A stretch of 64,000 nt of DNA from Boothiomyces macroporosus (Eukaryota; Chytridiomycota; Chytridiomycetes; Rhizophydiales; Terramycetaceae), in contig JADGKB010000032.1 in the NCBI GenBank assembly GCA_027604185.1, forward strand, positions 62,001 through 126,000, read 5' to 3'. The stretch's first letter is position 1, and each line of letters begins with the position of its first letter. Positions 1 through 64,000 of the stretch are shown here, one piece after another. Under the pieces are notes generated by a model, which was not told the origin of the DNA, ran no database searches, and saw only the letters and a list, made by a program, of their open reading frames with translations. A program made the position numbers and the translations under genes.

Positions 1-600
1 CAATGCCAAACCTTGGAATTAAGACCAAATCTTCAACTTCCATGGAAGGGCCATACTTTGGTGGGTTTGGATGCAGAAGAATTAAACTTTCATATTTCCC
101 TGTTAGTGTAAAGAAATAAATCATGAGATTGATTGCCTTCTTATCTGCTAGTTTAGTGTTGCTATCTGGATCTACCAAATGATATTTCGCCATGGCTGCT
201 TGAACACCGAGATGAGCTGCATACTCATACGATCCCGTTGGAAACTTGTAGAGATCCTTTTTTGCTTCTTTGTTCCAGATCCTATTGTAAAATATAATTT
301 GCCTCTAACATTGCTTCGTGAATTGCCTCGCATATTTTTCAGTTGAAATATTTATAAAATACCGGTTTATTATTATTCTATAGGCAAAATTCATTAGTTG
401 AATCTTCAACAGCAGTTGCAAATTCCTCTTGCAGAACTGCTGTTAAACGTTCGAGATTCTTTTGGAGGTAGGTCTATTTCTGTGTTTAGTGCTGTTAAAG
501 GATAATTTGATTCTGCCTCTGAAGAATCATCTGTTGGGAGTTGATGGAATTCCTTTTATATGGACAGTTCTTAGTCTAGCGAGAACTTCAAGCATAAATT
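1..600 (-). pseudogene. Broken ORF of unknown family at the left edge
   Basis: On the minus strand a reading frame of about 98 codons runs open from about 294 to the window edge. It has no start codon here and reads like real protein (for example IWNKEAKKDLYKF). Further upstream on the same strand, about 560 down to 310, come short coding-like pieces in other frames: an acidic segment, then one containing NLERLTAVLQEEF, then EAIHEAMLEANYIL. Stops and frame changes separate them, and no GT...AG interval of about 20 nt repairs them. I do not recognise the family. It is most likely a decayed gene whose 3' part lies outside the window. Confidence 0.35.
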
Positions 601-646
601 GAAAATTAAAAAGATTCTTTAGAAAAACTGAAAACTGTTATATATA

Positions 647-808
647 TTATTGGTAATTCTTTTAGTCATCACGTATCAGTTATCAATTTTTGTAATATTG
701 ATTAAACTTTTATTTTCACATTATTGGAAATTCTTTTAGACATCACGTATCAGTTATCAATTTTTGTAATATTGATAAAACTTTTATATTCGCATTACTG
801 GAAACTCT
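647..808. repeat. 74-bp tandem duplication, about 2.2 copies
   Basis: A unit beginning TTATTGGTAATTCTTTTAG is repeated with a period of 74 bp (starts at 647 and 721). A third, partial copy begins near 795. Copies 1 and 2 differ at only a few positions, so the duplication is recent. It lies in non-coding DNA between the broken edge ORF and the transposase remnant. Confidence 0.85.
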
Positions 809-1104
809 GGTAAAAAAGGTTATATTTTATAAATTTTCAGAAACAGATTTGAAACCGAAAAATGAATCTACTTTTTCTGGCAAGACTGAATTCACAGTTA
901 CAGATATTGCACCTTTTGGATATGAATTCTCAAAAAATTTGGAAAATACGATTGGATTTTGAATAATTATCAAAGTTGAAACCGCTAAATTCAAAGATTA
1001 AAATTTATTAAGGGGTAATCAAACTCGTCAAGTACGTGTCGCTGATATCACTTGTTAGGACATAATATTTCAATTAAAAGAGCAACAGTTAAGGAGCAGG
1101 AGAT

Positions 1105-1232
1105 AAAACTGAGAAAAAGAAGTGGCAAGCAAACTGGAAAATGAAAAACTGCGAATTTTATTAGACAGTAATCTGTTTGATAAAGATGAATTAAGAAAGC
1201 TAATTCAAGGAACTTTTTCTATTGAGCAATAA
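1105..1232 (+). other. Short coding-like remnant beside the transposase
   Basis: The plus strand shows a short frame containing KLENEKLRILLDSNLFDKDE and ending at a TAA near 1230. A preceding lysine/glutamate-rich piece is in another frame. PIF/Harbinger elements usually carry a second Myb/SANT-like ORF, often with a charged C-terminal helix, and the position next to the transposase would fit. That link is inference only; no Myb domain is visible. Confidence 0.2.
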
Positions 1233-1284
1233 AGATTTTTTTATCGATTCTCTTAATAGTTTTCCTTCATCCATTTCAAATACT

Positions 1285-2445
1285 TTAATTTTGTTCATCA
1301 TCATTCAGATTAGGGTCCGTAGCCATGTATTGGTATGGCCATTCATCAATTTGTTGTATAACAAAGTTGTGTAAAACAAGAGTACAAGCAACCCAGTTTA
1401 AGATAGGGGGAATATCTTTGTTAGTGATTATTTGTTGACGTAATCCACGAAGAGACTGCCAGCGTTCCTTCAGAATGCCATTTGTATGTTCTATCCACAC
1501 TCGTGCGGATGATAGATGTTCATTGAAGTACGTATTATCTTCAGAGCTTGCTTCAGGGTTTTTGTAAGGGGTAAGCAGCCTTCCAGTTAACCTATAAGCA
1601 GCATCACCAAGAAGGATTTAATTATTTGAGAAATATTTATCTGGATTGGTGTAAACATCACTATGACAGAAGACAGTTGAATCAGATACTGATGCAGGCC
1701 AACCTAATTGATAGTAAATGATTTTCTTTTTTTCATTACAGATTAGTTGAACATTAAAGCCCTTGGTAGTTTTTCTGCTGGCATAAACAGCTCCATATTC
1801 CTTTGGTGTGTATGTTAAAACGGCTATTGTACCATCAATTATCCCAATTATACCAGGGATGCCAACTTTGTCATAGAAAAATTCACTGGTTGATTTCCTT
1901 TCTTCAACTGATGGCCATTTAATGAATTTCATTTCAACAGAGAGTAGAGCTTCAACCACCCTCTTTGTGTATAAAAAAACAGTGCCTTCTCCAACTCCAA
2001 ACGTATCAGCGACTTTTCCTGCTGCTATCCCATTTCCGTAAGATCCAAATCGTGACAACGCAATTAGCAACTGTAATTCAACTGGTTGATGAGGAAAACA
2101 TGATGACTTTCAATCAATTGAACCAAGTTACAAAATGCAGCTTTGGACATCCGAGCATATTGCTTAAACTTGTTGTCAGAATACTTGTCCAACACCTCCC
2201 GAACTTGAAATTGTTTAGGAATAGAAACCCTTGGATTAAGATATTTTGTGAGTGCAACTTTACCTTTCGCTCAAAAGATATGTGTACCAACCATTAAGAA
2301 TGTATAACAGATCAAGCGTTTCCTGACAACCATCTCCTATGGAGCAGATATACATTATCGTTCTCTCTAGCTCTTCAAGAGTTTTCAACCTCGATGATTT
2401 ATATGGCATAGTTTGAGGCCCAAACAATAATTCAGACTTTGTCAT
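1285..2445 (-). pseudogene. PIF/Harbinger-type DDE transposase, inactivated
   Basis: The frame from 2070 to 1285 carries the DDE_Tnp_4 (HARBI1-like) signatures in order: IIGIIDGTIA with the first Asp, the YASRKTTKGFNVQ block, GWPASVSDSTVF with the second Asp, LGDAAYRL, and IEHTNGILKERW with the catalytic Glu. A C-terminal LHNF follows. An in-frame TAA at 1618-1620 separates the last two blocks, and the reading frame shifts near 2085-2095 just upstream of QPVELQLLIALSRFG. More N-terminal coding-like sequence lies between about 2445 and 2095. The two lesions suggest a recently dead copy. I could not define terminal inverted repeats or the 3-bp target-site duplication. Confidence 0.8.
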
Positions 2446-3220
2446 GCTCTAGAAATATTTTATTTTTCAAAATTTATTGACATTTTGAGACTCCCTCTCA
2501 GTAATATAACCATTTTTTGTAGTAGTTTTTGAAAAAGTGTGTTTGAGTAGTATAGCATCATTTTTTCTTGTTCATCTTTCCCATTAGCAATCACAATATC
2601 CAATAATCTACTAACAGCTTTACTTGTTCCTGAAGTAACTTACCATCAATTTTCTTTAATACATAATCTAAATTATTGATCGAAGTATTTTGTGTAACTT
2701 CTAAACAGAACCTGTCCATTTTAAAATTACAAAATTGAAATAAACTTGCTTTTATACTTCCAAAAAGGTAGCGTTCATCCAATTCCCATTATTAAGAATG
2801 AAAATGATTGGTTGAACACAAGCCGATAAATCTCTAACCCCTCAAGAACTCGAAACAAAAGTGTTGCTGCAAAGTATTAGAGGCTGGTACCTGAGATTGA
2901 TTTTGTTGTTGAGGTACCAGCCCCTCAGTAGAATACCATTTAGGTTAAGACGGCTATATAAATGTGGCTGAGTAGTTGGAAATTAATTTCCCAAAAATAT
3001 TTATTGTTCTTATTGGTGAAAAGTTATTTTTAGATATGTTCAGAGTTTAGCTCTTTTAAATTGCTCATATTAGGCAAGTATCCCATCTCATGGATTTTTC
3101 AGAATATCAGGAAATTTTGGTTGTTCGCTCCTCAGGAGCTATTATATTAGGGTCCTGCTATATCGGCTCGGTGATTTAAAAGCTAATGTCTCACGTAAAT
3201 AAATAGCCATATTCTACATT
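2446..3220. other. Gap with no convincing gene
   Basis: A 63-codon minus frame (2591-2782) starts at TTG, has no family signature, and looks like a remnant at best. One clear structure, a hairpin at 2882-2922, is listed separately. Otherwise I see A+T-rich sequence without coding signal. Confidence 0.5.
2882..2922. repeat. Perfect 11-bp inverted repeat (hairpin)
   Basis: GGCTGGTACCT at 2882-2892 is exactly complementary to AGGTACCAGCC at 2912-2922, separated by a 19-nt loop. The stem is G+C-rich against an A+T-rich background. Its function is unknown. Confidence 0.7.
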
Positions 3221-5143
3221 TTAAAGCAATTTATTTGAATTTCTTGAAAACAATTTGAAACTCAATATAGATGAACTTTTCTTTTGAGGTTTGGTATCGA
3301 TAATGCTAGGAAACATCCCGTTGGCTTTGTTTGTGGTATTATCAAGGTACTCTGCAGATATTCTACTAATGGTATTCTTATTATCGGCAATGTCTTGAAA
3401 ATGATTCATACCAACATTTTTTAAGATGAGCTCTTGTTTTTGGACAATCTTGTTGTATGCGTTAAATAGTTTGAGAATATGGCGATAGAATTTATCTTTT
3501 TCTATCGATACTCCTTGTTGTATTTCACTGTTGATATCTATATTAGATTGATATTACGATCCATTGAAATCAGAAAATCAGTGAACACAATATTACTTGA
3601 CTCGTCCGATTGACTTTTTAATTGTTCCAAGTTGATTTTTATCTCGTTAATTTGACCATTTATCTTATTTTCTTGCTGCTCTAGTTCATTAATTTCTTCA
3701 ATCAAATTTCTATGGTGTTTGCTATGCTCGAAATTGACATTTTGAGCACATAGTAAATCTTTTTGGTTTCTTAATTTTTGTAATGAAACAGCTCTTTGTA
3801 TCCCTGTCTTTTTAAGTTGGATCGCGTAGGTCTTTAGTTCGTCAAAAGTCTCAATTTTGGGTGGTACGGGATTATTCTCCTCCATAGTCGTAGATTCAAC
3901 TAAAGTATGGTTAGAGGAAAATATTTTGGAAGAATGTGACTGTTGAAACTCAGTCAAGATCGCAGCGTAGGATTCAGACTTTTGGGCTAGCTATTTTTAG
4001 TGTTATTTCTACTTTAGTTTTGATATTTCTGGCTCTACTAGCATATTTCAATGTATTTATAGTTTCTTCAAAGTGGTCTACGAATGGGCTGATATTTGCA
4101 ATCATGCAAGTCTTGCAGTTCCCTCCAAGTGAATCCGGAAATTAGACATTGGATACCTTTAATAGTCTTGTTAATTTACTGTCGCGATAATTGACATAGT
4201 CTTGCTTTTTTGGCGAAGTATCCGAAAGTGAATTTATGCAATTTCCCAAGGCCAATAAAGATCTATTGATATTTGCCCCTTCGATCATTCTCATTCCCCT
4301 ATTCAAGGTTTCAGAAGCCCTTTCAGAGATTAAAAAGTGCATTACCAGAGCCTGCCAAATCAATCAGAGAGAGTTTGGAGAATCGCATACCTTTATCTGT
4401 TGATTTGTGAGAAATAAATATTTGCAAAACAGCATGGGATCTGGATGAGGTAACATTAGCTCCAGTTGATTCTTGAATTCTGTTTCTATTCCCTTTTCTG
4501 AGCAACTTGATGGTCTTTGCGAGAGATTGAATTGAAACATAACTAATTCCTGCCACCAAAACACCTTTTGAAGGATCTTCCTGCAACTCTAGATTTTCAC
4601 TCTTGTTTACCAAAAGATCTCGTATTTTCTCGTTGTATATTTCCAGGTAAGATATTGAAATTTTGTATTTTCCTCCATCATTATTTGATTTATCCGATAT
4701 TCTCTGGAAAATAGTGTTCAAAGTTAGATACATAATCCCTGGCTTTGTTTCCGTTCCCATCATGGTATATGTTTTCCCAGCTCCCGTAGCACCATAGGCA
4801 AAGACAGTCGCGTTGTATCCATTCATTGCTGCTTCGATTTGATCCTTCACACAAGAATTAAAAATGACGGTTTGACCATCTTTATCCCCAAAAACATGGT
4901 CGAATGTGTAAACTTTCTCTCTCTTTCGTTCTTTTCTTAGTATATCTTCAAAGTAATCGTCTGTAGGATCATAAATCATTACAGTCTAATTTTAATCAAC
5001 TTGCTACCTGAGAATCCACAACTTTTGCGATTTCCTTGCTGGATATTTTCGCGCTCTCCTTGGCTGTCAGAGGTCTAATTCGGACAGCGACCTAGTGGTT
5101 ATTCACCATATACCAACAATTTGCTGGCTAATGGTATGTTCAT
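3221..5143 (-). CDS. Kinesin-8 family motor protein
   Basis: This is a plus-end microtubule motor of the Kip3/KIF18/KIF19 type, a group that depolymerises or length-limits spindle and ciliary microtubules. Six excisions (5092-5113, 4986-5007, 4324-4345, 4136-4156, 3991-4012, 3538-3557) give about 597 aa. The motor head is N-terminal: VAVRIRPL, P-loop GATGAGKT, kinesin-8-style PGIMYLTL, switch [11 protein letters not shown], switch II LIDLAGSERAS, then [13 protein letters not shown] and [15 protein letters not shown] neck and a charged coiled-coil tail follow. The ATG at 5143 was chosen because the first intron then joins LASKLL to VAVRIRPL. The introns at 4324 and 4136 interrupt invariant motor motifs, so their ends are fixed by homology, yet neither ends in AG (see findings). 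If those two are not spliced, the gene is a pseudogene. Confidence 0.88.
4136..4156 (-). other. 21-nt intron with CG instead of AG at its 3' end
   Basis: It lies between SKLTRLLK and DSLGGNCKT of the kinesin motor. On the minus strand it begins GTATCC and ends CTAATTTCCG. Its excision restores the invariant motif exactly, and no AG lies close to the required junction. Confidence 0.7.
4324..4345 (-). other. 22-nt intron with TG instead of AG at its 3' end
   Basis: It lies inside the switch II motif, splitting DLAGS from ERASET. On the minus strand it begins GTAATGCAC and ends TTTAATCTCTG. The nearest AG, 4 nt downstream, would put the frame out and give a stop within a few codons. Confidence 0.7.
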
Positions 5144-5392
5144 TTAAAATGAAACAATGAGCACAATATTTCTCATTGACACTCCAATAATTTTCACAAT
5201 GAAAGGCGACTCTAATTGAAAAATATTATATAATTACAAATAACAGACTATTTCGCTCTCAATTCGTCTGTGTCATGCGATATTTTACTGCCCATTAGCA
5301 ACAGCCGTAAGGAACCAGGAATTCATAAGCAAGCAGGTTTACTCAAAGAGCGTTGATACAAAACATGGAAATACCATCCCCAAAAACTAATT

Positions 5393-6136
5393 ATGCAAAA
5401 ATTTAATCTCGAAATTTGTTTGGAAAATGTTGAAAGCGCAGTTGCAGCAGAGAAAAATGGCGCAATACGAGTGGAGCTTTGTGCCAACCTCTTGGAAGGA
5501 GGAACCACACCGAGCAAAGGGTTGATTTCAGTGTGCAAGTCCAAAGTGAATATTCCGATACATGTGATGATCCGTCCTAGAGGAGGAGACTTTCTTTATT
5601 CTTCAATCGAATTTGAAATAATGAAAGAGGACATTATGGTTTGCAAAGATCTAGGAGTTGCCGGGGTTGTATTTGGTGTTTTACTTCCTGATGGCAATGT
5701 GGATGTTGCAAGATGCAAGGAGCTAGTGGAAATTGCAAAGCCTCTAAACGTCACATTCCATAGAGCATTTGATATGACCAAGGATCCTTTTAAAGCGATG
5801 GAAGATATTATCAGTATTGGGGGAGTTCAAAGGATATTGACAAGCGGACAAGAGCCTAGTGTGCTGGAAGGCGTTCCTTTGTTGAAGCAATTGATCACTC
5901 AAGCAAACAAAAGGATCCGCATTTTACCTGGTGCGGGAATTACAGTTAGGAATATTAACAGAATATACAACGAGCTTCTTGTGGACGAGTTACACCTTAC
6001 TGCATCTTGTGAATTGGAATCTTCAATGGTCTATAGAAACCCTCATGTGTATATGGGCTTCTCACTCAGTTCACCAGAGTACAGTTTGAAAATGACTGAT
6101 GGCCAAAAAGTGAAAAATATCCTTCAAAATCAATAA
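5393..6136 (+). CDS. CUTC: CutC family protein
   Basis: This 247-aa intronless protein has a (beta/alpha)8-barrel fold by family. CutC was named for bacterial copper homeostasis; the eukaryotic homologue binds Cu(I), but its cellular role is unsettled. Family hallmarks run in order: LEICLENVESAVAAEKNGA at the N-terminus, RVELCANLLEGGTTPS, IHVMIRPRGGDF, VFGVLLPDGNVD, TFHRAFDMTKDP, RILTSGQEPSVLEG, ILPGAGI and a C-terminal ELHLTAS. The length matches the family (about 250 aa). Its stop lies 16 nt from the stop of the convergent CM1-protein gene. Confidence 0.93.
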   Translation: MQKFNLEICLENVESAVAAEKNGAIRVELCANLLEGGTTPSKGLISVCKSKVNIPIHVMIRPRGGDFLYSSIEFEIMKEDIMVCKDLGVAGVVFGVLLPDGNVDVARCKELVEIAKPLNVTFHRAFDMTKDPFKAMEDIISIGGVQRILTSGQEPSVLEGVPLLKQLITQANKRIRILPGAGITVRNINRIYNELLVDELHLTASCELESSMVYRNPHVYMGFSLSSPEYSLKMTDGQKVKNILQNQ

Positions 6137-6152
6137 AGATTTTATATAGTGA

Positions 6153-7709
6153 TTAGTGATTAATAAGTAAGGAGCCCAACGCGCTTTGTAGGTAATCAAG
6201 ATTGTTTGGTGCCTTTTTCAATTTCTAAATAAGCGATAAACTTACACTAAGGTAATGGACAGCACTGGAAATCATTCTTTCTCTGTTATCTAGGATAACC
6301 TTTTGTTTTTCAAATTCATGGAGTAAACCATCAAACTGTTCATCTCGCTTTCCTTGGGCGTGCTTGAAAACGTCAACTAGTTGATATTCCAACTTTCTCT
6401 TTTCCTCTAGTAATTCATTCACTCTTTGGTTTGCTCCTGCTCGTTCTTTGTGCAATATATCATTCAATTTGGAGAGTTGCTTTTCCAATTCAACAGTATT
6501 ATTCTTTGATAGCTAAATTAGATTAAAGCTACTTGTAGTTCTTCAATGGTTTTCGAGAGAAAAACGATTTTGTTTTCCATCCGACTGAATTTCGATTCCC
6601 ATAATCTAAGGTGAGGGTAAATTACAATTTTTCCTTTGCTATCAACTTGAACTGATCATGAACAGAGTCCAATAGTTTCAACTTTTTCAAAATTGCTTTC
6701 TTTACAGATGAGAACGAAGCAAGCGACTGGATAAACTATTAAAATACCTTGGGATCAAATTTATGGCCCAACTTATCATCCAGATGTTGGCTAATCCGAA
6801 CAAGTAGATAATTGCGCTCTTTCAGTTCATTAATATAACGTTCACGTGTTTCTTGGAAAGACTTGTCAGGCTTTTGGGGCTCAACTTGACTTGAAGCTTC
6901 ACAGGTCTCTATTTTGCTTTGGATTTCCTTGGTGTTGTAAGCAGGGAAGATTTGAGAGGCCTGGGACTTCATTTCCTGGGGTTTGGATTCTTCCTTTTGC
7001 TGTTCCAAGATATGTAGCTTTTCTGATTGAGAGCTCAGCTCTTTTTGTAAAGTATTCAGTTTTGAATGAGCCATTTCTGCAAGATCTTTAAACTTTTGGA
7101 TTTGCCCTTTGTATTTATCAATTTGAAGCGAGTATTCTTGAGCTTTGGTTTCCAGCTCTGCCTTGGATTGATACACTTCATTCAGATTATCCATCAGCTC
7201 TTGGTTCTCTGCCTCCAACATTCTAATTTTCTTTCAATTAGACTGGTATTACTGCATCATTGTCGGAAAGCAACTCGTGGTCTTGTTCCCTTTGTTCCGC
7301 CATTGAACATATCGTTTCATGACTGATTTCCAGTTCCTTTACCAGATGATTGATATCTTCGTCCTTCTCTACCAGTAGCTCGTTCATTTCCTCTATCTTC
7401 TCTTGCAACTCGTCAACTTTGACTTTTGGACTTAAACTCATCGCTTTGAGTTCCGCATGCTAAATCAAAGGATACTTACTTCGTTGATGATATCAAGCAT
7501 CCCGTCTTTTGTAATCTTTGAGAGATTTTCCTGTAGGAAACACACTTTCATTTTTAAGCTAAAGTTTTCCTTCTCTAGTTTGGTTATCATCTGATATTAA
7601 CTGATATTACGTCTTCCCTTTGTCTGAGGCCCATGGAAAAGTTTTCCTCTTGATTATCATCGGGCAATATATTTAAATTTGAAGGCTCACTTTCTAACGA
7701 GATTTCCAT
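6153..7709 (-). CDS. Centrosomin-type (CM1) coiled-coil protein
   Basis: The protein is 470 aa after seven introns of 20-22 nt (7591-7610, 7460-7479, 7231-7252, 6727-6747, 6606-6625, 6513-6532, 6225-6245; all end in AG). The N-terminus carries a CM1/Cnn_1N-like motif (LRQREDMITKLEKENFSLKM, then KVCFLQENLSKI). In Cnn, CDK5RAP2, Mto1 and Pcp1 this motif recruits and activates gamma-tubulin ring complexes. The rest is heptad-rich coiled coil. It is divergently arranged with CEP135 (256 bp apart), which fits a joint role at the basal body or centrosome. Homology beyond CM1 cannot be claimed from coiled coil alone, and there is no obvious CM2 at the C-terminus. Confidence 0.75.
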
Positions 7710-7964
7710 TTTTCAAAAAGATTCTCGTGTTTACGAAATAAAAATCTTGACGAATACTAACCTTGAACTACTAGAAATAAGCATAGTATATCCGCCTTCA
7801 GTAAGCGAAAGGTTCCTCCCGACGATCTAGGTGAAAATTTGAGATTTCAAAACCAAACATTATTTGGTCAACATTCCACTGAATCTCAATGTTTCATAGC
7901 AGTAATAAATCAGTTTCCATTTTAAAATTTGTCAAACAAATTTGTCCGAATCTCGAAAATCAGA

Positions 7965-10900
7965 ATGTCGAATGACTTTATCAACCTTCGACATCGTCTT
8001 GATCAATTTGAATACACAGAATATCTGGATGTAAATTCTATTCCGCTTGTGCAGCGACTATTTGCGGATTTAGTTAAAACAACAGAGACCTGCAAGAACC
8101 TGAAACTGACTTCCAGCCAGTTGACGAACGAGAATACGATTTTACAGGAGCAGCTGAATCCGATAAAGTAACTATTTAGTAACACAAGGCAAGAGCTAGT
8201 AAATATCACCCAGGAAAATAATGTATTGCACAAGGATATCATCGCCCTCCAAGAATCCAAAGGTAAGTGTTTTCTAATAGTAGGTAACGGAGTCTAATTC
8301 AGATTCGTTCAAGCAAGAGTCTTTACAGACAACTCGTAGACTAGAACAAAAGATTCATGAGATGAAATTTATTCAAACTCAGTATCAGACTAAATATCAG
8401 ATGGAACAAGCCAGGAATGATGAACTTCAAAATAAGCTGCAGGAGTTATTGTATAAATCACAGTATAGCACTCCTCAAGAAACTGGAAAGAAGTTGGTTT
8501 CAAAACTGCCCAAGATCGATTTGGAGACTGGATTAGGTAAACAAATACTGAGTTGTAGTGCCACTAAGTGAAATGGAGTTTTATAAGCCTCCTGATCCTG
8601 TTGTATATGACATTGTAAACAACTTGGAGTCTAAAGTGGAAACTTTAACATCTCAAGTTCAGCTCAAAGATTCCACCATTTCAGATCTGACAAACAAAGT
8701 AAATTAATTTAATGGTAGTGTTCACTGCTTAAAGATCAGTTAGAAAAACGCGAATTTGAAATAACACGGCTTGGATCAGAGCTGCAGCTTGCTAGAGCTG
8801 ACCAATTTGTTGCCAAGCAGCATATTACTCGACCTACAGAGAGTAGAAACGGAAATATTTCTAGATCTTCCATGAGAAACATTGGCATTTCAGATCTAGA
8901 AACTGCAAAAGACAGAATCGAACAGTTGGAAATCCAGACTGAATATCTTCAAGAACATATTAATGGTCTGGAAAAAGAAGTAGAGGATTTAGAAAATACA
9001 AAGAGCATGGTGCAGTCCTCGTTTGTTGAAGAAAAAAGAGAGTTGGCACAGAAACTTGCACAAGAAAGGGAAAGGAACGCAAAGCTGATGGAAAACTTGG
9101 AAAATGTAGAGAAAATGGTCAACCAATTAAATCCAAATACAATTCAGGTCTCAAAAAATCCCTCCAATATCAAGGTTTTGTTTGGTTAATGTAGAATGCC
9201 AAAACGATAAGCGAGCTCAATGATAAACTCAAAGCTGCAAATTTGAAAAGCGAACAGTCTTCCAAGCGGATATTGATGTTGCAAAAGGATATTAATAGTG
9301 CTTTTTTTTCTAACTAAAGAATTGACAAAAGAAAACAAGCTGTTGACTGAAAAATTGAATTCCAAACCTAATGAAATTACCAATGCAGAATCAAAGGTTA
9401 ATGCAGAATCAAAGATTAATGTGGAATCAAAGATTGAGTTGGAGTCTGCTAGAAAGGAGATTGCACATTTGCGCTCGATTCTCCAGGAACAGGAGAAAGT
9501 TTCGGTGCCAAATAGAGAAAATGAACACCTTCAGCGACAACTAAAAGCCTTGTATCAAGAGAATTCTATCCAGAAATCGACTTTGGAAACTCTTACTTTT
9601 AAAATTGATACTTCTGACAGAATCCTACAGGATGTGAAAATAGAAAACACTTGTTTGGTTAGACAGTACGAAACCTGCAAGAAAGAGCGAGATGACATGA
9701 TTGCAGCTTTGGAATCGTTTGAAGGAGAACTCGCGGAGCTTTGCGATCAGATTACCCAAATTACCCAAGAACGGGATAACTTGTTGGAATTGTACAAGCA
9801 AGTAAACGAGCAGCTAGAATCAAAGCAAAATCAAAAGTCACTAGCACCTGATGTTAAACCAGAGACTCAAGATACTTCAAATGTTGAGGTTTACAAAATC
9901 GAAATCTCTAAATTAAAAGAAACAGAAAAAATATTGCTGGAAACTATTGATTCTCAGACCATGGATATCAAAAAGTTGAAGGATGATCTGCAGGCAATGT
10001 CTTTAAGAACCAGAGAAACAGGAGTGTATGCAAACGAAGCAGTGTCGCAATTGGAGCGTGAAATATCCAGGTAATAGTTAACTAATTCCTGTCTCAAATC
10101 AAAATTGGATGAATCTGGGAAAGAGGCTCAGACAGTTAGAGAAAAACATGAAATGGCGATAAAGTCTTTGAGGGAATTAGAGCAGAATTACCAAGATCAG
10201 TTAAAGCAAAATGCTGCGGACCAGCAAACTATCGCAAACATGGAGTTAACCAGAGAAAGCGACTTGCTGAAAATCAGAGAATTGAAATCAAAAATCAACG
10301 AGTCGAATTTGCAAGTCACTAAATACGAAGCGGAATTGAAAAATATGGCAAAAATTATAGAAGAAAAGGACAAGTACATTGGAGAAAACAAGCACTTGCT
10401 CACTCAAATCGATAAAGAAAGGGACGGATTCCAAAATCAACTGGACCAATCTTTGGAAAATCTTGCAGATTTGCGAGAAAAATATGACAGTGTTCAGACA
10501 AACTACAAAGAATTGCTGAAAGAACGAGAGTCTCATTTGGGACAAATTGAAACGTTGACGAAACATTTAAATCAGCAAGATGTTCATGTAAACGAACTTC
10601 AAGGAAAGCTTGACGAACTTGTAATACTCAAGAACAGATTGGAATCACAATTAAATGTACCTGCACTCTAATGTAGCAATTTAAAAATGAAAATAATCAG
10701 TTGAGCTCAGATTTGATGGCGATCACAAGGGAAAATCAGATTTTGAATTCAGAGTTATCGATGGCATCCCAAACAAGAGATCAATACCAAGCCGAACTTC
10801 GCGACTGCGATATTCAGATACAGCAGCTGAATAAACTGATCTTGGGCAAGGACACTGAGCATCAGCAGTTAATCCTAAGCTATCATAAAGTAATCAGTGA

Positions 10901-12046
10901 ACATGAAAAGCTTGAGCTTGTATTAAGATCCTCCACAGAGGAGATGAACAACTTGAAGTATTTGGTATTAATATTAGAATGGAAATTGTAATGCGAGACA
11001 AGAGAATCCATCAACTCCAAGAGCATCTGGACAAGTTATCTCAAGAAGTAACCAAGTACAAGCTGGATAACAGTGCTCATGAAAAGCAAGAAAGCAGTAC
11101 TGATATTTTAACCAAGATTTGACTAGAACTCTTGCTACAGCCGAAAGGAATATCAAACAGCTTGAAATAGACAAGTTGCGACTCCAAAAGGAAGTTGATG
11201 TATGCAGAGAACTCACACAATCCATCAACAGATCCAAAGAAGATGTCAACCAAAGATTTATCGCATGTAACGTGGAGAATGAGAAATTGGAAAATTTACT
11301 TTACAAGAATTCAGTAGAATTTGATTCTTTGAAGACGCAACTCCAAGCCCAAGTACTCGCTCCTAACATAGATATTAAAGTGCGAACGACTGGAGGAACT
11401 TTTAAATAGCGAACGAACCAGGAAAATGAAGTCAGAACAATCATCAAAAGACCTGCAAGCCTCACAAGGGAATCTAGAAATACAACTTCAAAAACTCAAT
11501 GAACAGCAAGCTTTGAATTTGAAACTTGTAAATAAACAATTAGAAGAAGCAAAGCTAGAGTCTGAGAATCTCCAAGCTAGAGTTGCATCAATGGAGAAAG
11601 TACTTCACGAAACGCAAACACGTAAGAAAGACTAAATGTAGAATTGACAGAGTCCAACAAGCAACTACAAGAAAAAGTGCAGAAAATGCAAGAACTGGAA
11701 CAGAAACTGAAGGAGAAAGAGGATACAATTCAGGATCTGCTTCAACTCTTCACCAAAGACGCAAATACTGAAGAACCAGGAAGCGATGCCTTGAAATTAA
11801 GAATTATCAACCAGATCCAAGAGCTGCGAAAAGAAAGAGAAAAGAACAATAGAGAAATCTCTGAAAAATTATCTCCTAAAAGTGGCATCTCATCTGTCGC
11901 TTCAGATTATTCAAACTCTTCCAAAGATTCGGCAGCAGATGGTATATGCTTCTAATTTAGTGTATCTCGAAAGACTGAAGCAAGAAAGCATTGAAAAAGA
12001 AAAGAGGGTTCTTGCCACGATTGCTTCTGCTACGAACGAATTGTAA
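7965..12046 (+). CDS. CEP135: CEP135/Bld10-like centriole protein
   Basis: This 1265-aa protein is nearly all coiled coil. CEP135/Bld10 builds the cartwheel spoke tip and links it to centriolar triplet microtubules. The N-terminus matches the family signature: INLRHRLDQFEYTEYLDV, then SIPLVQRLFADLVKTTE. Thirteen segments are removed: 8168-8188, 8263-8302 (double length), 8537-8558, 8699-8718, 9175-9194, 9298-9319, 10071-10091 (ends TG), 10657-10676, 10958-10977, 11097-11116, 11353-11371, 11622-11641 and 11942-11960. The remaining 3798 nt is exactly 1266 codons with no internal stop. The ATG at 7965 is the first in frame and gives the conserved N-terminus. The length is close to the roughly 1140 aa of animal CEP135. 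Confidence 0.85.
8263..8302 (+). other. 40-nt double intron in CEP135
   Basis: 8263-8283 begins GTAAGTGTTTTCTAAT and ends TAG. 8284-8302 (GTAACGGAGTCTAATTCAG) follows with no intervening base, and each half has its own donor, CTAAT core and AG. Removing all 40 nt joins LQESK to DSFKQESLQ in frame. Removing only the second half leaves a 21-nt in-frame insert without a stop. Removing only the first half gives a stop. Confidence 0.75.
10071..10091 (+). other. 21-nt intron in CEP135 ending in TG
   Basis: It begins GTAATAG, has the core AACTAAT, and ends TCCTG. It contains the only stop between two long open segments in the same frame. No usable AG lies near the end. Confidence 0.6.
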
Positions 12047-12133
12047 TTCGTCAACAAATTCTAATTTAATTCTATTAAAAAATTAAAAACTTCAAACTAA
12101 TAAAAGATTTATGAGGTTTAAAAATGAGGGTTT

Positions 12134-13534
12134 TTAATTTGCTGCAGTAAATGATACGTCGATTTTAGCTTGTCTTGCCAATTGAACAATTTCACTCATT
12201 TTAACAGCCTTAGAAGCAGCTTCGTCCAAATCATCGATAGCGAGAATCTTTAATCCAGATTCAGCAATCAATTTTTTGGCAGTCTCGACTTCAGTTCCTT
12301 GTAATCTGACAATAAGAGGAAGCTTAAGCCCGAGTTCCTGCACAGCGGCGATAATACCTTCGGCAATAATATCACATCTCATAATACCACCAAAGATATT
12401 GACCAAAATAGCACTGACATGAGGATCAGATGAAATGATCTTGAATGCTTCGGCTACTTGCTCCTTTTGGGCACCACCACCAACATCCAAAAAGTTGGCT
12501 GGGTCACCTCCATGAAGTTTGATGATATCCATAGTTGCCATAGCTAATCCAGCACCATTGACTATGATTAGAATTAATTACCTAAGCAACCAATGTTACC
12601 ATCTAAACCAATATAGTTGAGGTTCCATTTAGCAGCAGCAACTTCACGGGCATCTTCTTGAGTTTTGTCACGCAAAGCAAAGATATCTTTTTGACGGAAT
12701 TCAGCATTGTCGTCAAAGCCAAATTTAGCATCCATACACATAACTTCGCCAGATTGTACTTCAGCAAGTGGGTTGATTTCAACCATAGTTGCATCCTTTT
12801 CAATAAAGATTTTGTACAACTTCATAAAAGTGTCGGCAGCCTACAGTAAGGGCCAAAATACCTTTTCGATAGCATCACCTTCAAACCCGATTTTGGCAGC
12901 GACATCAGCAGCATCAACATAAGTTAATCCGTATTTTAAATCGATAGCGTGAGTAACGATTGCTTCTGGGTTTTCGTGGGCAACAGTTTCAATGTCCATA
13001 CCACCTTGTGAAGAAGCAATAATAACAGGACCTTGTGCTTTACGGTCCATAACGATTGCAAAGTAATATTCCCTGCGAACATAGACTCTTTCGACAACAA
13101 ATACCTGCGGTCAAATAATGCGTACTTCATTGCAAGGACGGCCCCCAGCACCAGTTTGCTTGGTAATCAATTTGTGTCCCAACATTTGCTTTGCGTATTC
13201 TGCAACTTGCTTTGGGCTGGAATTAAAAATAGTTACGAATATGCCAATTTAACACCTCCTTGTAATCCGGAATCAAAGTGGCCTTTACCACGACCACCGG
13301 CCAACACTTGTGCTTTTACTACAACATCCTTGGTTCCCAATTCCTTTGCGATGGTCTCAGCATCTGCTGCGGTTTTGGCAACTCCACCTCTGGCAACAGT
13401 TACTCCGTACTGCTTTAATAAATTCATTGACGAATGTTCATGGATTGAGAGATATCTTTTGCTGTGTTGCTAGAATTAAATCTTGGTTCTACTTGGAAAG
13501 ATTTGGAGAGAATTCTTTGTGAAGCTCTAAACAT
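12134..13534 (-). CDS. LSC2: Succinyl-CoA ligase beta subunit, mitochondrial
   Basis: This is the beta subunit of the TCA-cycle enzyme that converts succinyl-CoA to succinate with nucleoside triphosphate formation. The protein is 431 aa after five introns (near 13478, 13230, 13110, 12850 and 12575; 20-23 nt). A basic N-terminal presequence ([13 protein letters not shown]) points to mitochondria. Visible blocks are the conserved N-terminal motif at [17 protein letters not shown], the ATP-grasp segment [23 protein letters not shown] with metal-binding Glu/Asn, [28 protein letters not shown] and FGGIMRCD. The 23-nt intron in the presequence is the longest ordinary single intron I found. ATP versus GTP specificity cannot be told from this. 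Confidence 0.95.
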
Positions 13535-14319
13535 TTTTGATGATTCGCAAAGGGTAATAATTTTTTTACAGACGCGCCACACTCTCCATGATTTTCAAGA
13601 GTAAATTTACTGGGCTGGACTCATCCTTTCCGTGTTGTCCATGAGATAAATACCTTGGGAGCATGTGGGTTTACGATGGAAGTATAAATATTTCATTTAG
13701 TCTCAAGTGGAGTAATTTCAGGTGAACCTCCTTGGGAATAATTATTAGTATGCGCAAAGGAATGTTTACCTTTTAATTTTAATTGGCATATCATGAAAAG
13801 CCATAGCCAATAAAGTGAAGGGGAAAAGACAGCTTTCAATAATTATCCTGACTACCTTGTAGCACTCAACAATTATCCTGACTACCTTGTAGCATTCAAC
13901 AATTATCTTTGGCTACCTCGTAGAATTCAACAATTATCCTGACTACCTTGTAGAATTCAACAATTATCTTTGGCTACCTTGTAGAATTCAACAATTATCT
14001 TTGGCTACCTTGTAGCATTCAACAATTATCCTGACTACCTTGTAGAATTCAATAATTATCCTGACTACCTTGTAGCATTCAACAATTATCTTTGGCTACC
14101 TTGTTGAATTCGTATGTAAAAAATGACACAAAGCCAAAGAATTTTTCCACCGCAGCAATAACGATGCCCTCAACTAATCAACTAAACTCATCAGTCAATT
14201 CCAGATTGGTTCAAGTTAATCCCCTGGTTTTGTTGTAAGGGCTCTTTCAGAACAATCACCTGTCTGCGCCACATTTTGATCATTCTTTAAGCTCAATGGC
14301 TGTCTTGATTTTTCCCAAA
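13535..14319. other. Gap holding a minisatellite; no gene seen
   Basis: This is the intergenic stretch between the divergent succinyl-CoA ligase gene and the membrane-protein gene at 14320. It contains the 30-bp array listed separately. The remainder shows no ORF or splice-connected exons I could support. Confidence 0.6.
13837..14110. repeat. 30/31-bp minisatellite, 9 copies of two variant units
   Basis: Unit A contains CAACAATTATCCTGACTACC (30 bp). Unit B has CTTTGGCTACC in place of CCTGACTACC (31 bp). Both end TTGTAG(C/A)ATT. The order across the array is A A B A B B A A B. The copies are nearly identical, so the array is young or homogenised. It is non-coding. Confidence 0.92.
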
Positions 14320-15174
14320 ATGAAGTTTGTCAACCTCCTGCTCCCATTAGCACTCGCTTCTCCTATTCTAAAGGACCAACATAAAACGCAAATCAAGCTT
14401 GTCCCGATTGAAGGAACTGCTCAGGAACCATCACATTTCGCAGTCACTGTAACCAGAGTTGATGACTTGGTGAATGAAAAGGAAGAAGAAGTCGCAGTAA
14501 AGGTGTCTGCTGTATTGTTGAAATTCGATGTTGACACTAATGGTCAGGCCTTGGTTAATGATGTTCCTGTTCCAATGGGTCTTTCCAAAATGGAGGTCGC
14601 AGCAAAGACCTTGGTTGCAAAGAAAGATATCGAAGGAATTACTGATCAAGAATTATTGGATTCGTTTGATGAGGGAATAATTGGTGTTGAAATTAATGTC
14701 AAGGGTTATGAAATGAAACATAATGATATTATGATTCGCCGTCTCGCAATCACAGAACGTGTTCTGGAAATCAACGGAAAACAAGTCGAGCAAGAAGAAG
14801 CTGTTCAGCAAGTATTGGAGCTTTTACCAGATGGATCTATGAAGAAGGGCATGCCATGTCACCAAGGACAGGACAAGCTACAGTCTGATCTCGTACGTCT
14901 TCATCATCACAAACACCACCGTCGCTCATTCCTCAAGTTCCTGTGCTCTGGATTGTTACTCGGATCGCTTGCTGCTGGTTTCTATTACTTGATTACCGTT
15001 TTGGTTTCATTGTTTACCACCAACAAGTATGAAAAAGTCGAATCTGTTGAAGTATTCTTTGAAAAGGAAAAATCTGAAAAGCTTTTGAATGAATCCACTC
15101 AAACCTCTGAAGAACAACTACCTGAATACGTTCCAAAGGCTCCTGAGTATGACCCAGAATATCCTGAAAATTAA
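14320..15174 (+). CDS. Secretory membrane protein of unknown family
   Basis: This intronless protein has 284 aa from the ATG at 14320, which starts a clean signal peptide (MKFVNLLLPLALASP). An in-frame ATG at 14296 would add 8 residues. A luminal region of about 190 residues is followed by a His/Arg-rich stretch (HHHKHHRRS), then a transmembrane helix around residues 205-235 (FLCSGLLLGSLAAGFYYLI). The C-terminal tail is acidic and ends in a PEY-rich segment. The topology is that of a type I membrane protein. I do not recognise the luminal domain. Confidence 0.75.
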   Translation: MKFVNLLLPLALASPILKDQHKTQIKLVPIEGTAQEPSHFAVTVTRVDDLVNEKEEEVAVKVSAVLLKFDVDTNGQALVNDVPVPMGLSKMEVAAKTLVAKKDIEGITDQELLDSFDEGIIGVEINVKGYEMKHNDIMIRRLAITERVLEINGKQVEQEEAVQQVLELLPDGSMKKGMPCHQGQDKLQSDLVRLHHHKHHRRSFLKFLCSGLLLGSLAAGFYYLITVLVSLFTTNKYEKVESVEVFFEKEKSEKLLNESTQTSEEQLPEYVPKAPEYDPEYPEN

Positions 15175-15318
15175 TAAACCTGCTGTAATTAATTTGCTTT
15201 ATTTCATCCCCAAGTAAGTCTTTGAACATGGTCAGTCTTTCTGTTTGTGCTCTTAATGAACCCCAAGAACTGCAATTCATTAACACCTTTCAAGAACCTC
15301 GCCCTAGATTAACTAAAA

Positions 15319-17128
15319 TTACTCCATGTTTTCATGCTTGCACAATACTTTAAAGGCTTCAAACCAGTCTTGCAGATTAATCAACCTGCCACATTCCAAA
15401 TACAGCTTGTACAAAATATTGGTATCAACAATAGTGTCAATGTACATTTGCGGGTATTTAAGTGCTGTTTGAACGACTGCCCTAGGTTCTGCTTTTACAG
15501 CTTTGTTTACATTACCGTCAAAGAACAATAGCTCATTCATGACAATGCTGGAATAGTTTTTCAGGTTGGCTGTGAAATAGTTTGACAGAAAAGTAATGAT
15601 CTTTGACAGGATTTGTTCATCTTCATTCTCAAATAGTGAAAATGACAAGTCTAGCTGGCTTCGCTTTCTAGTTGATGATAACTCTTGACGCACTCTTTTT
15701 AGTCCTTCTTTAATAATATACTTTTCATCTTCTTGCTCTACATCTATATTAAAATAAATAACCAATCATCTCGACATCGGGTATTTCATTGATAATTTCT
15801 AAAAACCCAGATTTGTCATGAACAATTAGCGAGCAGTCGAGTAAAAACTGCTTTATTACTGGTAGCTGCAGCTTTCTAAATGAGAATTAATTACCTAAAC
15901 AACAGTAAACAGGATTTGCAGTAGTCAGTATCCCCTAAATTGCTTTTCAAGGCATCCAGATACAATATCCTGATTGGTCTCTTTAGAGAGTTTGTAGAAA
16001 ACAGAGATTGCATCTTTTCAAATACCAACAAAGCACTGTTGAAATCTCTAGTGTATTCATGCAACTCTTTCACTCTAACTTTTACCCAATCAAATAAAAA
16101 CTTGTCGTCTGTCAGCAGCTGCTTGATTTGTGGTTTGGAGTCCTCTTCTTCTGAAATAGTCTTGATTTCATTATTTATAAATGATTTGAAAGAAGGCAGC
16201 ATTCTTACCAATTGAAAGGAATCCTTTTCAAACGAATCATAATCAAGTTCCATCAACCCTAATAGAGGATTTCCAAAACAGTACGACATCAAGCAATATT
16301 TAATCGAATTTCTAAACATTTCAATTGAAAGAAAAGAAAGATTGAAATTATCCAATATTGCTTTGAATGGATTGTATCCCAATTTGAAATCCAAGTCCAT
16401 TATCACTCGAGTAATTTCATTCAGGATTTCTTTTGAATTTTCGATCTGAAAAGCTTTTGTAACTAGTGAATTCAGTGCTCTGGGTGAAAGCGAGTTGATT
16501 TGATCCAATGTAAATGTCCCAATCAGCAATTTGATTTTCTGTGATTGGATTAATAGCTGAACTAGCTTTTCAAGCAAGTTGAGATTGAATTCTTCAAAAT
16601 TGGGAATGATTACGATAATGTGTTTCCCGGTTTTCTGCTGTATTTCCAACACCTTTTGAAAATCATAGTCACTAGATTCCAATTCCAGGTTATTTGATAT
16701 TTGTTGGTTGATTGACTTTACAATATCTTTCAAGCTCGTCAAATGAGTTAATTTCGCAAACAGGAAATCCGGATTTTCCATTAATTTAGAATAAAAAGAG
16801 TCATGGTCAGATCTATTGTATCCAGTGAGGACAATTGCTGTTTCTAATAACGGCAAGTGAGACCTCAACTCGTTTGCATTGTAAAGAAATTCAGAAATTT
16901 CCTTGATCGAATTCTGATGATGTGCTTGAATGATATCCTATCGTTAATCAGACTCACATTGATAGACTGATCCAATTTCTGTTGAATTTCGTTGAATTTT
17001 TTTAATCTGAATTTTACTGATTCCTGGGATTCATTATCATGGATTGGAATGAAGGAATTGCTTGGCTTTAGTTTCCTTTCTGGTAATTTGATCGAGAATG
17101 AATCCGTAAGAGAGCCAAGTTTAGACAT
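15319..17128 (-). CDS. ORC3: Origin recognition complex subunit 3
   Basis: This 583-aa protein results after three introns (near 16945, 15887 and 15745). ORC3 is a core subunit of the six-subunit complex that loads MCM helicase at replication origins; it has a degenerate AAA+ fold without ATPase activity. Supporting segments are the Walker-B-like strand HIIVIIPNFEEF, a middle block with MFRNSIKYCLMSYCFGNPL, and a C-terminal winged-helix block with LYLECGRLINLQDWFEAF, which closely matches the ORC3 C-terminal signature. The first intron joins SIN to DIIQAHHQNSIKE. The length is slightly short for the family (about 600-710 aa). Confidence 0.85.
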
Positions 17129-17241
17129 GTAGATTTTGAGATCTCGGACAAGAAATATTAGGACAAGTAGAACCTTATAAAAGTAAATATTTTAAGAGTT
17201 CTTTTGCGGATCTAAAACCCAGGATTATCAAATAGAAGTAT

Positions 17242-18584
17242 TTATTTCCTTTTACCGCCCTTCTTGTCCTTCTTGCCTTTGGCTTCATTCTTTCTTAGAT
17301 TAACCTTACCTTTTTACGCTGGATTTCCCTCCTGACATAGTACCCTCTCCAAATCTTTTGGATGAGTGTCGCGGCAGCATTGAGTTTTGCTTTGATATTC
17401 TCTTCTTCCTAAAATTAATTTAATGTTACTCTTTTCTTTTCTTCCAGCTTTCTTTTATTCTCCTGTATGATTTCGTACTCTTTTTGAAGCTCGGCGTACT
17501 GCCCTTGTAATTCATCGAGGTGAGATTTCTCTTCAAGGAATAGGACCTGGTATTAGGTAATTATACTGTGATATCATCGATTTCCAATTGTTTTTCTTCC
17601 AAGTCTTGGTCATACTTGTGAATCCAATTCTCCACTTCACATTCGATCTTGAACTTTTTCTTTCTTGCCAAGGCTTCCTCTTCCCTATGGTTGATTACAT
17701 CTGCTTCCAGCTGGTTTTTGAGTGTTTCTATCTCTAGTAGCAACGCGGCTTCTTTTTCTTTGGAGGCTTTTATATCCAAGTCTTCCTTTTGCTTGGATTT
17801 ACTCTCTAGTTTCCTCGTGGTTTCTTCTGCTTGCTGCTTAATATCCCGAAGCTCCTCTTTGGTAAGATCAAGTAACCTTTAAGTCGGCGAATAATGTCAT
17901 TACGCTTATTAATTTCCCCAGAACGCTCTTTCTTTGCTTTTTCTAATTCTTCTCGAAGTGCTTTTACTTCACTGCTAGTTTTTTGTTCCTTGGCAATAAT
18001 TAATGATAGCTGATCTTGTTTTTGATTCTCTTCTTCCACCGTTGTTCTTAGCCTGTCATACACAAGGGTTTTGATTTCCTGCAGCCGGTGTTCAAACTGA
18101 GCGATAATAGGGGATTTATTGCTCTTTAAATATCTCAATTTCAACATGTTGTTTTGATTCTGAAGAAAGTATCTGCAGATTGTCCTCGTTAGTACTTTGA
18201 TTGCTTTCGTGGTTTCCTTTATGTCATTCTAGTTTAATGCATTAGTACACTCTGGCCTTCGTAAGGTCTCTGCTCTATTATTTGCTTGTATTTCTGTTCC
18301 AACATGCTGGCTTCTTTAATTAAAGCTAGGGCATCTCCTGTCAAAACAGTAGAAGTCTTCTTGTCCATAATTTCCGGTATCAACCCCATCAGATACACCT
18401 TTTTCTGAATCTCCTGCAACACTGCCATGATTCTTTGCGATTCAACGTTAGTGAGTTTGCTCGAATAAGAGAAATCATCCAAAGATACCTGATTGGCTGC
18501 ATTATCTATTTCAAAGCTGCTGTTGTCTCTCTTGATGCTCGGTAAAATAGTATTCTTTGAGAATGGCACCGCTTGAGCTGCCAT
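17242..18584 (-). CDS. IQCG: Nexin-dynein regulatory complex subunit DRC9 (IQCG)
   Basis: This 413-aa protein results after five introns (near 18225, 17870, 17560, 17415 and 17290; 20-21 nt). DRC9 is part of the axonemal nexin-dynein regulatory complex that coordinates ciliary bending. The N-terminal part has the family-like segment SQRIMAVLQEIQKKVYLMG followed by LIPEIMDKKTSTVL. A long coiled coil comes next, then one calmodulin-binding IQ motif near the C-terminus (ATLIQKIWRGYYVRREIQ) and a lysine-rich tail. Order, length and IQ position all match IQCG. It is transcribed divergently from ODAD3, with 51 nt between the two start codons, suggesting a shared promoter for two axonemal genes. Confidence 0.8.
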
Positions 18585-18635
18585 TGAAAATCAAAGACGC
18601 GAGGGTGATGTCATCCACTATTTTACCTTTTTAGT

Positions 18636-20407
18636 ATGCGACAATTCGATAAAGCTACTGTCGTAGATGAAGAATTGCATGATCTGAAACTGCGATTTGA
18701 ATTGCTTGGTCATTAAATTTTAATGTTAGAGGGCGACAGGAAAGCGTACTATGAGACTTCACAGTGGGCGATTAGAAGAAACAAGGAGGAAATCAACAGC
18801 CTCAGACAACAAAATAAGCAGCTATCTGAAGCAATCGCAAGAATCAAAAAGGTTTTTTGTGTTAATCAAAGAGCGAAATTGAAGTCAGTAGCAGGATATC
18901 GCTGACAGAACTGGAAAAGTTTGATCAAAAGATTTGCGACATTCAAAAGAAATATGACGAATTGCAAGCTGAAGCTAGAGCAAAAGAACAGAAATTACGC
19001 AAGCAAATGGATCTGTTTGAGGATATCAAGCGGGAAGCAGATATGGTACACTCCAACACAAAAGACTCTCCGCAAGCAAAAGTAACCTACTACTAATAAT
19101 AGGAAATTAGGATGCTGGAGAACCGATTGGACAAAGCCGTAATCAAATACAACGAAGCTCAGTCAATCAGAAAGACATATGAATTGATTGTAAAGCGATT
19201 GCAAGAGGAAAGACTAACATTTGATAATCAATTAGCCAACTTTGAAAAGACAGTCAGAGCTAAAAAGCAAGATGCTGCGGAGCTAGAAATGATGTCTCGG
19301 GATGCAAACCACGCCAAGGAAGTAGCCAAGGCAGAACTGGCCCAGTTTGAACAGCAGATTAATGAGGAGCGAAAGCAAAGAGAAAAGGATCTGCAAACAA
19401 GAAAAGAAATGGTAAAGCACAAACTGGAAGTTGCCGACAAAGCTGACAGAAAAGTATGATGATTCTAAACCAGATTACCAAGCAGGACGAACTAAACGCC
19501 GATCCAAATGGAAATAGCGATGTAAAGGAGCAATATGACGAAGCAACAGAAAAAAAGTTGGCTGAATATGAAGAAACCATGCGGTTGATTAAAGAAGCAA
19601 CTGGCGTATCCGACATTTCTGAAGTCATTGCGAAATTCCAATCACAGGGTGAAACCCACGCCCAGCTTACACAACTACAAAAGATTAATGAAATCAAGAT
19701 TGCAGAATTAAAAGAGAAAAAGAAGATTGTCCAAAAGGAAAACGAAGAGTTCAAGTTTATGGGAGAATCAAAGCACGCACATAGCCAACGTACTATAGAG
19801 GAATTTGAATCGCACTTGAAACAGAGTGAGCAAGCGTATATCGATGCAAAGCAAAAATACGAAAGAACAGTAAAGATTCTTACGAATGCAAAAGCCGGTG
19901 TCCAGCATTTGGCTGAAAAATTGGATGCAATCAAAGTGGTAAATGCATATTAATTGAAAGGGCTCCAATTTAGTGAAAGCACCTGCAGTTACGAATAACA
20001 CTGTTGTCGAAGCGTTGCAAGTATGTGTAAAGAAACTGGAATCTCTAGCAACGTCCCTTCAAAACAAGGAATTGCCTGAAGTAACGAAAACTAACCATAG
20101 GCTCCTCCCAAAGACAATAGCCAGCAGCAACAACCAGGAGAAGTGGTTAATATTCTCGTTGTTAACCCAACTGTCTTGCCGCAATACAACACCAGAGTAA
20201 AATTAAAGCCTGTTGACTTTGAAGGAACCGAACAAGATGGTACCCAATTTTAACATAGACGAGGATGAAAACGACGATGAGTTTGAAGTACCTGATAGAG
20301 AATCGCTAAAGAAGCACACATTACAGCTAATCAATTCTAGACTCAAAGCTAAACAACCAAAGAAAGTCAAAAAGAAGAAGGCGGCAAAAGATGATGATAG
20401 TAGTTGA
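18636..20407 (+). CDS. ODAD3: Outer dynein arm docking complex subunit 3 (CCDC151)
   Basis: This 542-aa coiled-coil protein results after seven introns (near 18713, 18855, 19085, 19455, 19942, 20080 and 20243; 19-22 nt). ODAD3/CCDC151 anchors outer dynein arms to axonemal doublets. Diagnostic segments are LLEGDRKAYYETSQWAIRRN near the N-terminus, EIRMLENRLDKAVIKYNEAQ in the middle, EATGVSDISEVIAKFQSQGE, and the C-terminal VPDRESLKKHTLQLINSRLK followed by a poly-Lys tail. The ATG at 18636 gives a short N-terminal helix before the LLEGDRKAY block. It forms a head-to-head pair with DRC9. Confidence 0.88.
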
Positions 20408-20774
20408 TTTTAAGTAATAAAATCGTTTTTAGGGGTAATTGCATTTGGGGTGTTCCAGATAATACTCTGGAACACCATTCCGCAACGGCTCTGCTTTTTC
20501 GTTAATCCAACGCTCTTTTCGGCTGGTGAAAGAGTACCCTGATTACCATTTTCAATCACCCAACATGTGGCGCTGTAGCCACCAAATTTGTCTATTTCAA
20601 ATAACTACTGCAGAATCGAATATAATCTCCAAAAGACTCGTAGCGATCAATACCTCTGCTCTAGTAGATTTAAAATTACAGTTTTTTCGAGTTTCTATCT
20701 TGATTTTGCTGTTATCTTGGGGCTCCTGTCCACCACCTGTGCCCAGCATGAAAAAAAAGCTACCTTAAAATTAA
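20408..20774. other. Gap between ODAD3 and the PPxY-protein gene
   Basis: It contains the perfect hairpin at 20449-20476, 42 nt after the ODAD3 stop. The short plus frames here have no family signature and no supporting splice junctions. Confidence 0.5.
20449..20476. repeat. Perfect hairpin: 11-bp stem, 6-nt loop
   Basis: GGTGTTCCAGA and TCTGGAACACC flank the loop TAATAC. It lies just 3' of ODAD3. It could act in 3'-end formation or be a protein-binding palindrome; nothing in the sequence decides between these. Confidence 0.75.
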
Positions 20775-21146
20775 ATGATTGAATATCCATTAATTGCGAT
20801 TCTTTGTGTGGTTGTATTCATCTTGTCGATAGTATGGATAGTCAGGGTATACAGCCAGCCTGAAAATTTCGAGTACACTGTTGATATTGCTGGTTTTGAA
20901 AGTGTTTTTGTATCTCCAATGTCGATATATCACAATGCAATGTCGCATACGACCATCAGCAGGAATAACTATAGTCCAGTTGAACCTAGGAGGGTTGTTG
21001 TTGTTCATGAAGAAAAGGAAGAAGACTTGCCCTCTTACGAATTAGAGGATAATGTGCCCCCACCAACATATGATGTACAGGTTCACGAAATTGCTACTGT
21101 TCGTGATGGGCCGCTGCCTTATGAATCAATATACCCTTCTCAATAA
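20775..21146 (+). CDS. Small single-pass membrane protein with PPxY motif
   Basis: This intronless 123-aa protein has a hydrophobic helix at residues 5-25 (LIAILCVVVFILSIVWIV), then a soluble tail. The tail contains LPSYELE and VPPPTYD. PPxY and LPxY are ligands for WW domains of Nedd4/Rsp5 ubiquitin ligases, and small membrane proteins with this layout often act as adaptors for membrane-protein ubiquitination. That role is inference from the motif; I recognise no named family. Confidence 0.65.
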   Translation: MIEYPLIAILCVVVFILSIVWIVRVYSQPENFEYTVDIAGFESVFVSPMSIYHNAMSHTTISRNNYSPVEPRRVVVVHEEKEEDLPSYELEDNVPPPTYDVQVHEIATVRDGPLPYESIYPSQ

Positions 21147-21179
21147 ACCTTTTAATTGATATGCAGTTTATTAAAATAA

Positions 21180-23697
21180 CTAATCAAGATCCATATTTTC
21201 CTTTTCTTCTACAGGTTCAAGTGGAGGAGCATCTTCACCTTCCATTGGTACGTCGGTAGTTTCTTCAGCACCTTCTTTGGCTTTTGGCTCTTCCTTCTTT
21301 TCTTCAACTACTGGCTTTGGCTTTGGCTTGCTAAGAATTGCAGTGGCAAATGCGCGCAATGCGTTTTGCTCTTGTTTAATCTTTTCAACAGTAACGACTG
21401 GTTCCTTGTGTTTTGGAGTTTCGTTTTGTTTAGAGATCTTTTCGTTAATCCATTGCAATTTCTTGTTTGCTTCATCGTTGATCTTTTGCAATTCATCTTT
21501 GCCAATGTGGCTGTAACGATCATCCTATCATTAGATAATTAATTACTTCAGCTTGGATATCTAACAAAACAGAGTTGATGTATTCACGCAGTTCCTTTTC
21601 GGCATAAGGTCTTTCTTCGTTTTGCATATATCTATGAGCGATTGGGTTGCCAATCTTTTTGATTTCAACCAATTTTTCAACGTAAACTGATTTGGAGGCA
21701 TCTTCACCTTCTCCATAGAGCCAGTCTAACATTAACTTTCAATTACCTTCAACGTCATATAAAATTTTGGTGAAAGATTCTCTGTCGGCTTCCAATGCGA
21801 ATTCAGCCCATTGATCAGACAATTTGGAACGGGTCTCATAGACGTATTCTTCCAAAGCATTGCGCTTTTCAGCAGTGTCAACGACCAAACGATCTGAAGC
21901 AGCCATTTCACCTTCAGCAGATCTCCATGCATCAATCAATTCAGAAGAGGCACCGTGGGTAGAAGCAGCGATAGTCAATGGATATCTCTTGATAATTTTC
22001 TTGGTCTTTGCCTTGGCATCTTTAGCATCCTTTTCCTTTTCTTCGCCTTCAGCAGCTGGAGCCTCTTCAACAGGGACAACAACTTCTTCGGTTTGATCAG
22101 CGGATTCAATAGAGATCAAACCATTTCCATCCAACTTTGCCTTGACCTTGATGTTTGCCTTTGAAGAGACTTCACGATCACCTTCCTTGACGACGCAAGA
22201 CTCCAATTTTTGGATTCCTCCAATAACCCACTCGCCAATATGTGCCTTGGTACCGGTTGGTAAGACAGCTTCGCTGGTGTAGGCGGCTTTGATGTTCATG
22301 GAAACAGTGCCGGTGGTACCCAATTCCTTCTTGCGGAGAGCACGGACCAAAGACAAAGCCTTAGCACTTGGAACAGGAGAGTGAGCACCAAAGGCTTCAA
22401 AGCTGGTAACATGCTTTTCACCCTTCTTTGGATCTGGCATTTGGTTAACATCCCAAGTAAGTTCAATAGGATGAGTGTTAATATCTTGAACAGTAAAGTC
22501 TCTGACCTTGAAAACTGGCGACAAGACAGCACATTGCAAAGCACAGCCACGAGCAACAGCTTCATCTTGGTTCATGGTAGTAGCCAATTTGTTTTCACCG
22601 TCCAAAGAACCTCCAAAGAATTTAGCGATCGCATCCTTGACCATTGGAATACGAGTAGTACCACCAATCAATTCAACAAAGTCAACATCTTTGGCGGATA
22701 CTTTTGCGGCATCAAGAGCTTGTTGGATAGGAACCAAAATTCTTTGAACCATTTCCTGAGACATTTCTTCAAAGTCAGCTCTATGTACGAGAGCAGAAAC
22801 ATCCTTGTCATCCAACAGACATTCAATGTTGAATGGAGCCTGAGCATTGGCAGACAATACTTTCTTTACCTTTTCGGCACCTTGGCGCAATCTGAAAGTT
22901 GCTTTGGCATTTGATCCGATATCCATCTTGTATTTGGCGTTGAATTCTTTGGTATAATGGTCAACAATAACTTGGTCAAAGTCTCTACCACCCAAATTTC
23001 TGTCACAGGCAACACCAAGAATGGTTAGTTTACCCTTGACAAAAGATACAACACCAACTTGGCATGAAGAGTGACCGATATCAACAAAAGTTACGATTCT
23101 TGGTTTAACTTTTGAAACATCAGGGTCTGGCAAGTCGGTTTTAGTGATACCATATCCAAGAGCAGAAGCAGTAGTATCGTTCATTAAACGAAGGCAGTTT
23201 AATCCAGCGACATTGGCAGCGTCTAGAAGAGCTCTTCTTTGTGAATCGGTAAACCAAGTAGGGCAAGAGATTACGCAATCAGAAACAGGGATTCCTAATT
23301 CTTTTCCAGTGAATTCCTTTACCTTTGCCAAGAACATGGCATTCAATTGGGTGAATGAAAAGACCTTTTCTTCATTTAAATAGTTGACGGCAACGGCGGC
23401 TTCTTCACGATCACCTTTGACGACGCGGGCGTTGATGAATCGTAATTCCTTTTCAATAATTTCAGGGTCGTCATAGTGTCTTCCCGCTAGACGCTTGAGA
23501 GAAGCGACTGTGTGTTTAAAGTTTGAGATTTCCAATGTTTTGGCACCTTCACCCAAGAATCTCTGTTTATCAGTGAATGACACAAGGGATGGCGTTGCTC
23601 TGTTGGAAGTTTCGTTTGTAATGACATCGATACCACGGTTACGGGCCACGGCGACGACTGTATTTAAATTTCCTAAATCAATTCCTACGACTGACAT
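21180..23697 (-). CDS. SSE1: Hsp110 chaperone (SSE1-like)
   Basis: This 824-aa protein results after two introns near the 3' end (about 21735 and 21530). Hsp110 proteins are Hsp70-related nucleotide-exchange factors that hold unfolded clients and recycle cytosolic Hsp70. The N-terminus VVGIDLGNLNTVVAVARNRG matches Hsp110 rather than canonical Hsp70. Other blocks are VTFVDIGHSSCQVG, a GGRDFDQVIVDHY motif, ELIGGTTRIP and MNQDEAVARGCALQCAVL. An acidic loop follows in the substrate-binding region, and the C-terminus ends ENMDLD like yeast Sse1. The start is the ATG at 23697. An open frame continues upstream but contains no ATG (see rejected items). Confidence 0.95.
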
Positions 23698-24302
23698 ATT
23701 TGTAATTGTTGTATTTGTTAGAATGGGGGGATTTCGCTTTTTTGTAGTTGGTTTCTTTTGAAAAAAATAATATAATGCAACTGAGAGTAAGACTAAGAGT
23801 GCAAGTGCGATGAGGATGAGACTTGGAATTGTAAGTCTTTTCGTACAGAAAATCCAAAACAGAAAATTCTTAAATCTTTTTTTTCCCAAGCCACACTTTC
23901 TTGAACGTTCTGCAACTTTCTTGATTGATTGGAAAGGGAGATTGCTGTTTCGTTTGTATCCAACTTTTATTTGGAGTGTTGGTATTAATTTTACGTGTGT
24001 GTATTATGATTGTATTAATTTTACATGTCTGTATTATGATTGTATTAATTTTACATGTCTGTATTATGATTGCATCACCCAAAATGAATTCATGAGTCGC
24101 CTTAAACATGGCTCATGAGTTGCCCTGTATCTGGTTTAAACCAAGCCTCAACGTATGAGTAAAGAATATCTATTAGAGGCTGATTGAAATGTCTCTTTTC
24201 TCATATTTAAACCATTGATCAGGTAAGAACCAATATATCGTTCATGGCCCAACCGTTGCGTGTATCAAAACATAAAAAAGTTTATAACGCGTAAACAACT
24301 TA
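23698..24302. other. Gap upstream of Hsp110 and B9D2
   Basis: This intergenic region lies between two divergent genes and presumably carries both promoters. It holds a 30-bp triplicate repeat. No supported gene is present. Confidence 0.55.
23982..24071. repeat. 30-bp tandem repeat, 3 copies
   Basis: The unit starts GTATTAATTTTACATGTCTG and ends TATTATGATT. Copies lie at 23982, 24012 and 24042. Copies 2 and 3 are identical; copy 1 differs by two bases. Confidence 0.92.
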
Positions 24303-24869
24303 ATGGCAGAGTTGCATATAATTGGAACAATCTCTGGAGCTACAAACTACCCAAAACCTGATTTGTGTTGCAAGTGGACTGTTATTACTGGAGATGGCTG
24401 GAATTTATTGGAGGGGAACTCTTCTGGACAAACACATGTTGATTTGCCAATAAATCAAACCACTACAATATGGGACCATCCAATAGGTTGATTTTACTAA
24501 TACAGATTTACATTATTCTACAAAGACGATAGCAGGATGGCCAAAGCTAGTAGTTAATGTTTATTATCAAGATATGTTTGGAAGACACGAATTATATGGA
24601 TATGGATTTACCCATTTACCAACCACACCTGGCCATCACCAGGTTGAAATACCAACTTGGAGGCCCTGCGGAAATACTAGTGAGCAAATATGGAGTAAAA
24701 TCAAACTAATCTAGCAATGTTTCTTGGAGCAACTCCCCAACTAAAAGATTTGAATATGATTCATGATCCCACCGATAGATTCAGACTAATCACGAAATCG
24801 ATGGGCAAAGTGCTCTGCAAATTTGATATTGTCGTTCGTAATTTTAAAAGCAACGGAATATCCTTGTAA
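24303..24869 (+). CDS. B9D2: B9 domain-containing protein 2 (transition zone)
   Basis: B9D2 is a subunit of the B9/MKS module at the ciliary transition zone, the gate between cilium and cell body. After two introns (24487-24505 and 24695-24714) the protein is 175 aa, the same length as human B9D2. Matching segments are AELHIIGTISGA at the N-terminus, CKWTVITGDGWNLLEG, GQTHVDLP, WPKLVVNVYYQDMFGR, GYGFTHLP, VEIPTWRP, the P-T-D-R-F-R-L block, and the C-terminal DIVVRNFKSNGI. One compact B9 (C2-like) domain fills the protein. Confidence 0.93.
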
Positions 24870-24883
24870 ATAAACTTTTTTCA

Positions 24884-25189
24884 ATGTTCCATCTGTTCCA
24901 ATCTGTACAAGGATACCCAAAAGCAGTCGGAAGTGACGCAGTACGTGTTTTTAACTAGATTGTAGGTATATCAGGTAATTCCGATGGATATACGTGCTTT
25001 GACTGCGTAGAGCAACCTCCCAAAATGCAAGAGAGCGTGATTTTTGAGCCTATAGAAACTGAAAAGATATACAATCATGTTTACGCAGTAATAGTAGGAC
25101 TTGTGATTGTCATTGCTTATTATGTTACAAGGAAAAGATATGCCAAAGCTATTGATGTTGAAAAGGCACTTTATCGCAAAATCGAATAA
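24884..25189 (+). CDS. Small membrane protein of unknown family
   Basis: This 95-aa protein results after an 18-nt intron at 24941-24958 (GTACGTGTTTTTAACTAG), tied for the shortest in the window. The longer alternative, ending at the next AG, runs into a stop, so the 18-nt form is preferred. The protein has an N-terminal soluble part with two Cys (YTCFDCVEQPP) and one C-terminal transmembrane helix (VYAVIVGLVIVIAYYVT) followed by a basic tail. The ATG lies 14 nt after the B9D2 stop. The family is unknown. Confidence 0.6.
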
Positions 25190-25443
25190 AATTGCTTGCC
25201 ATACCTATTTACACTAAAATGTGCCCTATTGAATACAGCTTTGTTAAAATCATGTAGGATGCGTGAATAAACCTGTCCTTGGGTATCAGTCAACTGTTGG
25301 GAATTGGTCATCTTGAATCTCACTCAGTAAGGAAATTTCTAGTTGTTTTAAAACGCTTTTTCTTGTAACTGATCCATTGGGTGACGTGAGCATCTCAGCT
25401 GTTAAAGACGATGACGGCGACGACAAGTCCCCCAATAATTTCC

Positions 25444-26565
25444 ATGTCCAACAATACTCTACTCGAAAATGGATATTTACTAAATTTGTGTGACTACCGC
25501 ATGAATTATTTTGGATGCACACCAGATATATTAGAATCATTTCTAATCATCGATCTGGTTCTTATAATAATGCAATCTATCACCATCGTAGGATATTTGA
25601 TGCTTGTAGTCAGAAACGTGTTAAATAATCAAGGAAAATTCAAAATGTCGGCTTCGGACAACATCTGCGTCCTGGCAACTATCTCTAACGCTTTCAGAAT
25701 AGCTATATTGGCGAATGCAAGATACGCGTACTATGCGGATCGCAACGCCATTTCTGCTGCCGATCTGGCTAGGTATGTAGAGGCAGGAGTAATCTTTGAG
25801 TTTATCTACTACAGTGCTGGGGCAGTAAGTTCCAATATTTTCATGGTAACCACGAATTAAACAAGGTTGGCGTAGTTTCAGCTGGAGCAGGTGTAAATAT
25901 CTATGCAGATTTCAAAATTGGGGACAAAGTGATATCTCCCGACAAGATATTAAAACTCATTCGCTTGATAATGCTCAGTTTAGGAATAACAATGTGCATT
26001 GGGTGGTGTACCCTTGGAGTGTGGAACGGTGAATATTACTATCGCGTCTTTAGAAGAGGAACGTACTTGCTTTCAATTTTCGGGTGCATGTTTATTTCCC
26101 TGCCAGTAATGATTTTCTTTGGGAGCAAAGTGATAGGAATGCTGATGGTTAAAAAATCAAATCCAGCTGAGCGATCTGTCACCGGAAAAGCTAGTATCCA
26201 GTCTAAAATTGAAGATGGTAGCAAAATCACACATTCAAAAGTCGATGATGGTATTGCTGTGCCTAAATCTAGATTCTTCCCATCACAAAGCAAGTGTCGA
26301 CAGTCGTATGCGTCTAGCTTCAACTGTCATGAAAAAGAAGAGGACAGCAGATGAGAAAATCGCAAATTTTAAATGGGCAATCAACATGTGTATCTGGCTA
26401 CTGTACGTCTTTACTATCTTCAACAACATCTGCTTGCTGTTGGGGTTTGAAGTGCCAGTCATTCAAAGCAACCACATTGCACTTGTGATTGTGAAAATAC
26501 TTGGCGACTCTTCCGTGTGGGTGACATGTAGCTTTATTTGGTTATACTTGTATCGAGTACAATAA
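25444..26565 (+). CDS. Multi-TM receptor-like protein, tandem copy 1
   Basis: This 359-aa protein results after two introns: 20 nt in the SNIFM|VGVVSAG segment (near 25842) and 22 nt near 26245. It has about seven hydrophobic helices. Features shared by the three tandem copies are an N-terminal CDYRMNYFGCTP, an N-terminal-third loop with charged residues, SNIF(M/L)VG(V/I)VSA, a YWYVVFRR(x)NYLLS-type segment (here YYYRVFRRGTYLLS), a basic loop, then FNNICLLLGFE and a last helix. The ATG at 25444 aligns with the paralogues; an upstream ATG at 25411 is also open. The layout is that of a seven-helix receptor, but I cannot assign a known GPCR class. Confidence 0.75.
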
Positions 26566-26617
26566 ATTGCTATTCGACTCTCTTACTTTTGGAAGATCAT
26601 GGTGACGTTTCTTTACA

Positions 26618-27635
26618 ATGAGTCAAAATATCAGTACAACGTACCTCAGATCAATATGTGACCAACGAATGAATTACATTGGATGCGACGCAAGAGAAGC
26701 ATATTTATTTTCTGTTATAGATTCTATTATGCTTGCCATCTGTTGCTTTTCGTTTTCCTGTGCTGCGTATCTGTTTATCAAATCCATATGCTCAAAGAGA
26801 GTGGGGAAATACATTGCTGGGGCCAATGATAAACTATGTATCATTTGTATGATTTCAATTGCTGGACGGATAGCGCAACTCGCCAATCTACATGCTGCAT
26901 ATATTTACAAGGACCAACTTTCAGACTCTCAGATAGTAGGACATTTCCAAGCAAATGTAATGTTTGAATTCGTATTCTATTCGGCAGGGGCACTAGGCTC
27001 GAATATCTTTCTTGTAGGGATAGTGTCTGCAATTGCTGGTGTAGAGCTCTATCCAGAGCTCATGATTGGAGACAGAAAGATTTCACCACCAAAAATACTG
27101 TCGATAATAAGGCTGACTATTTCTTTACTAGCACTATCGATTTCAATTAGTTGGGCAACAGCAGGAGCGACGGAAGGAATCTACTGGTACGTTGTTTTTC
27201 GAAGAATCAACTATCTCTTGTCGGTATGTGTTATAATCTTTATCACTATCCCAGTCATCACTTTCTTTGGTACCAAAGTGATTCGATTTTTGAGTGGTAC
27301 AATGAAAGTACTGGAAAAGAAGAGGACAGTCTATACGGAGGATCAAAGCACTTTGGGAAATAATGCAGGTAAATCTTTCCTTATCAGAATCCGGGAGTTT
27401 AGGAATCGCCAAAAAGAAGGACAGGCTGGCGAATTTCAAGAGCGCGTTATATGCTGTGATACTACACATGTACATTTTCACCCTATTTAATCACACTTGC
27501 TTGCTAGTCGGGTTCGAATTGGAATACTTTCAAAAAAATACCACTGCTTTGGTAATTCTAAAAGCATGTGGTGATTTCTCACTTTGGATGACCATGTCAT
27601 TCTCAATTCCTTATTTGAAAAAGAAATCACTCTAG
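26618..27635 (+). CDS. Multi-TM receptor-like protein, tandem copy 2
   Basis: This 332-aa protein results after one 19-nt intron near 27369 (GTAAATCTTTCCTTATCAG). It lacks the SNIF-segment intron of copy 1 but has the equivalent of copy 1's second intron, in the basic loop before the last two helices. Conserved blocks are CDQRMNYIGCDA, SNIFLVGIVSA, GIYWYVVFRRINYLLSVC and FNHTCLLVGFE. It begins 52 nt after copy 1 ends. Confidence 0.78.
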
Positions 27636-27758
27636 CCTTCCATAGCATATCGGTACCCTATAGAAATAAAATCCTAAATTTCATTTGCGTCCCAGCCATT
27701 GATGTTGATAATGGCGAATGTAAGCATTTGAATGACGACACCCAATTTTTTGTTGAAA

Positions 27759-28776
27759 ATGAACAAGACTACTTATTTGCTCGACATATGCGACTACAGA
27801 ATGAATTACTTTGGTTGCACGCCTCAGCAGATTCACTACTTTGCAATAATCGATCTTGTACTTATTATAATGCATAGCTTTTCAGCAGTCGTATTTCTTT
27901 CTGTATTTATTTATTCAATATGTAAATCCAGAAACTGTAAATTTCAGATGGGGGCAAAGGATAAAATATCGATTGTGGCAATCATTGCTGTACTGGGAAG
28001 AATTGCACAACTGTCAAACGCGAGAACAGCATCATATTCATCTATGAATCTAACTGACACTGATATTATTAGGTATTTCCAAGCAAATGTAATGCTGGAA
28101 TTTACATTTTACACTGCCGGGGCATTGGGCTCGAATATCTTTTTGGTTGGAGTAGTCTCTGCTAGTGCAGGCGTAAAGCTGTACCCAGATATGTACGTTA
28201 ATGGTAAATTGCTATCACCAGAAAAGATTCTATCTTTGGTGAGGATATTCATTCTGACACTCGCTCTTACTGTGTCAGTTTGTTGGGCAACCGTCGGTGC
28301 AACGAATGGCATTTACTGGTATGTGGTATTCCGACGATTCAATTACCTTCTTTCTATATGCGTGGTTGCTTTTATTTCATTTCCTGTCTTGACATTTTTC
28401 GGATCCAGAATGAACAAGATGATTGAAAAGACAGTCAAAGTCCTGGAAAAACCAAAGCCGTCTTATACGATCGAAGCAAGCACCAATGATCACGCCGTTT
28501 CAAACAACAGTAAGTGGTATACATAACATAGATTTGGGGGATAATGTAGCCGTTCCTAGAACTGCTCACATCAAAAACTTTAAACTAGCAATATCAATGA
28601 CCATATGGTGCATGTACATACTGACGATCTTCAACAATATCTGCTTGTTGTTGGGGTTTGAATTGGACTTTTTCCAAAATAACTTGGTAGCGCTTTTGAT
28701 CCTGAAATGTCTGGGTGATACTTCGTTGTGGATAACAACATCCTTCATTTCCATATATTTATATCAATTACGTTAA
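27759..28776 (+). CDS. Multi-TM receptor-like protein, tandem copy 3
   Basis: This 331-aa protein results after one 22-nt intron near 28510, again just before the last helices. The ATG at 27759 aligns with the other copies; 27732 is an alternative. Conserved blocks are ICDYRMNYFGCTP, SNIFLVGVVSA, GIYWYVVFRRFNYLLSIC and FNNICLLLGFELDFFQ. It is closest to copy 2 through the middle of the protein. The two short intergenic spaces (52 and 123 nt) suggest the genes arose by tandem duplication. Confidence 0.78.
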
Positions 28777-28976
28777 TAAACTAATATTGGATGAAGCAGA
28801 TTACTCTCAGAATACAGATGAGATCTTTAACCTCACTGAATTGAAAAGTTTTCATATCGAGTACTTTTTGATTAGTAGTTCGTCATCCTTGATCCAGTCT
28901 GAAATCAGGATTAATTGATTAAATTATGGTTCCTATCAGTTTTATAAATAAACTCTACAAATATATTAATAAACTC

Positions 28977-30968
28977 TTAATATCTTCGTGTTCTTTCCCG
29001 TTTAGGCAGTTGTTCCGGTTTAGCATCACCAGATTTAGTCTCTGCAACAGAAACAGGTTCATCACTGGTTGAATTTAATAGCCGTTCCTGTTGTTTCATT
29101 AATTGCTGAAGGTGCTCTTCCTCAAACATGCGTTTACGCTTCCTAAAACTCATGCTCTGCAGCTTTTCATTAATCCGTTCCTCAATCTTTACTTTTAATA
29201 CTAGCGCTTCTTCTAAATCAACAAACGTTTCCGGGAACCGTTGTCCAAGCCATAAATATAAGATGATTATTTTGTGTAGTGTTTCAAGAGTACTTAGGTT
29301 TCCTGTATTTTGAAATTGTATATAGTCTTTGATGTATACTACTGTATCAGTTGAATGTTTGTTGGCAAAATCAGTGAAGCAATCCATAATTTGGTCATGC
29401 TTGCCACAAGGAGACTGGATGAATGTGTACCTATCTTTAAGTGTTAGAGGTATTCCTTCCAGTGCTTCTGCCAGCCTGCATAGATCCTTTAAATTGCAAA
29501 AAAAGTAATTCTGATCCAACGTAGCTAGCTCTTGGAATCTAGTCAACAAATCAGCAAGTTTCAAGCCAGGTAGGGTCTCATTAAACTTTTCTATTTGATC
29601 AATTTCAGGTAATAGACCAGCTTTTTGTATTTTTGGTATTTCTGAATTCATATAATGATGTAATTTCTTCAAGTCCTGTTGTTCTAGAGTTGTTACTTGC
29701 CCATGTTCATATTGAGTCTTGAATCTACCAGCTCTGCCCGCTATTTGTTTAACTTGACTGACTTCAAGTGGCTCCCACTTGACTCCATTGTATTTCTCTA
29801 GACTCTCAAATATAATTCGCTTGATGTTCAGGTTTAAACCCATTCCTATTGCATCACTAATTAATCAGCATATACCTGGCAACAAGAACATTATAATCAT
29901 TGCTATTGAATAGCCGTGCTTGATCTGCCCTAGTTTCAGGGGGTAGCCCGCCATAGATAACAGCTACAGTATTGTTTTTTTCAATGGCAGCTTTCAGACT
30001 AAATATACTCTTCCTAGAAAAAGTAACTATGCAGTCTCCTTTTTCAATGTTCTTTAAAGATCTGATTGCTTTGTTTTGAATTGACAAAGGAGTCAATCGA
30101 TTGTATCTTTTGATTTCCAAAGATTCGCCAGTTTCTTCAAGTATCCGTTCAATCAACGGTACAGCGCTCTCTTCACCGCACAAATGCACTTCATTAGCCC
30201 TAACTCCAAGTAAAGCCCTGGTCCAAGCCCAGCCTCTCTCATCATTGCCAATCTTTTTAAATAATGATTACCATCTGAATTTCATCAATAACAGCAATAT
30301 CAAACACTTTTTCGAGATTAGTCATTTCAACTAGGTTAATATTAAATACCAGTTGATGACCACTTGTTTACACCATCAGATTCTCTCTTTTCTTCGCCGG
30401 TAACCAAGTTACAAGGATACCCTAATGAATTAGACTTGTCATAGATTTCATGCGCCAGTAGCCTAAGCGGCCCACAGTACACACCAGATTCACTCTTGTA
30501 AAACTTTTGAAGGGCTGAATAAGTCTTTCCAGAATTCGTTGGGCCAACATGCATGATAATTCTACGCTTCATGTCTCTTGCCTTGTACGATTCAGCAGGG
30601 GTTCTTAAATCAGTACTGGCCATAATCAAATCAAACTTTTCCACATTCGGGATGTTGCCCTGGATATATCTAAAAAAGAGCGGAATGATTTCCGTGTCGT
30701 AATTCTTGAATTTAGACGAGAGCAATTTCTGTCTTTTTGTTAGTTTAATTTACTTGTTTTCCTTGTACCAAGTAGAATGAAGTTGCTGTACTTCAAGGTC
30801 GTCCAACCCCAGCATTTCACACTTTCTCTTGAATTTCCGGGTCTTGGTAAACGACTGAAGATAACTGTCCAACTTTGGATTCAATATTTTACTGTATTTG
30901 CGAATAGATAATCCAAACGAAAACTTGGTACCATTCCGTTGGTAATATATAAATTTAAGGTGATTCAT
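28977..30968 (-). CDS. SUPV3L1: SUV3-type mitochondrial RNA helicase
   Basis: This 637-aa protein results after four introns (near 30740, 30330, 30265 and 29860; 19-21 nt). Suv3 is the ATP-dependent helicase of the mitochondrial RNA degradosome. Motifs are GPTNSGKTY (Walker A), GVYCGPLRLLAHEI, VIDEIQM (Walker B, with an intron splitting it from the next block), RGWAWTRALLG, SDAIGMGLNLNI, and QIAGRAGRF (motif VI). A C-terminal helical region and an RNA-binding-like basic tail follow. The N-terminus is basic and hydroxylated, consistent with a mitochondrial presequence. It is divergent from SYF1 with 14 nt between start codons. Confidence 0.93.
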
Positions 30969-30982
30969 TTTTACAAAAAAAA

Positions 30983-33654
30983 ATGACAGATCTCGATTCT
31001 TTAATCACCACAGAGGATTTGCCATGTAACCAAAATTAACCGTAGATGAAGAGGATTGCTTCAGGAATCCGCATAACGTGCGATCATGGTTCAGATACAG
31101 CGAGTTCAAAAAAACCCCAAAGGAAAAGATTTTTGTTTTATCAAGAGCAGTATTTTCTATTAATTCAGGTTATCCTTCTTCCCAGGTCTTACAAATTGTG
31201 GAAATTACTCTTGGATCTGGAAACCAATGAATTGATAGCAAACGGAGAAATTAAGAAACCGTTCAGTGATCACAGTTGGCAGCAAGTCAATGGCCACTTT
31301 GAAGAATGTCTAGGTACCTTATATTAATATAGTGCTCTGCAACAAATTCCCTGTTATCTGGGAAACCTATCTGAAATTCTTGAGTAAACAGCCAAGACCA
31401 ACGTTTACAAGGAGAACATTCGACAGAGCGTTAAAAGCACTGCCAGTAACTCAGCACAAAAAGATTTGGGATTTATACATTGAATTTGCGAATTATACCG
31501 GTGGAGATACCTGTGTTCGTATATGGAGAAGGTTCTTGAAGATTCAACCTTCTCAGGCTGAAAGATTTGTCAATGTTTTATTGGAAATGGCTCCACCAAG
31601 AACTGCGGAAGCTGCCAGAGTACTCACAGCCATTATTGAATCACCAAACAAATATGCCAACCCTAATGGGAAGACTCTGTACGAATACTGGTAATTTATT
31701 TTAATGTAAGGTCTATTCTGTGCAAAATCATTATTGATCATCCTGAAGGAATATCAATGCCACAACAAGATCACCTGGTTCCTTCATCTGAATTCCAACT
31801 TACGCAAAGACCAGATACTTTGGATGTAGAGCTAATTCTTCGGGCTGGAATCAAAAGGTTTACAAATGAAGTTGGAGTAATGTGGAACAGTTTGGCTAAA
31901 TGGTGGATCTTGAGATTGAATTTTGAAAGGGCCAGGGATGTGTTTGAAGAAGGAATCAGAACAGTCAACACTGTAAAAGATTTTACGATTATATTTGATG
32001 CTTATGCTGAAATGGAAGAATCAGTGTTGAATCAAGCAATGCAGGATGGCACTATGGATGATATAGAGATTGATTTAAGATTAGCGAGACTGGAGAGGCT
32101 CATGGAAAGAAGACCGTTTTTAATTTCGGATGTTTTATTAAGACAGAATCCGCATAACGTTCTTGAATGGCAAAACAGAATTAAATTGTACTTGGAGTTG
32201 GAAGACTTTGAAAATGTAGTAAAGACATACACCAAGGCTGTAACAACTGTTATTCCACATAGAGCAAATGGCAGTCTTACAGATTTATGGCTAGAATTTG
32301 CCAATTTCTATATTGAAAATGATAGATTAAAAGATGCAAGAAATGTATTTGAACAGGCTGTCAAAGTACCTTTCAAGAAAGTAGATGATTTGGCGCATAT
32401 TTGGTGTCAATATGCTGAAATGGAATTGAAATACTCTAACTATCAAGAAGCTATTAATGTGCTTGGCAGAGCAACTGCTCCATTATCTGCAAATTTAGAT
32501 ATAAGGTAATTATCTATTTATTCAGATTCAATGATGAATCCAAAACACCGCAACAGCGATTATTCAAGTCAATTAAACTATGGTCATTCTATGTTGACTT
32601 GGAAGAATCGGTGGGGACTGTAGAATCTGCCAAAGCTGTTTACGACAGAATAATGGATTTGAAAATAGCAACTCCACAAGTGATAATCAACTATGCTACT
32701 TTCCTTGAAGAAAACAAGTACTTTGAAGAAGTAATTATTGTTAAAAGTAGAGTTTCCGAGTATACGAAAGAGGTGTAGAGTTGTTTGGATATCCAATTGC
32801 GTTCGAAATATGGAATTTGTATTTGACAAAGTTTATTGCGCGGTACGGTGGAACAAAACTGGAGCGAGCAAGGGACTTGTTTGAGAATGCGCTGGAAAAG
32901 TGTCCACCAAAGCTTGCAAAGCCTTTATACCTGTTGTATGCAAAACTGGAAGAAGATTACGGGCTTGCCAGGCATGCGTTGTCTATATATGATAGGGGCA
33001 CAAAGAATGTTGCACCTGAAGACTTGTATGAAATGTTTACGGTATATATTGCAAAAGCGACGTCATTTTATGGTATTGTTTCCACTAGAGACATCTACTC
33101 TAAAGCTCTTGAAGTCTTACCAGACAAATCAGCTAGAGACATGGCAATCAAATTTGCAGAAATGGAAACCAAACTTGGCGAGGTTGATAGAGCAAGAGCA
33201 ATTCTTGGCTATTCATCCCAAATCTGCGATCCAAGAGTTGACCAGCAATTCTGGCAAATCTGGCACGAATTCGAAGCCAAGTATGGTAATGAAGATACCT
33301 ACAAGGAAATGCTCAGGTAAAATACACTAATATAGAATCAAGCGAAGTGTCCAAGCAAAGTTCAACTCTCAGGTATCTTTTATATCCTCTCAAATTCTTC
33401 AAGCGAGAAAAGAAAAAGATTTGCAAGAGCAGCAAAATAATAACACCAAAGTTAGCGGATTCGTACGCGCTGTTGAAACTGAACCTAAACAAGAGGCTAA
33501 AGAAGACGAGAACCCTGATGAAATTGAAATTGAGGATAGTGATGATGAACAAGTTGTTGAAAAGACTGTGCCTGATGCCGTGTTTGGGTCACTTAAAGAA
33601 GATGAAAATATTGGTGCTAAAGACCGGTTTAAACGTAAACGAGCCCAAGAATAA
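30983..33654 (+). CDS. SYF1: Pre-mRNA splicing factor SYF1 (XAB2)
   Basis: This 844-aa HAT-repeat protein of the NineTeen (Prp19) spliceosome complex is needed for spliceosome activation. Seven introns (31026-31045, then near 31142, 31312, 31690, 32511, 32730 and 33317; 19-20 nt, all ending in AG) reconnect the gene. Signature segments are DLPYEEDCFRNPHNVRSWFR at the start, FDRALKALPVTQHKKIWDLY, ARDVFEEGI, ERARDLFENALEKCPPK, and the C-terminal LRIKRSVQAKFNSQV. An acidic tail follows. Repeated helix-turn-helix (HAT/TPR-like) units fill the protein. Notably, a component of the splicing machinery is itself interrupted seven times by minimal introns. Confidence 0.95.
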
Positions 33655-33725
33655 ACCATCATGTCAATAATTATAGAATTGTTTTAATAAGCTCTACCAT
33701 TTCATGGTATGAAAGCATTACGAGT

Positions 33726-35186
33726 TTATTGCCCATTGATAATGCAGGAACTTAGCATTCTTACTAAAGCCAATCCAAGCAGCCCACCTTCACAAACCCG
33801 CATCATTTCGTAAACCTCTTCTTCTTTGAATACCAGCAATCCAGATTCAACTAGCCCTAAACAATCGTTCAAATGCGATTCTTGTACGTTTCCACTCTTG
33901 ATCAAGTCAATTAGTATTCTGCTTGCTTCTTGGTACTCTCCTTCTCGATACAGCCTTTTGAATTTTTCATAGTGATGGTGTGTATTCAAATACTGGGATT
34001 TTGATAGGTACTCTGGTGGATACTCTTTTTGTGGTTTGAAGTATTTGATCAAGTGTAGGTCATTTGACTGGATATAGTGTTCAATTGGATCTTGACCAGG
34101 TAGCTTTGCTAGTATACGGTGAATTTCACTTTTTTGTTCTGATAGACCGTGCTCTTGACAGTACTCTAGAGTACTAGGGTCTTGAATACGAACTATTATT
34201 TCTTTAATGTATGCTTTGGGAAGGTATTCAAAAGCGAGTTTCCAATCATCCAATAATAGTTCTCCATAAGTAATCAACTGGGCTTCGTTACTCTTGATTT
34301 TCTGTTCCAACAAGTATAAATCTCCCAAGTGAACAGAGAGCCATGAATCCAATCTGGCTGATAGCTCTACTGTGGATTCATGTTCATTTGCCAATACAGC
34401 AAACAATACTTGATCAATCAAATTGCTTGGATTCAGTAATGATAAGATCAATGGAAACTTGTATCCAGCAATCAGCAAGGCCATCATTTTAAATGTCCAG
34501 TTCAGATCCAACTCCAAGATCGTATCCTCATTCCCACTCATGATTTCGTAAACTAATTAGAAATCAAATACCTCTCTTTAGATTGCCGCCCTTCTTTAAC
34601 AGTAACTGCAAGCTGTTTCTTAAATCTATTCCCTGCTTTTTCCACACTGTGAAATCGGACTCTAGTTTTTCTATAGCTTCATAGAACCCACAACACGCCA
34701 AAGAATCCAATAAATCAATGTACTTCAAATCCTGCTTTGGATTAATTAAACCGGAAATGCGCTTATACTCGTGTTGTAAATCAGACAAGAAATTCAACTG
34801 AATCCACTGCTTCATGTTTTCCAAAGAGTACTGGTAATTCAAAATATGGGATAAATGCAGGATTGCGTGCATAGCGGATAAATGCGCTTGGTTAAATTAA
34901 TGGTACCTTGGTTCTCTGGTGATTGGGTAGATTGTACTTGAGAGAGCAGCAGCTTCATGTACAGCGCAGATTTCTCTTGGACAGCAGATTTCGATTTAAA
35001 TATTTGGAGGGATGAAGTGTGGAAATCCGTTGGCTCCACTTTGAATCCGTACTGTTTGTTTCTCAAAGTGAAGCGATTCATTTTTTGCAAAGTTTTTGAT
35101 CTTGGATTTTGGAGTTGAATGCGGTGTCTTGAATTATCCTCGAGTGCAGGATTCAATGCAAGTGGTAAGGTAGCTACGGGATTCAT
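33726..35186 (-). CDS. NUP85: Nucleoporin NUP85-like protein
   Basis: This 473-aa all-helical protein results after two introns (near 34890 and 34550). Nup85 is a Y-complex scaffold nucleoporin built of an ACE1 helical domain. The segment around DWKLAFEYLPKAYIKEIIVR and the following helical hairpins resemble the Nup85 C-terminal half, as do LDLNWTFKMMALLIAG and the overall length. The evidence is fold-like similarity rather than a diagnostic motif, so another ACE1 or vesicle-coat protein is possible. The start codon sits in the last unit of a 14-bp repeat that places four other ATGs upstream. Confidence 0.5.
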
Positions 35187-35258
35187 TGCTAATATTCATT
35201 GCTATTATTCAATGCTAATATTCATTGCTATTATTCATTGCTAGTATTCATTGCTAGT
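35181..35258. repeat. 14-bp repeat creating an upstream-ATG array
   Basis: On the minus strand the unit GCAATGAATANTAG recurs about six times, and the NUP85-like start codon lies in the last, truncated unit. Four earlier units contain ATG. Three of these open minute frames (6-7 codons); the fourth overlaps the main start out of frame. Confidence 0.8.
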
Positions 35259-35415
35259 AGTGAGCGGTACCCAGCAAGTACAATGGAACATATGCAGATA
35301 CAGTCACAAGAAGTAGGGTATCACCATAAAGGTACTCGGATATTGCAGTGGATAAAGGATAGGTGCTCTTCAAGGTAACGATATCCGTAGAGTATAAATG
35401 TTTTATTTTAAATGA

Positions 35416-36916
35416 TTAATCCATGAATACTAATCCATACCGTCGCTAAGTTAAATCAACTGCTTACCTGAATCCCTCTCAGCATGTCAATCTTCCCCAT
35501 GCTCTTCCTCAATAAATCCTTCACGGGATCCATTTCTTTACTGGCTTCGTACCATTTCACAATCTCATTGAGCCAAGTGAGCCACAGCTGTAAGCAATCC
35601 TTGTTTTCATCTTGTTCCAATTCAATTTCAAGCAAATGGGTAATGAATTCTATTGATTCGGCATTGATTGACGACGGTGGAAATGATACCATAATGTCAC
35701 GAAGCAGTTGCACCGGGATATCTGATTGTGGAAGCTGGAGGTGGAAAATTACCATCAGAGCTTCGTATATACCCTTTGCTACTTGTCTGTTTGTTGTTGG
35801 GTTGGTATCGACAGCACTACACCTAGGTGTATCTTCTTCTTTCAAGATATTAACCAGTACCTCGATATCCAGTTGTTGAGCAATCGACAGCATTCGATAG
35901 TAAATCAAACAATAGCAGTCGAGTAATCTCTGACTATTACCAGTAATGAACCGCACCTGTAATAATAATATGGTATTGATTTGGTTAAGTAAGCTTCTAC
36001 ATTGGTTTAAAACTAGTGGTTTGACACTTCTGACTACGTCGCTACCGAGTTGATGCCAAATTGGATGAAAATCACCTTGGAACCAATCAAGCAACAACTG
36101 ACTAGTTTCCAAACACTCGTTTATATCATCCTTTAGTCCATCCCACTCTTTAAAATCAGTGTTCCATTTCTTGAAAGCCTGGTGGAGCGCAGACAGAGTA
36201 AACGACGAGGACGGTATCTTTCCAACCTGTTTTCTTTGATGAATCTCATGTGAATGGTAATTCAATCCAAATGTGTTTTCCTTGTTTACTGCTAGCTCAT
36301 TCAATTGGATATTTGGAAAAACTGAAGCGAATTTGTACAGTAACAAATCCACAATCTCGTTATTTTCGTCTAGTTCCTTGTAAATAAAGAATCTGAATAG
36401 GCCAGAATGGACGAATGGGATATTCTCTGTCTTTGATGATCTGACATGTGGTTTTGCAAGACTGCCAACAGTTGACGGGCCAAATGAAATTCGAGAAACT
36501 ATATCTGCTAGTTGCTTGTTTCTTTCCATATTAGTAATAAACTTGTTGATTGAAGCCGGCGAGGTTAGTATTGGGTGCTTGTACAATTTATGTCTTAGCA
36601 AATGGTACATCCTCTTGTTTGCCATTGACAATTCAGCGACTGTTTCTTGCAACTCTACATGGTCTGCAATCAACAGCAATATTTCATTTGGAAGAGACAT
36701 TATATGAACTAGGGGTGAGTGTGTGTATGATATATCTGGCTGTGTGTTCATCAGAGGTTTTAATTCTGGTTTTCTCGTCTGGTTCTTTATTTTTTGGAGT
36801 GAATCACATACTAGGAACAGTGCATTCCATGTTTTTATATCTGTGCCTTGCTCTGTTTTTTGCTGGTAGTCTAGCACTAGTATTAGTGCTGTGAATAGTT
36901 TGTTTATTGAGTGCAT
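35416..36916 (-). CDS. F-box protein
   Basis: This 492-aa protein results after one 22-nt intron near 35466, which swaps a short terminal stop for a different C-terminus (RRYGLVFMD). An F-box (SLPNEILLLIADHVEL followed by TVAELSMANKRMYHLLRHKLY) lies near residue 75 if translation starts at 36916. F-box proteins are the substrate-recognition subunits of SCF ubiquitin ligases. No WD or LRR substrate domain is visible in the C-terminal 400 residues. The start is uncertain: the frame is open to 37030, and the ATG directly at the F-box (36700) is also possible. Confidence 0.65.
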
Positions 36917-36970
36917 GGAGACAAGTTTTTGTTTCACTTTTGAAACAATTGGCTTAGTATGATACCATAG

Positions 36971-37031
36971 CTTGACACTAGCATAATTATCATCTGTGGT
37001 ACTATACCTTGACACCAGCATAATTATCATC
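36971..37031. repeat. 37-bp direct repeat, 2 copies
   Basis: CTTGACAC(T/C)AGCATAATTATC occurs at 36971 and 37008, within the upstream region of the F-box gene. Confidence 0.8.
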
Positions 37032-37111
37032 AGCTAGTGACTATAATTCTACCGATAATGACTGTCAAAGAGGCAGTACGAGGAATGACAAGAGTAATGA
37101 TAAAATACGCT

Positions 37112-38435
<1,324 letters not shown>

Positions 38436-38826
38436 TTTTGCAAAGAAAATATTTCCCAGCCTTGTGATTTACATCACGTTTTTTCTGCGATGCCAAAACC
38501 TGTAGTTGGTTTAACCGCATTTCTGTGCTGATTATTTCGGACATAAGGCTGCTACATTGCAGGTTAGCTAGTGTGGGAAAGTATCGTTTTTACTGTGGGA
38601 GTTTCCGACTACAGGAACTCCATCAAGCACTCTTGACTCATTCCCAGACTGGAAGCACTCTCCTGTATTTAATCTCCAAGGCCTCAGTCTGACGAATACA
38701 GTCTAAAGTCATTCTCGCTACCAAGTGATCCTACTTTGAAAGCGGATTGAAACATAAACGCTGTTTCAAAAATGCCACTATAGGTGTGACCACTTTTACT
38801 TTTTTTCTAATTTGTAAAATAATTTA
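38436..38826. other. Gap between divergent thiolase and kinase genes
   Basis: I see no gene, repeat or hairpin here. It presumably contains both promoters. Confidence 0.5.
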
Positions 38827-39778
38827 ATGACCCAAATGGATACTGTCCAGAGCTACGAGTTAATTAAAATCATTGGTACGGGATCGTTCGCTAAAGTTTT
38901 CCTGGCAAAGAAGGACAGTCGGCTGGTTGCTATTAAAGCTGTAAGCAAGCGAGACCAACATGCTTGCTCTCTAGTAGAAAAAACCACAGAGCTGCTCACG
39001 CTATTAAACAAGCAGAATCAGACAAAGGACAAGGATGCGTACTACGGAAAGCAAAATGTAGTAAAGTTCTATGAGCGAGTGGAAAACAGTGAAATTATTG
39101 GCCTGGTGTTGGAGTATATCCAAGGAATGGAAATGTTTGATTACATAATCAAATATCATCAGAAAATGTATGGGGAAAGCATAGGGATCCCTGAGCACTT
39201 GGCGAAAAAAATTATTAGAGACCTGATACAGGGTATTTGTTGTTAACGTAGCTGTATATTTTATCCACTCGCACCGCATAGTCCATGGGGATTTAAAACT
39301 GGAAAATGTTATTGTCATGGATCTGCCCGTCCCAATGATTAAGCTGATTGACTTTGGATTAGCCCAATATGTCCCAGAAGGAGTGACAGATTTGCCAATT
39401 AAATCTTCGCAGCCGTATCTATCTCCCGAGTGTATAATGCAGCAGCCTACAGATCCGTTTAAAGCCGATGTGTGGGCAACTGGTGTAGTGCTTTTTGCTC
39501 TAGTGACTTCCAGAATGCCCTTTGATCCAGACAACAATATCCTAAAACAGTTACATGAAGATGATAAAGATGAAGCGGGTTATCTACATTCCAGACTAAC
39601 CAGAAGCATGATGCGACGAATTGCTGTTGGAACTTATCACTTGCGGCCGTCTGAATCAGACTCTTTATCGCCAGAAGTAGTCGACCTAATATCCAAAATG
39701 CTAACAAGGGATCCAAAGAATAGGATAAATCCAAAGGAAGCGCTTCAACACCCATGGTTTGATTCCATTAGAAACTAA
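38827..39778 (+). CDS. Serine/threonine protein kinase, RD-variant
   Basis: This 310-aa protein is essentially a lone kinase domain, with one 19-nt intron at 39233-39251 (GTATTTGTTGTTAACGTAG). Motifs are GTGSFAKV (glycine loop), VAIKAVSK (catalytic Lys), an alpha-C Glu region, the catalytic loop IVHGDLKLENV, IDFGLA (DFG), YLSPEC (APE equivalent), DVWATGVVLFAL and the C-lobe NPKEALQHPW. The catalytic loop reads HGD rather than HRD, so the activation-loop-coordinating Arg is missing, while the catalytic Asp, Lys and Asn remain. It is probably active. The overall look is CAMK/AGC-like, subfamily undecided. Confidence 0.88.
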
Positions 39779-39847
39779 TACATCATTTTCGCTACGTTTT
39801 CTGTTCTCAGTTTGTTAAATTCACAAGAATAGTATTCTCAAGTCTAT

Positions 39848-41712
39848 TTATTCACACATATAAGACCGCTTAATCCTAGTATTAACTTTAAGCGTAATCT
39901 TTGACAATTCCTTCTTTTTTTCTTCAATCAACGGATTCATTGAAAACAAATCGCTGTACTTGGCAATGGTATTCGCATAAGAAGCATACCTAGCATCCTG
40001 ATTAAACTCGTACGGTTTAGTAACATGGAAGCTATCGCTCATGTTCTGTACTTTAATCGGGATAGTTTTCTTTTCTTTAGGTAAAGGAGACGAAGCGTCT
40101 TTGTACAACTGTCTAGTATAATCAGCGCGTTTTAAAGTACTAATATCAAGCATCTCCAATTGCTTTTTAAAATTCAGCTTGTCGGTAGTTGTATTAACTT
40201 TGGGGTTGATGTGCTTTGTTTGCTGTTTAAGTTTCCATTTCTCGAGCAAGACTTGCTTCTTGTTCTCTTTTAGTTTTTGCAATTCTTTGTAGGCTTTCCG
40301 TGCTTTTGTTGTGTTTGTTTCTGTCGACCAATTGGCTGTCTCGTGCATCAAGAACAAGTACTTTCCTAATTTATCAGTGTCTTGGGGCGGAAAGATGCGT
40401 TCGTACTCTCCCAACCGGACATCTTCAAATTCAGTGAGTTTCTCCAAGATTTCTGGGTTGTACTTTTCATGGTACTGATTAATTGCTCTAGTGTATTGGT
40501 CATTATGAGGTTCATTAATCAGCGTTGTTTCTGAAAGCGTCTTTTCTACTTTTTCAGTAACTGGTTTCAACAGCCTTGTTAGACTGGACTGCTTTTGATC
40601 TTTGGTGAATTTCTTTTTGAATTGGTGTGCATTAGTAATGTTTAGTAGTTTCATTGCATCTCCTATTACACCCGATTTGATGTCCTTGTCTAGTTGGGTG
40701 TCGCATGTGAATGAAGGCGAATGGTTGACTTCTAGAACCCAGGCTTTTAGCTTCGAATCTAGCAGGATATCAAAGCCTAATATTTCAAAACACTGTGAGC
40801 CACATGAAGTCATTGGTGTCTTTACACTGCTAGGAAACCATGGTTTTACCAGTTTACATAGAGCAGGTTGAGCTGTTATAATGGTTTTTACAATTACATC
40901 TTTGATTCTATTCCATATTACTTGTTGATCCACATCCTTTAGTTTTTCCAATTCTTGCAGGACCATCTTTATGCTCCTTTTACTCCCACTTTCTTGATCA
41001 ACAACATAGCCTTTTGAATTCTTGTTGATGGCATAATTGGTCAAGTGCATACAAGTCCTACTGATATTACGTGAATTTGGTGTTTGATAGGGCTCCGTAG
41101 CAAACCTCGCAAGCCCATCCTTGTAAATAAATATGCGCAGTGGGCTGACGGACGTAACAAGGACATAAACGCGTAAATCGAATTTGAATCCATCAATTAG
41201 TAACGGGGAAGAAATATAAGACTGAATAACCGATTGAAATTTACAGCTTTCATCCAAGTCGTCTGGGTCACGGAACAGAAATATTCCTTTTCCTTGACAC
41301 CCATGATCGGGTTTCGAAATAAAGCACTGTCCACGTTTCGGTTTAAACGAATGCTTGAAATCCATAAAATCATGCGGGAGTATCCATGATTTAGGGAAAA
41401 AATTATAGTCTTTTGGGAATATCCGAGCTAGCTTTCCTACTTTTCTAGCTAAATGATCTTTTCGACAAATCTCATGCATCCCAGGGAAATGATTTATCCT
41501 CTGAAACGATTTCCTAGTATTAGCTTTAGGTACATGTCTAAAACTCGTTCCAATGATACCCCAGTGTCTATCCAATACAGCACCCATTCGTCTTCGTCTA
41601 CAATGTGGAACCCCAACGACCCACTGATTTCACGTAGCAATTCGTATTTGCAGTTGGCTAGATTGATATTTAGCCCTGCTACTTTCTTGATTTTCTTTTT
41701 TTCTTCCTTCAT
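39848..41712 (-). CDS. Tubulin polyglutamylase (TTLL6-like)
   Basis: This 614-aa protein results after one 20-nt intron near 41540 (GTACCTAAAGCTAATACTAG). TTLL polyglutamylases add glutamate side chains to axonemal and centriolar tubulin. Segments match TTLL6/TTLL13/TTLL4-type enzymes: INHFPGMHEICRKDHLARK, FFPKSWILPHDF, ISKPDHGCQGKGIFLF (ATP binding), ISSPLLIDGFKFDLRVYVLV, FIYKDGLARFATEPYQ, MHLTNYAINKNS and a conserved SPSF block. The C-terminal third is basic and probably contributes tubulin binding. The first 50 residues (KYELLREIS and VLYWIDTGVSLERV) are also typical of the family. Confidence 0.92.
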
Positions 41713-41823
41713 AGGTAAACGTCATTGCGTGTGGAATCATATTTCTGCCGCATCAATAAAACAATGAAAATAGTGCGGGAAATTAACAAAGACTATCGTT
41801 CATTATAAAAGAGATAATTAGGT

Positions 41824-43733
41824 TTATATATAGAATGCCTTCTTTTTTAGCTGGCTGGCCAAAGTAGGTCTTTGGAAATGCTCTGATCTGGGAGACTTTG
41901 GTTTGGTAATTTTTTCTATATTAGTTATAGTTACCGCCTTGCAGCTCTTTAACAATTTTGGCTTTGTAATTGAGCTTGTTTCGCAATTTCCGTAGCAGCT
42001 TTTCCGCATTCTCTTCTGAATCTGGAATATCCACTCCTACGCGATGAATTACATTTGGAACTCTATCTTCTTTGGATGGGTTTATTTTTTGTGGTATTAC
42101 TTCATATGGGTTCTTTAAAGTCTTTTTTGGAATCCGTGGAATTGATTCTTCTTGCATTTGATGAATGGATTCTGGAGGCTGTACATCTGAAATATTCACT
42201 GTATCATTTAGCAAGTCTGTAATGGTTGGAGTAGCTGGTTTGCTATCACCTGAATCTAAATCACTTTCGTTTTGTAAATAATTGAAACTGGACGGAGAGA
42301 CTGAGCTTGAACGAGGTACAGAATCCACATCCCACTTTACCTGCTTGACGGCAAGTTTTTCAATCAATTTCGCCTCAAACTTTTCCAAATGCAGTCCCAA
42401 GATTCCAGGAAATTGGTGCTGGATAAAGGATGAAAGATGCAGTTGGATTTCACTTCGGATAAACTCTTTGATTTGAGGAGTCAAGATAGTTTCTGTATCT
42501 GCCAAGTTACTATTTGAACCTTTAAGAATAGATTTCCGTTCTGCCTCTCCTTTATGTTTAAAATGGTCTTGATATGGGAACTGGGGTAATACCGATAAAT
42601 TGGATCTAGGGTTCTTTTCCTTGTTTCCATGGCTCAAACTTGGCCTTGGGACACCATCCCTTTTTAAAGAAGGTTCACTTGATATACTTGATTCCCTGCT
42701 TGGCACTTGAATTCCTAAAGAGCTAAAGTATCTTTTAGGAATAGATTCTTCATTATGAATTGATGATATATCAAAGCTGTTTTCTTTGTTTACGTTTGAA
42801 TTGTTTATCACTGTTTGATTATCAGACTTACTTGTAGAAGCTTGGGATACAGACAACTTGCTGATTCTTTGTTGGATTATAGAATCTCTGTTGGATGGGG
42901 TTGTAACATCAGTGCCATTTTCGGAGGATCGTTCGTCTGTTACTGTCACTTTAGAGTTTCTTGCTGGATCATTACTAGCTTCAGGTTCGATAAACGAGTG
43001 ATTTGTTCCTGTTGAACTGCTTTCTTTTAAAAGCTCTCCTGCACTAGATTGTTTCAAACCTCCTTTATCTTTTGCCAGATCCGCATGCTTGGACGTCTCT
43101 TGTCCCCCAGTTGAAAGAGGAGTTCCTAAGGTTGCCTTGTCCTGTTTTTCCAAAAGTATTTCCCTAGTAGAATCGATTGATTTCCCAAGTTGATCGTGAA
43201 TATCATCCAAACCATTCTTCATATCAATAGATCCGACAGAAATCTCTTTTCTTAGATGTGGCGAATTCATGTAATACTCGTGTATGTCATGTCTCATTCT
43301 AGGACTATCTACATGTCGCGGCATCAATACAGGTGTCCGCATATAATTTGTATTATCTATTCTAGGTGTATACTCTGATTTGGGATAGTTTTTCATTGTT
43401 TGTAGTACATATCTCTCTCTTTTTGGTTCAGGTTGATAAATCTGTGATTTCAAATCTTCCAATTCCTTGTTTATCCTTGAGAGTTTTTTAGATAAATCTG
43501 CAGATTTGTCCGTCTCTTTGAAATAGGAATTTTCTAGTAATATATCTAGCTGTCTTAGAAATATTTACTTGACTTTGTAACCCTAGAACAGCATTCTCGA
43601 GGAACGAAACGCGTTCTCCTTCAACATGATTCAGTTTTGGTTCTTGCTTCATCAGGTTTCCAATCTCCACAGAGATATCTGATGATAAACTAGAGTTGAT
43701 AAACGTCTCAAAGTCATTGATTGCATTGTCCAT
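41824..43733 (-). CDS. Coiled-coil and low-complexity protein, unknown
   Basis: This 623-aa protein results after two 19-nt introns (near 43565, GTAAATATTTCTAAGACAG; and near 41930, GTAACTATAACTAATATAG). The N-terminus has a short coiled coil (VSFLENAVLGLQSQLDILLE), then a charged Ser/Asn-rich region of about 300 residues. Another structured part follows around FIRSEIQLHLSSFIQHQFPG, then a C-terminal helix NAEKLLRKLRNKLNYKAKIV. A centrosomal or cytoskeletal role would fit the neighbourhood but is conjecture; I do not recognise the family. Confidence 0.72.
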
Positions 43734-43818
43734 CTTGAATCGCGTGGTAAACTTTTTTTCATCTAGGAATTAGACTTGGAATATCTCAGAAGGACGGATA
43801 CGGTCTCTGTATCCCGAT

Positions 43819-43900
43819 TATTTGTACCTTTATTTGTAATTTATTTGCACTTTTATTTGCACTTTTATTTGTACCTTTATTTGTACCTTTATTTGTTTAC
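43819..43900. repeat. 12-bp repeat (TTTATTTG(T/C)AC(C/T)), about 7 copies
   Basis: Degenerate copies of TTTATTTGTACC or TTTATTTGCACT lie head to tail. They are non-coding and A+T-rich. Confidence 0.8.
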
Positions 43901-43956
43901 CCGTTATTTAACGTTTAAAGGTTTAAACTTTTTGAGATACAATCTCTAATTATTCC

Positions 43957-44274
43957 AAGACAGCTATAGCACACCGCCTGAACGATGCGGAAATTTCAGT
44001 TCAATTCCTTGATAATCTGATTGCTCTTGTGGATTGCTTGTAGAATATCGAATCAATCAACAGTCCTGCGATTAAGCCAGAACAAGAGCTACCGCAGAAC
44101 ACAAATTCCTCGTGTCCAGAGATGAGAATTCTTCTGGACGGAATTTCAATTTTCTTCAAAATTACAATTGAATCACAGCCCTCGCCTTCACTAAAGAGAA
44201 AGAGCTCTCTGTCGCATTCGCCAGTAATAGTGATTAACAACAGCGGAAGAAGAGTGTCCAAAAGACGGAAGTAG
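43957..44274 (+). CDS. Possible small gene, incomplete at 5' end
   Basis: A plus frame reads coding-like from about 43957 (AIAHRLNDAEISVQFLDNLI) to a TAG at 44272-44274, ending in a basic KRRK tail typical of nuclear proteins. One TAG at 44041 interrupts it. A 24-nt GT...AG interval at 44040-44063 would remove that stop in frame, although 24 nt is longer than other introns here. I found no start codon or upstream exon. An antisense frame (44001-44261) with a signal-like N-terminus overlaps; only one is likely to be real. No family is recognised. Confidence 0.3.
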
Positions 44275-44532
44275 AAAAGCCTAAACTATGCGAGAAATGC
44301 TTGATGGGAATGCCTGGGCATCTATCTCATTAATAAACTAGAATTAATACTCATTTTAGTATGCTACCTTTCTGCTATTGCTTCAACAGTGTCTAAATAC
44401 CTAGATCTCTACCTGTTATCCAGCTGCAGGATAAATTCCAAAATAATATCCAACAGTACCAGTATGTAAAGTGCCAATCGAATTGTATGATGTCACAACC
44501 GATTCGCGATTATACTTTGCAATTAACCAAAT

Positions 44533-45489
44533 ATGTCCGATAATTTCGCTTATATCATTCCCGCAATTGTCTTGTATGGAGTAGCATTTCAAAAGAACTT
44601 GCAGATATACAGCTTGGCATTGGAAGCCAATCAGAAACCAACCGTGTTCTATTTCACGGCAATTATCACTGCATCACTCAATATCATTACTCTAGTATGT
44701 TATTCAGCGTTAGAATACTATAACATTGCGCCATTCGAGTGGAAATCTAAAGGGACAGTGAATTTCATTGGTGTGTTTGCCGTGGCAATTACAAACTTGG
44801 CGAATTATATGGTTATATTATTCCGATTACCAGTTGTACAAAGCAATTCATTTGCCAGGAAATTGTTTTATTGTTCAAACGTATTAGGCTTAATAGTTCA
44901 TTTGATTACATTTGTTGCAAATGGAATTAATTTTGGGTTGGTAATGCTGGGTTACTATGACAGCATATACTCCACGCCCTATACTACAGTAATCGTGATT
45001 GACGGTAGATGAATGCTTTGAGCGTGTTTGTGAATTCATTCTTTCAGGCTTTCAATTTCATTTCAGCTTCATTTCTATTCATCTTTTCAATAGCAAAAGA
45101 CTTGGGAATACAAACCAGTGATCTATACACGCAGCTGTTTATAAAGTATGCCTTATTCGATTACCTCATACTCGCTTTCTACAAGCTGTACACTTGCTTT
45201 GCATTACTAGTCTTGTTAAAAAACCACAACAATAGCGACGACTGGAGTCTATTTGGAACTGAAGGTTTCTCTTATTAATCAAGGTGCGGTTGTTGTATCT
45301 CCCATTTATTCTTCCTTTGTGTTCTTTCATTCTAGTTTTAAAGCCCCCAAGCATTTACTCAGGGATTACAGCGTTGCAACGTACCAAATCATACAGCAAG
45401 ATTCACAACCTTCAGCACAAACTTTGGATTCAAATCTGCAGGATCAAATCTCGTATTTGGAGAATAGCAGTATGGTTCCTAGAAGTTGA
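44533..45489 (+). CDS. Multi-TM protein, family B copy 1
   Basis: This 305-aa protein results after two introns: GTAATCGTGATTGACGGTAG near 44991 and a 19-nt intron near 45268. About seven hydrophobic helices span the protein. Blocks shared with its paralogue at 47959-48844 are MSD at the start, a YGVAFQKNLQIY-type segment, RLPVVQ, FFQAFNFI, KYALFDY(L/V)ILA, YKLYTC, and VSP(I/V)Y near the end. The Gln-rich C-terminal tail is longer than in the paralogue. The function is unknown; the seven-helix layout is receptor-like. Confidence 0.75.
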
Positions 45490-45656
45490 TTGTTTTTATT
45501 GTCTCTAATAATGTGGTAACATAACGCGTGATTATGAGCTATAATCGGAAAGCTACTGGTATACAGAATTTCACCGATATTATGAATAGTAATGCATCAA
45601 TTATATTGATTGATAGCAACTATTAACACAACTCATTAAATGTGTATTGATATATA

Positions 45657-47285
45657 TTAGAATGGTAATTTAGCATGAATTTTGGCGAGTGCAATTTCCA
45701 ATTCATCAACTCCCAAAGCATTAATACCAGGGAATACAGGTCTATCAGGTAAACAAATGGTGTCCTTTGGTGGTAGCTCTCCAGTTTCAATATACCTTTT
45801 AACATGATTATTAATACACCTGGAGCTTTGCGAGAGCGAAACGTGGCCATATCCATCCAATGTCAACAGCACTGCTTGTTCATTATCTTGATTCACCAAC
45901 TGTTCAACCTGCTTTGCTGATGAATAGGGAGTAGCTGGATCGTATCTGTTACCAATAAGCAAGATCTTGTTTTTAAACCTTCTATTCCAAGGACCACCGT
46001 ACCGTTCAGAGTGTGGATTGCGTTTCCAAGTACGACTAGATTAGCAAGTATTACCATCTTAAAAAGTAATATATTGAATCTGTGTTAACAAAAGATTCTG
46101 TGTTTGCTATTTGTATCCACTCGTCTAGCGTATATTCGGTAGTTTTGATATCAGTGTCAGAGCAAGTTATGCCCAAGTGGGAATACTCGCCGTTAGCAGA
46201 GTATGATTGCTGCGAGCAGCTACTAGTATCTGGATAGAATATAGACAGGAAATTCTCGGCATTATTGTCCATTAGTTCAACCAGAATGCGTGAAAACCAC
46301 GGCCAGTCTCTAGGTCTATACCCCTTTGCCCCCAGGATTGATTTAATCATGGAACTAGTAGCAAACTTTGTGTAAACACCGTTAAAGTACCCAACAGGCT
46401 CCTGCTCTACTCTATCTAGAAAAGCACTAACGACATCTTTAGTTTTCTTGCCTGATTTAGAATAAATTACCTTTTTGATATAACGGACAGTTGTACTCTG
46501 ACCTGTCACACTCCTCAAAGAATTTGTCCATTGTGGTATAATAATCTCTATGCATTCCGCGAACAAATGCAAAAATGTCTCCTTGGTATTCAAATGGGCT
46601 TGTTATTCCATCCAAAATCATTTTTCCTGTTTTATTTGGAAACATGTTTGCGTATGTTAATCCCAAGAAAGAGCCGTAGCTAGCACCATAGTAATTCAGT
46701 TCGTTTACACCAAGGAATTCTCTAATTAGGTCCAAATCCCTTGCTACATTGGCTGTCGACAAGTAATCAATTATTTCTCCACTGTATTTGACACAGTCTC
46801 TTGAAAACCCTTCTGAAATTGCATTGTACAGACTCTGTTGTTGTTTGGTGGCATTTGCGGGTGGCGTGTAAACTCCATCAAAGGTATACTTTCGCTTTTG
46901 AATATCATACGATTCAAATGTCATCCCGCACTGTACTGGATTGCTCTTGCCTACGCCTCTAGGATCAAATCCAATGAGGTCAACGTTATCTCCAAACACT
47001 GTCCTGAAATATTTGTAATTATCCTCAATCATACCTATTCCGCTACCGCCTAGATTAGCACTAGTAACCTGGCCCACCTATATTAAATACAAGTACCTGG
47101 GTTGAATATCATTGGAATTGAAGGTGTAATTAGAGCCGGGTATTTAACTAAATGGATATCAATCATAGTCAAGGGATTTGAATGGTTTAGTGGTACTTGG
47201 ATACTGGTACATAATAAATCCCCGCATTGATACCAGGCACTCAGTAATGGATCTACATTAAAATCAACTTACGTTGGATATGCAT
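45657..47285 (-). CDS. Alpha/beta-hydrolase, S33/TAP-like peptidase
   Basis: This 510-aa protein results after five introns (near 47260, 47078-47096, 47050-47068, near 46462 and near 46045). It resembles tripeptidyl aminopeptidases and related S33 hydrolases. Motifs are NPGGPGGSG (oxyanion region, assembled across two introns and a 9-nt exon), LIGFDPRGVGKSNP, the nucleophile elbow YYGASYGSFLG (catalytic Ser), IGNRYDPATPYSSA (catalytic Asp region) and GYGHVSLSQSSRC (catalytic His, then Cys). Such enzymes are often secreted, but I see no signal peptide downstream of the ATG at 47285. Multi-TM paralogues flank it on both sides. Confidence 0.87.
47069..47077 (-). other. 9-nt microexon of the S33 peptidase gene
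   Basis: A 19-nt intron lies on each side (47078-47096 and 47050-47068). The nine bases supply the middle of the invariant NPGGPGGSG motif; skipping them deletes three residues from it in frame. Confidence 0.8.
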
Positions 47286-47958
47286 TATGCGAAAATTAAA
47301 TTGACCGCTGCTTTTAAAGGTCTCTGCTTTTCGTTGAGGCTATTTTAGGAAATTGCTTCAATACTGCTTTTTTAATAAAGACCAATCAGAGCTTGGTATT
47401 TGGAATAATTATTCAGGCGCTGATAGGTATTAGTATTGGTTTAGTCCTATCTTTGTTTAATCCCAGTTGTTTGAGCCAATTATTTCTCGGGAATCGGGAA
47501 CCATCAAAGACCCCTTAAATTACGAATCACAGATTACCGAAATACCAAATTGTTAGTGTAGACGAACAATCAAGTATTTTGAAAAGATTTGTATAGAGCT
47601 GATATGAAGAGTAAAGAAACGGATTTAGGAATAGGTTGCTTATTGTAGAATAACCACGATGGAATCATCAAAGAAAAACGGCTTATTTGGCACGGCTTCT
47701 GGTTTTGGAAAGTAGATTGGACAACACTGAAACCGGGGCATAATTATTCTTTTATAGCTGGCACAATTAAATACAAGCAGATGAATCATATTGAGGAGTA
47801 ATTAAAGGCTCAAGTATCAAGCCCTTCCATGCTAGAGTTAGTATCTTGAAGCAACTGCAAAGAAAGCAGCTATCAATCTTTATTTCTTTAGAGGCACCAA
47901 TTGATTGCTAGCCTTCTGCGTACTACTACCAGAGTTACTTGCACTAGATTAGTATTTC
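47286..47958. other. Gap with a possible gene remnant
   Basis: A plus frame at 47342-47518 encodes a hydrophobic segment (VFGIIIQALIGISIGLVLSL) but has no start codon or splice partner. I regard it as a remnant or chance frame. Nothing else is supported. Confidence 0.4.
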
Positions 47959-48844
47959 TTACTTTTTAGAAACAGAAAAGTCACTTAGGAGCTGTTTCGA
48001 TGCGTTAAAGCTAGCATGAACAAAAACAAAAGCTGCGTACACGGGAGAAACCATTGTAGTTGCTACATAAGCAAAAAGTACCTGTTGTAGCAACCAAGGT
48101 AGTATTGGTCGGTATTTTGTTGTTTTTCAGCAAGATAATCAATCCAATACAGGTATAAAGCTTATAGCCAGCTAAAATAACATAGTCCAGCAAGGCGTAC
48201 TTCATTACCAGTTGCGAAGCGAGTTCACGGTTTGATACACCCAGTTTGGAAGCAATATTGTAAATAAAAAGCAGAGAAGCAGCAATGAAATTGAAAGCCT
48301 GGAAAAAGGCGTTTAATACTACCAGTAACGCTTGGGTCTTTTGTTAGGTTTAAAAGTACTGTAGCATAGGGAGTCACATACATGTTTGGATACGTTCCAA
48401 CAAACACCGCCCATAAATTGAGAACATTTACAACAAAAGCCACAACCTGAACTAGCAATCCAAAGACATTCATGCCAAAGTATACTTTGAAGCTTATAGT
48501 GTCTTTCTACTATCAGAAATTCTTACATTTTGTACCACTGGCAACCGTTTCAAAATTACCAAGTAGAGAATAATATTTGTAAACCCAACAGTAATAGAAG
48601 CAAGTAAAGGAACAAAGTTTTCAAGTGTCCAGTTATAAGGAGAGACAGTGTAATCCATTAAAGCTATATAACAAACTACCGTGATAAGATTAAGTGATCC
48701 AGTAACGAGGGCTGCATAGTAGAACACGGAGCCTTTTGAATAGTTCTGAAAAGCAATGTGGAATATTTGAAAGTTTTTTTGTAAGGCTGCACCAAAGATT
48801 ATTAGCGATGGGGTAATGTAGGATGAAACCAGTCTGTCTGACAT
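47959..48844 (-). CDS. Multi-TM protein, family B copy 2
   Basis: This 274-aa protein results after three introns (near 48515 GTAAGAATTTCTGATAGTAG, near 48335, and near 48085 GTACTTTTTGCTTATGTAG). The start is the ATG at 48844, which gives MSD as in copy 1. Two intron positions coincide with those of copy 1 (after PYxT and in the loop before the last helix); the intron after RLPVVQ is unique to copy 2. Shared blocks are AALQKNFQI, KRLPVVQ, AFFQAFNFI, KYALLDYVILAGYKLYTC and VSPVYAAFVF. The C-terminal tail is short. Confidence 0.75.
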
Positions 48845-49462
48845 TGGCAAAGTTGCGCGACTGATCTATATGACATCATTCACGATAAACTAATTAGAGT
48901 CTGTGCTATTATAGTGCTTTCTTTAGTATATAGAATGGGGTATCCTTTGTAATTGTCGTTGTCGGATTACTAGGTTAAAGTGTTTACTGGGTAAAATACA
49001 AACTGGCGGATTTACCACCAACTGTTTTAAAAGCTATTCAGATACTCTAAATAATCAATTTCGTTGTTTTTTTTGAAAGAGATGATGGTATTTTAGTGTT
49101 TACTATTGGCGGATTTAACGGGAATACACGGATTACGCCATCCGACAATCAACAATCAGATATCTTGCTTGAGCTTGGATAATATACTTTTGATTGCATA
49201 TCAATTCTTGCAATTAGATTTGAATATACTATCAGAAACTGTCAAGATTTACAGTGTATTCAGATTATACCAGGATTCACAGTGTGATTCAGAATATACC
49301 AGAATTCAAAGTGTGATTCAGATTATACCAGAATTCAAAGTGTGATTCAGAATGTACCAGAATTCAAAAGTGTGATTCAGAATAGTATTAAAAACTTTAG
49401 CCAGTGTGAATTTCTGATTATTTAAAAAACAAACCAAATTATAATAATACTGTATCAATGTA
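48845..49462. other. Gap with minisatellite
   Basis: This non-coding stretch upstream of multi-TM copy 2 and downstream of the WRAP53-like gene contains the 29-bp repeat listed separately. Confidence 0.55.
49254..49384. repeat. 29-bp minisatellite, about 4.5 copies
   Basis: The unit begins GTGTGATTCAGAATATACCA and ends GAATTCAAA. Copies vary at two or three positions, and the last is truncated. Confidence 0.88.
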
Positions 49463-50500
49463 TTAATATTTTATGATATCTATAAATGAATTTTGCTTTT
49501 GATCAAATATAAACTCTCTCGTTCCAACTGAATAAGCAATAGCGTCATTGCCGTACTGAACACTACTAACAGTTCCATCTACTCTAACAGTATTCAATAT
49601 ATTCCCGTTAAAATCCATTTCCTTTATATTACCATCCAAATCCCCAAATACAATTTTTTGATCCAAGTCAAAATATAGTCTTTGGTTACGCGCTTTTCTT
49701 TCCACTAATTTACCAGACATGTTTCTGGTGTCGTAAATAGCTATTCCACCATTCCGCATTGAATATATAATCAAATAATCTTTTTGCTTGATTTGTGTAA
49801 TTCCATTCTCTTCCTTTATGAAGTTGGTATATCCATCTTGGTACATTGTAATCAGACCATTAAACGAGCCAAAGAGATTCAATGAGCCAAAGTCCATGCA
49901 ACTAATTAATCCTTGTACTTTAATTTCTTCTTTTTCCGTTCCGTTAATATCAAATACAGAAACGTAGTTCTTGAAGCCACAGTAAATATCGCTATAGTTG
50001 AATTTCACAGTTAGAGGTGTCTGATGTTCGCCCAGTTTCATTGTTTTGTAAACTTGTCTTTGATAGAATTTAGTTGAATCGTATAGTACTGGTGGATGGT
50101 CTTTTACCGAAATAATAAAGCATTTGTGCTGTTCCGAGTAATTGTAGAATGGATAAAAGTCTAGTGAATATATTTGATCCGGATATTTAGTTGCTTTTTC
50201 ATGTTCAATCCCAATTCTGTATTTTTTGGTTTCTTTGCCCAATTCGATTCTATTATATTTACCGGAATTGGGTTCCAAGCTATCAGTATGATTCAAGTCT
50301 TCACTGTTGCTATTTCTTGAGATGGAGTTGGCATTCTCCACACTACTACTCTCTACTCTAGCATTCTCCACAGTACTACTCTCTACGCTACCATCCTGTA
50401 AGCTATTCATATCATAAAGAATCAATTCATTGTATTCAGTAACTCCCAGTAATTCCGTCCTGCAAGGAGAAAAGAGGATCTGCGAGTAAAAATTGTTCAT
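49463..50500 (-). CDS. WD-repeat protein of the WRAP53/TCAB1-Swt21 type
   Basis: This intronless 345-aa protein has blocks that resemble WRAP53/TCAB1: IYSLDFYPF, DHPPVLYDS, YCGFKNYVSVFDI, GLISCMDFG...FGSFNGLITMY, IAIYDTRN and NQRLYFDLDQKIVFG. The NQR(L/I)YFDLD segment is especially characteristic. Animal TCAB1 carries scaRNAs and telomerase RNA to Cajal bodies; yeast Swt21 associates with splicing. An Asn/Ser-rich insert lies after the first blade. The ATG at 50500 aligns best with the family. Its start codon is 6 bp from that of PIS. Confidence 0.72.
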   Translation of the reverse strand: MNNFYSQILFSPCRTELLGVTEYNELILYDMNSLQDGSVESSTVENARVESSSVENANSISRNSNSEDLNHTDSLEPNSGKYNRIELGKETKKYRIGIEHEKATKYPDQIYSLDFYPFYNYSEQHKCFIISVKDHPPVLYDSTKFYQRQVYKTMKLGEHQTPLTVKFNYSDIYCGFKNYVSVFDINGTEKEEIKVQGLISCMDFGSLNLFGSFNGLITMYQDGYTNFIKEENGITQIKQKDYLIIYSMRNGGIAIYDTRNMSGKLVERKARNQRLYFDLDQKIVFGDLDGNIKEMDFNGNILNTVRVDGTVSSVQYGNDAIAYSVGTREFIFDQKQNSFIDIIKY

Positions 50501-50509
50501 TTTAAAATG
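50498..50509. promoter_or_regulatory. Divergent start codons 6 bp apart around TTTAAA
   Basis: The sequence CATTTTAAAATG contains the start of the minus gene (CAT), the palindrome TTTAAA and the start of the plus gene (ATG). The only DNA between the two coding regions is six bases, so promoter elements and 5' leaders must overlap the opposite coding region. Confidence 0.75.
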
Positions 50510-51203
50510 GAGGAAATCAGCAAGTTCAAATCTTTTATAGAACAAAAAACCAATACAAAATTAAATCCGGTATTCTTTTACATTCCCAATTTAATAGGTT
50601 ACTCTCGGATCATATTTGGGTTGTTTTCGCTCCTGCTAATGAATCACTTTCCCTACTCTGCCATTTTGTTTTATGGGATTTCTGGTTTGCTGGATGCGCT
50701 TGATGGGTACGCAGCTAGACACTATAATCAGTCTTCTCAGTTTGGAGCAGTGTTGGATATGGTAACCGATAGGTATATTTAACTAACAAGGTCCACTACG
50801 GCTTGCTTATTGGTTCACCTCGCAAAGCTCTACCCTTCATTCACATTTATCTTTCAGTTATTGGTTGCTCTTGATTTATCATCTCATTACATGCACATGT
50901 TCTCCTCTCTGAAATCAGGAAAAGAATCTCATAAGCAAGTCGACAAGGACACCAACCCTCTAATGCAGCTCTATTATACAAACAGAACAGTCTTGTTTCT
51001 AGTGTAAATATTACTAATGTAGTTGTGCTGGTAATGAATTGTGTTTTGTGTTTTTATACGCAATGTACTGGTTTACCAATTGGTTTACTATCTTGGGATT
51101 GATTTTAACTCTACCAGTGTGTTTGTTTAAGCAGTTCATGAACTTGATTCAATTGAAGGAAGCTAGTATGTTTTTGGCTGAATTGGATTCAAAAAATAAA
51201 TAA
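50507..51203 (+). CDS. PIS1: Phosphatidylinositol synthase
   Basis: This 219-aa protein results after an 18-nt intron at 50773-50790 (GTATATTTAACTAACAAG) and a 19-nt intron near 51005 (GTAAATATTACTAATGTAG). It transfers phosphatidyl from CDP-diacylglycerol to myo-inositol in the ER membrane. The CDP-alcohol phosphotransferase motif is complete: LDALDGYAARHYNQSSQFG then AVLDMVTD, i.e. DG-2-AR-8-G-3-D-3-D. Other PIS features are PNLIGYSRI, SSHYMHM, SHKQVD, YYTNRTVLF and CAGNEL. Multiple TM helices and the standard length (about 220 aa) agree. Confidence 0.95.
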
Positions 51204-51317
51204 CAATTCATCTTGCAGTTTATAGATCTGAATTTATATCTTTAAGAATCTAAATTTATCTCTTGTTGACGTAACTTTAATACATGCTTAATCATGTGAA
51301 AAAAGTTTCCCAATCAA

Positions 51318-53354
51318 ATGAACAAAAAGTTGGTCGAGTTCAACAACCAATTCTTCAACAAAGCACAGGAATTCAAAGAGTACAAACTGTTAATCAAACA
51401 ACTGCAATTACTGGCGAAAAAGAAGCAGTTGCTCCAGCATTACTATGATGATCTCGAACACAATGAAGACTGTTTAAAAGGAAATCATGTGGAAAATAAG
51501 GATTTTAATCATTCTATTGGAGTTGGCGAATCTGATGGAATGAATGGATCTGATGGAATTGATTATAGAGATTTCAGCATGGTGGAAAATTACAGTGAGG
51601 AAAATCTGTTTTTGGGTTCCAATAATGATCAAGGTAGTCAACCAAAAGGGTTAGGGCTAGATCGTGCGATTGTTGAAATACCAGGGGTAGATAGTAATCA
51701 TATGGAGGGTAGAGAACAGACCGTAGAGGGTAGGCAAACACCAGTGTTAGAACAGACGGTAGAGGGTAGGCAAACACCAGTGTTAGAACAGACGGTAGAG
51801 GGTAGACAAACACCAGTGTTAGAACAGACGGTAGAGGGTAGGCAAACACCAGTGTTAGAAAAGACCGTAGAGGGTAGGCAAACACCAGTGTTAGAAAAGA
51901 CCGTAGAGGGTAGAGAAGAGAATGACAAGAATCTACAGAATTGTCAAGAAAAAGAAAAGAATTCAGAGAGTATGCAAGCATATAAACCGGCTTTAGAATC
52001 AAAGGAACAGAGAAACACTATCTCAGGGAACAAGAGTGAAAACAAAGAGATTACAGAAACCAGACTAAAATTAAAAGAACTTGGGGATGTTGAACAAGAA
52101 ATTTCTTGCAAATTAAACAAATTCAATCTCAAAGAACTCGAGTTTATCTCAAAGAGCTTGTCCTTGATCAAATCGCCAATAATAGAAATAGTATCTGAAT
52201 CAAATATCAATTCATCCATTTTTACATACTCGTATTTTATTCAGAATATTACGCATATTTCAATTAAAACCGGATCTGTTTCAACAAGGGACTTTGAACT
52301 ATTGATTGATTTCATAGAAACTAGAAAATTACAGTATTTGAAGTTGATCAACCAAGTTGATTTGTTTAATTATTCTTCAATATCTCTTCAAGATATCCTC
52401 AAAAGAATCAATTTCTTTAAATGCAGGATTAATGAACTATCTCTGGTTGATCTGATGCAAGATAATTATCAAATCAGATTACCGAAATTCAAGAAATTGG
52501 AATTGGTGAATATGTCTTTGAATGATAGCGATTTACATAATATTGATTTCAGTGGTTGTGAAGCTCTTACACTGAAAAGCAATTTCTTTACCGAAAAAGG
52601 ATTACAGCGGATAATTACCAGTAAATTAAAAAACATTAATATTTCAAATCAGTTCTGTACAGTATGTTTCATGGTATTTGATCACTTGGAAAAAATAGAA
52701 TTTGATTCAATTTCATTCACGGATAAAGAAACGGATTACTTGCAAAAAGGCGTATCGAAATCACGCGTAGAATCACTATCGCTGAGAGATTGCGGAGTTA
52801 CATTGAATGGATTAAAGAAAATATTAATCAAAACAAAGTATTTGCAGCATTTGCAACTGAGCAATTTGATTTATACACGAATAGAGATTGAAAAAAAGGG
52901 AAACAAGTACCAACCGACATTTGATGAAATCAAGGAGTCATTCCAAATTGAACGCCATGCAGTCTTACTTGTATCAGAGTACATTAAAACATCAAAACTA
53001 GTATCTCTCTTGTTCCATATTAAAGGCGAATACTATACATTCATGACACTAATGTACGACTGTATCAAACTAAACAAAACTATTACCAATTTAAATGATC
53101 AATGGTCTTTTTGCAAAGGATTCATCAAACAGAACCAGACTAACCAAGTACAAAGATTAATTCAACTTACTATCAACATTCGATGTTTAAAAATGCTCGG
53201 GATTGATAGAGATTTAAGGGATATTGTTGCTGAAGAGTTTTTGATTGGGCTAGTTCCTCTAAAATACAAACGAACTGTGTTTAAATTGTTTGATAGGTTT
53301 GGGCTGCGGTATAGGAATCTGCCAGAGTTTATTGATCAATTACTTGAAATATAA
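51318..53354 (+). CDS. Leucine-rich/RNI-like protein with 12-residue repeats
   Basis: This intronless 678-aa protein has a basic coiled-coil start (KAQEFKEYKLLIKQLQLLAKK). An acidic region follows with about five tandem copies of EQTVEGRQTPVL (residues about 130-200), then a charged stretch. The C-terminal half (from about residue 270) shows irregular leucine-rich units of the ribonuclease-inhibitor kind (LESLSLRDCGVTLNGLKKIL, LQHLQLSNLIY). The overall fold is a guess from that pattern, and the family is unknown. Confidence 0.7.
   Translation: MNKKLVEFNNQFFNKAQEFKEYKLLIKQLQLLAKKKQLLQHYYDDLEHNEDCLKGNHVENKDFNHSIGVGESDGMNGSDGIDYRDFSMVENYSEENLFLGSNNDQGSQPKGLGLDRAIVEIPGVDSNHMEGREQTVEGRQTPVLEQTVEGRQTPVLEQTVEGRQTPVLEQTVEGRQTPVLEKTVEGRQTPVLEKTVEGREENDKNLQNCQEKEKNSESMQAYKPALESKEQRNTISGNKSENKEITETRLKLKELGDVEQEISCKLNKFNLKELEFISKSLSLIKSPIIEIVSESNINSSIFTYSYFIQNITHISIKTGSVSTRDFELLIDFIETRKLQYLKLINQVDLFNYSSISLQDILKRINFFKCRINELSLVDLMQDNYQIRLPKFKKLELVNMSLNDSDLHNIDFSGCEALTLKSNFFTEKGLQRIITSKLKNINISNQFCTVCFMVFDHLEKIEFDSISFTDKETDYLQKGVSKSRVESLSLRDCGVTLNGLKKILIKTKYLQHLQLSNLIYTRIEIEKKGNKYQPTFDEIKESFQIERHAVLLVSEYIKTSKLVSLLFHIKGEYYTFMTLMYDCIKLNKTITNLNDQWSFCKGFIKQNQTNQVQRLIQLTINIRCLKMLGIDRDLRDIVAEEFLIGLVPLKYKRTVFKLFDRFGLRYRNLPEFIDQLLEI
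51710..51910 (+). repeat. 36-bp coding repeat, about 5.5 copies
   Basis: The unit encodes (E)(Q/K)TVEGRQTPVL and contains GTAGAGGGTAGGCAAACACC. Copies are almost identical at the DNA level, with only Q/K and synonymous changes, so the array is recent and likely variable between strains. Confidence 0.9.
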
Positions 53355-53499
53355 TCTTTGCTTTTTATGATTGACTTCATTCGTGTCAAAGAACGTCTGC
53401 TGGGGTGAAGCTTTATTTATATGCGAACTAAATGTTTAGGGCTCGTTACACATCTACATGAAGTACTACATATACGACTGCAAGAAAACAGAATCTAAT

Positions 53500-56400
53500 T
53501 TATTCTTCTAAACCAAGTTTGACGACTTTGTATATAGTTGGCCAAGATGAGGGAGTAGCAACTCCCTTTAAAACGGTAGGTGTAATCAATTCAGAAACAC
53601 TGCAACAGGCACTATCTTGAACATCATTCCAAGTAAACAACTCTCCAATCTTTGGATTTTGTTTACTCATTACTGAATCAATAATCCTAGTGAATATTTG
53701 TTGATAGGTTCCAACTAGCTCTTCAGCAAACGACCGCTTAATGTTCATGTAATAGAAACTCATTGTTACTGCTGTTTCAGATGGCTCAATCATGACGTTG
53801 ATATCAAATTCACTGTAGAATGAAGTGTAATCAAGCTGGACGTTTCCATTGGAAAAATTGTAACCTTTGCTGTTGCAGGCAGGCATATTTTGGTAGTAAA
53901 AGACAGAGTTCCATAGTTTAGGATACCATGGAATAGAACCCGACCATTTGATGTAGCTAGACAAACTTGGATGGTGAACACTTGTAGCAAAACTATCTGC
54001 TTGGACGGTCTTTAGGAACTCGGAGAGGCTCAAAGATTCATCAATCTGTAGTTTAGTGGGAGAGACATGAATTGCACATCCAACAATACTAGAATCAATT
54101 AAAACTTACTCTTCGACATTTTCTATATCCAAATCTCTTCCTGAGAACATGTTGCCAAACAGAACTTGGTTTTTGCCAGTAAAAGAAGCAAGGACAATTC
54201 CCCAAACGGCTTTGAATATCATTGCTGAAGTTATATTCAACATTGAAGCTGCCTTGTTGACTTTTGATATTGGAATTGCAAATTCTTTTGAAATCTTTTT
54301 GACAGTCTTTGAATAATCATACATTGACTGGTTAAATGATGACATCTTTACATCTTTCAAATAGTGATTAAAGTATTTTTGAGACTCTGATTTGTTTGAA
54401 AGGATATACTGAGGCAATCCTTTGATTGAGGCAGATGTCTTTAGTTCTTGACCGTCCATACAAGCAAACATTTCATTCAACAGTCTCCCAAGAGACCATC
54501 CATCGTACAATACATGGTGGATTGAAAATACCAGATCAGTGTGTTTGCCTTGCTTTTCAATCAGTACCATTTTAAAATAACAATGTTCTGTCAGAAGAAA
54601 GCCTTTCTTTGCCTTTTTTTTCAAGTATAGATCAAGATCCTTTTCTATGGCTATTGAATGGCGGAATGGCTTTTGTACCACTTGGTAAACTCCTTTATCA
54701 GTCAAGAAAAATCTTGTTCTGAGTGCTGGATGTGCCTTGATTGCTTGATAAAGAGCATCCTCTAGCTTTGTTGGATCAATTGGTGTTGTAATCTTCCAGC
54801 TAATTTGGAAACAATAGGCATTTGGCTCAACTAGAGTTTTGAGATAGATTGATGCTTGCATAGGAGTTGCTGGATACGTTTCTATAATTGGAGGATCGCT
54901 TGATTTTATCTTTGACAGTATTTGAGCTTTAACAGACTCGCTAAAATGAAATTGTGTTTACCTCACATTGAGCAGGCTATAATCAACTATTGGCTTGCCC
55001 TTTGGCAATTCTTTGGTGTAGAGTGCAGCAATTCTTGCGAGGGTTTGTTTTTGGAATACCACTGCCGATGTCAGAGGTAATCCAATTAGCTTTGATCGCT
55101 TGGTCATTTGAATTAGCAGCAATGAATCCCCGCCAAGCTCAAAAAATGAAGAGTTTTTCCCAATAATGCTGGCATCAATCTTCAAAAGGTCTGCCCAAAG
55201 CGTAGCCAACTGTATTTCAATAGCAGTGTCAGGCGTTTCGAATTCCACTTTGATCTCCATTTGCATTAAAGCTTTCTTGTCTACTTTACCATTTGGTGTA
55301 AGCGGTAAAGAATCCATAGGAATCACCACAGATGGAACCATATAAAATGGCATGGAATCTAAAGCCAAGTCTAGGATTTCACTGACATTTACATTGCTTG
55401 GAGTAACAAAAGCAACAAGCTTTCCTTGAGCTACGACAACTTCTGCCGAGTCTACCAGCTTCAAATTGTTTTTCACTTCATTCAATTCGATTCTATAGCC
55501 GTTCAACTTTACCATATCGTCATTTCTTCCCATAAATTCAATTTCACCATCTTTTGTCCATTTACAGACATCACCCGTGCGATACATTTTTGAAGCATCA
55601 TTTGTGAACACATTACCGATGAATCGCTCTTCAGTTAAATCAGGTCGATAAAGGTATCCTAATGCAACACCAGTTCCTCCTACTACCAACTCTCCTGGAA
55701 CTCCAACGGGGACCAAGTTTAAACCTTTGTCCACAATATACAGCTTGACATTTGCAAAAGGACGACCTATAGTAATCGTTTCAATCCCAGGTGAAACTGG
55801 TAGTGAAGTGCAAGCAATTGTAATTTCCGATGGACCATAGGTGTTGTACAGTTTAACAATCGGTGACCACTTTTCAACCAATTCTCGATCAAGTGCTTCG
55901 CCACCAACAATAATCTGTTTAATATTAGGATAATCCTTTGGGTCCAAAGATTTCAAAAGTGATGGGGTAATGTCCATAGCTTCAACTTCACAAAGAGAGT
56001 CAAAACTGTCTGCTTCTTTTAGTATGAGTGTGGAATGGTTTGATAGGCACATGAAAATATCTGATTCACAAGTATCAAAGTTAATTGATACTACATTTGC
56101 CCATTTCATATGATCGACTTTGTAGGCATTTGGAAGTTGGACAGTTGCATAGTTGGTGAGGGATTGATGACGAATGACTACGCCTTTTGGCTTTCCTGTC
56201 GACCCTGATGTGAAAACAACATATGCCGGATCTTCACCACTAATATCTCTGCATGTAACTGAATCCACTTTATCGTATTTTGAATAGTCCAAAGAATATA
56301 CGGTTATTCCAAGAGACTGCAAACTTTCCACCAGTTTTGGATCTGAGTCTTCATGAACCAGTGCTCGCTTTGCACGGGCTTCACTTGCAATCGTTGTAAT

Positions 56401-59400
56401 CCGTTGAATTGGCATGGAGTTATCAATAGGAATGTAAGCACCGCCAGCCTTCAAAACTGCAAATATACCAACGATAAATTCAAATGATCTGGTGGTAATG
56501 ATAGGGATATATTCCCCAACGGTAATATTTTCATTCACCAAAAACTGTCCAAGATTTCTTGCTTGTTCGTTTAATTCCCCATAAGACATTTTCTTGCTGT
56601 ACTGCTCCAACGCAACCAGATCTGGTTCACTATCAGCAATTTCTTCAAAGGCGTGGTGGGCTAGTTTGTATTTGATTTCTATTTTTGGACCTTCACCGAA
56701 ATCCAATACTTGTCCTGTAATTCTGGTTGGCAATGCTTTGATTCTGCTAACTGGGATATTGCTTCTGTTTAAACAGCAATTGATTATATTTTCAGTCACG
56801 GTTTGAAATACATCCACAAACTGATTACAGTACTGATCAGTGATAAACCAAGGGAGGTAAGCAATATTCAATAGATAGTTTGTTGCCTGGGGAAAGATTG
56901 TGATACCAAGGGGGAATGATAAATGATTAACGTAGAATAGTTTCTGCAAGTTAATTGGGCATAGCGAAGGTTCAGTGAAAGAATGACGTTTGGTGTTTTG
57001 AAAAACAAAGAGTGACTCTACCAGTGATTTTACAGACATCCAATTCTGAATCTGCCCGAGCCCTACAGCAGAATAATTTGACTTTTCGAGATATTCATTT
57101 GTCATTTCTTTGAGCAAGTCCATGATAGACTTTTCGTCGGACTTTACCCTGCATGGGACACAACTGATGATTGGACCAGTAATGCCTTGGATTCCTTCCA
57201 GGGGGATTTCTCTTCCAGAAACAACTTCTCCAAAGGTAACGTCTTGATTGGCAGCAAATATTTGCAGGGTAATACCCCACGCAGCTTTCAAGATGATGGC
57301 CTGAGTGGAGCCAGAATATAACGCTGCTTGTTTTAGCGAATCAGCTGAAAAATTACTATAATAATCAATAGTTTTGAATACAGTTTCTGGTGTCTGGATT
57401 TTCTTTGTAAACATGGTTGACGGAATAGTGCCATCTAAATAGCCAAGCCAGTAGCTGCGAAGCTTTTCCTGATCTTGAGAATAATAGTATTCGATAAATG
57501 GTTTATATTGGACCGCATTAGGTGTTAAATTGTTGGTAAATGCCTGTTCAAAATCTCTAAAGAATATGCCCAAACTCCATCCATCATAGTTAACGTGATG
57601 AAAAGTGTAGATGAAATAGGTTTCTGCTTTTGTCTTTAAAACAGTAGCCCTAGCCCAGTATGGATCCAGCTCTGTAAATCCACGCAATTTATCTGCTGTT
57701 AAGAAAGACTCGAGTTCCTCCTCGACAATATCCAAGGGAGGCACAAAGCTGTGGTTGATGAATTGATAAACAGTTTTATCAACAATACAGACTCCGGTTT
57801 TCAGTATATCATGTTTGGCGACCACTTTTAACCAAGCTTTAAAGTAGGCTGTTGGGTCTTGGCCGTGCTTGACTTTCCATATTGCATGATCTAGATAGGC
57901 TGAACTCTTTTCCAAGGTTGAGCCAAACATTGCCTCTTGCATGCTAGTACATGGGTAGCAATCAGGGTTTTCCAAATTGAATCTTGAACTGATTTCCTTT
58001 GCAATATGTGCTCTGAGGTTAATGTCAATTTACTCTATAACGATCGGGTGTGTTTGGATAGCCGCTCTGGTGCATTTGCGTCTTTCTGCTAGCTTCTTTA
58101 CGGTACGCAAAGTAAAAATATCTGCTGGTGAGAGGTGAATATTGGCTTTAGCACAGGCATTTGAGAGCAAAACCACTGAAATGGAATCACCTCCAAGGTT
58201 GAAAAAGTCGCTATCAGCAAGCAAATACGTTCGATTCAAATCCAAAGTTTCAATAATCAACTTGGCGATCTGCTGTTCTTGTTTTGTCAAACTATTCATT
58301 GCATGTAACGAAATATCCACAGTCTTTAGCGAGTCTCCGTCTTTTGGAATAGTATCCACTGCAACAACAACACTTGGGATATTTCCGGGCAAACAATTCG
58401 ATATGGCTCTAGTTATTTCGCCAGCATCACAAGACTCTTCCACAAATACAACTAATTCGTTTTCGACCTCTAGGATTTCAAAATGATCAATTCCAAGGGA
58501 TTTCTTTAGTTCCTGTTTATCTACTTTGTAGCCTTGAATAACTAAACTGTCGCTCTCGCCATCAAAGTTTAAAAACAGATGATCCTCCATTATGATATGA
58601 TTCAAGTTGGAAGAATTAAAGTTTCTAAGAGTGACCTTACCAATTCCATATGCTTTCCCAGGACCAAAGTCTACCACATGTGCTGGATCTATGTTATCAC
58701 AGACCATTATCCAATCCAAAGGCTTTTCGAAAATCAGCTCCAACAAAAGACGTGTTAAGCTTTCCCGATGATTACGTAAATCGCTTCCTACATTAGTACA
58801 GGATACCATCAAAAGTGTTGATTACCGGAACTTTCAAGTCTGCTCCATGCCAGAATTCCTGATCAATATCACCCAGAACCAAATCGATGCATTCTCGCAA
58901 ATGGTGAGTGTGGAATGGTGCTTCAATTGCAAGATATTTGAATTGCACGCTATCATTTTCTTGCTGAATCTGAATTAGTAAAGTTTACCTTTTGCAACAC
59001 ACTAACAATTTGAGTTAAATCAGATTCCAAACCACACAAGACCATTGATTTGCTTGAATTTATCAATCCAATACCAACATGCTTTTCCGCTCCATTGTAA
59101 TCTGAAACTATACGGTTTAAATGATCCAACGTGAGACCGTTCACAGAAAGCATTGGTGAGCAAGTACCATCAGAATTTCTGTATTCATCCCAGAATCCTG
59201 CAGTCCTTTCACCAATTAAAGATAATAGACGAATGGCATTTGAAAAGTTTTGCTTGAAATCTTGAATGGTAGTAGATGACGAAACAGCAACTGCAGAAAC
59301 GAGTCCTTGACTATGCCCCAATACACTGGCGAATGACTGGTTGAATTCTCGAGGTGAGAGATCATGCTCAAGGCAGGAAATGTAGTAGTGGCACAATTGA

Positions 59401-59636
59401 GTTAGCCCAATCAATGGGCAACTAATTGCAAGCGAAGCCAAGCGTGCTTTGTTTGGTGCTTCTTTTGTAATCCAGTCAATCAAAGGCCATCCCAAAACAC
59501 CCGAGGCACTTTGAAGCAATTCTTGTAGCTTTGAGGGGTGCTTGTTGTACAACCATTGCAACTCTTGAAAGTAAAAGTGATTTTGTCCCTGACCGCCAAA
59601 TACAGCAACCAGATTATGATTTGATTGTATCACCAT
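53500..59636 (-). CDS. Hybrid NRPS with N-terminal SAT-type acyltransferase
   Basis: This 2011-aa protein results after five introns (near 58970, 58790, 58025, 54950 and 54085; 19-21 nt). Modules in order: (1) acyltransferase, residues about 1-320, with FGGQGQ, the nucleophile motif GHSQGLVSA, APFHTHHL, VPVINTFDG and VDFGPGKAYG, resembling starter-unit ACP-transacylase (SAT) and FAS AT domains; (2) only the C-terminal subdomain of an adenylation domain; (3) T domain (FFNLGGDSIS); (4) condensation domain with FHHVNYDGWS; (5) complete adenylation domain (FTSGSTGKPKGV, YNTYGPSE, YRTGDVCKW, NGKVDKKAL); (6) T domain (FFELGGDSLL); (7) terminal condensation domain with IHHVLYDGWS. It probably loads an acyl starter on T1, condenses it with one amino acid, and releases through the terminal C domain. 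The product is unknown. Confidence 0.88.
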
Positions 59637-60168
59637 TGAAGTAAAATAAAAGATGCGAAAGCCAATAAAGGGTGTTGGCACGTTGGTCAAAGCTTTTATC
59701 ATACCCGATCTACCTTCCCATTTTCAGATGTCACACGCCACTGAACAGAGAAGAATTTGTCGGCAAGTAGATATAAGCAAGCAATATCCGAGCGAAAGCT
59801 ATATAATCCGCTCTTCCTAATGGTATCGCCTGTATTTGAATGATGGTGTTTTAAAGAGATTGTTGCTGATTGTACCTTTTGGTGTAACCCCGTGAGCCCC
59901 ATTCCAACCAAAAAGGGTGCGGACCGAACCCAATCAAATTTCGCCCAAAATAGCTGGTAAAAGTCCATTATGCTAGTCCATTTGTTAGAGGAAGAGAAAT
60001 AAAGGGATTTTCTTGATTGGGAAATTTCCTTAAAGGCTTTATAGCTTGGACGATGCGATTTGGCTACCCCACATCAACCGTGCACCTATCGCATCAGACG
60101 CAGCTTGGCACACCATCAAAAAAGCGCATGCGACCAAGCTCACTGTTATAAGAGATTTTATTCAAAGG
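59637..60168. other. Gap upstream of the NRPS
   Basis: A minus frame (59699-59968) ends in a TGA that overlaps another upstream ATG (59702), itself in frame with the NRPS. No GT...AG interval of the usual size joins them, and the sequence has no family signature, so I do not annotate it as an exon. The rest is non-coding. Confidence 0.45.
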
Positions 60169-60948
60169 TTATGTTTCACTAAGAGCATTAGTAGAAGCCT
60201 TGTTTCCAGCCGATCGGGTAGACATTATTTTCTTGTCTGATGGCTTATCACTCTTTTTTGATCCACTCTTTGTTTCCCTCGAAGCGAGAATCTCCTTCAT
60301 CAACGGGTGAATTAGCGCAATATTGATTGACCAAAACAAATAAATCAATTCCGATGCAGTTGGGCTTTCAAAAATAATAGAGCACAATAAGGACAAGAAG
60401 AAGCCAATCATGTAGACGAACTGGATAGTAACCGTCAACCAGAGAGATATTGGAGCGTTTTTACCAATTTGGAACAATCGTGTCATTTCCTTTACAAACC
60501 AAGAATGAACAGCAATTTCTTGTAGGAGCAAGCCAATATTGACGATGTTCCATACAAGCGCAGATATAGCCCCCAAGTTTCCGTTGAAATACCCAGCGAT
60601 AGATATAATATCAGCTATTGGATAGAGAATTGGATATATCCATAGAAAGTTGGCCAGGCTTCTTTCCTGGTCAGACATGAGACAAGACTTTAAGCGAATA
60701 ACATAGGCAAATTCGAGCAAGCACGTGGCCAAGATATCGCATAGATTTCCCAGAATATTCAATGGCAGCACCGCACTGTCACTTACGCCAGTAGCCAGCA
60801 CCAGTAAAGAGATGATGTAGATAGACTGGGCACCTATAGTTACCAAGATCATCATATTAATAATCCCAGTGAATCCTCGTCCGTAGAATTTGCAGTTGGA
60901 AAGAGCATAGCCAAGGATGATCAGAGCTAATGAGTAAAAAATCGCCAT
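60169..60948 (-). CDS. Intronless multi-TM protein, unknown
   Basis: This 259-aa protein has about seven hydrophobic helices, beginning at the N-terminus (FYSLALIILGYALSN). Helices around MMILVTIGAQSIYIISLLVL, LCDILATCLLEFAYVI and VTIQFVYMIGFFLSLLCSII follow. The tail of about 35 residues is rich in Lys and Ser. Its layout is receptor-like, but it lacks the signature blocks of the other two multi-TM families in this window. The function is unknown. Confidence 0.7.
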   Translation of the reverse strand: MAIFYSLALIILGYALSNCKFYGRGFTGIINMMILVTIGAQSIYIISLLVLATGVSDSAVLPLNILGNLCDILATCLLEFAYVIRLKSCLMSDQERSLANFLWIYPILYPIADIISIAGYFNGNLGAISALVWNIVNIGLLLQEIAVHSWFVKEMTRLFQIGKNAPISLWLTVTIQFVYMIGFFLSLLCSIIFESPTASELIYLFWSINIALIHPLMKEILASRETKSGSKKSDKPSDKKIMSTRSAGNKASTNALSET

Positions 60949-62221
60949 TGTGGATTAGGGAAACGTTTAAAATAGCGCACTTTTATACTGCAGCTGACGT
61001 ACACCCTAACGTCACCCATCTAATATGCAAATGATCAAAGTAGAGACAAAATATCAATTGTTTCAATAAATTCTTTTCTTTATTTCAATTTGAATCCGAT
61101 TGCCGTGATGCATGAAATTAGAGTTTTGCGTCCACAATTTGCTTTTTGTGCCCATTTTACAAGCCCTAGTTCATTACAACCAAAATGGGTTAGAATATAT
61201 ACATTGTAATGAATTAGAATACTTTAAGGTTTGATCCAATTCAAAAACACTCACTGTTATTTGAATAGAATAAGAGTTTGGTGGATTTGAATAGATTCGA
61301 AAGATAATTGGTGGTGTTCTCAAATTGCAGAACCCTCAAACCGTAAAACTACATTACTAAATCAACCAAAAACAAACCTTAACCACTATCACGTGGGATA
61401 AACTATTCTGCCTCATCCATTTTAAAATATCTCTTTGCGAATCATAAAAAATTTTATGAATGACGTGTCCATTCAATATCACCATACAAAAATGGGAGCA
61501 AAATCAAGTAGAAATTATCGCAAATATTTGATGTTTGGAAAGAGATAGCTTATTAGCGGATATTAATAATACAAATATGCTAGAGGCTGGATTAGATTTG
61601 TTTGTTTTCACGTGTCTATCCAACATACTTGATATACGTGCCACGATTATTATAGTTCTATGTGTAGTGGTTTAGATTGATTGGTTCTTTGAATGAAAGG
61701 GTAGGACAATTAGACCTAACTGTGAATCTGTCTTTTATTCAGTTTCCTTTTTATACAATACAGTAGGCTCATCATTTAAACTATAGTCTCGCGTGAGATC
61801 ATCGAATGTTACACGATCTTTGATACGATTCACAGTAAGAATAGATAACAATCCATCAGATTCCACGCCTGAAAACAGTCGCAGCTTGGGAGAAATGGAA
61901 CATAGCAATACGTGTCTATAAACTGGTATCCTTAAAAGTTGAAAATGAACTCCAAGTCACTTTTGTTGAAAGAGATTACAGTCCAATAAAGATAAAACTT
62001 TGGGTTTCATCAAGGACCACATTGCTGTGATATAAACACTTGCTCAAAATGCTTATTGAACTAGGGTTATTCTCATTATTAGCTACGTGTTCCTTTACCA
62101 GAAAGCAGAAATATACGCAAAGGAGAATACAATCCTTCAGATAAATCTCTGATTATACAAAGACTCTTCTCTGAATACTGGCCAATCCAATGTCAGTTTC
62201 AAGCTGAAAATCTTTTAAAAA
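60949..62221. other. 1.27-kb gene-poor region upstream of the effector
   Basis: I see no intact gene. A plus frame at about 61841-62025 reads somewhat coding-like (AAWEKWNIAIRVYKLVSLK) but has neither start nor partner exons, and may be a remnant. The density of stops and A+T-richness contrast with the compact region to the left. Confidence 0.5.
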
Positions 62222-64000
62222 ATGTCATCTGAACTTTGGGTAAAATTAGGAAACAGCAGAGCAACTCAAGTATCAACTAACAATTGTACCGACGTATACG
62301 ACTTTCTCAAGGCTTGCAAAAAGGAACTCAAGAACCAGCTTGATACTTACGATCTCAATCAACTCTCCCTCTCCACTACTGATGGAACCGGATGCTCATT
62401 TGCTCAGTTACCTCTCTCCATCAACCTGACTACTCTCTAAACACTGCCAGGACACCACTATTCATCCGAGTTGTAGACAATTCCGCTGAAGGTATTTGTA
62501 AGATTAACAGTAGTGAGAACTCCCAATCCTCTACGCCGCTCTGATGGGTTAACAGGAAATACACCTGTGCTAAATAATACATTGGTTTATACCAATACCT
62601 TTACTTTGGAAGATGCTCTCCAAAAGTTAGAAAACATGATCAATCTGGATGCAGAAATGGGTTTATTTACAAACTACGATTCACTGGACAACACAATATT
62701 TCCTTTTTCGAATTTGCTCAAGTTTCCAATCCCAAGTGTTTACAGCAATCCCGAATTTTTGTTTTCCAAAGAAATTTACGAAACTGAAAGAAAAATTGGG
62801 ATTGATATGCCTGTGGACAAGCTGCTAAAGCTGAATTTCAAGGCGATGGTGCTAATCGGAGTCAGTGGCTGTGGGAAAACAAGAACTTGTTATGACTATT
62901 GTCGTGCAAAATGGGGGCTCTTTTTCGATTGCACCACTGATTCTGACTTTCTTGCTATGATCAAGAAGTTATTGTCGAAATGCTCTCCACAAAAGACAGT
63001 CAAGTCAAGTACAGTTTGAAAGGCTCTCTATAACATTGATTCAATGTTTGATCGCTGCTCGCCTAATTGTTTTGCAAAAGTTGAGAAGTGAATACCCCGA
63101 ACTAACACCTTTTGAATGGCATTGCATGCAAAGAAGTCGAGGTGTCCGTCGATTATTTACTGCGTTATTTTTAAAACTTGCCAACTATCCTTGGAGTATC
63201 ACTGAAGAAATCTATGACAAGATAGTATACCACTTTCCAAAAGACGGCTGCCTCATTTTTGATGAATCCCAACACATGCTAAATTTGTTGACTGGTGACT
63301 ACCGGTCCCAAAAAGAATATTATGGTGGAATCGATGCTAATGGGGCTTTTGAACACCCTCGCCCATTCTTTTCCTTCCTTACTGGCTTTCTTATGCAATC
63401 TAGCTTCCGTTGTATCTGGTGTGGAACTAAAATGAGGATTCAAAATGTAGAAATTTTGTACTCTGCAGCAGGCATGAAGAGGTCCGAAGTGGAAATTTTT
63501 ACAGACTTTAACTATCTAACTCCAAATCAAATCGCACTTCTTCTTTCAGAGTGGTTGACTGTTGATTTACAGCAAAATACGCCCTTGCTTGAAACAATTT
63601 CCTATTATCTACAAGGTCGTCCTCGCTTACTTTTTTCATTCTAGGGACTTTTGGTTGGTAACGGCAATTTGCAAAAGACATTTGAATATTACTTTTGCAA
63701 CATGACTACTAAGCAACACCGTTCAACTTGGGATAAATATTCCTTCTATTGGTTTTGGACAGATAGAGCAAGCTGGATAATTGAGCCAATGGATTCAAAA
63801 AAAGATGTACTTGAAAAGCGCTTGGTATCTCAAACTCTAGTCGACTTGTGCATTAGATTTCTGTTTTCAGAGCATGGGTATATCCAATTTTCTCAAGACC
63901 TAGATTTGGTAACCACCAATCTTGTAATGATATCTGTATCGCTATTTCACTGGAGTGTATGTATGTCTGAACCATTGGTATTGGCTGCTGGTTTGAATTT
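62222..64000 (+). pseudogene. Crinkler (CRN)-type effector with P-loop ATPase, broken and truncated by window edge
   Basis: CRN-like effectors are host-targeted proteins first described in oomycetes and also found in chytrids, Rozella and Glomeromycotina. The N-terminus has a ubiquitin-like CRN header with LWVKL and a DLNQL-type segment (62222-62440). A frame break near 62400-62440 separates it from the TPLFIRVVDNS-type end of the header. After a 22-nt intron near 62496 comes a region with ALQKLENMI, then a P-loop ATPase core: VLIGVSGCGKTRTC (Walker A) followed by KWGLFFDC. A 19-nt intron (63010-63028) follows, then CLIFDESQHM (Walker B). An in-frame TAG at about 63642-63644 interrupts the gene; the frame then stays open to the window end. 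A 44-nt GT...AG interval could also explain the first break, but the internal TAG still argues for decay. Confidence 0.75.

Follow-up and report, generated by a model that had tools for sequence, protein, structure and literature searches.

Introns of about 20 nucleotides in the nuclear genome of the chytrid Boothiomyces macroporosus, probably spliced out by a major spliceosome that is largely conserved

Can a fungal nuclear genome be interrupted throughout by introns of only about 20 nt and, if so, what would remove them? The question is raised by a 64,000-nt stretch of contig JADGKB010000032.1 (the window, whose numbering is used below), which sits inside the 15.2-Mb genome assembly of the chytrid Boothiomyces macroporosus and in which an initial annotation had counted about 95 excisions, nearly all of 18–23 nt. 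Our literature search found no report of ultrashort introns in fungi. Introns were called with our own gene finder, in which GT and AG ends are required by the model and the intron-length prior was flat from 10 to 600 nt. In this flat-prior pass over 264 kb, 258 of 376 introns were 18–23 nt long, with a mode of 20 nt; the mode at 19–22 nt arose unforced, and the remaining 118 calls showed no peak. Within the window, a conservative pass returned 100 introns (70 at 18–23 nt) and a permissive pass, in which the length prior was learned, returned 178 (135 at 18–23 nt), and the earlier count falls between these 70 and 135. The same peak appeared again on contig C1 (188 of 276 introns) and, at 18 further loci on 14 other contigs, 63 of 97 introns were 18–23 nt; the U2AF35 locus had just one of six flat-pass calls in this range. 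Thus, across the 376 calls in 264 kb and the 18 loci, most introns are shorter than about 25 nt and fall in a narrow range genome-wide. The earlier observation of tiny introns is real, with a length peak that holds within and beyond the window, but what had been described as a trait of a genome segment is not limited to that segment.

The calls outside the peak bear on whether the tiny introns, though real, are accompanied by a substantial class of ordinary introns (40–200 nt), which would make the earlier phrase "almost exclusively" wrong. Such a class is suggested by the 111 of 376 flat-prior calls longer than 25 nt and by the weakness of the gene finder at 5′ UTR introns. It is also suggested by a filter requiring both flanking exons to be at least 90 nt and the intron length not to be a multiple of three, after which 169 of 224 flat-prior calls are 18–23 nt and 52 are at least 24 nt. 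However, the calls above 25 nt do not cluster around any length, a branch-like A is placed 4–7 nt from the end in just 42 of the 111, and several long calls are coding sequence or enclose a tiny intron. In addition, the learned prior, which favours short introns, places 204 of 217 calls at 18–23 nt after the same filter, and the introns in the SYF1, thiolase and ODAD1 models are all 19–22 nt. We therefore regard a substantial ordinary class as quite improbable. The claim of near-exclusivity is well supported but unproven, with 118 of 376 flat-prior calls outside 18–23 nt; several of these are artefacts, and some real longer introns may remain among them. When introns of 25 nt or less were deleted and the finder was retrained from scratch, 19 of 136 calls were still 18–23 nt, with at most six at any single length and a small excess at 19–21 nt; some of the 19 may be real introns overlooked by the first pass. 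The finder also has known errors. Intervals 12582–12599 and 29676–29696 were called as introns and are coding sequence and, judged from the reading frames, permissive calls look wrong at 40830–40891 (within an open reading frame that matches TTL) and in a kinesin gene, as does a 74-nt call within U2AF35.

Conserved proteins provide a view of the tiny introns at individual junctions. A homologue covering a junction was scored as gap-free when the 12 residues there aligned without a gap. By this measure, 15 of the 20 junctions in SYF1, thiolase and ODAD1 are free of gaps in 80% or more of the homologues that cover them, which upholds the earlier statement that excision restores conserved protein; at the five junctions below that mark the homologues give no test. 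All introns in these three genes are flat-prior calls. The SYF1 introns (plus strand) are at 31026–31045 (20 nt, GTAACCAAAATTAACCGTAG; gap-free in 108 of 115 homologues), 31150–31168 (19 nt; 115 of 116), 31314–31332 (19 nt; 114 of 118), 31691–31710 (20 nt, GTAATTTATTTTAATGTAAG; 118 of 119), 32506–32525 (20 nt; only 60 of 119), 32731–32750 (20 nt; 120 of 120) and 33317–33335 (19 nt; 116 of 120), and the deposited JEL0838 model agrees at five of the seven junctions, including the fifth. In thiolase (minus strand), the introns are at 38275–38293 (19 nt; 118 of 119), 38093–38112 (20 nt; 120 of 120), 37982–38001 (20 nt; 120 of 120), 37859–37878 (20 nt; 117 of 120), 37589–37608 (20 nt; 97 of 120) and 37301–37319 (19 nt, GTAATTATTACTAATATAG; 119 of 120). 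The ODAD1 introns (plus strand) are at 18709–18729 (21 nt; 98 of 102), 18852–18871 (20 nt; only 6 of 103), 19082–19102 (21 nt; 111 of 113), 19454–19473 (20 nt; 112 of 119), 19939–19960 (22 nt; 32 of 117), 20081–20100 (20 nt; 35 of 112) and 20240–20258 (19 nt; 67 of 108). All seven of these splices are used in the GenBank B. macroporosus ODAD1 model, to which our protein is 100% identical over 100% of its length by BLASTP (residues 1–540 identical). Deposited Terramyces models have residues extra or absent precisely at tiny-intron junctions, as at ODAD1 introns 1 and 5, where seven residues are added.

Further genes in the window follow the same pattern. In the succinyl-CoA ligase beta gene (minus strand), homology to PDB 6g4q resumes after a 20-nt intron at 12562–12581 (GTAATTAATTCTAATCATAG), which the flat pass had merged with 18 coding nucleotides to give a single call of 38 nt. 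Three more flat-prior introns in this gene, at 12841–12861 (21 nt), 13105–13125 (21 nt) and 13217–13236 (20 nt), lie away from the sole gap in the alignment of the spliced protein to 6g4q. The introns quoted earlier for succinyl-CoA ligase (GTAATTAATTCTAATCATAG), thiolase (GTAATTATTACTAATATAG) and SYF1 (GTAATTTATTTTAATGTAAG) thus occupy the positions their genes implied. In the SUV3 helicase gene (minus strand), flat-prior introns of 19 nt at 30331–30349, 30253–30271 and 29857–29875 have junctions ungapped against PDB 7w1r, and a 21-nt flat-prior call at 30733–30753 lies beyond the aligned part. The 3′ end of a gene matching the HSP70 family has two flat-prior introns, of 22 and 21 nt (21525–21746, minus strand), and removal of a 19-nt flat-prior intron at 39233–39251 (plus strand) gives a protein that matches the Pkinase profile over positions 1–263 of 263. 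Conservative calls give five introns of 19–21 nt in a peptide-synthetase-like gene (minus strand; 54089–54109, 54941–54961, 58013–58033, 58788–58806 and 58970–58988), with Condensation, AMP-binding and PP-binding domains in the reading frame at 54958–58029. Three other genes are represented by conservative calls only, one with six introns of 20–22 nt (minus strand; 6513–6532, 6606–6625, 6727–6747, 7231–7252, 7460–7479 and 7591–7610) and two with nine each, of 19–22 nt (8168–11960, plus strand) and 19–21 nt (15304–18248, minus strand). Every finished gene length had also been said to divide by three, which is true in the models but by construction, and so carries no independent weight.

The short introns share a consensus of donor GTA(A)NT, branch site CTAAY or TTAAY, and acceptor YAG. 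Their GT–AG ends are imposed by the model, and the donor is complementary to U1 with a weak +5 G (36 of 258 short introns); across all 376 flat-prior calls, A occurs at +3 in 86% and at +4 in 58%, and T at +6 in 58%. A U2-complementary branch motif lies just upstream of the 3′ splice site. Of the 258 short introns, 233 have a branch-like A 4–7 nt from the end, compared with 1651 of 14037 (11.8%) background 20-mers ending in YAG. This signal is only partly independent, because the acceptor model covers the last six intron bases; the T and A that precede these six are outside the model. The branch A is mostly 13–15 nt from the first intron base and 5–6 nt before the intron end, and the narrow length range arises because these two spacings add up. 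Donor, branch point and acceptor had been said to nearly touch; instead, they keep near-fixed spacings, and the clear branch motif is unlike degenerate splice signals without a branch signature. If retained, 21-nt introns would introduce an in-frame stop in 46 of 47 cases. In the window, GTAA...TAAY...YAG strings of 19–22 nt number 34, compared to 6.6 expected from ten third-order Markov simulations. U12-type introns have an RTATCCTT donor, a TCCTTAAC branch site and a U12 snRNA, whereas the donor and branch motifs learned here are of the U2 type.

These signals also bear on two readings in which the intervals are not introns. Assembly errors or gene decay, meaning pseudogenes with short insertions that break the frame or else sequencing artefacts, might be considered given that all of the evidence is sequence. 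However, the intervals have donor, branch and acceptor motifs in common at near-fixed spacing, sit in conserved genes highly identical to relatives, and are used in deposited models, and errors would not bring a branch site to 233 of 258 intervals over a 12% background. We consider this explanation highly improbable. Ciliates excise short DNA segments, and elimination at the DNA level, or bypass in translation, would be compatible with DNA data alone. Nevertheless, the boundaries carry U1, U2 and AG signals in an organism that has U1, U2, U6 and step-two factors, and we know of no such process in fungi, which leaves elimination or bypass hardly credible.

The genome encodes snRNAs that match the intron signals. 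U2 (two copies) and U6 score above Rfam cut-offs, U1 falls 0.7 bit under (68.8 bits vs 69.5), and their pairing sequences, read directly, are kept (U1 ACUUACCU, U2 GUAGUA and U6 ACAGAGA). Among proteins, SF1, U2AF35, Slu7, Prp18, Cwc25 (Cir_N) and Isy1 are matched, and U2AF65 is matched in pieces (230.7 vs a cut-off of 310.3). For the factors searched, the loss of U2AF or Prp components that the initial annotation raised is therefore not supported. Alternatively, the spliceosome could be non-canonical, adapted to tiny introns through the loss or alteration of factors, as has been suggested for Stentor. RED_N (PF07808), searched in the genome without a positive control, had no match, and human RED is needed at a short distance between 5′ splice site and branch site (PMC6692369); Isy1, moreover, has an N-terminus that could not be resolved. 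On the other hand, the N-terminal Gly2-Gly3-Gly4 plug, missing in Stentor, is present in Cwc25, and apart from RED_N all nine splicing families searched (U1, U2, U6, Slu7, Prp18, SF1, the large U2AF subunit, Cir_N and Isy1), as well as U2AF35, have matches, those of U1 and the large U2AF subunit below cut-offs. An altered spliceosome is therefore unlikely.

Together, the lengths, splice signals, restored homology, snRNAs and GenBank model support the initial annotation in its central claim, that the nuclear genome of a fungus contains ultrashort spliceosomal introns. Judged from sequence, it is very probable that U2-type introns have shrunk genome-wide to about 19–22 nt and that the major spliceosome removing them is largely conserved. 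In this mechanism, U1 would read a donor weakened at +5, SF1 and U2 would read the branch site, and U2AF would act chiefly via the AG because no pyrimidine tract fits in the intron. Human spliceosomes need a distance of at least about 50 nt between 5′ splice site and branch site (PMC6692369). Because the distance here is far shorter, U1 and U2 may engage the intron in turn, or within a more compact B complex, unlike the human arrangement. We propose more tentatively, and with considerable doubt, that spliceosomes could assemble at a 13–15-nt spacing with neither RED nor the B-complex geometry of the human type. U1 would then have to pass the donor on to U6 before U2 engages the branch site or at the same time. 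If so, the minimum of about 50 nt in human extracts would be a property of the human machine and not of splicing itself.

Boothiomyces macroporosus is in culture. The lower limit of intron size could be probed by fungal biochemistry, which is feasible because chytrids are held in culture collections (PMC7537106). There are also consequences for annotation, as surveys and gene callers with a minimum of about 30 nt will miss or garble genes with introns of about 20 nt; the deposited Terramyces models are an instance, and introns <30 bp were excluded in all species in PMC10639083.

Tiny introns are already known in Stentor, mikrocytids and the Bigelowiella nucleomorph. Boothiomyces macroporosus is free-living, in contrast to the parasitic mikrocytids. 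The 16–17-nt introns of mikrocytids are likewise numerous and exceptionally narrow in size, but these reduced parasites have highly reduced spliceosomes (PMC10245619), whereas RED alone, in an uncontrolled search, was unmatched among the families searched in the chytrid. The 15–16-nt introns of Stentor coeruleus are similar in being genome-wide and narrow in length with a GTA donor, in a branch A that, in the 15-nt class, lies 5 nt before the intron ends, and in canonical U1/U2 motifs and retained U2AF1 and U2AF2 (PMC9505925). According to the same account, Stentor differs in having no strong branch consensus and no Cwc25 glycine plug, both clear in the chytrid, whose introns are about 4–6 nt longer, with almost all the extra length separating donor from branch point (PMC9505925). 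Introns of the Bigelowiella natans nucleomorph (about 19 nt) resemble those of the chytrid in length and relatively high density, but this is a relict endosymbiont nucleus, unlike the chytrid nuclear genome, and its donors are described as largely just GT(A) with no branch-point signature, whereas the chytrid signature is strong (PMC2483917). That source describes three short-intron lineages with degenerate splice signals lacking a branch-point signature (PMC2483917). Trichomonas type B introns (23–25 nt) share a CTAA branch motif whose position close to the 3′ end is fixed, and a variable donor, but number 24 genome-wide (PMC12316389) compared to 258 in 264 kb here. Within fungi, intron density is high in Chytridiomycota, as here, and the short introns named in the available excerpt of PMC8476143 average 63 bp (Cryptococcus), with none near 20 nt mentioned there. 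In the literature cited here, genome-wide tiny introns are described for ciliates, dicyemids, parasites and a relict nucleus, and in several of these the splice signals have decayed or the spliceosome is reduced; in this fungus, tiny introns occur together with clear splice signals and matches for each core factor searched bar RED.

The initial annotation had held that the genes of the window carry almost exclusively 18-23-nt spliceosomal introns. A peak at this length was recovered with a home-made two-strand gene finder that uses an explicit flat intron-length prior (10-600 nt) and starts from generic splice sites; its training set was the window together with the first 200,000 nt of another contig of the same assembly (C1:1-200000). 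The first settings gave 2514 introns, a heavy over-calling, and were tightened for the final runs; the finder has known false calls. Under the flat prior, 376 introns were called over 10-600 nt, and 258 of these measure 18-23 nt, with 67 at 19 nt, 111 at 20 nt, 47 at 21 nt and 26 at 22 nt. The remaining 118 calls are dispersed over lengths, with no more than three at any single length. The peak recurs outside the window, as 18-23-nt introns make up 70 of 100 calls in the window and 188 of 276 on C1. When the final parameters, which had been trained on the full data, were applied to spliced sequence, a single intron was called. A control retrained from scratch after deletion of introns of 25 nt or less gave 136 calls, of which 19 fell at 18-23 nt with at most six per length, and these short calls are a remnant and not the peak. 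An independent count of GTAA...TAAY...YAG strings of 19-22 nt found 34 in the window where 6.6 are expected.

The same length class was found elsewhere in the genome. Genome searches returned 29 loci, and the flat pass was run on 18 of them, the other 11 overlapping or duplicating those. With the flat length prior and the remaining parameters learned on the first set, 17 further loci gave 62 of 91 calls at 18-23 nt, with at least one such intron on each of the 14 contigs sampled; in a separate flat pass, the U2AF35 locus gave just one of six. One or more introns of 18-23 nt occur in 83 of 124 predicted genes whose coding sequence is 300 nt or longer, and internal exons flanked by two such introns have a median length of 210 nt (n = 142).

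That these intervals are removed is supported by the proteins they interrupt. For each junction, up to 120 covering homologues were scored for gap-free alignment over 12 residues, and at least 80% were gap-free at 15 of 20 junctions (SYF1, 6 of 7; thiolase, 6 of 6; ODAD1, 3 of 7), the five below this measure being located where homologues vary or align poorly. SYF1 and thiolase together thus have 12 of 13 junctions restored, and spliced succinyl-CoA ligase and SUV3 align to PDB 6g4q and 7w1r, respectively. Alignments to the same two structures exposed the calls at 12582-12599 and 29676-29696 as false. Introns of 21 nt would be frame-neutral if kept, and 46 of 47 contain an in-frame stop. The protein spliced from 18636-20407 matches HK103_004137, a hypothetical protein of Boothiomyces macroporosus, with 100% identity over 100% (BLASTP); the deposited B. 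macroporosus model of ODAD1 uses all seven tiny introns, and residues 1-540 are identical. Past position 540, HK103_004137 (644 aa) reads into its neighbour, fusing ODAD1 with a separate downstream gene at 20775-21146 (18636-21146 overall).

B. macroporosus is placed in Terramycetaceae, Rhizophydiales, Chytridiomycota, and its relatives were compared via deposited proteins, all DNA being from one assembly. The SYF1 protein has 99% identity over 92% to that of Boothiomyces sp. JEL0838, whose model matches five of seven junctions and has a stretch absent around the first two, and 87% identity over 100% to that of Terramyces sp. JEL0728. In the Terramyces models (deposited proteins P0002 and P0242), residues are absent at SYF1 junctions 2, 3 and 4, and seven residues are added at ODAD1 junctions 1 and 5. 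These anomalies look as if tiny introns had been widened or translated in the models, which suggests that the trait is common to the family.

The assembly comprises 216 contigs and 15,203,306 bases, and the window corresponds to C32:62001-126000 in it. Equal-scoring duplicate matches occur at L044 and L045, loci on contigs C49 and C100, and at C20:74251 and C20:119318; they are possibly uncollapsed haplotypes or duplications. The window also holds, on the minus strand, a DDE_Tnp_4 transposase fragment (1618-2109) and an open reading frame (54958-58029) that encodes Condensation, AMP-binding and PP-binding domains and belongs to a gene resembling non-ribosomal peptide synthetases. A 36-nt tandem repeat of 5.6 copies lies within an open reading frame at 51713-51913, where VEGRQTPVLEQT repeats, and a 30/61-nt tandem array with 88% matches spans 13831-14111, inside which the permissive pass placed doubtful introns. 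Multi-span membrane proteins that appear related by eye lie near each other at 25444-28583 and 44533-48844, and the two frames tested from these regions had no Pfam match.

Intron anatomy was read from the permissive set, obtained with a learned length prior, which contains 538 introns of 18-23 nt, false positives included. A branch motif was identified in 386 of these. The branch A lies 13 nt after the first intron base in 169, 14 nt in 141 and 15 nt in 36, and it precedes the last base by 5 nt in 164 and by 6 nt in 146. Intron length therefore follows from two nearly fixed spacings. In the conservative flat-prior set, a branch-like A lies 4-7 nt before the end in 233 of 258 short introns, compared with 1651 of 14037 background 20-mers ending in YAG. 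The donor consensus is GTA(A)NT; the G that is usual at +5 elsewhere occurs in 36 of the 258. These short introns have no space for a pyrimidine tract.

The splicing machinery appears largely conventional. Genes for U6, U1 (slightly below the cut-off) and two U2 snRNAs were found, with the pairing motifs intact (U6 ACAGAGA, U1 ACTTACCT, U2 GTAGTA). The two U2 genes have diverged (142.2 and 135.4 bits), by eye mostly in the 3′ half. In yeast, Slu7 and Prp18 matter less when the branch point is close to the 3′ splice site. Loss of both might thus be expected from the short distance here, and that of U2AF from the missing pyrimidine tract. The initial annotation had asked whether U2AF, SF3 and Prp components are lost or altered; Slu7, Prp18 and both U2AF subunits were matched, the large subunit in pieces and under its family cut-off. 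The U2AF small-subunit gene itself includes a 19-nt stretch that fits this intron type, GTAAGTGTTAGCTAACCAG. SF1, Isy1 and a Cir_N protein taken as a Cwc25 candidate were also matched, the gene model at the Isy1 N-terminus being unconvincing. The Pfam match of this Cwc25 candidate covers Cir_N only, and the name rests on N-terminal residues: the protein starts MGGGDLNLKKSWHP and has Trp at positions 12 and 24, in line with PMC9505925. With this start, the candidate does not show the altered plug of Stentor.

In human extract, according to excerpts of PMC6692369, a 5′SS-BS distance of ~50 nt is required for efficient assembly, the two helices of the B complex are 15 nm apart, and Smu1 and RED become essential when this distance is short. 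A donor-branch distance of 13-15 nt could not span the human B-complex arrangement. Introns would then be recognized through the usual RNA pairings, with U1 and U2 probably not seated on the intron in human fashion. RED_N (PF07808) had no match in the whole assembly, in a search that lacked a positive control and gave no hit in any control genome; in human, its counterpart is required at short 5′SS-BS distances. On short human introns whose pyrimidine tract is truncated, SPF45 takes the place of U2AF65, according to an excerpt of PMC8363638.

Tiny introns are already contained in deposited gene models, seemingly unremarked, and the finding is therefore not wholly new. Among the matches listed in a literature search, with subscription journals mostly outside its scope, no title or abstract opening describes a fungus with introns of about 20 nt. 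In Stentor, the Cwc25 glycine plug is lost, a change that may help to prevent a clash with the very small lariat, in the excerpted account of PMC9505925. The plug is present in the B. macroporosus candidate, and the Stentor change is therefore not needed for introns of ~20 nt. Very-short-intron lineages, namely Paramecium, the B. natans nucleomorph and dicyemids, have weak donors and no branch-point signature, as described in a portion of PMC2483917. B. macroporosus breaks this pattern, with introns that are short, numerous and marked by a clear branch site.
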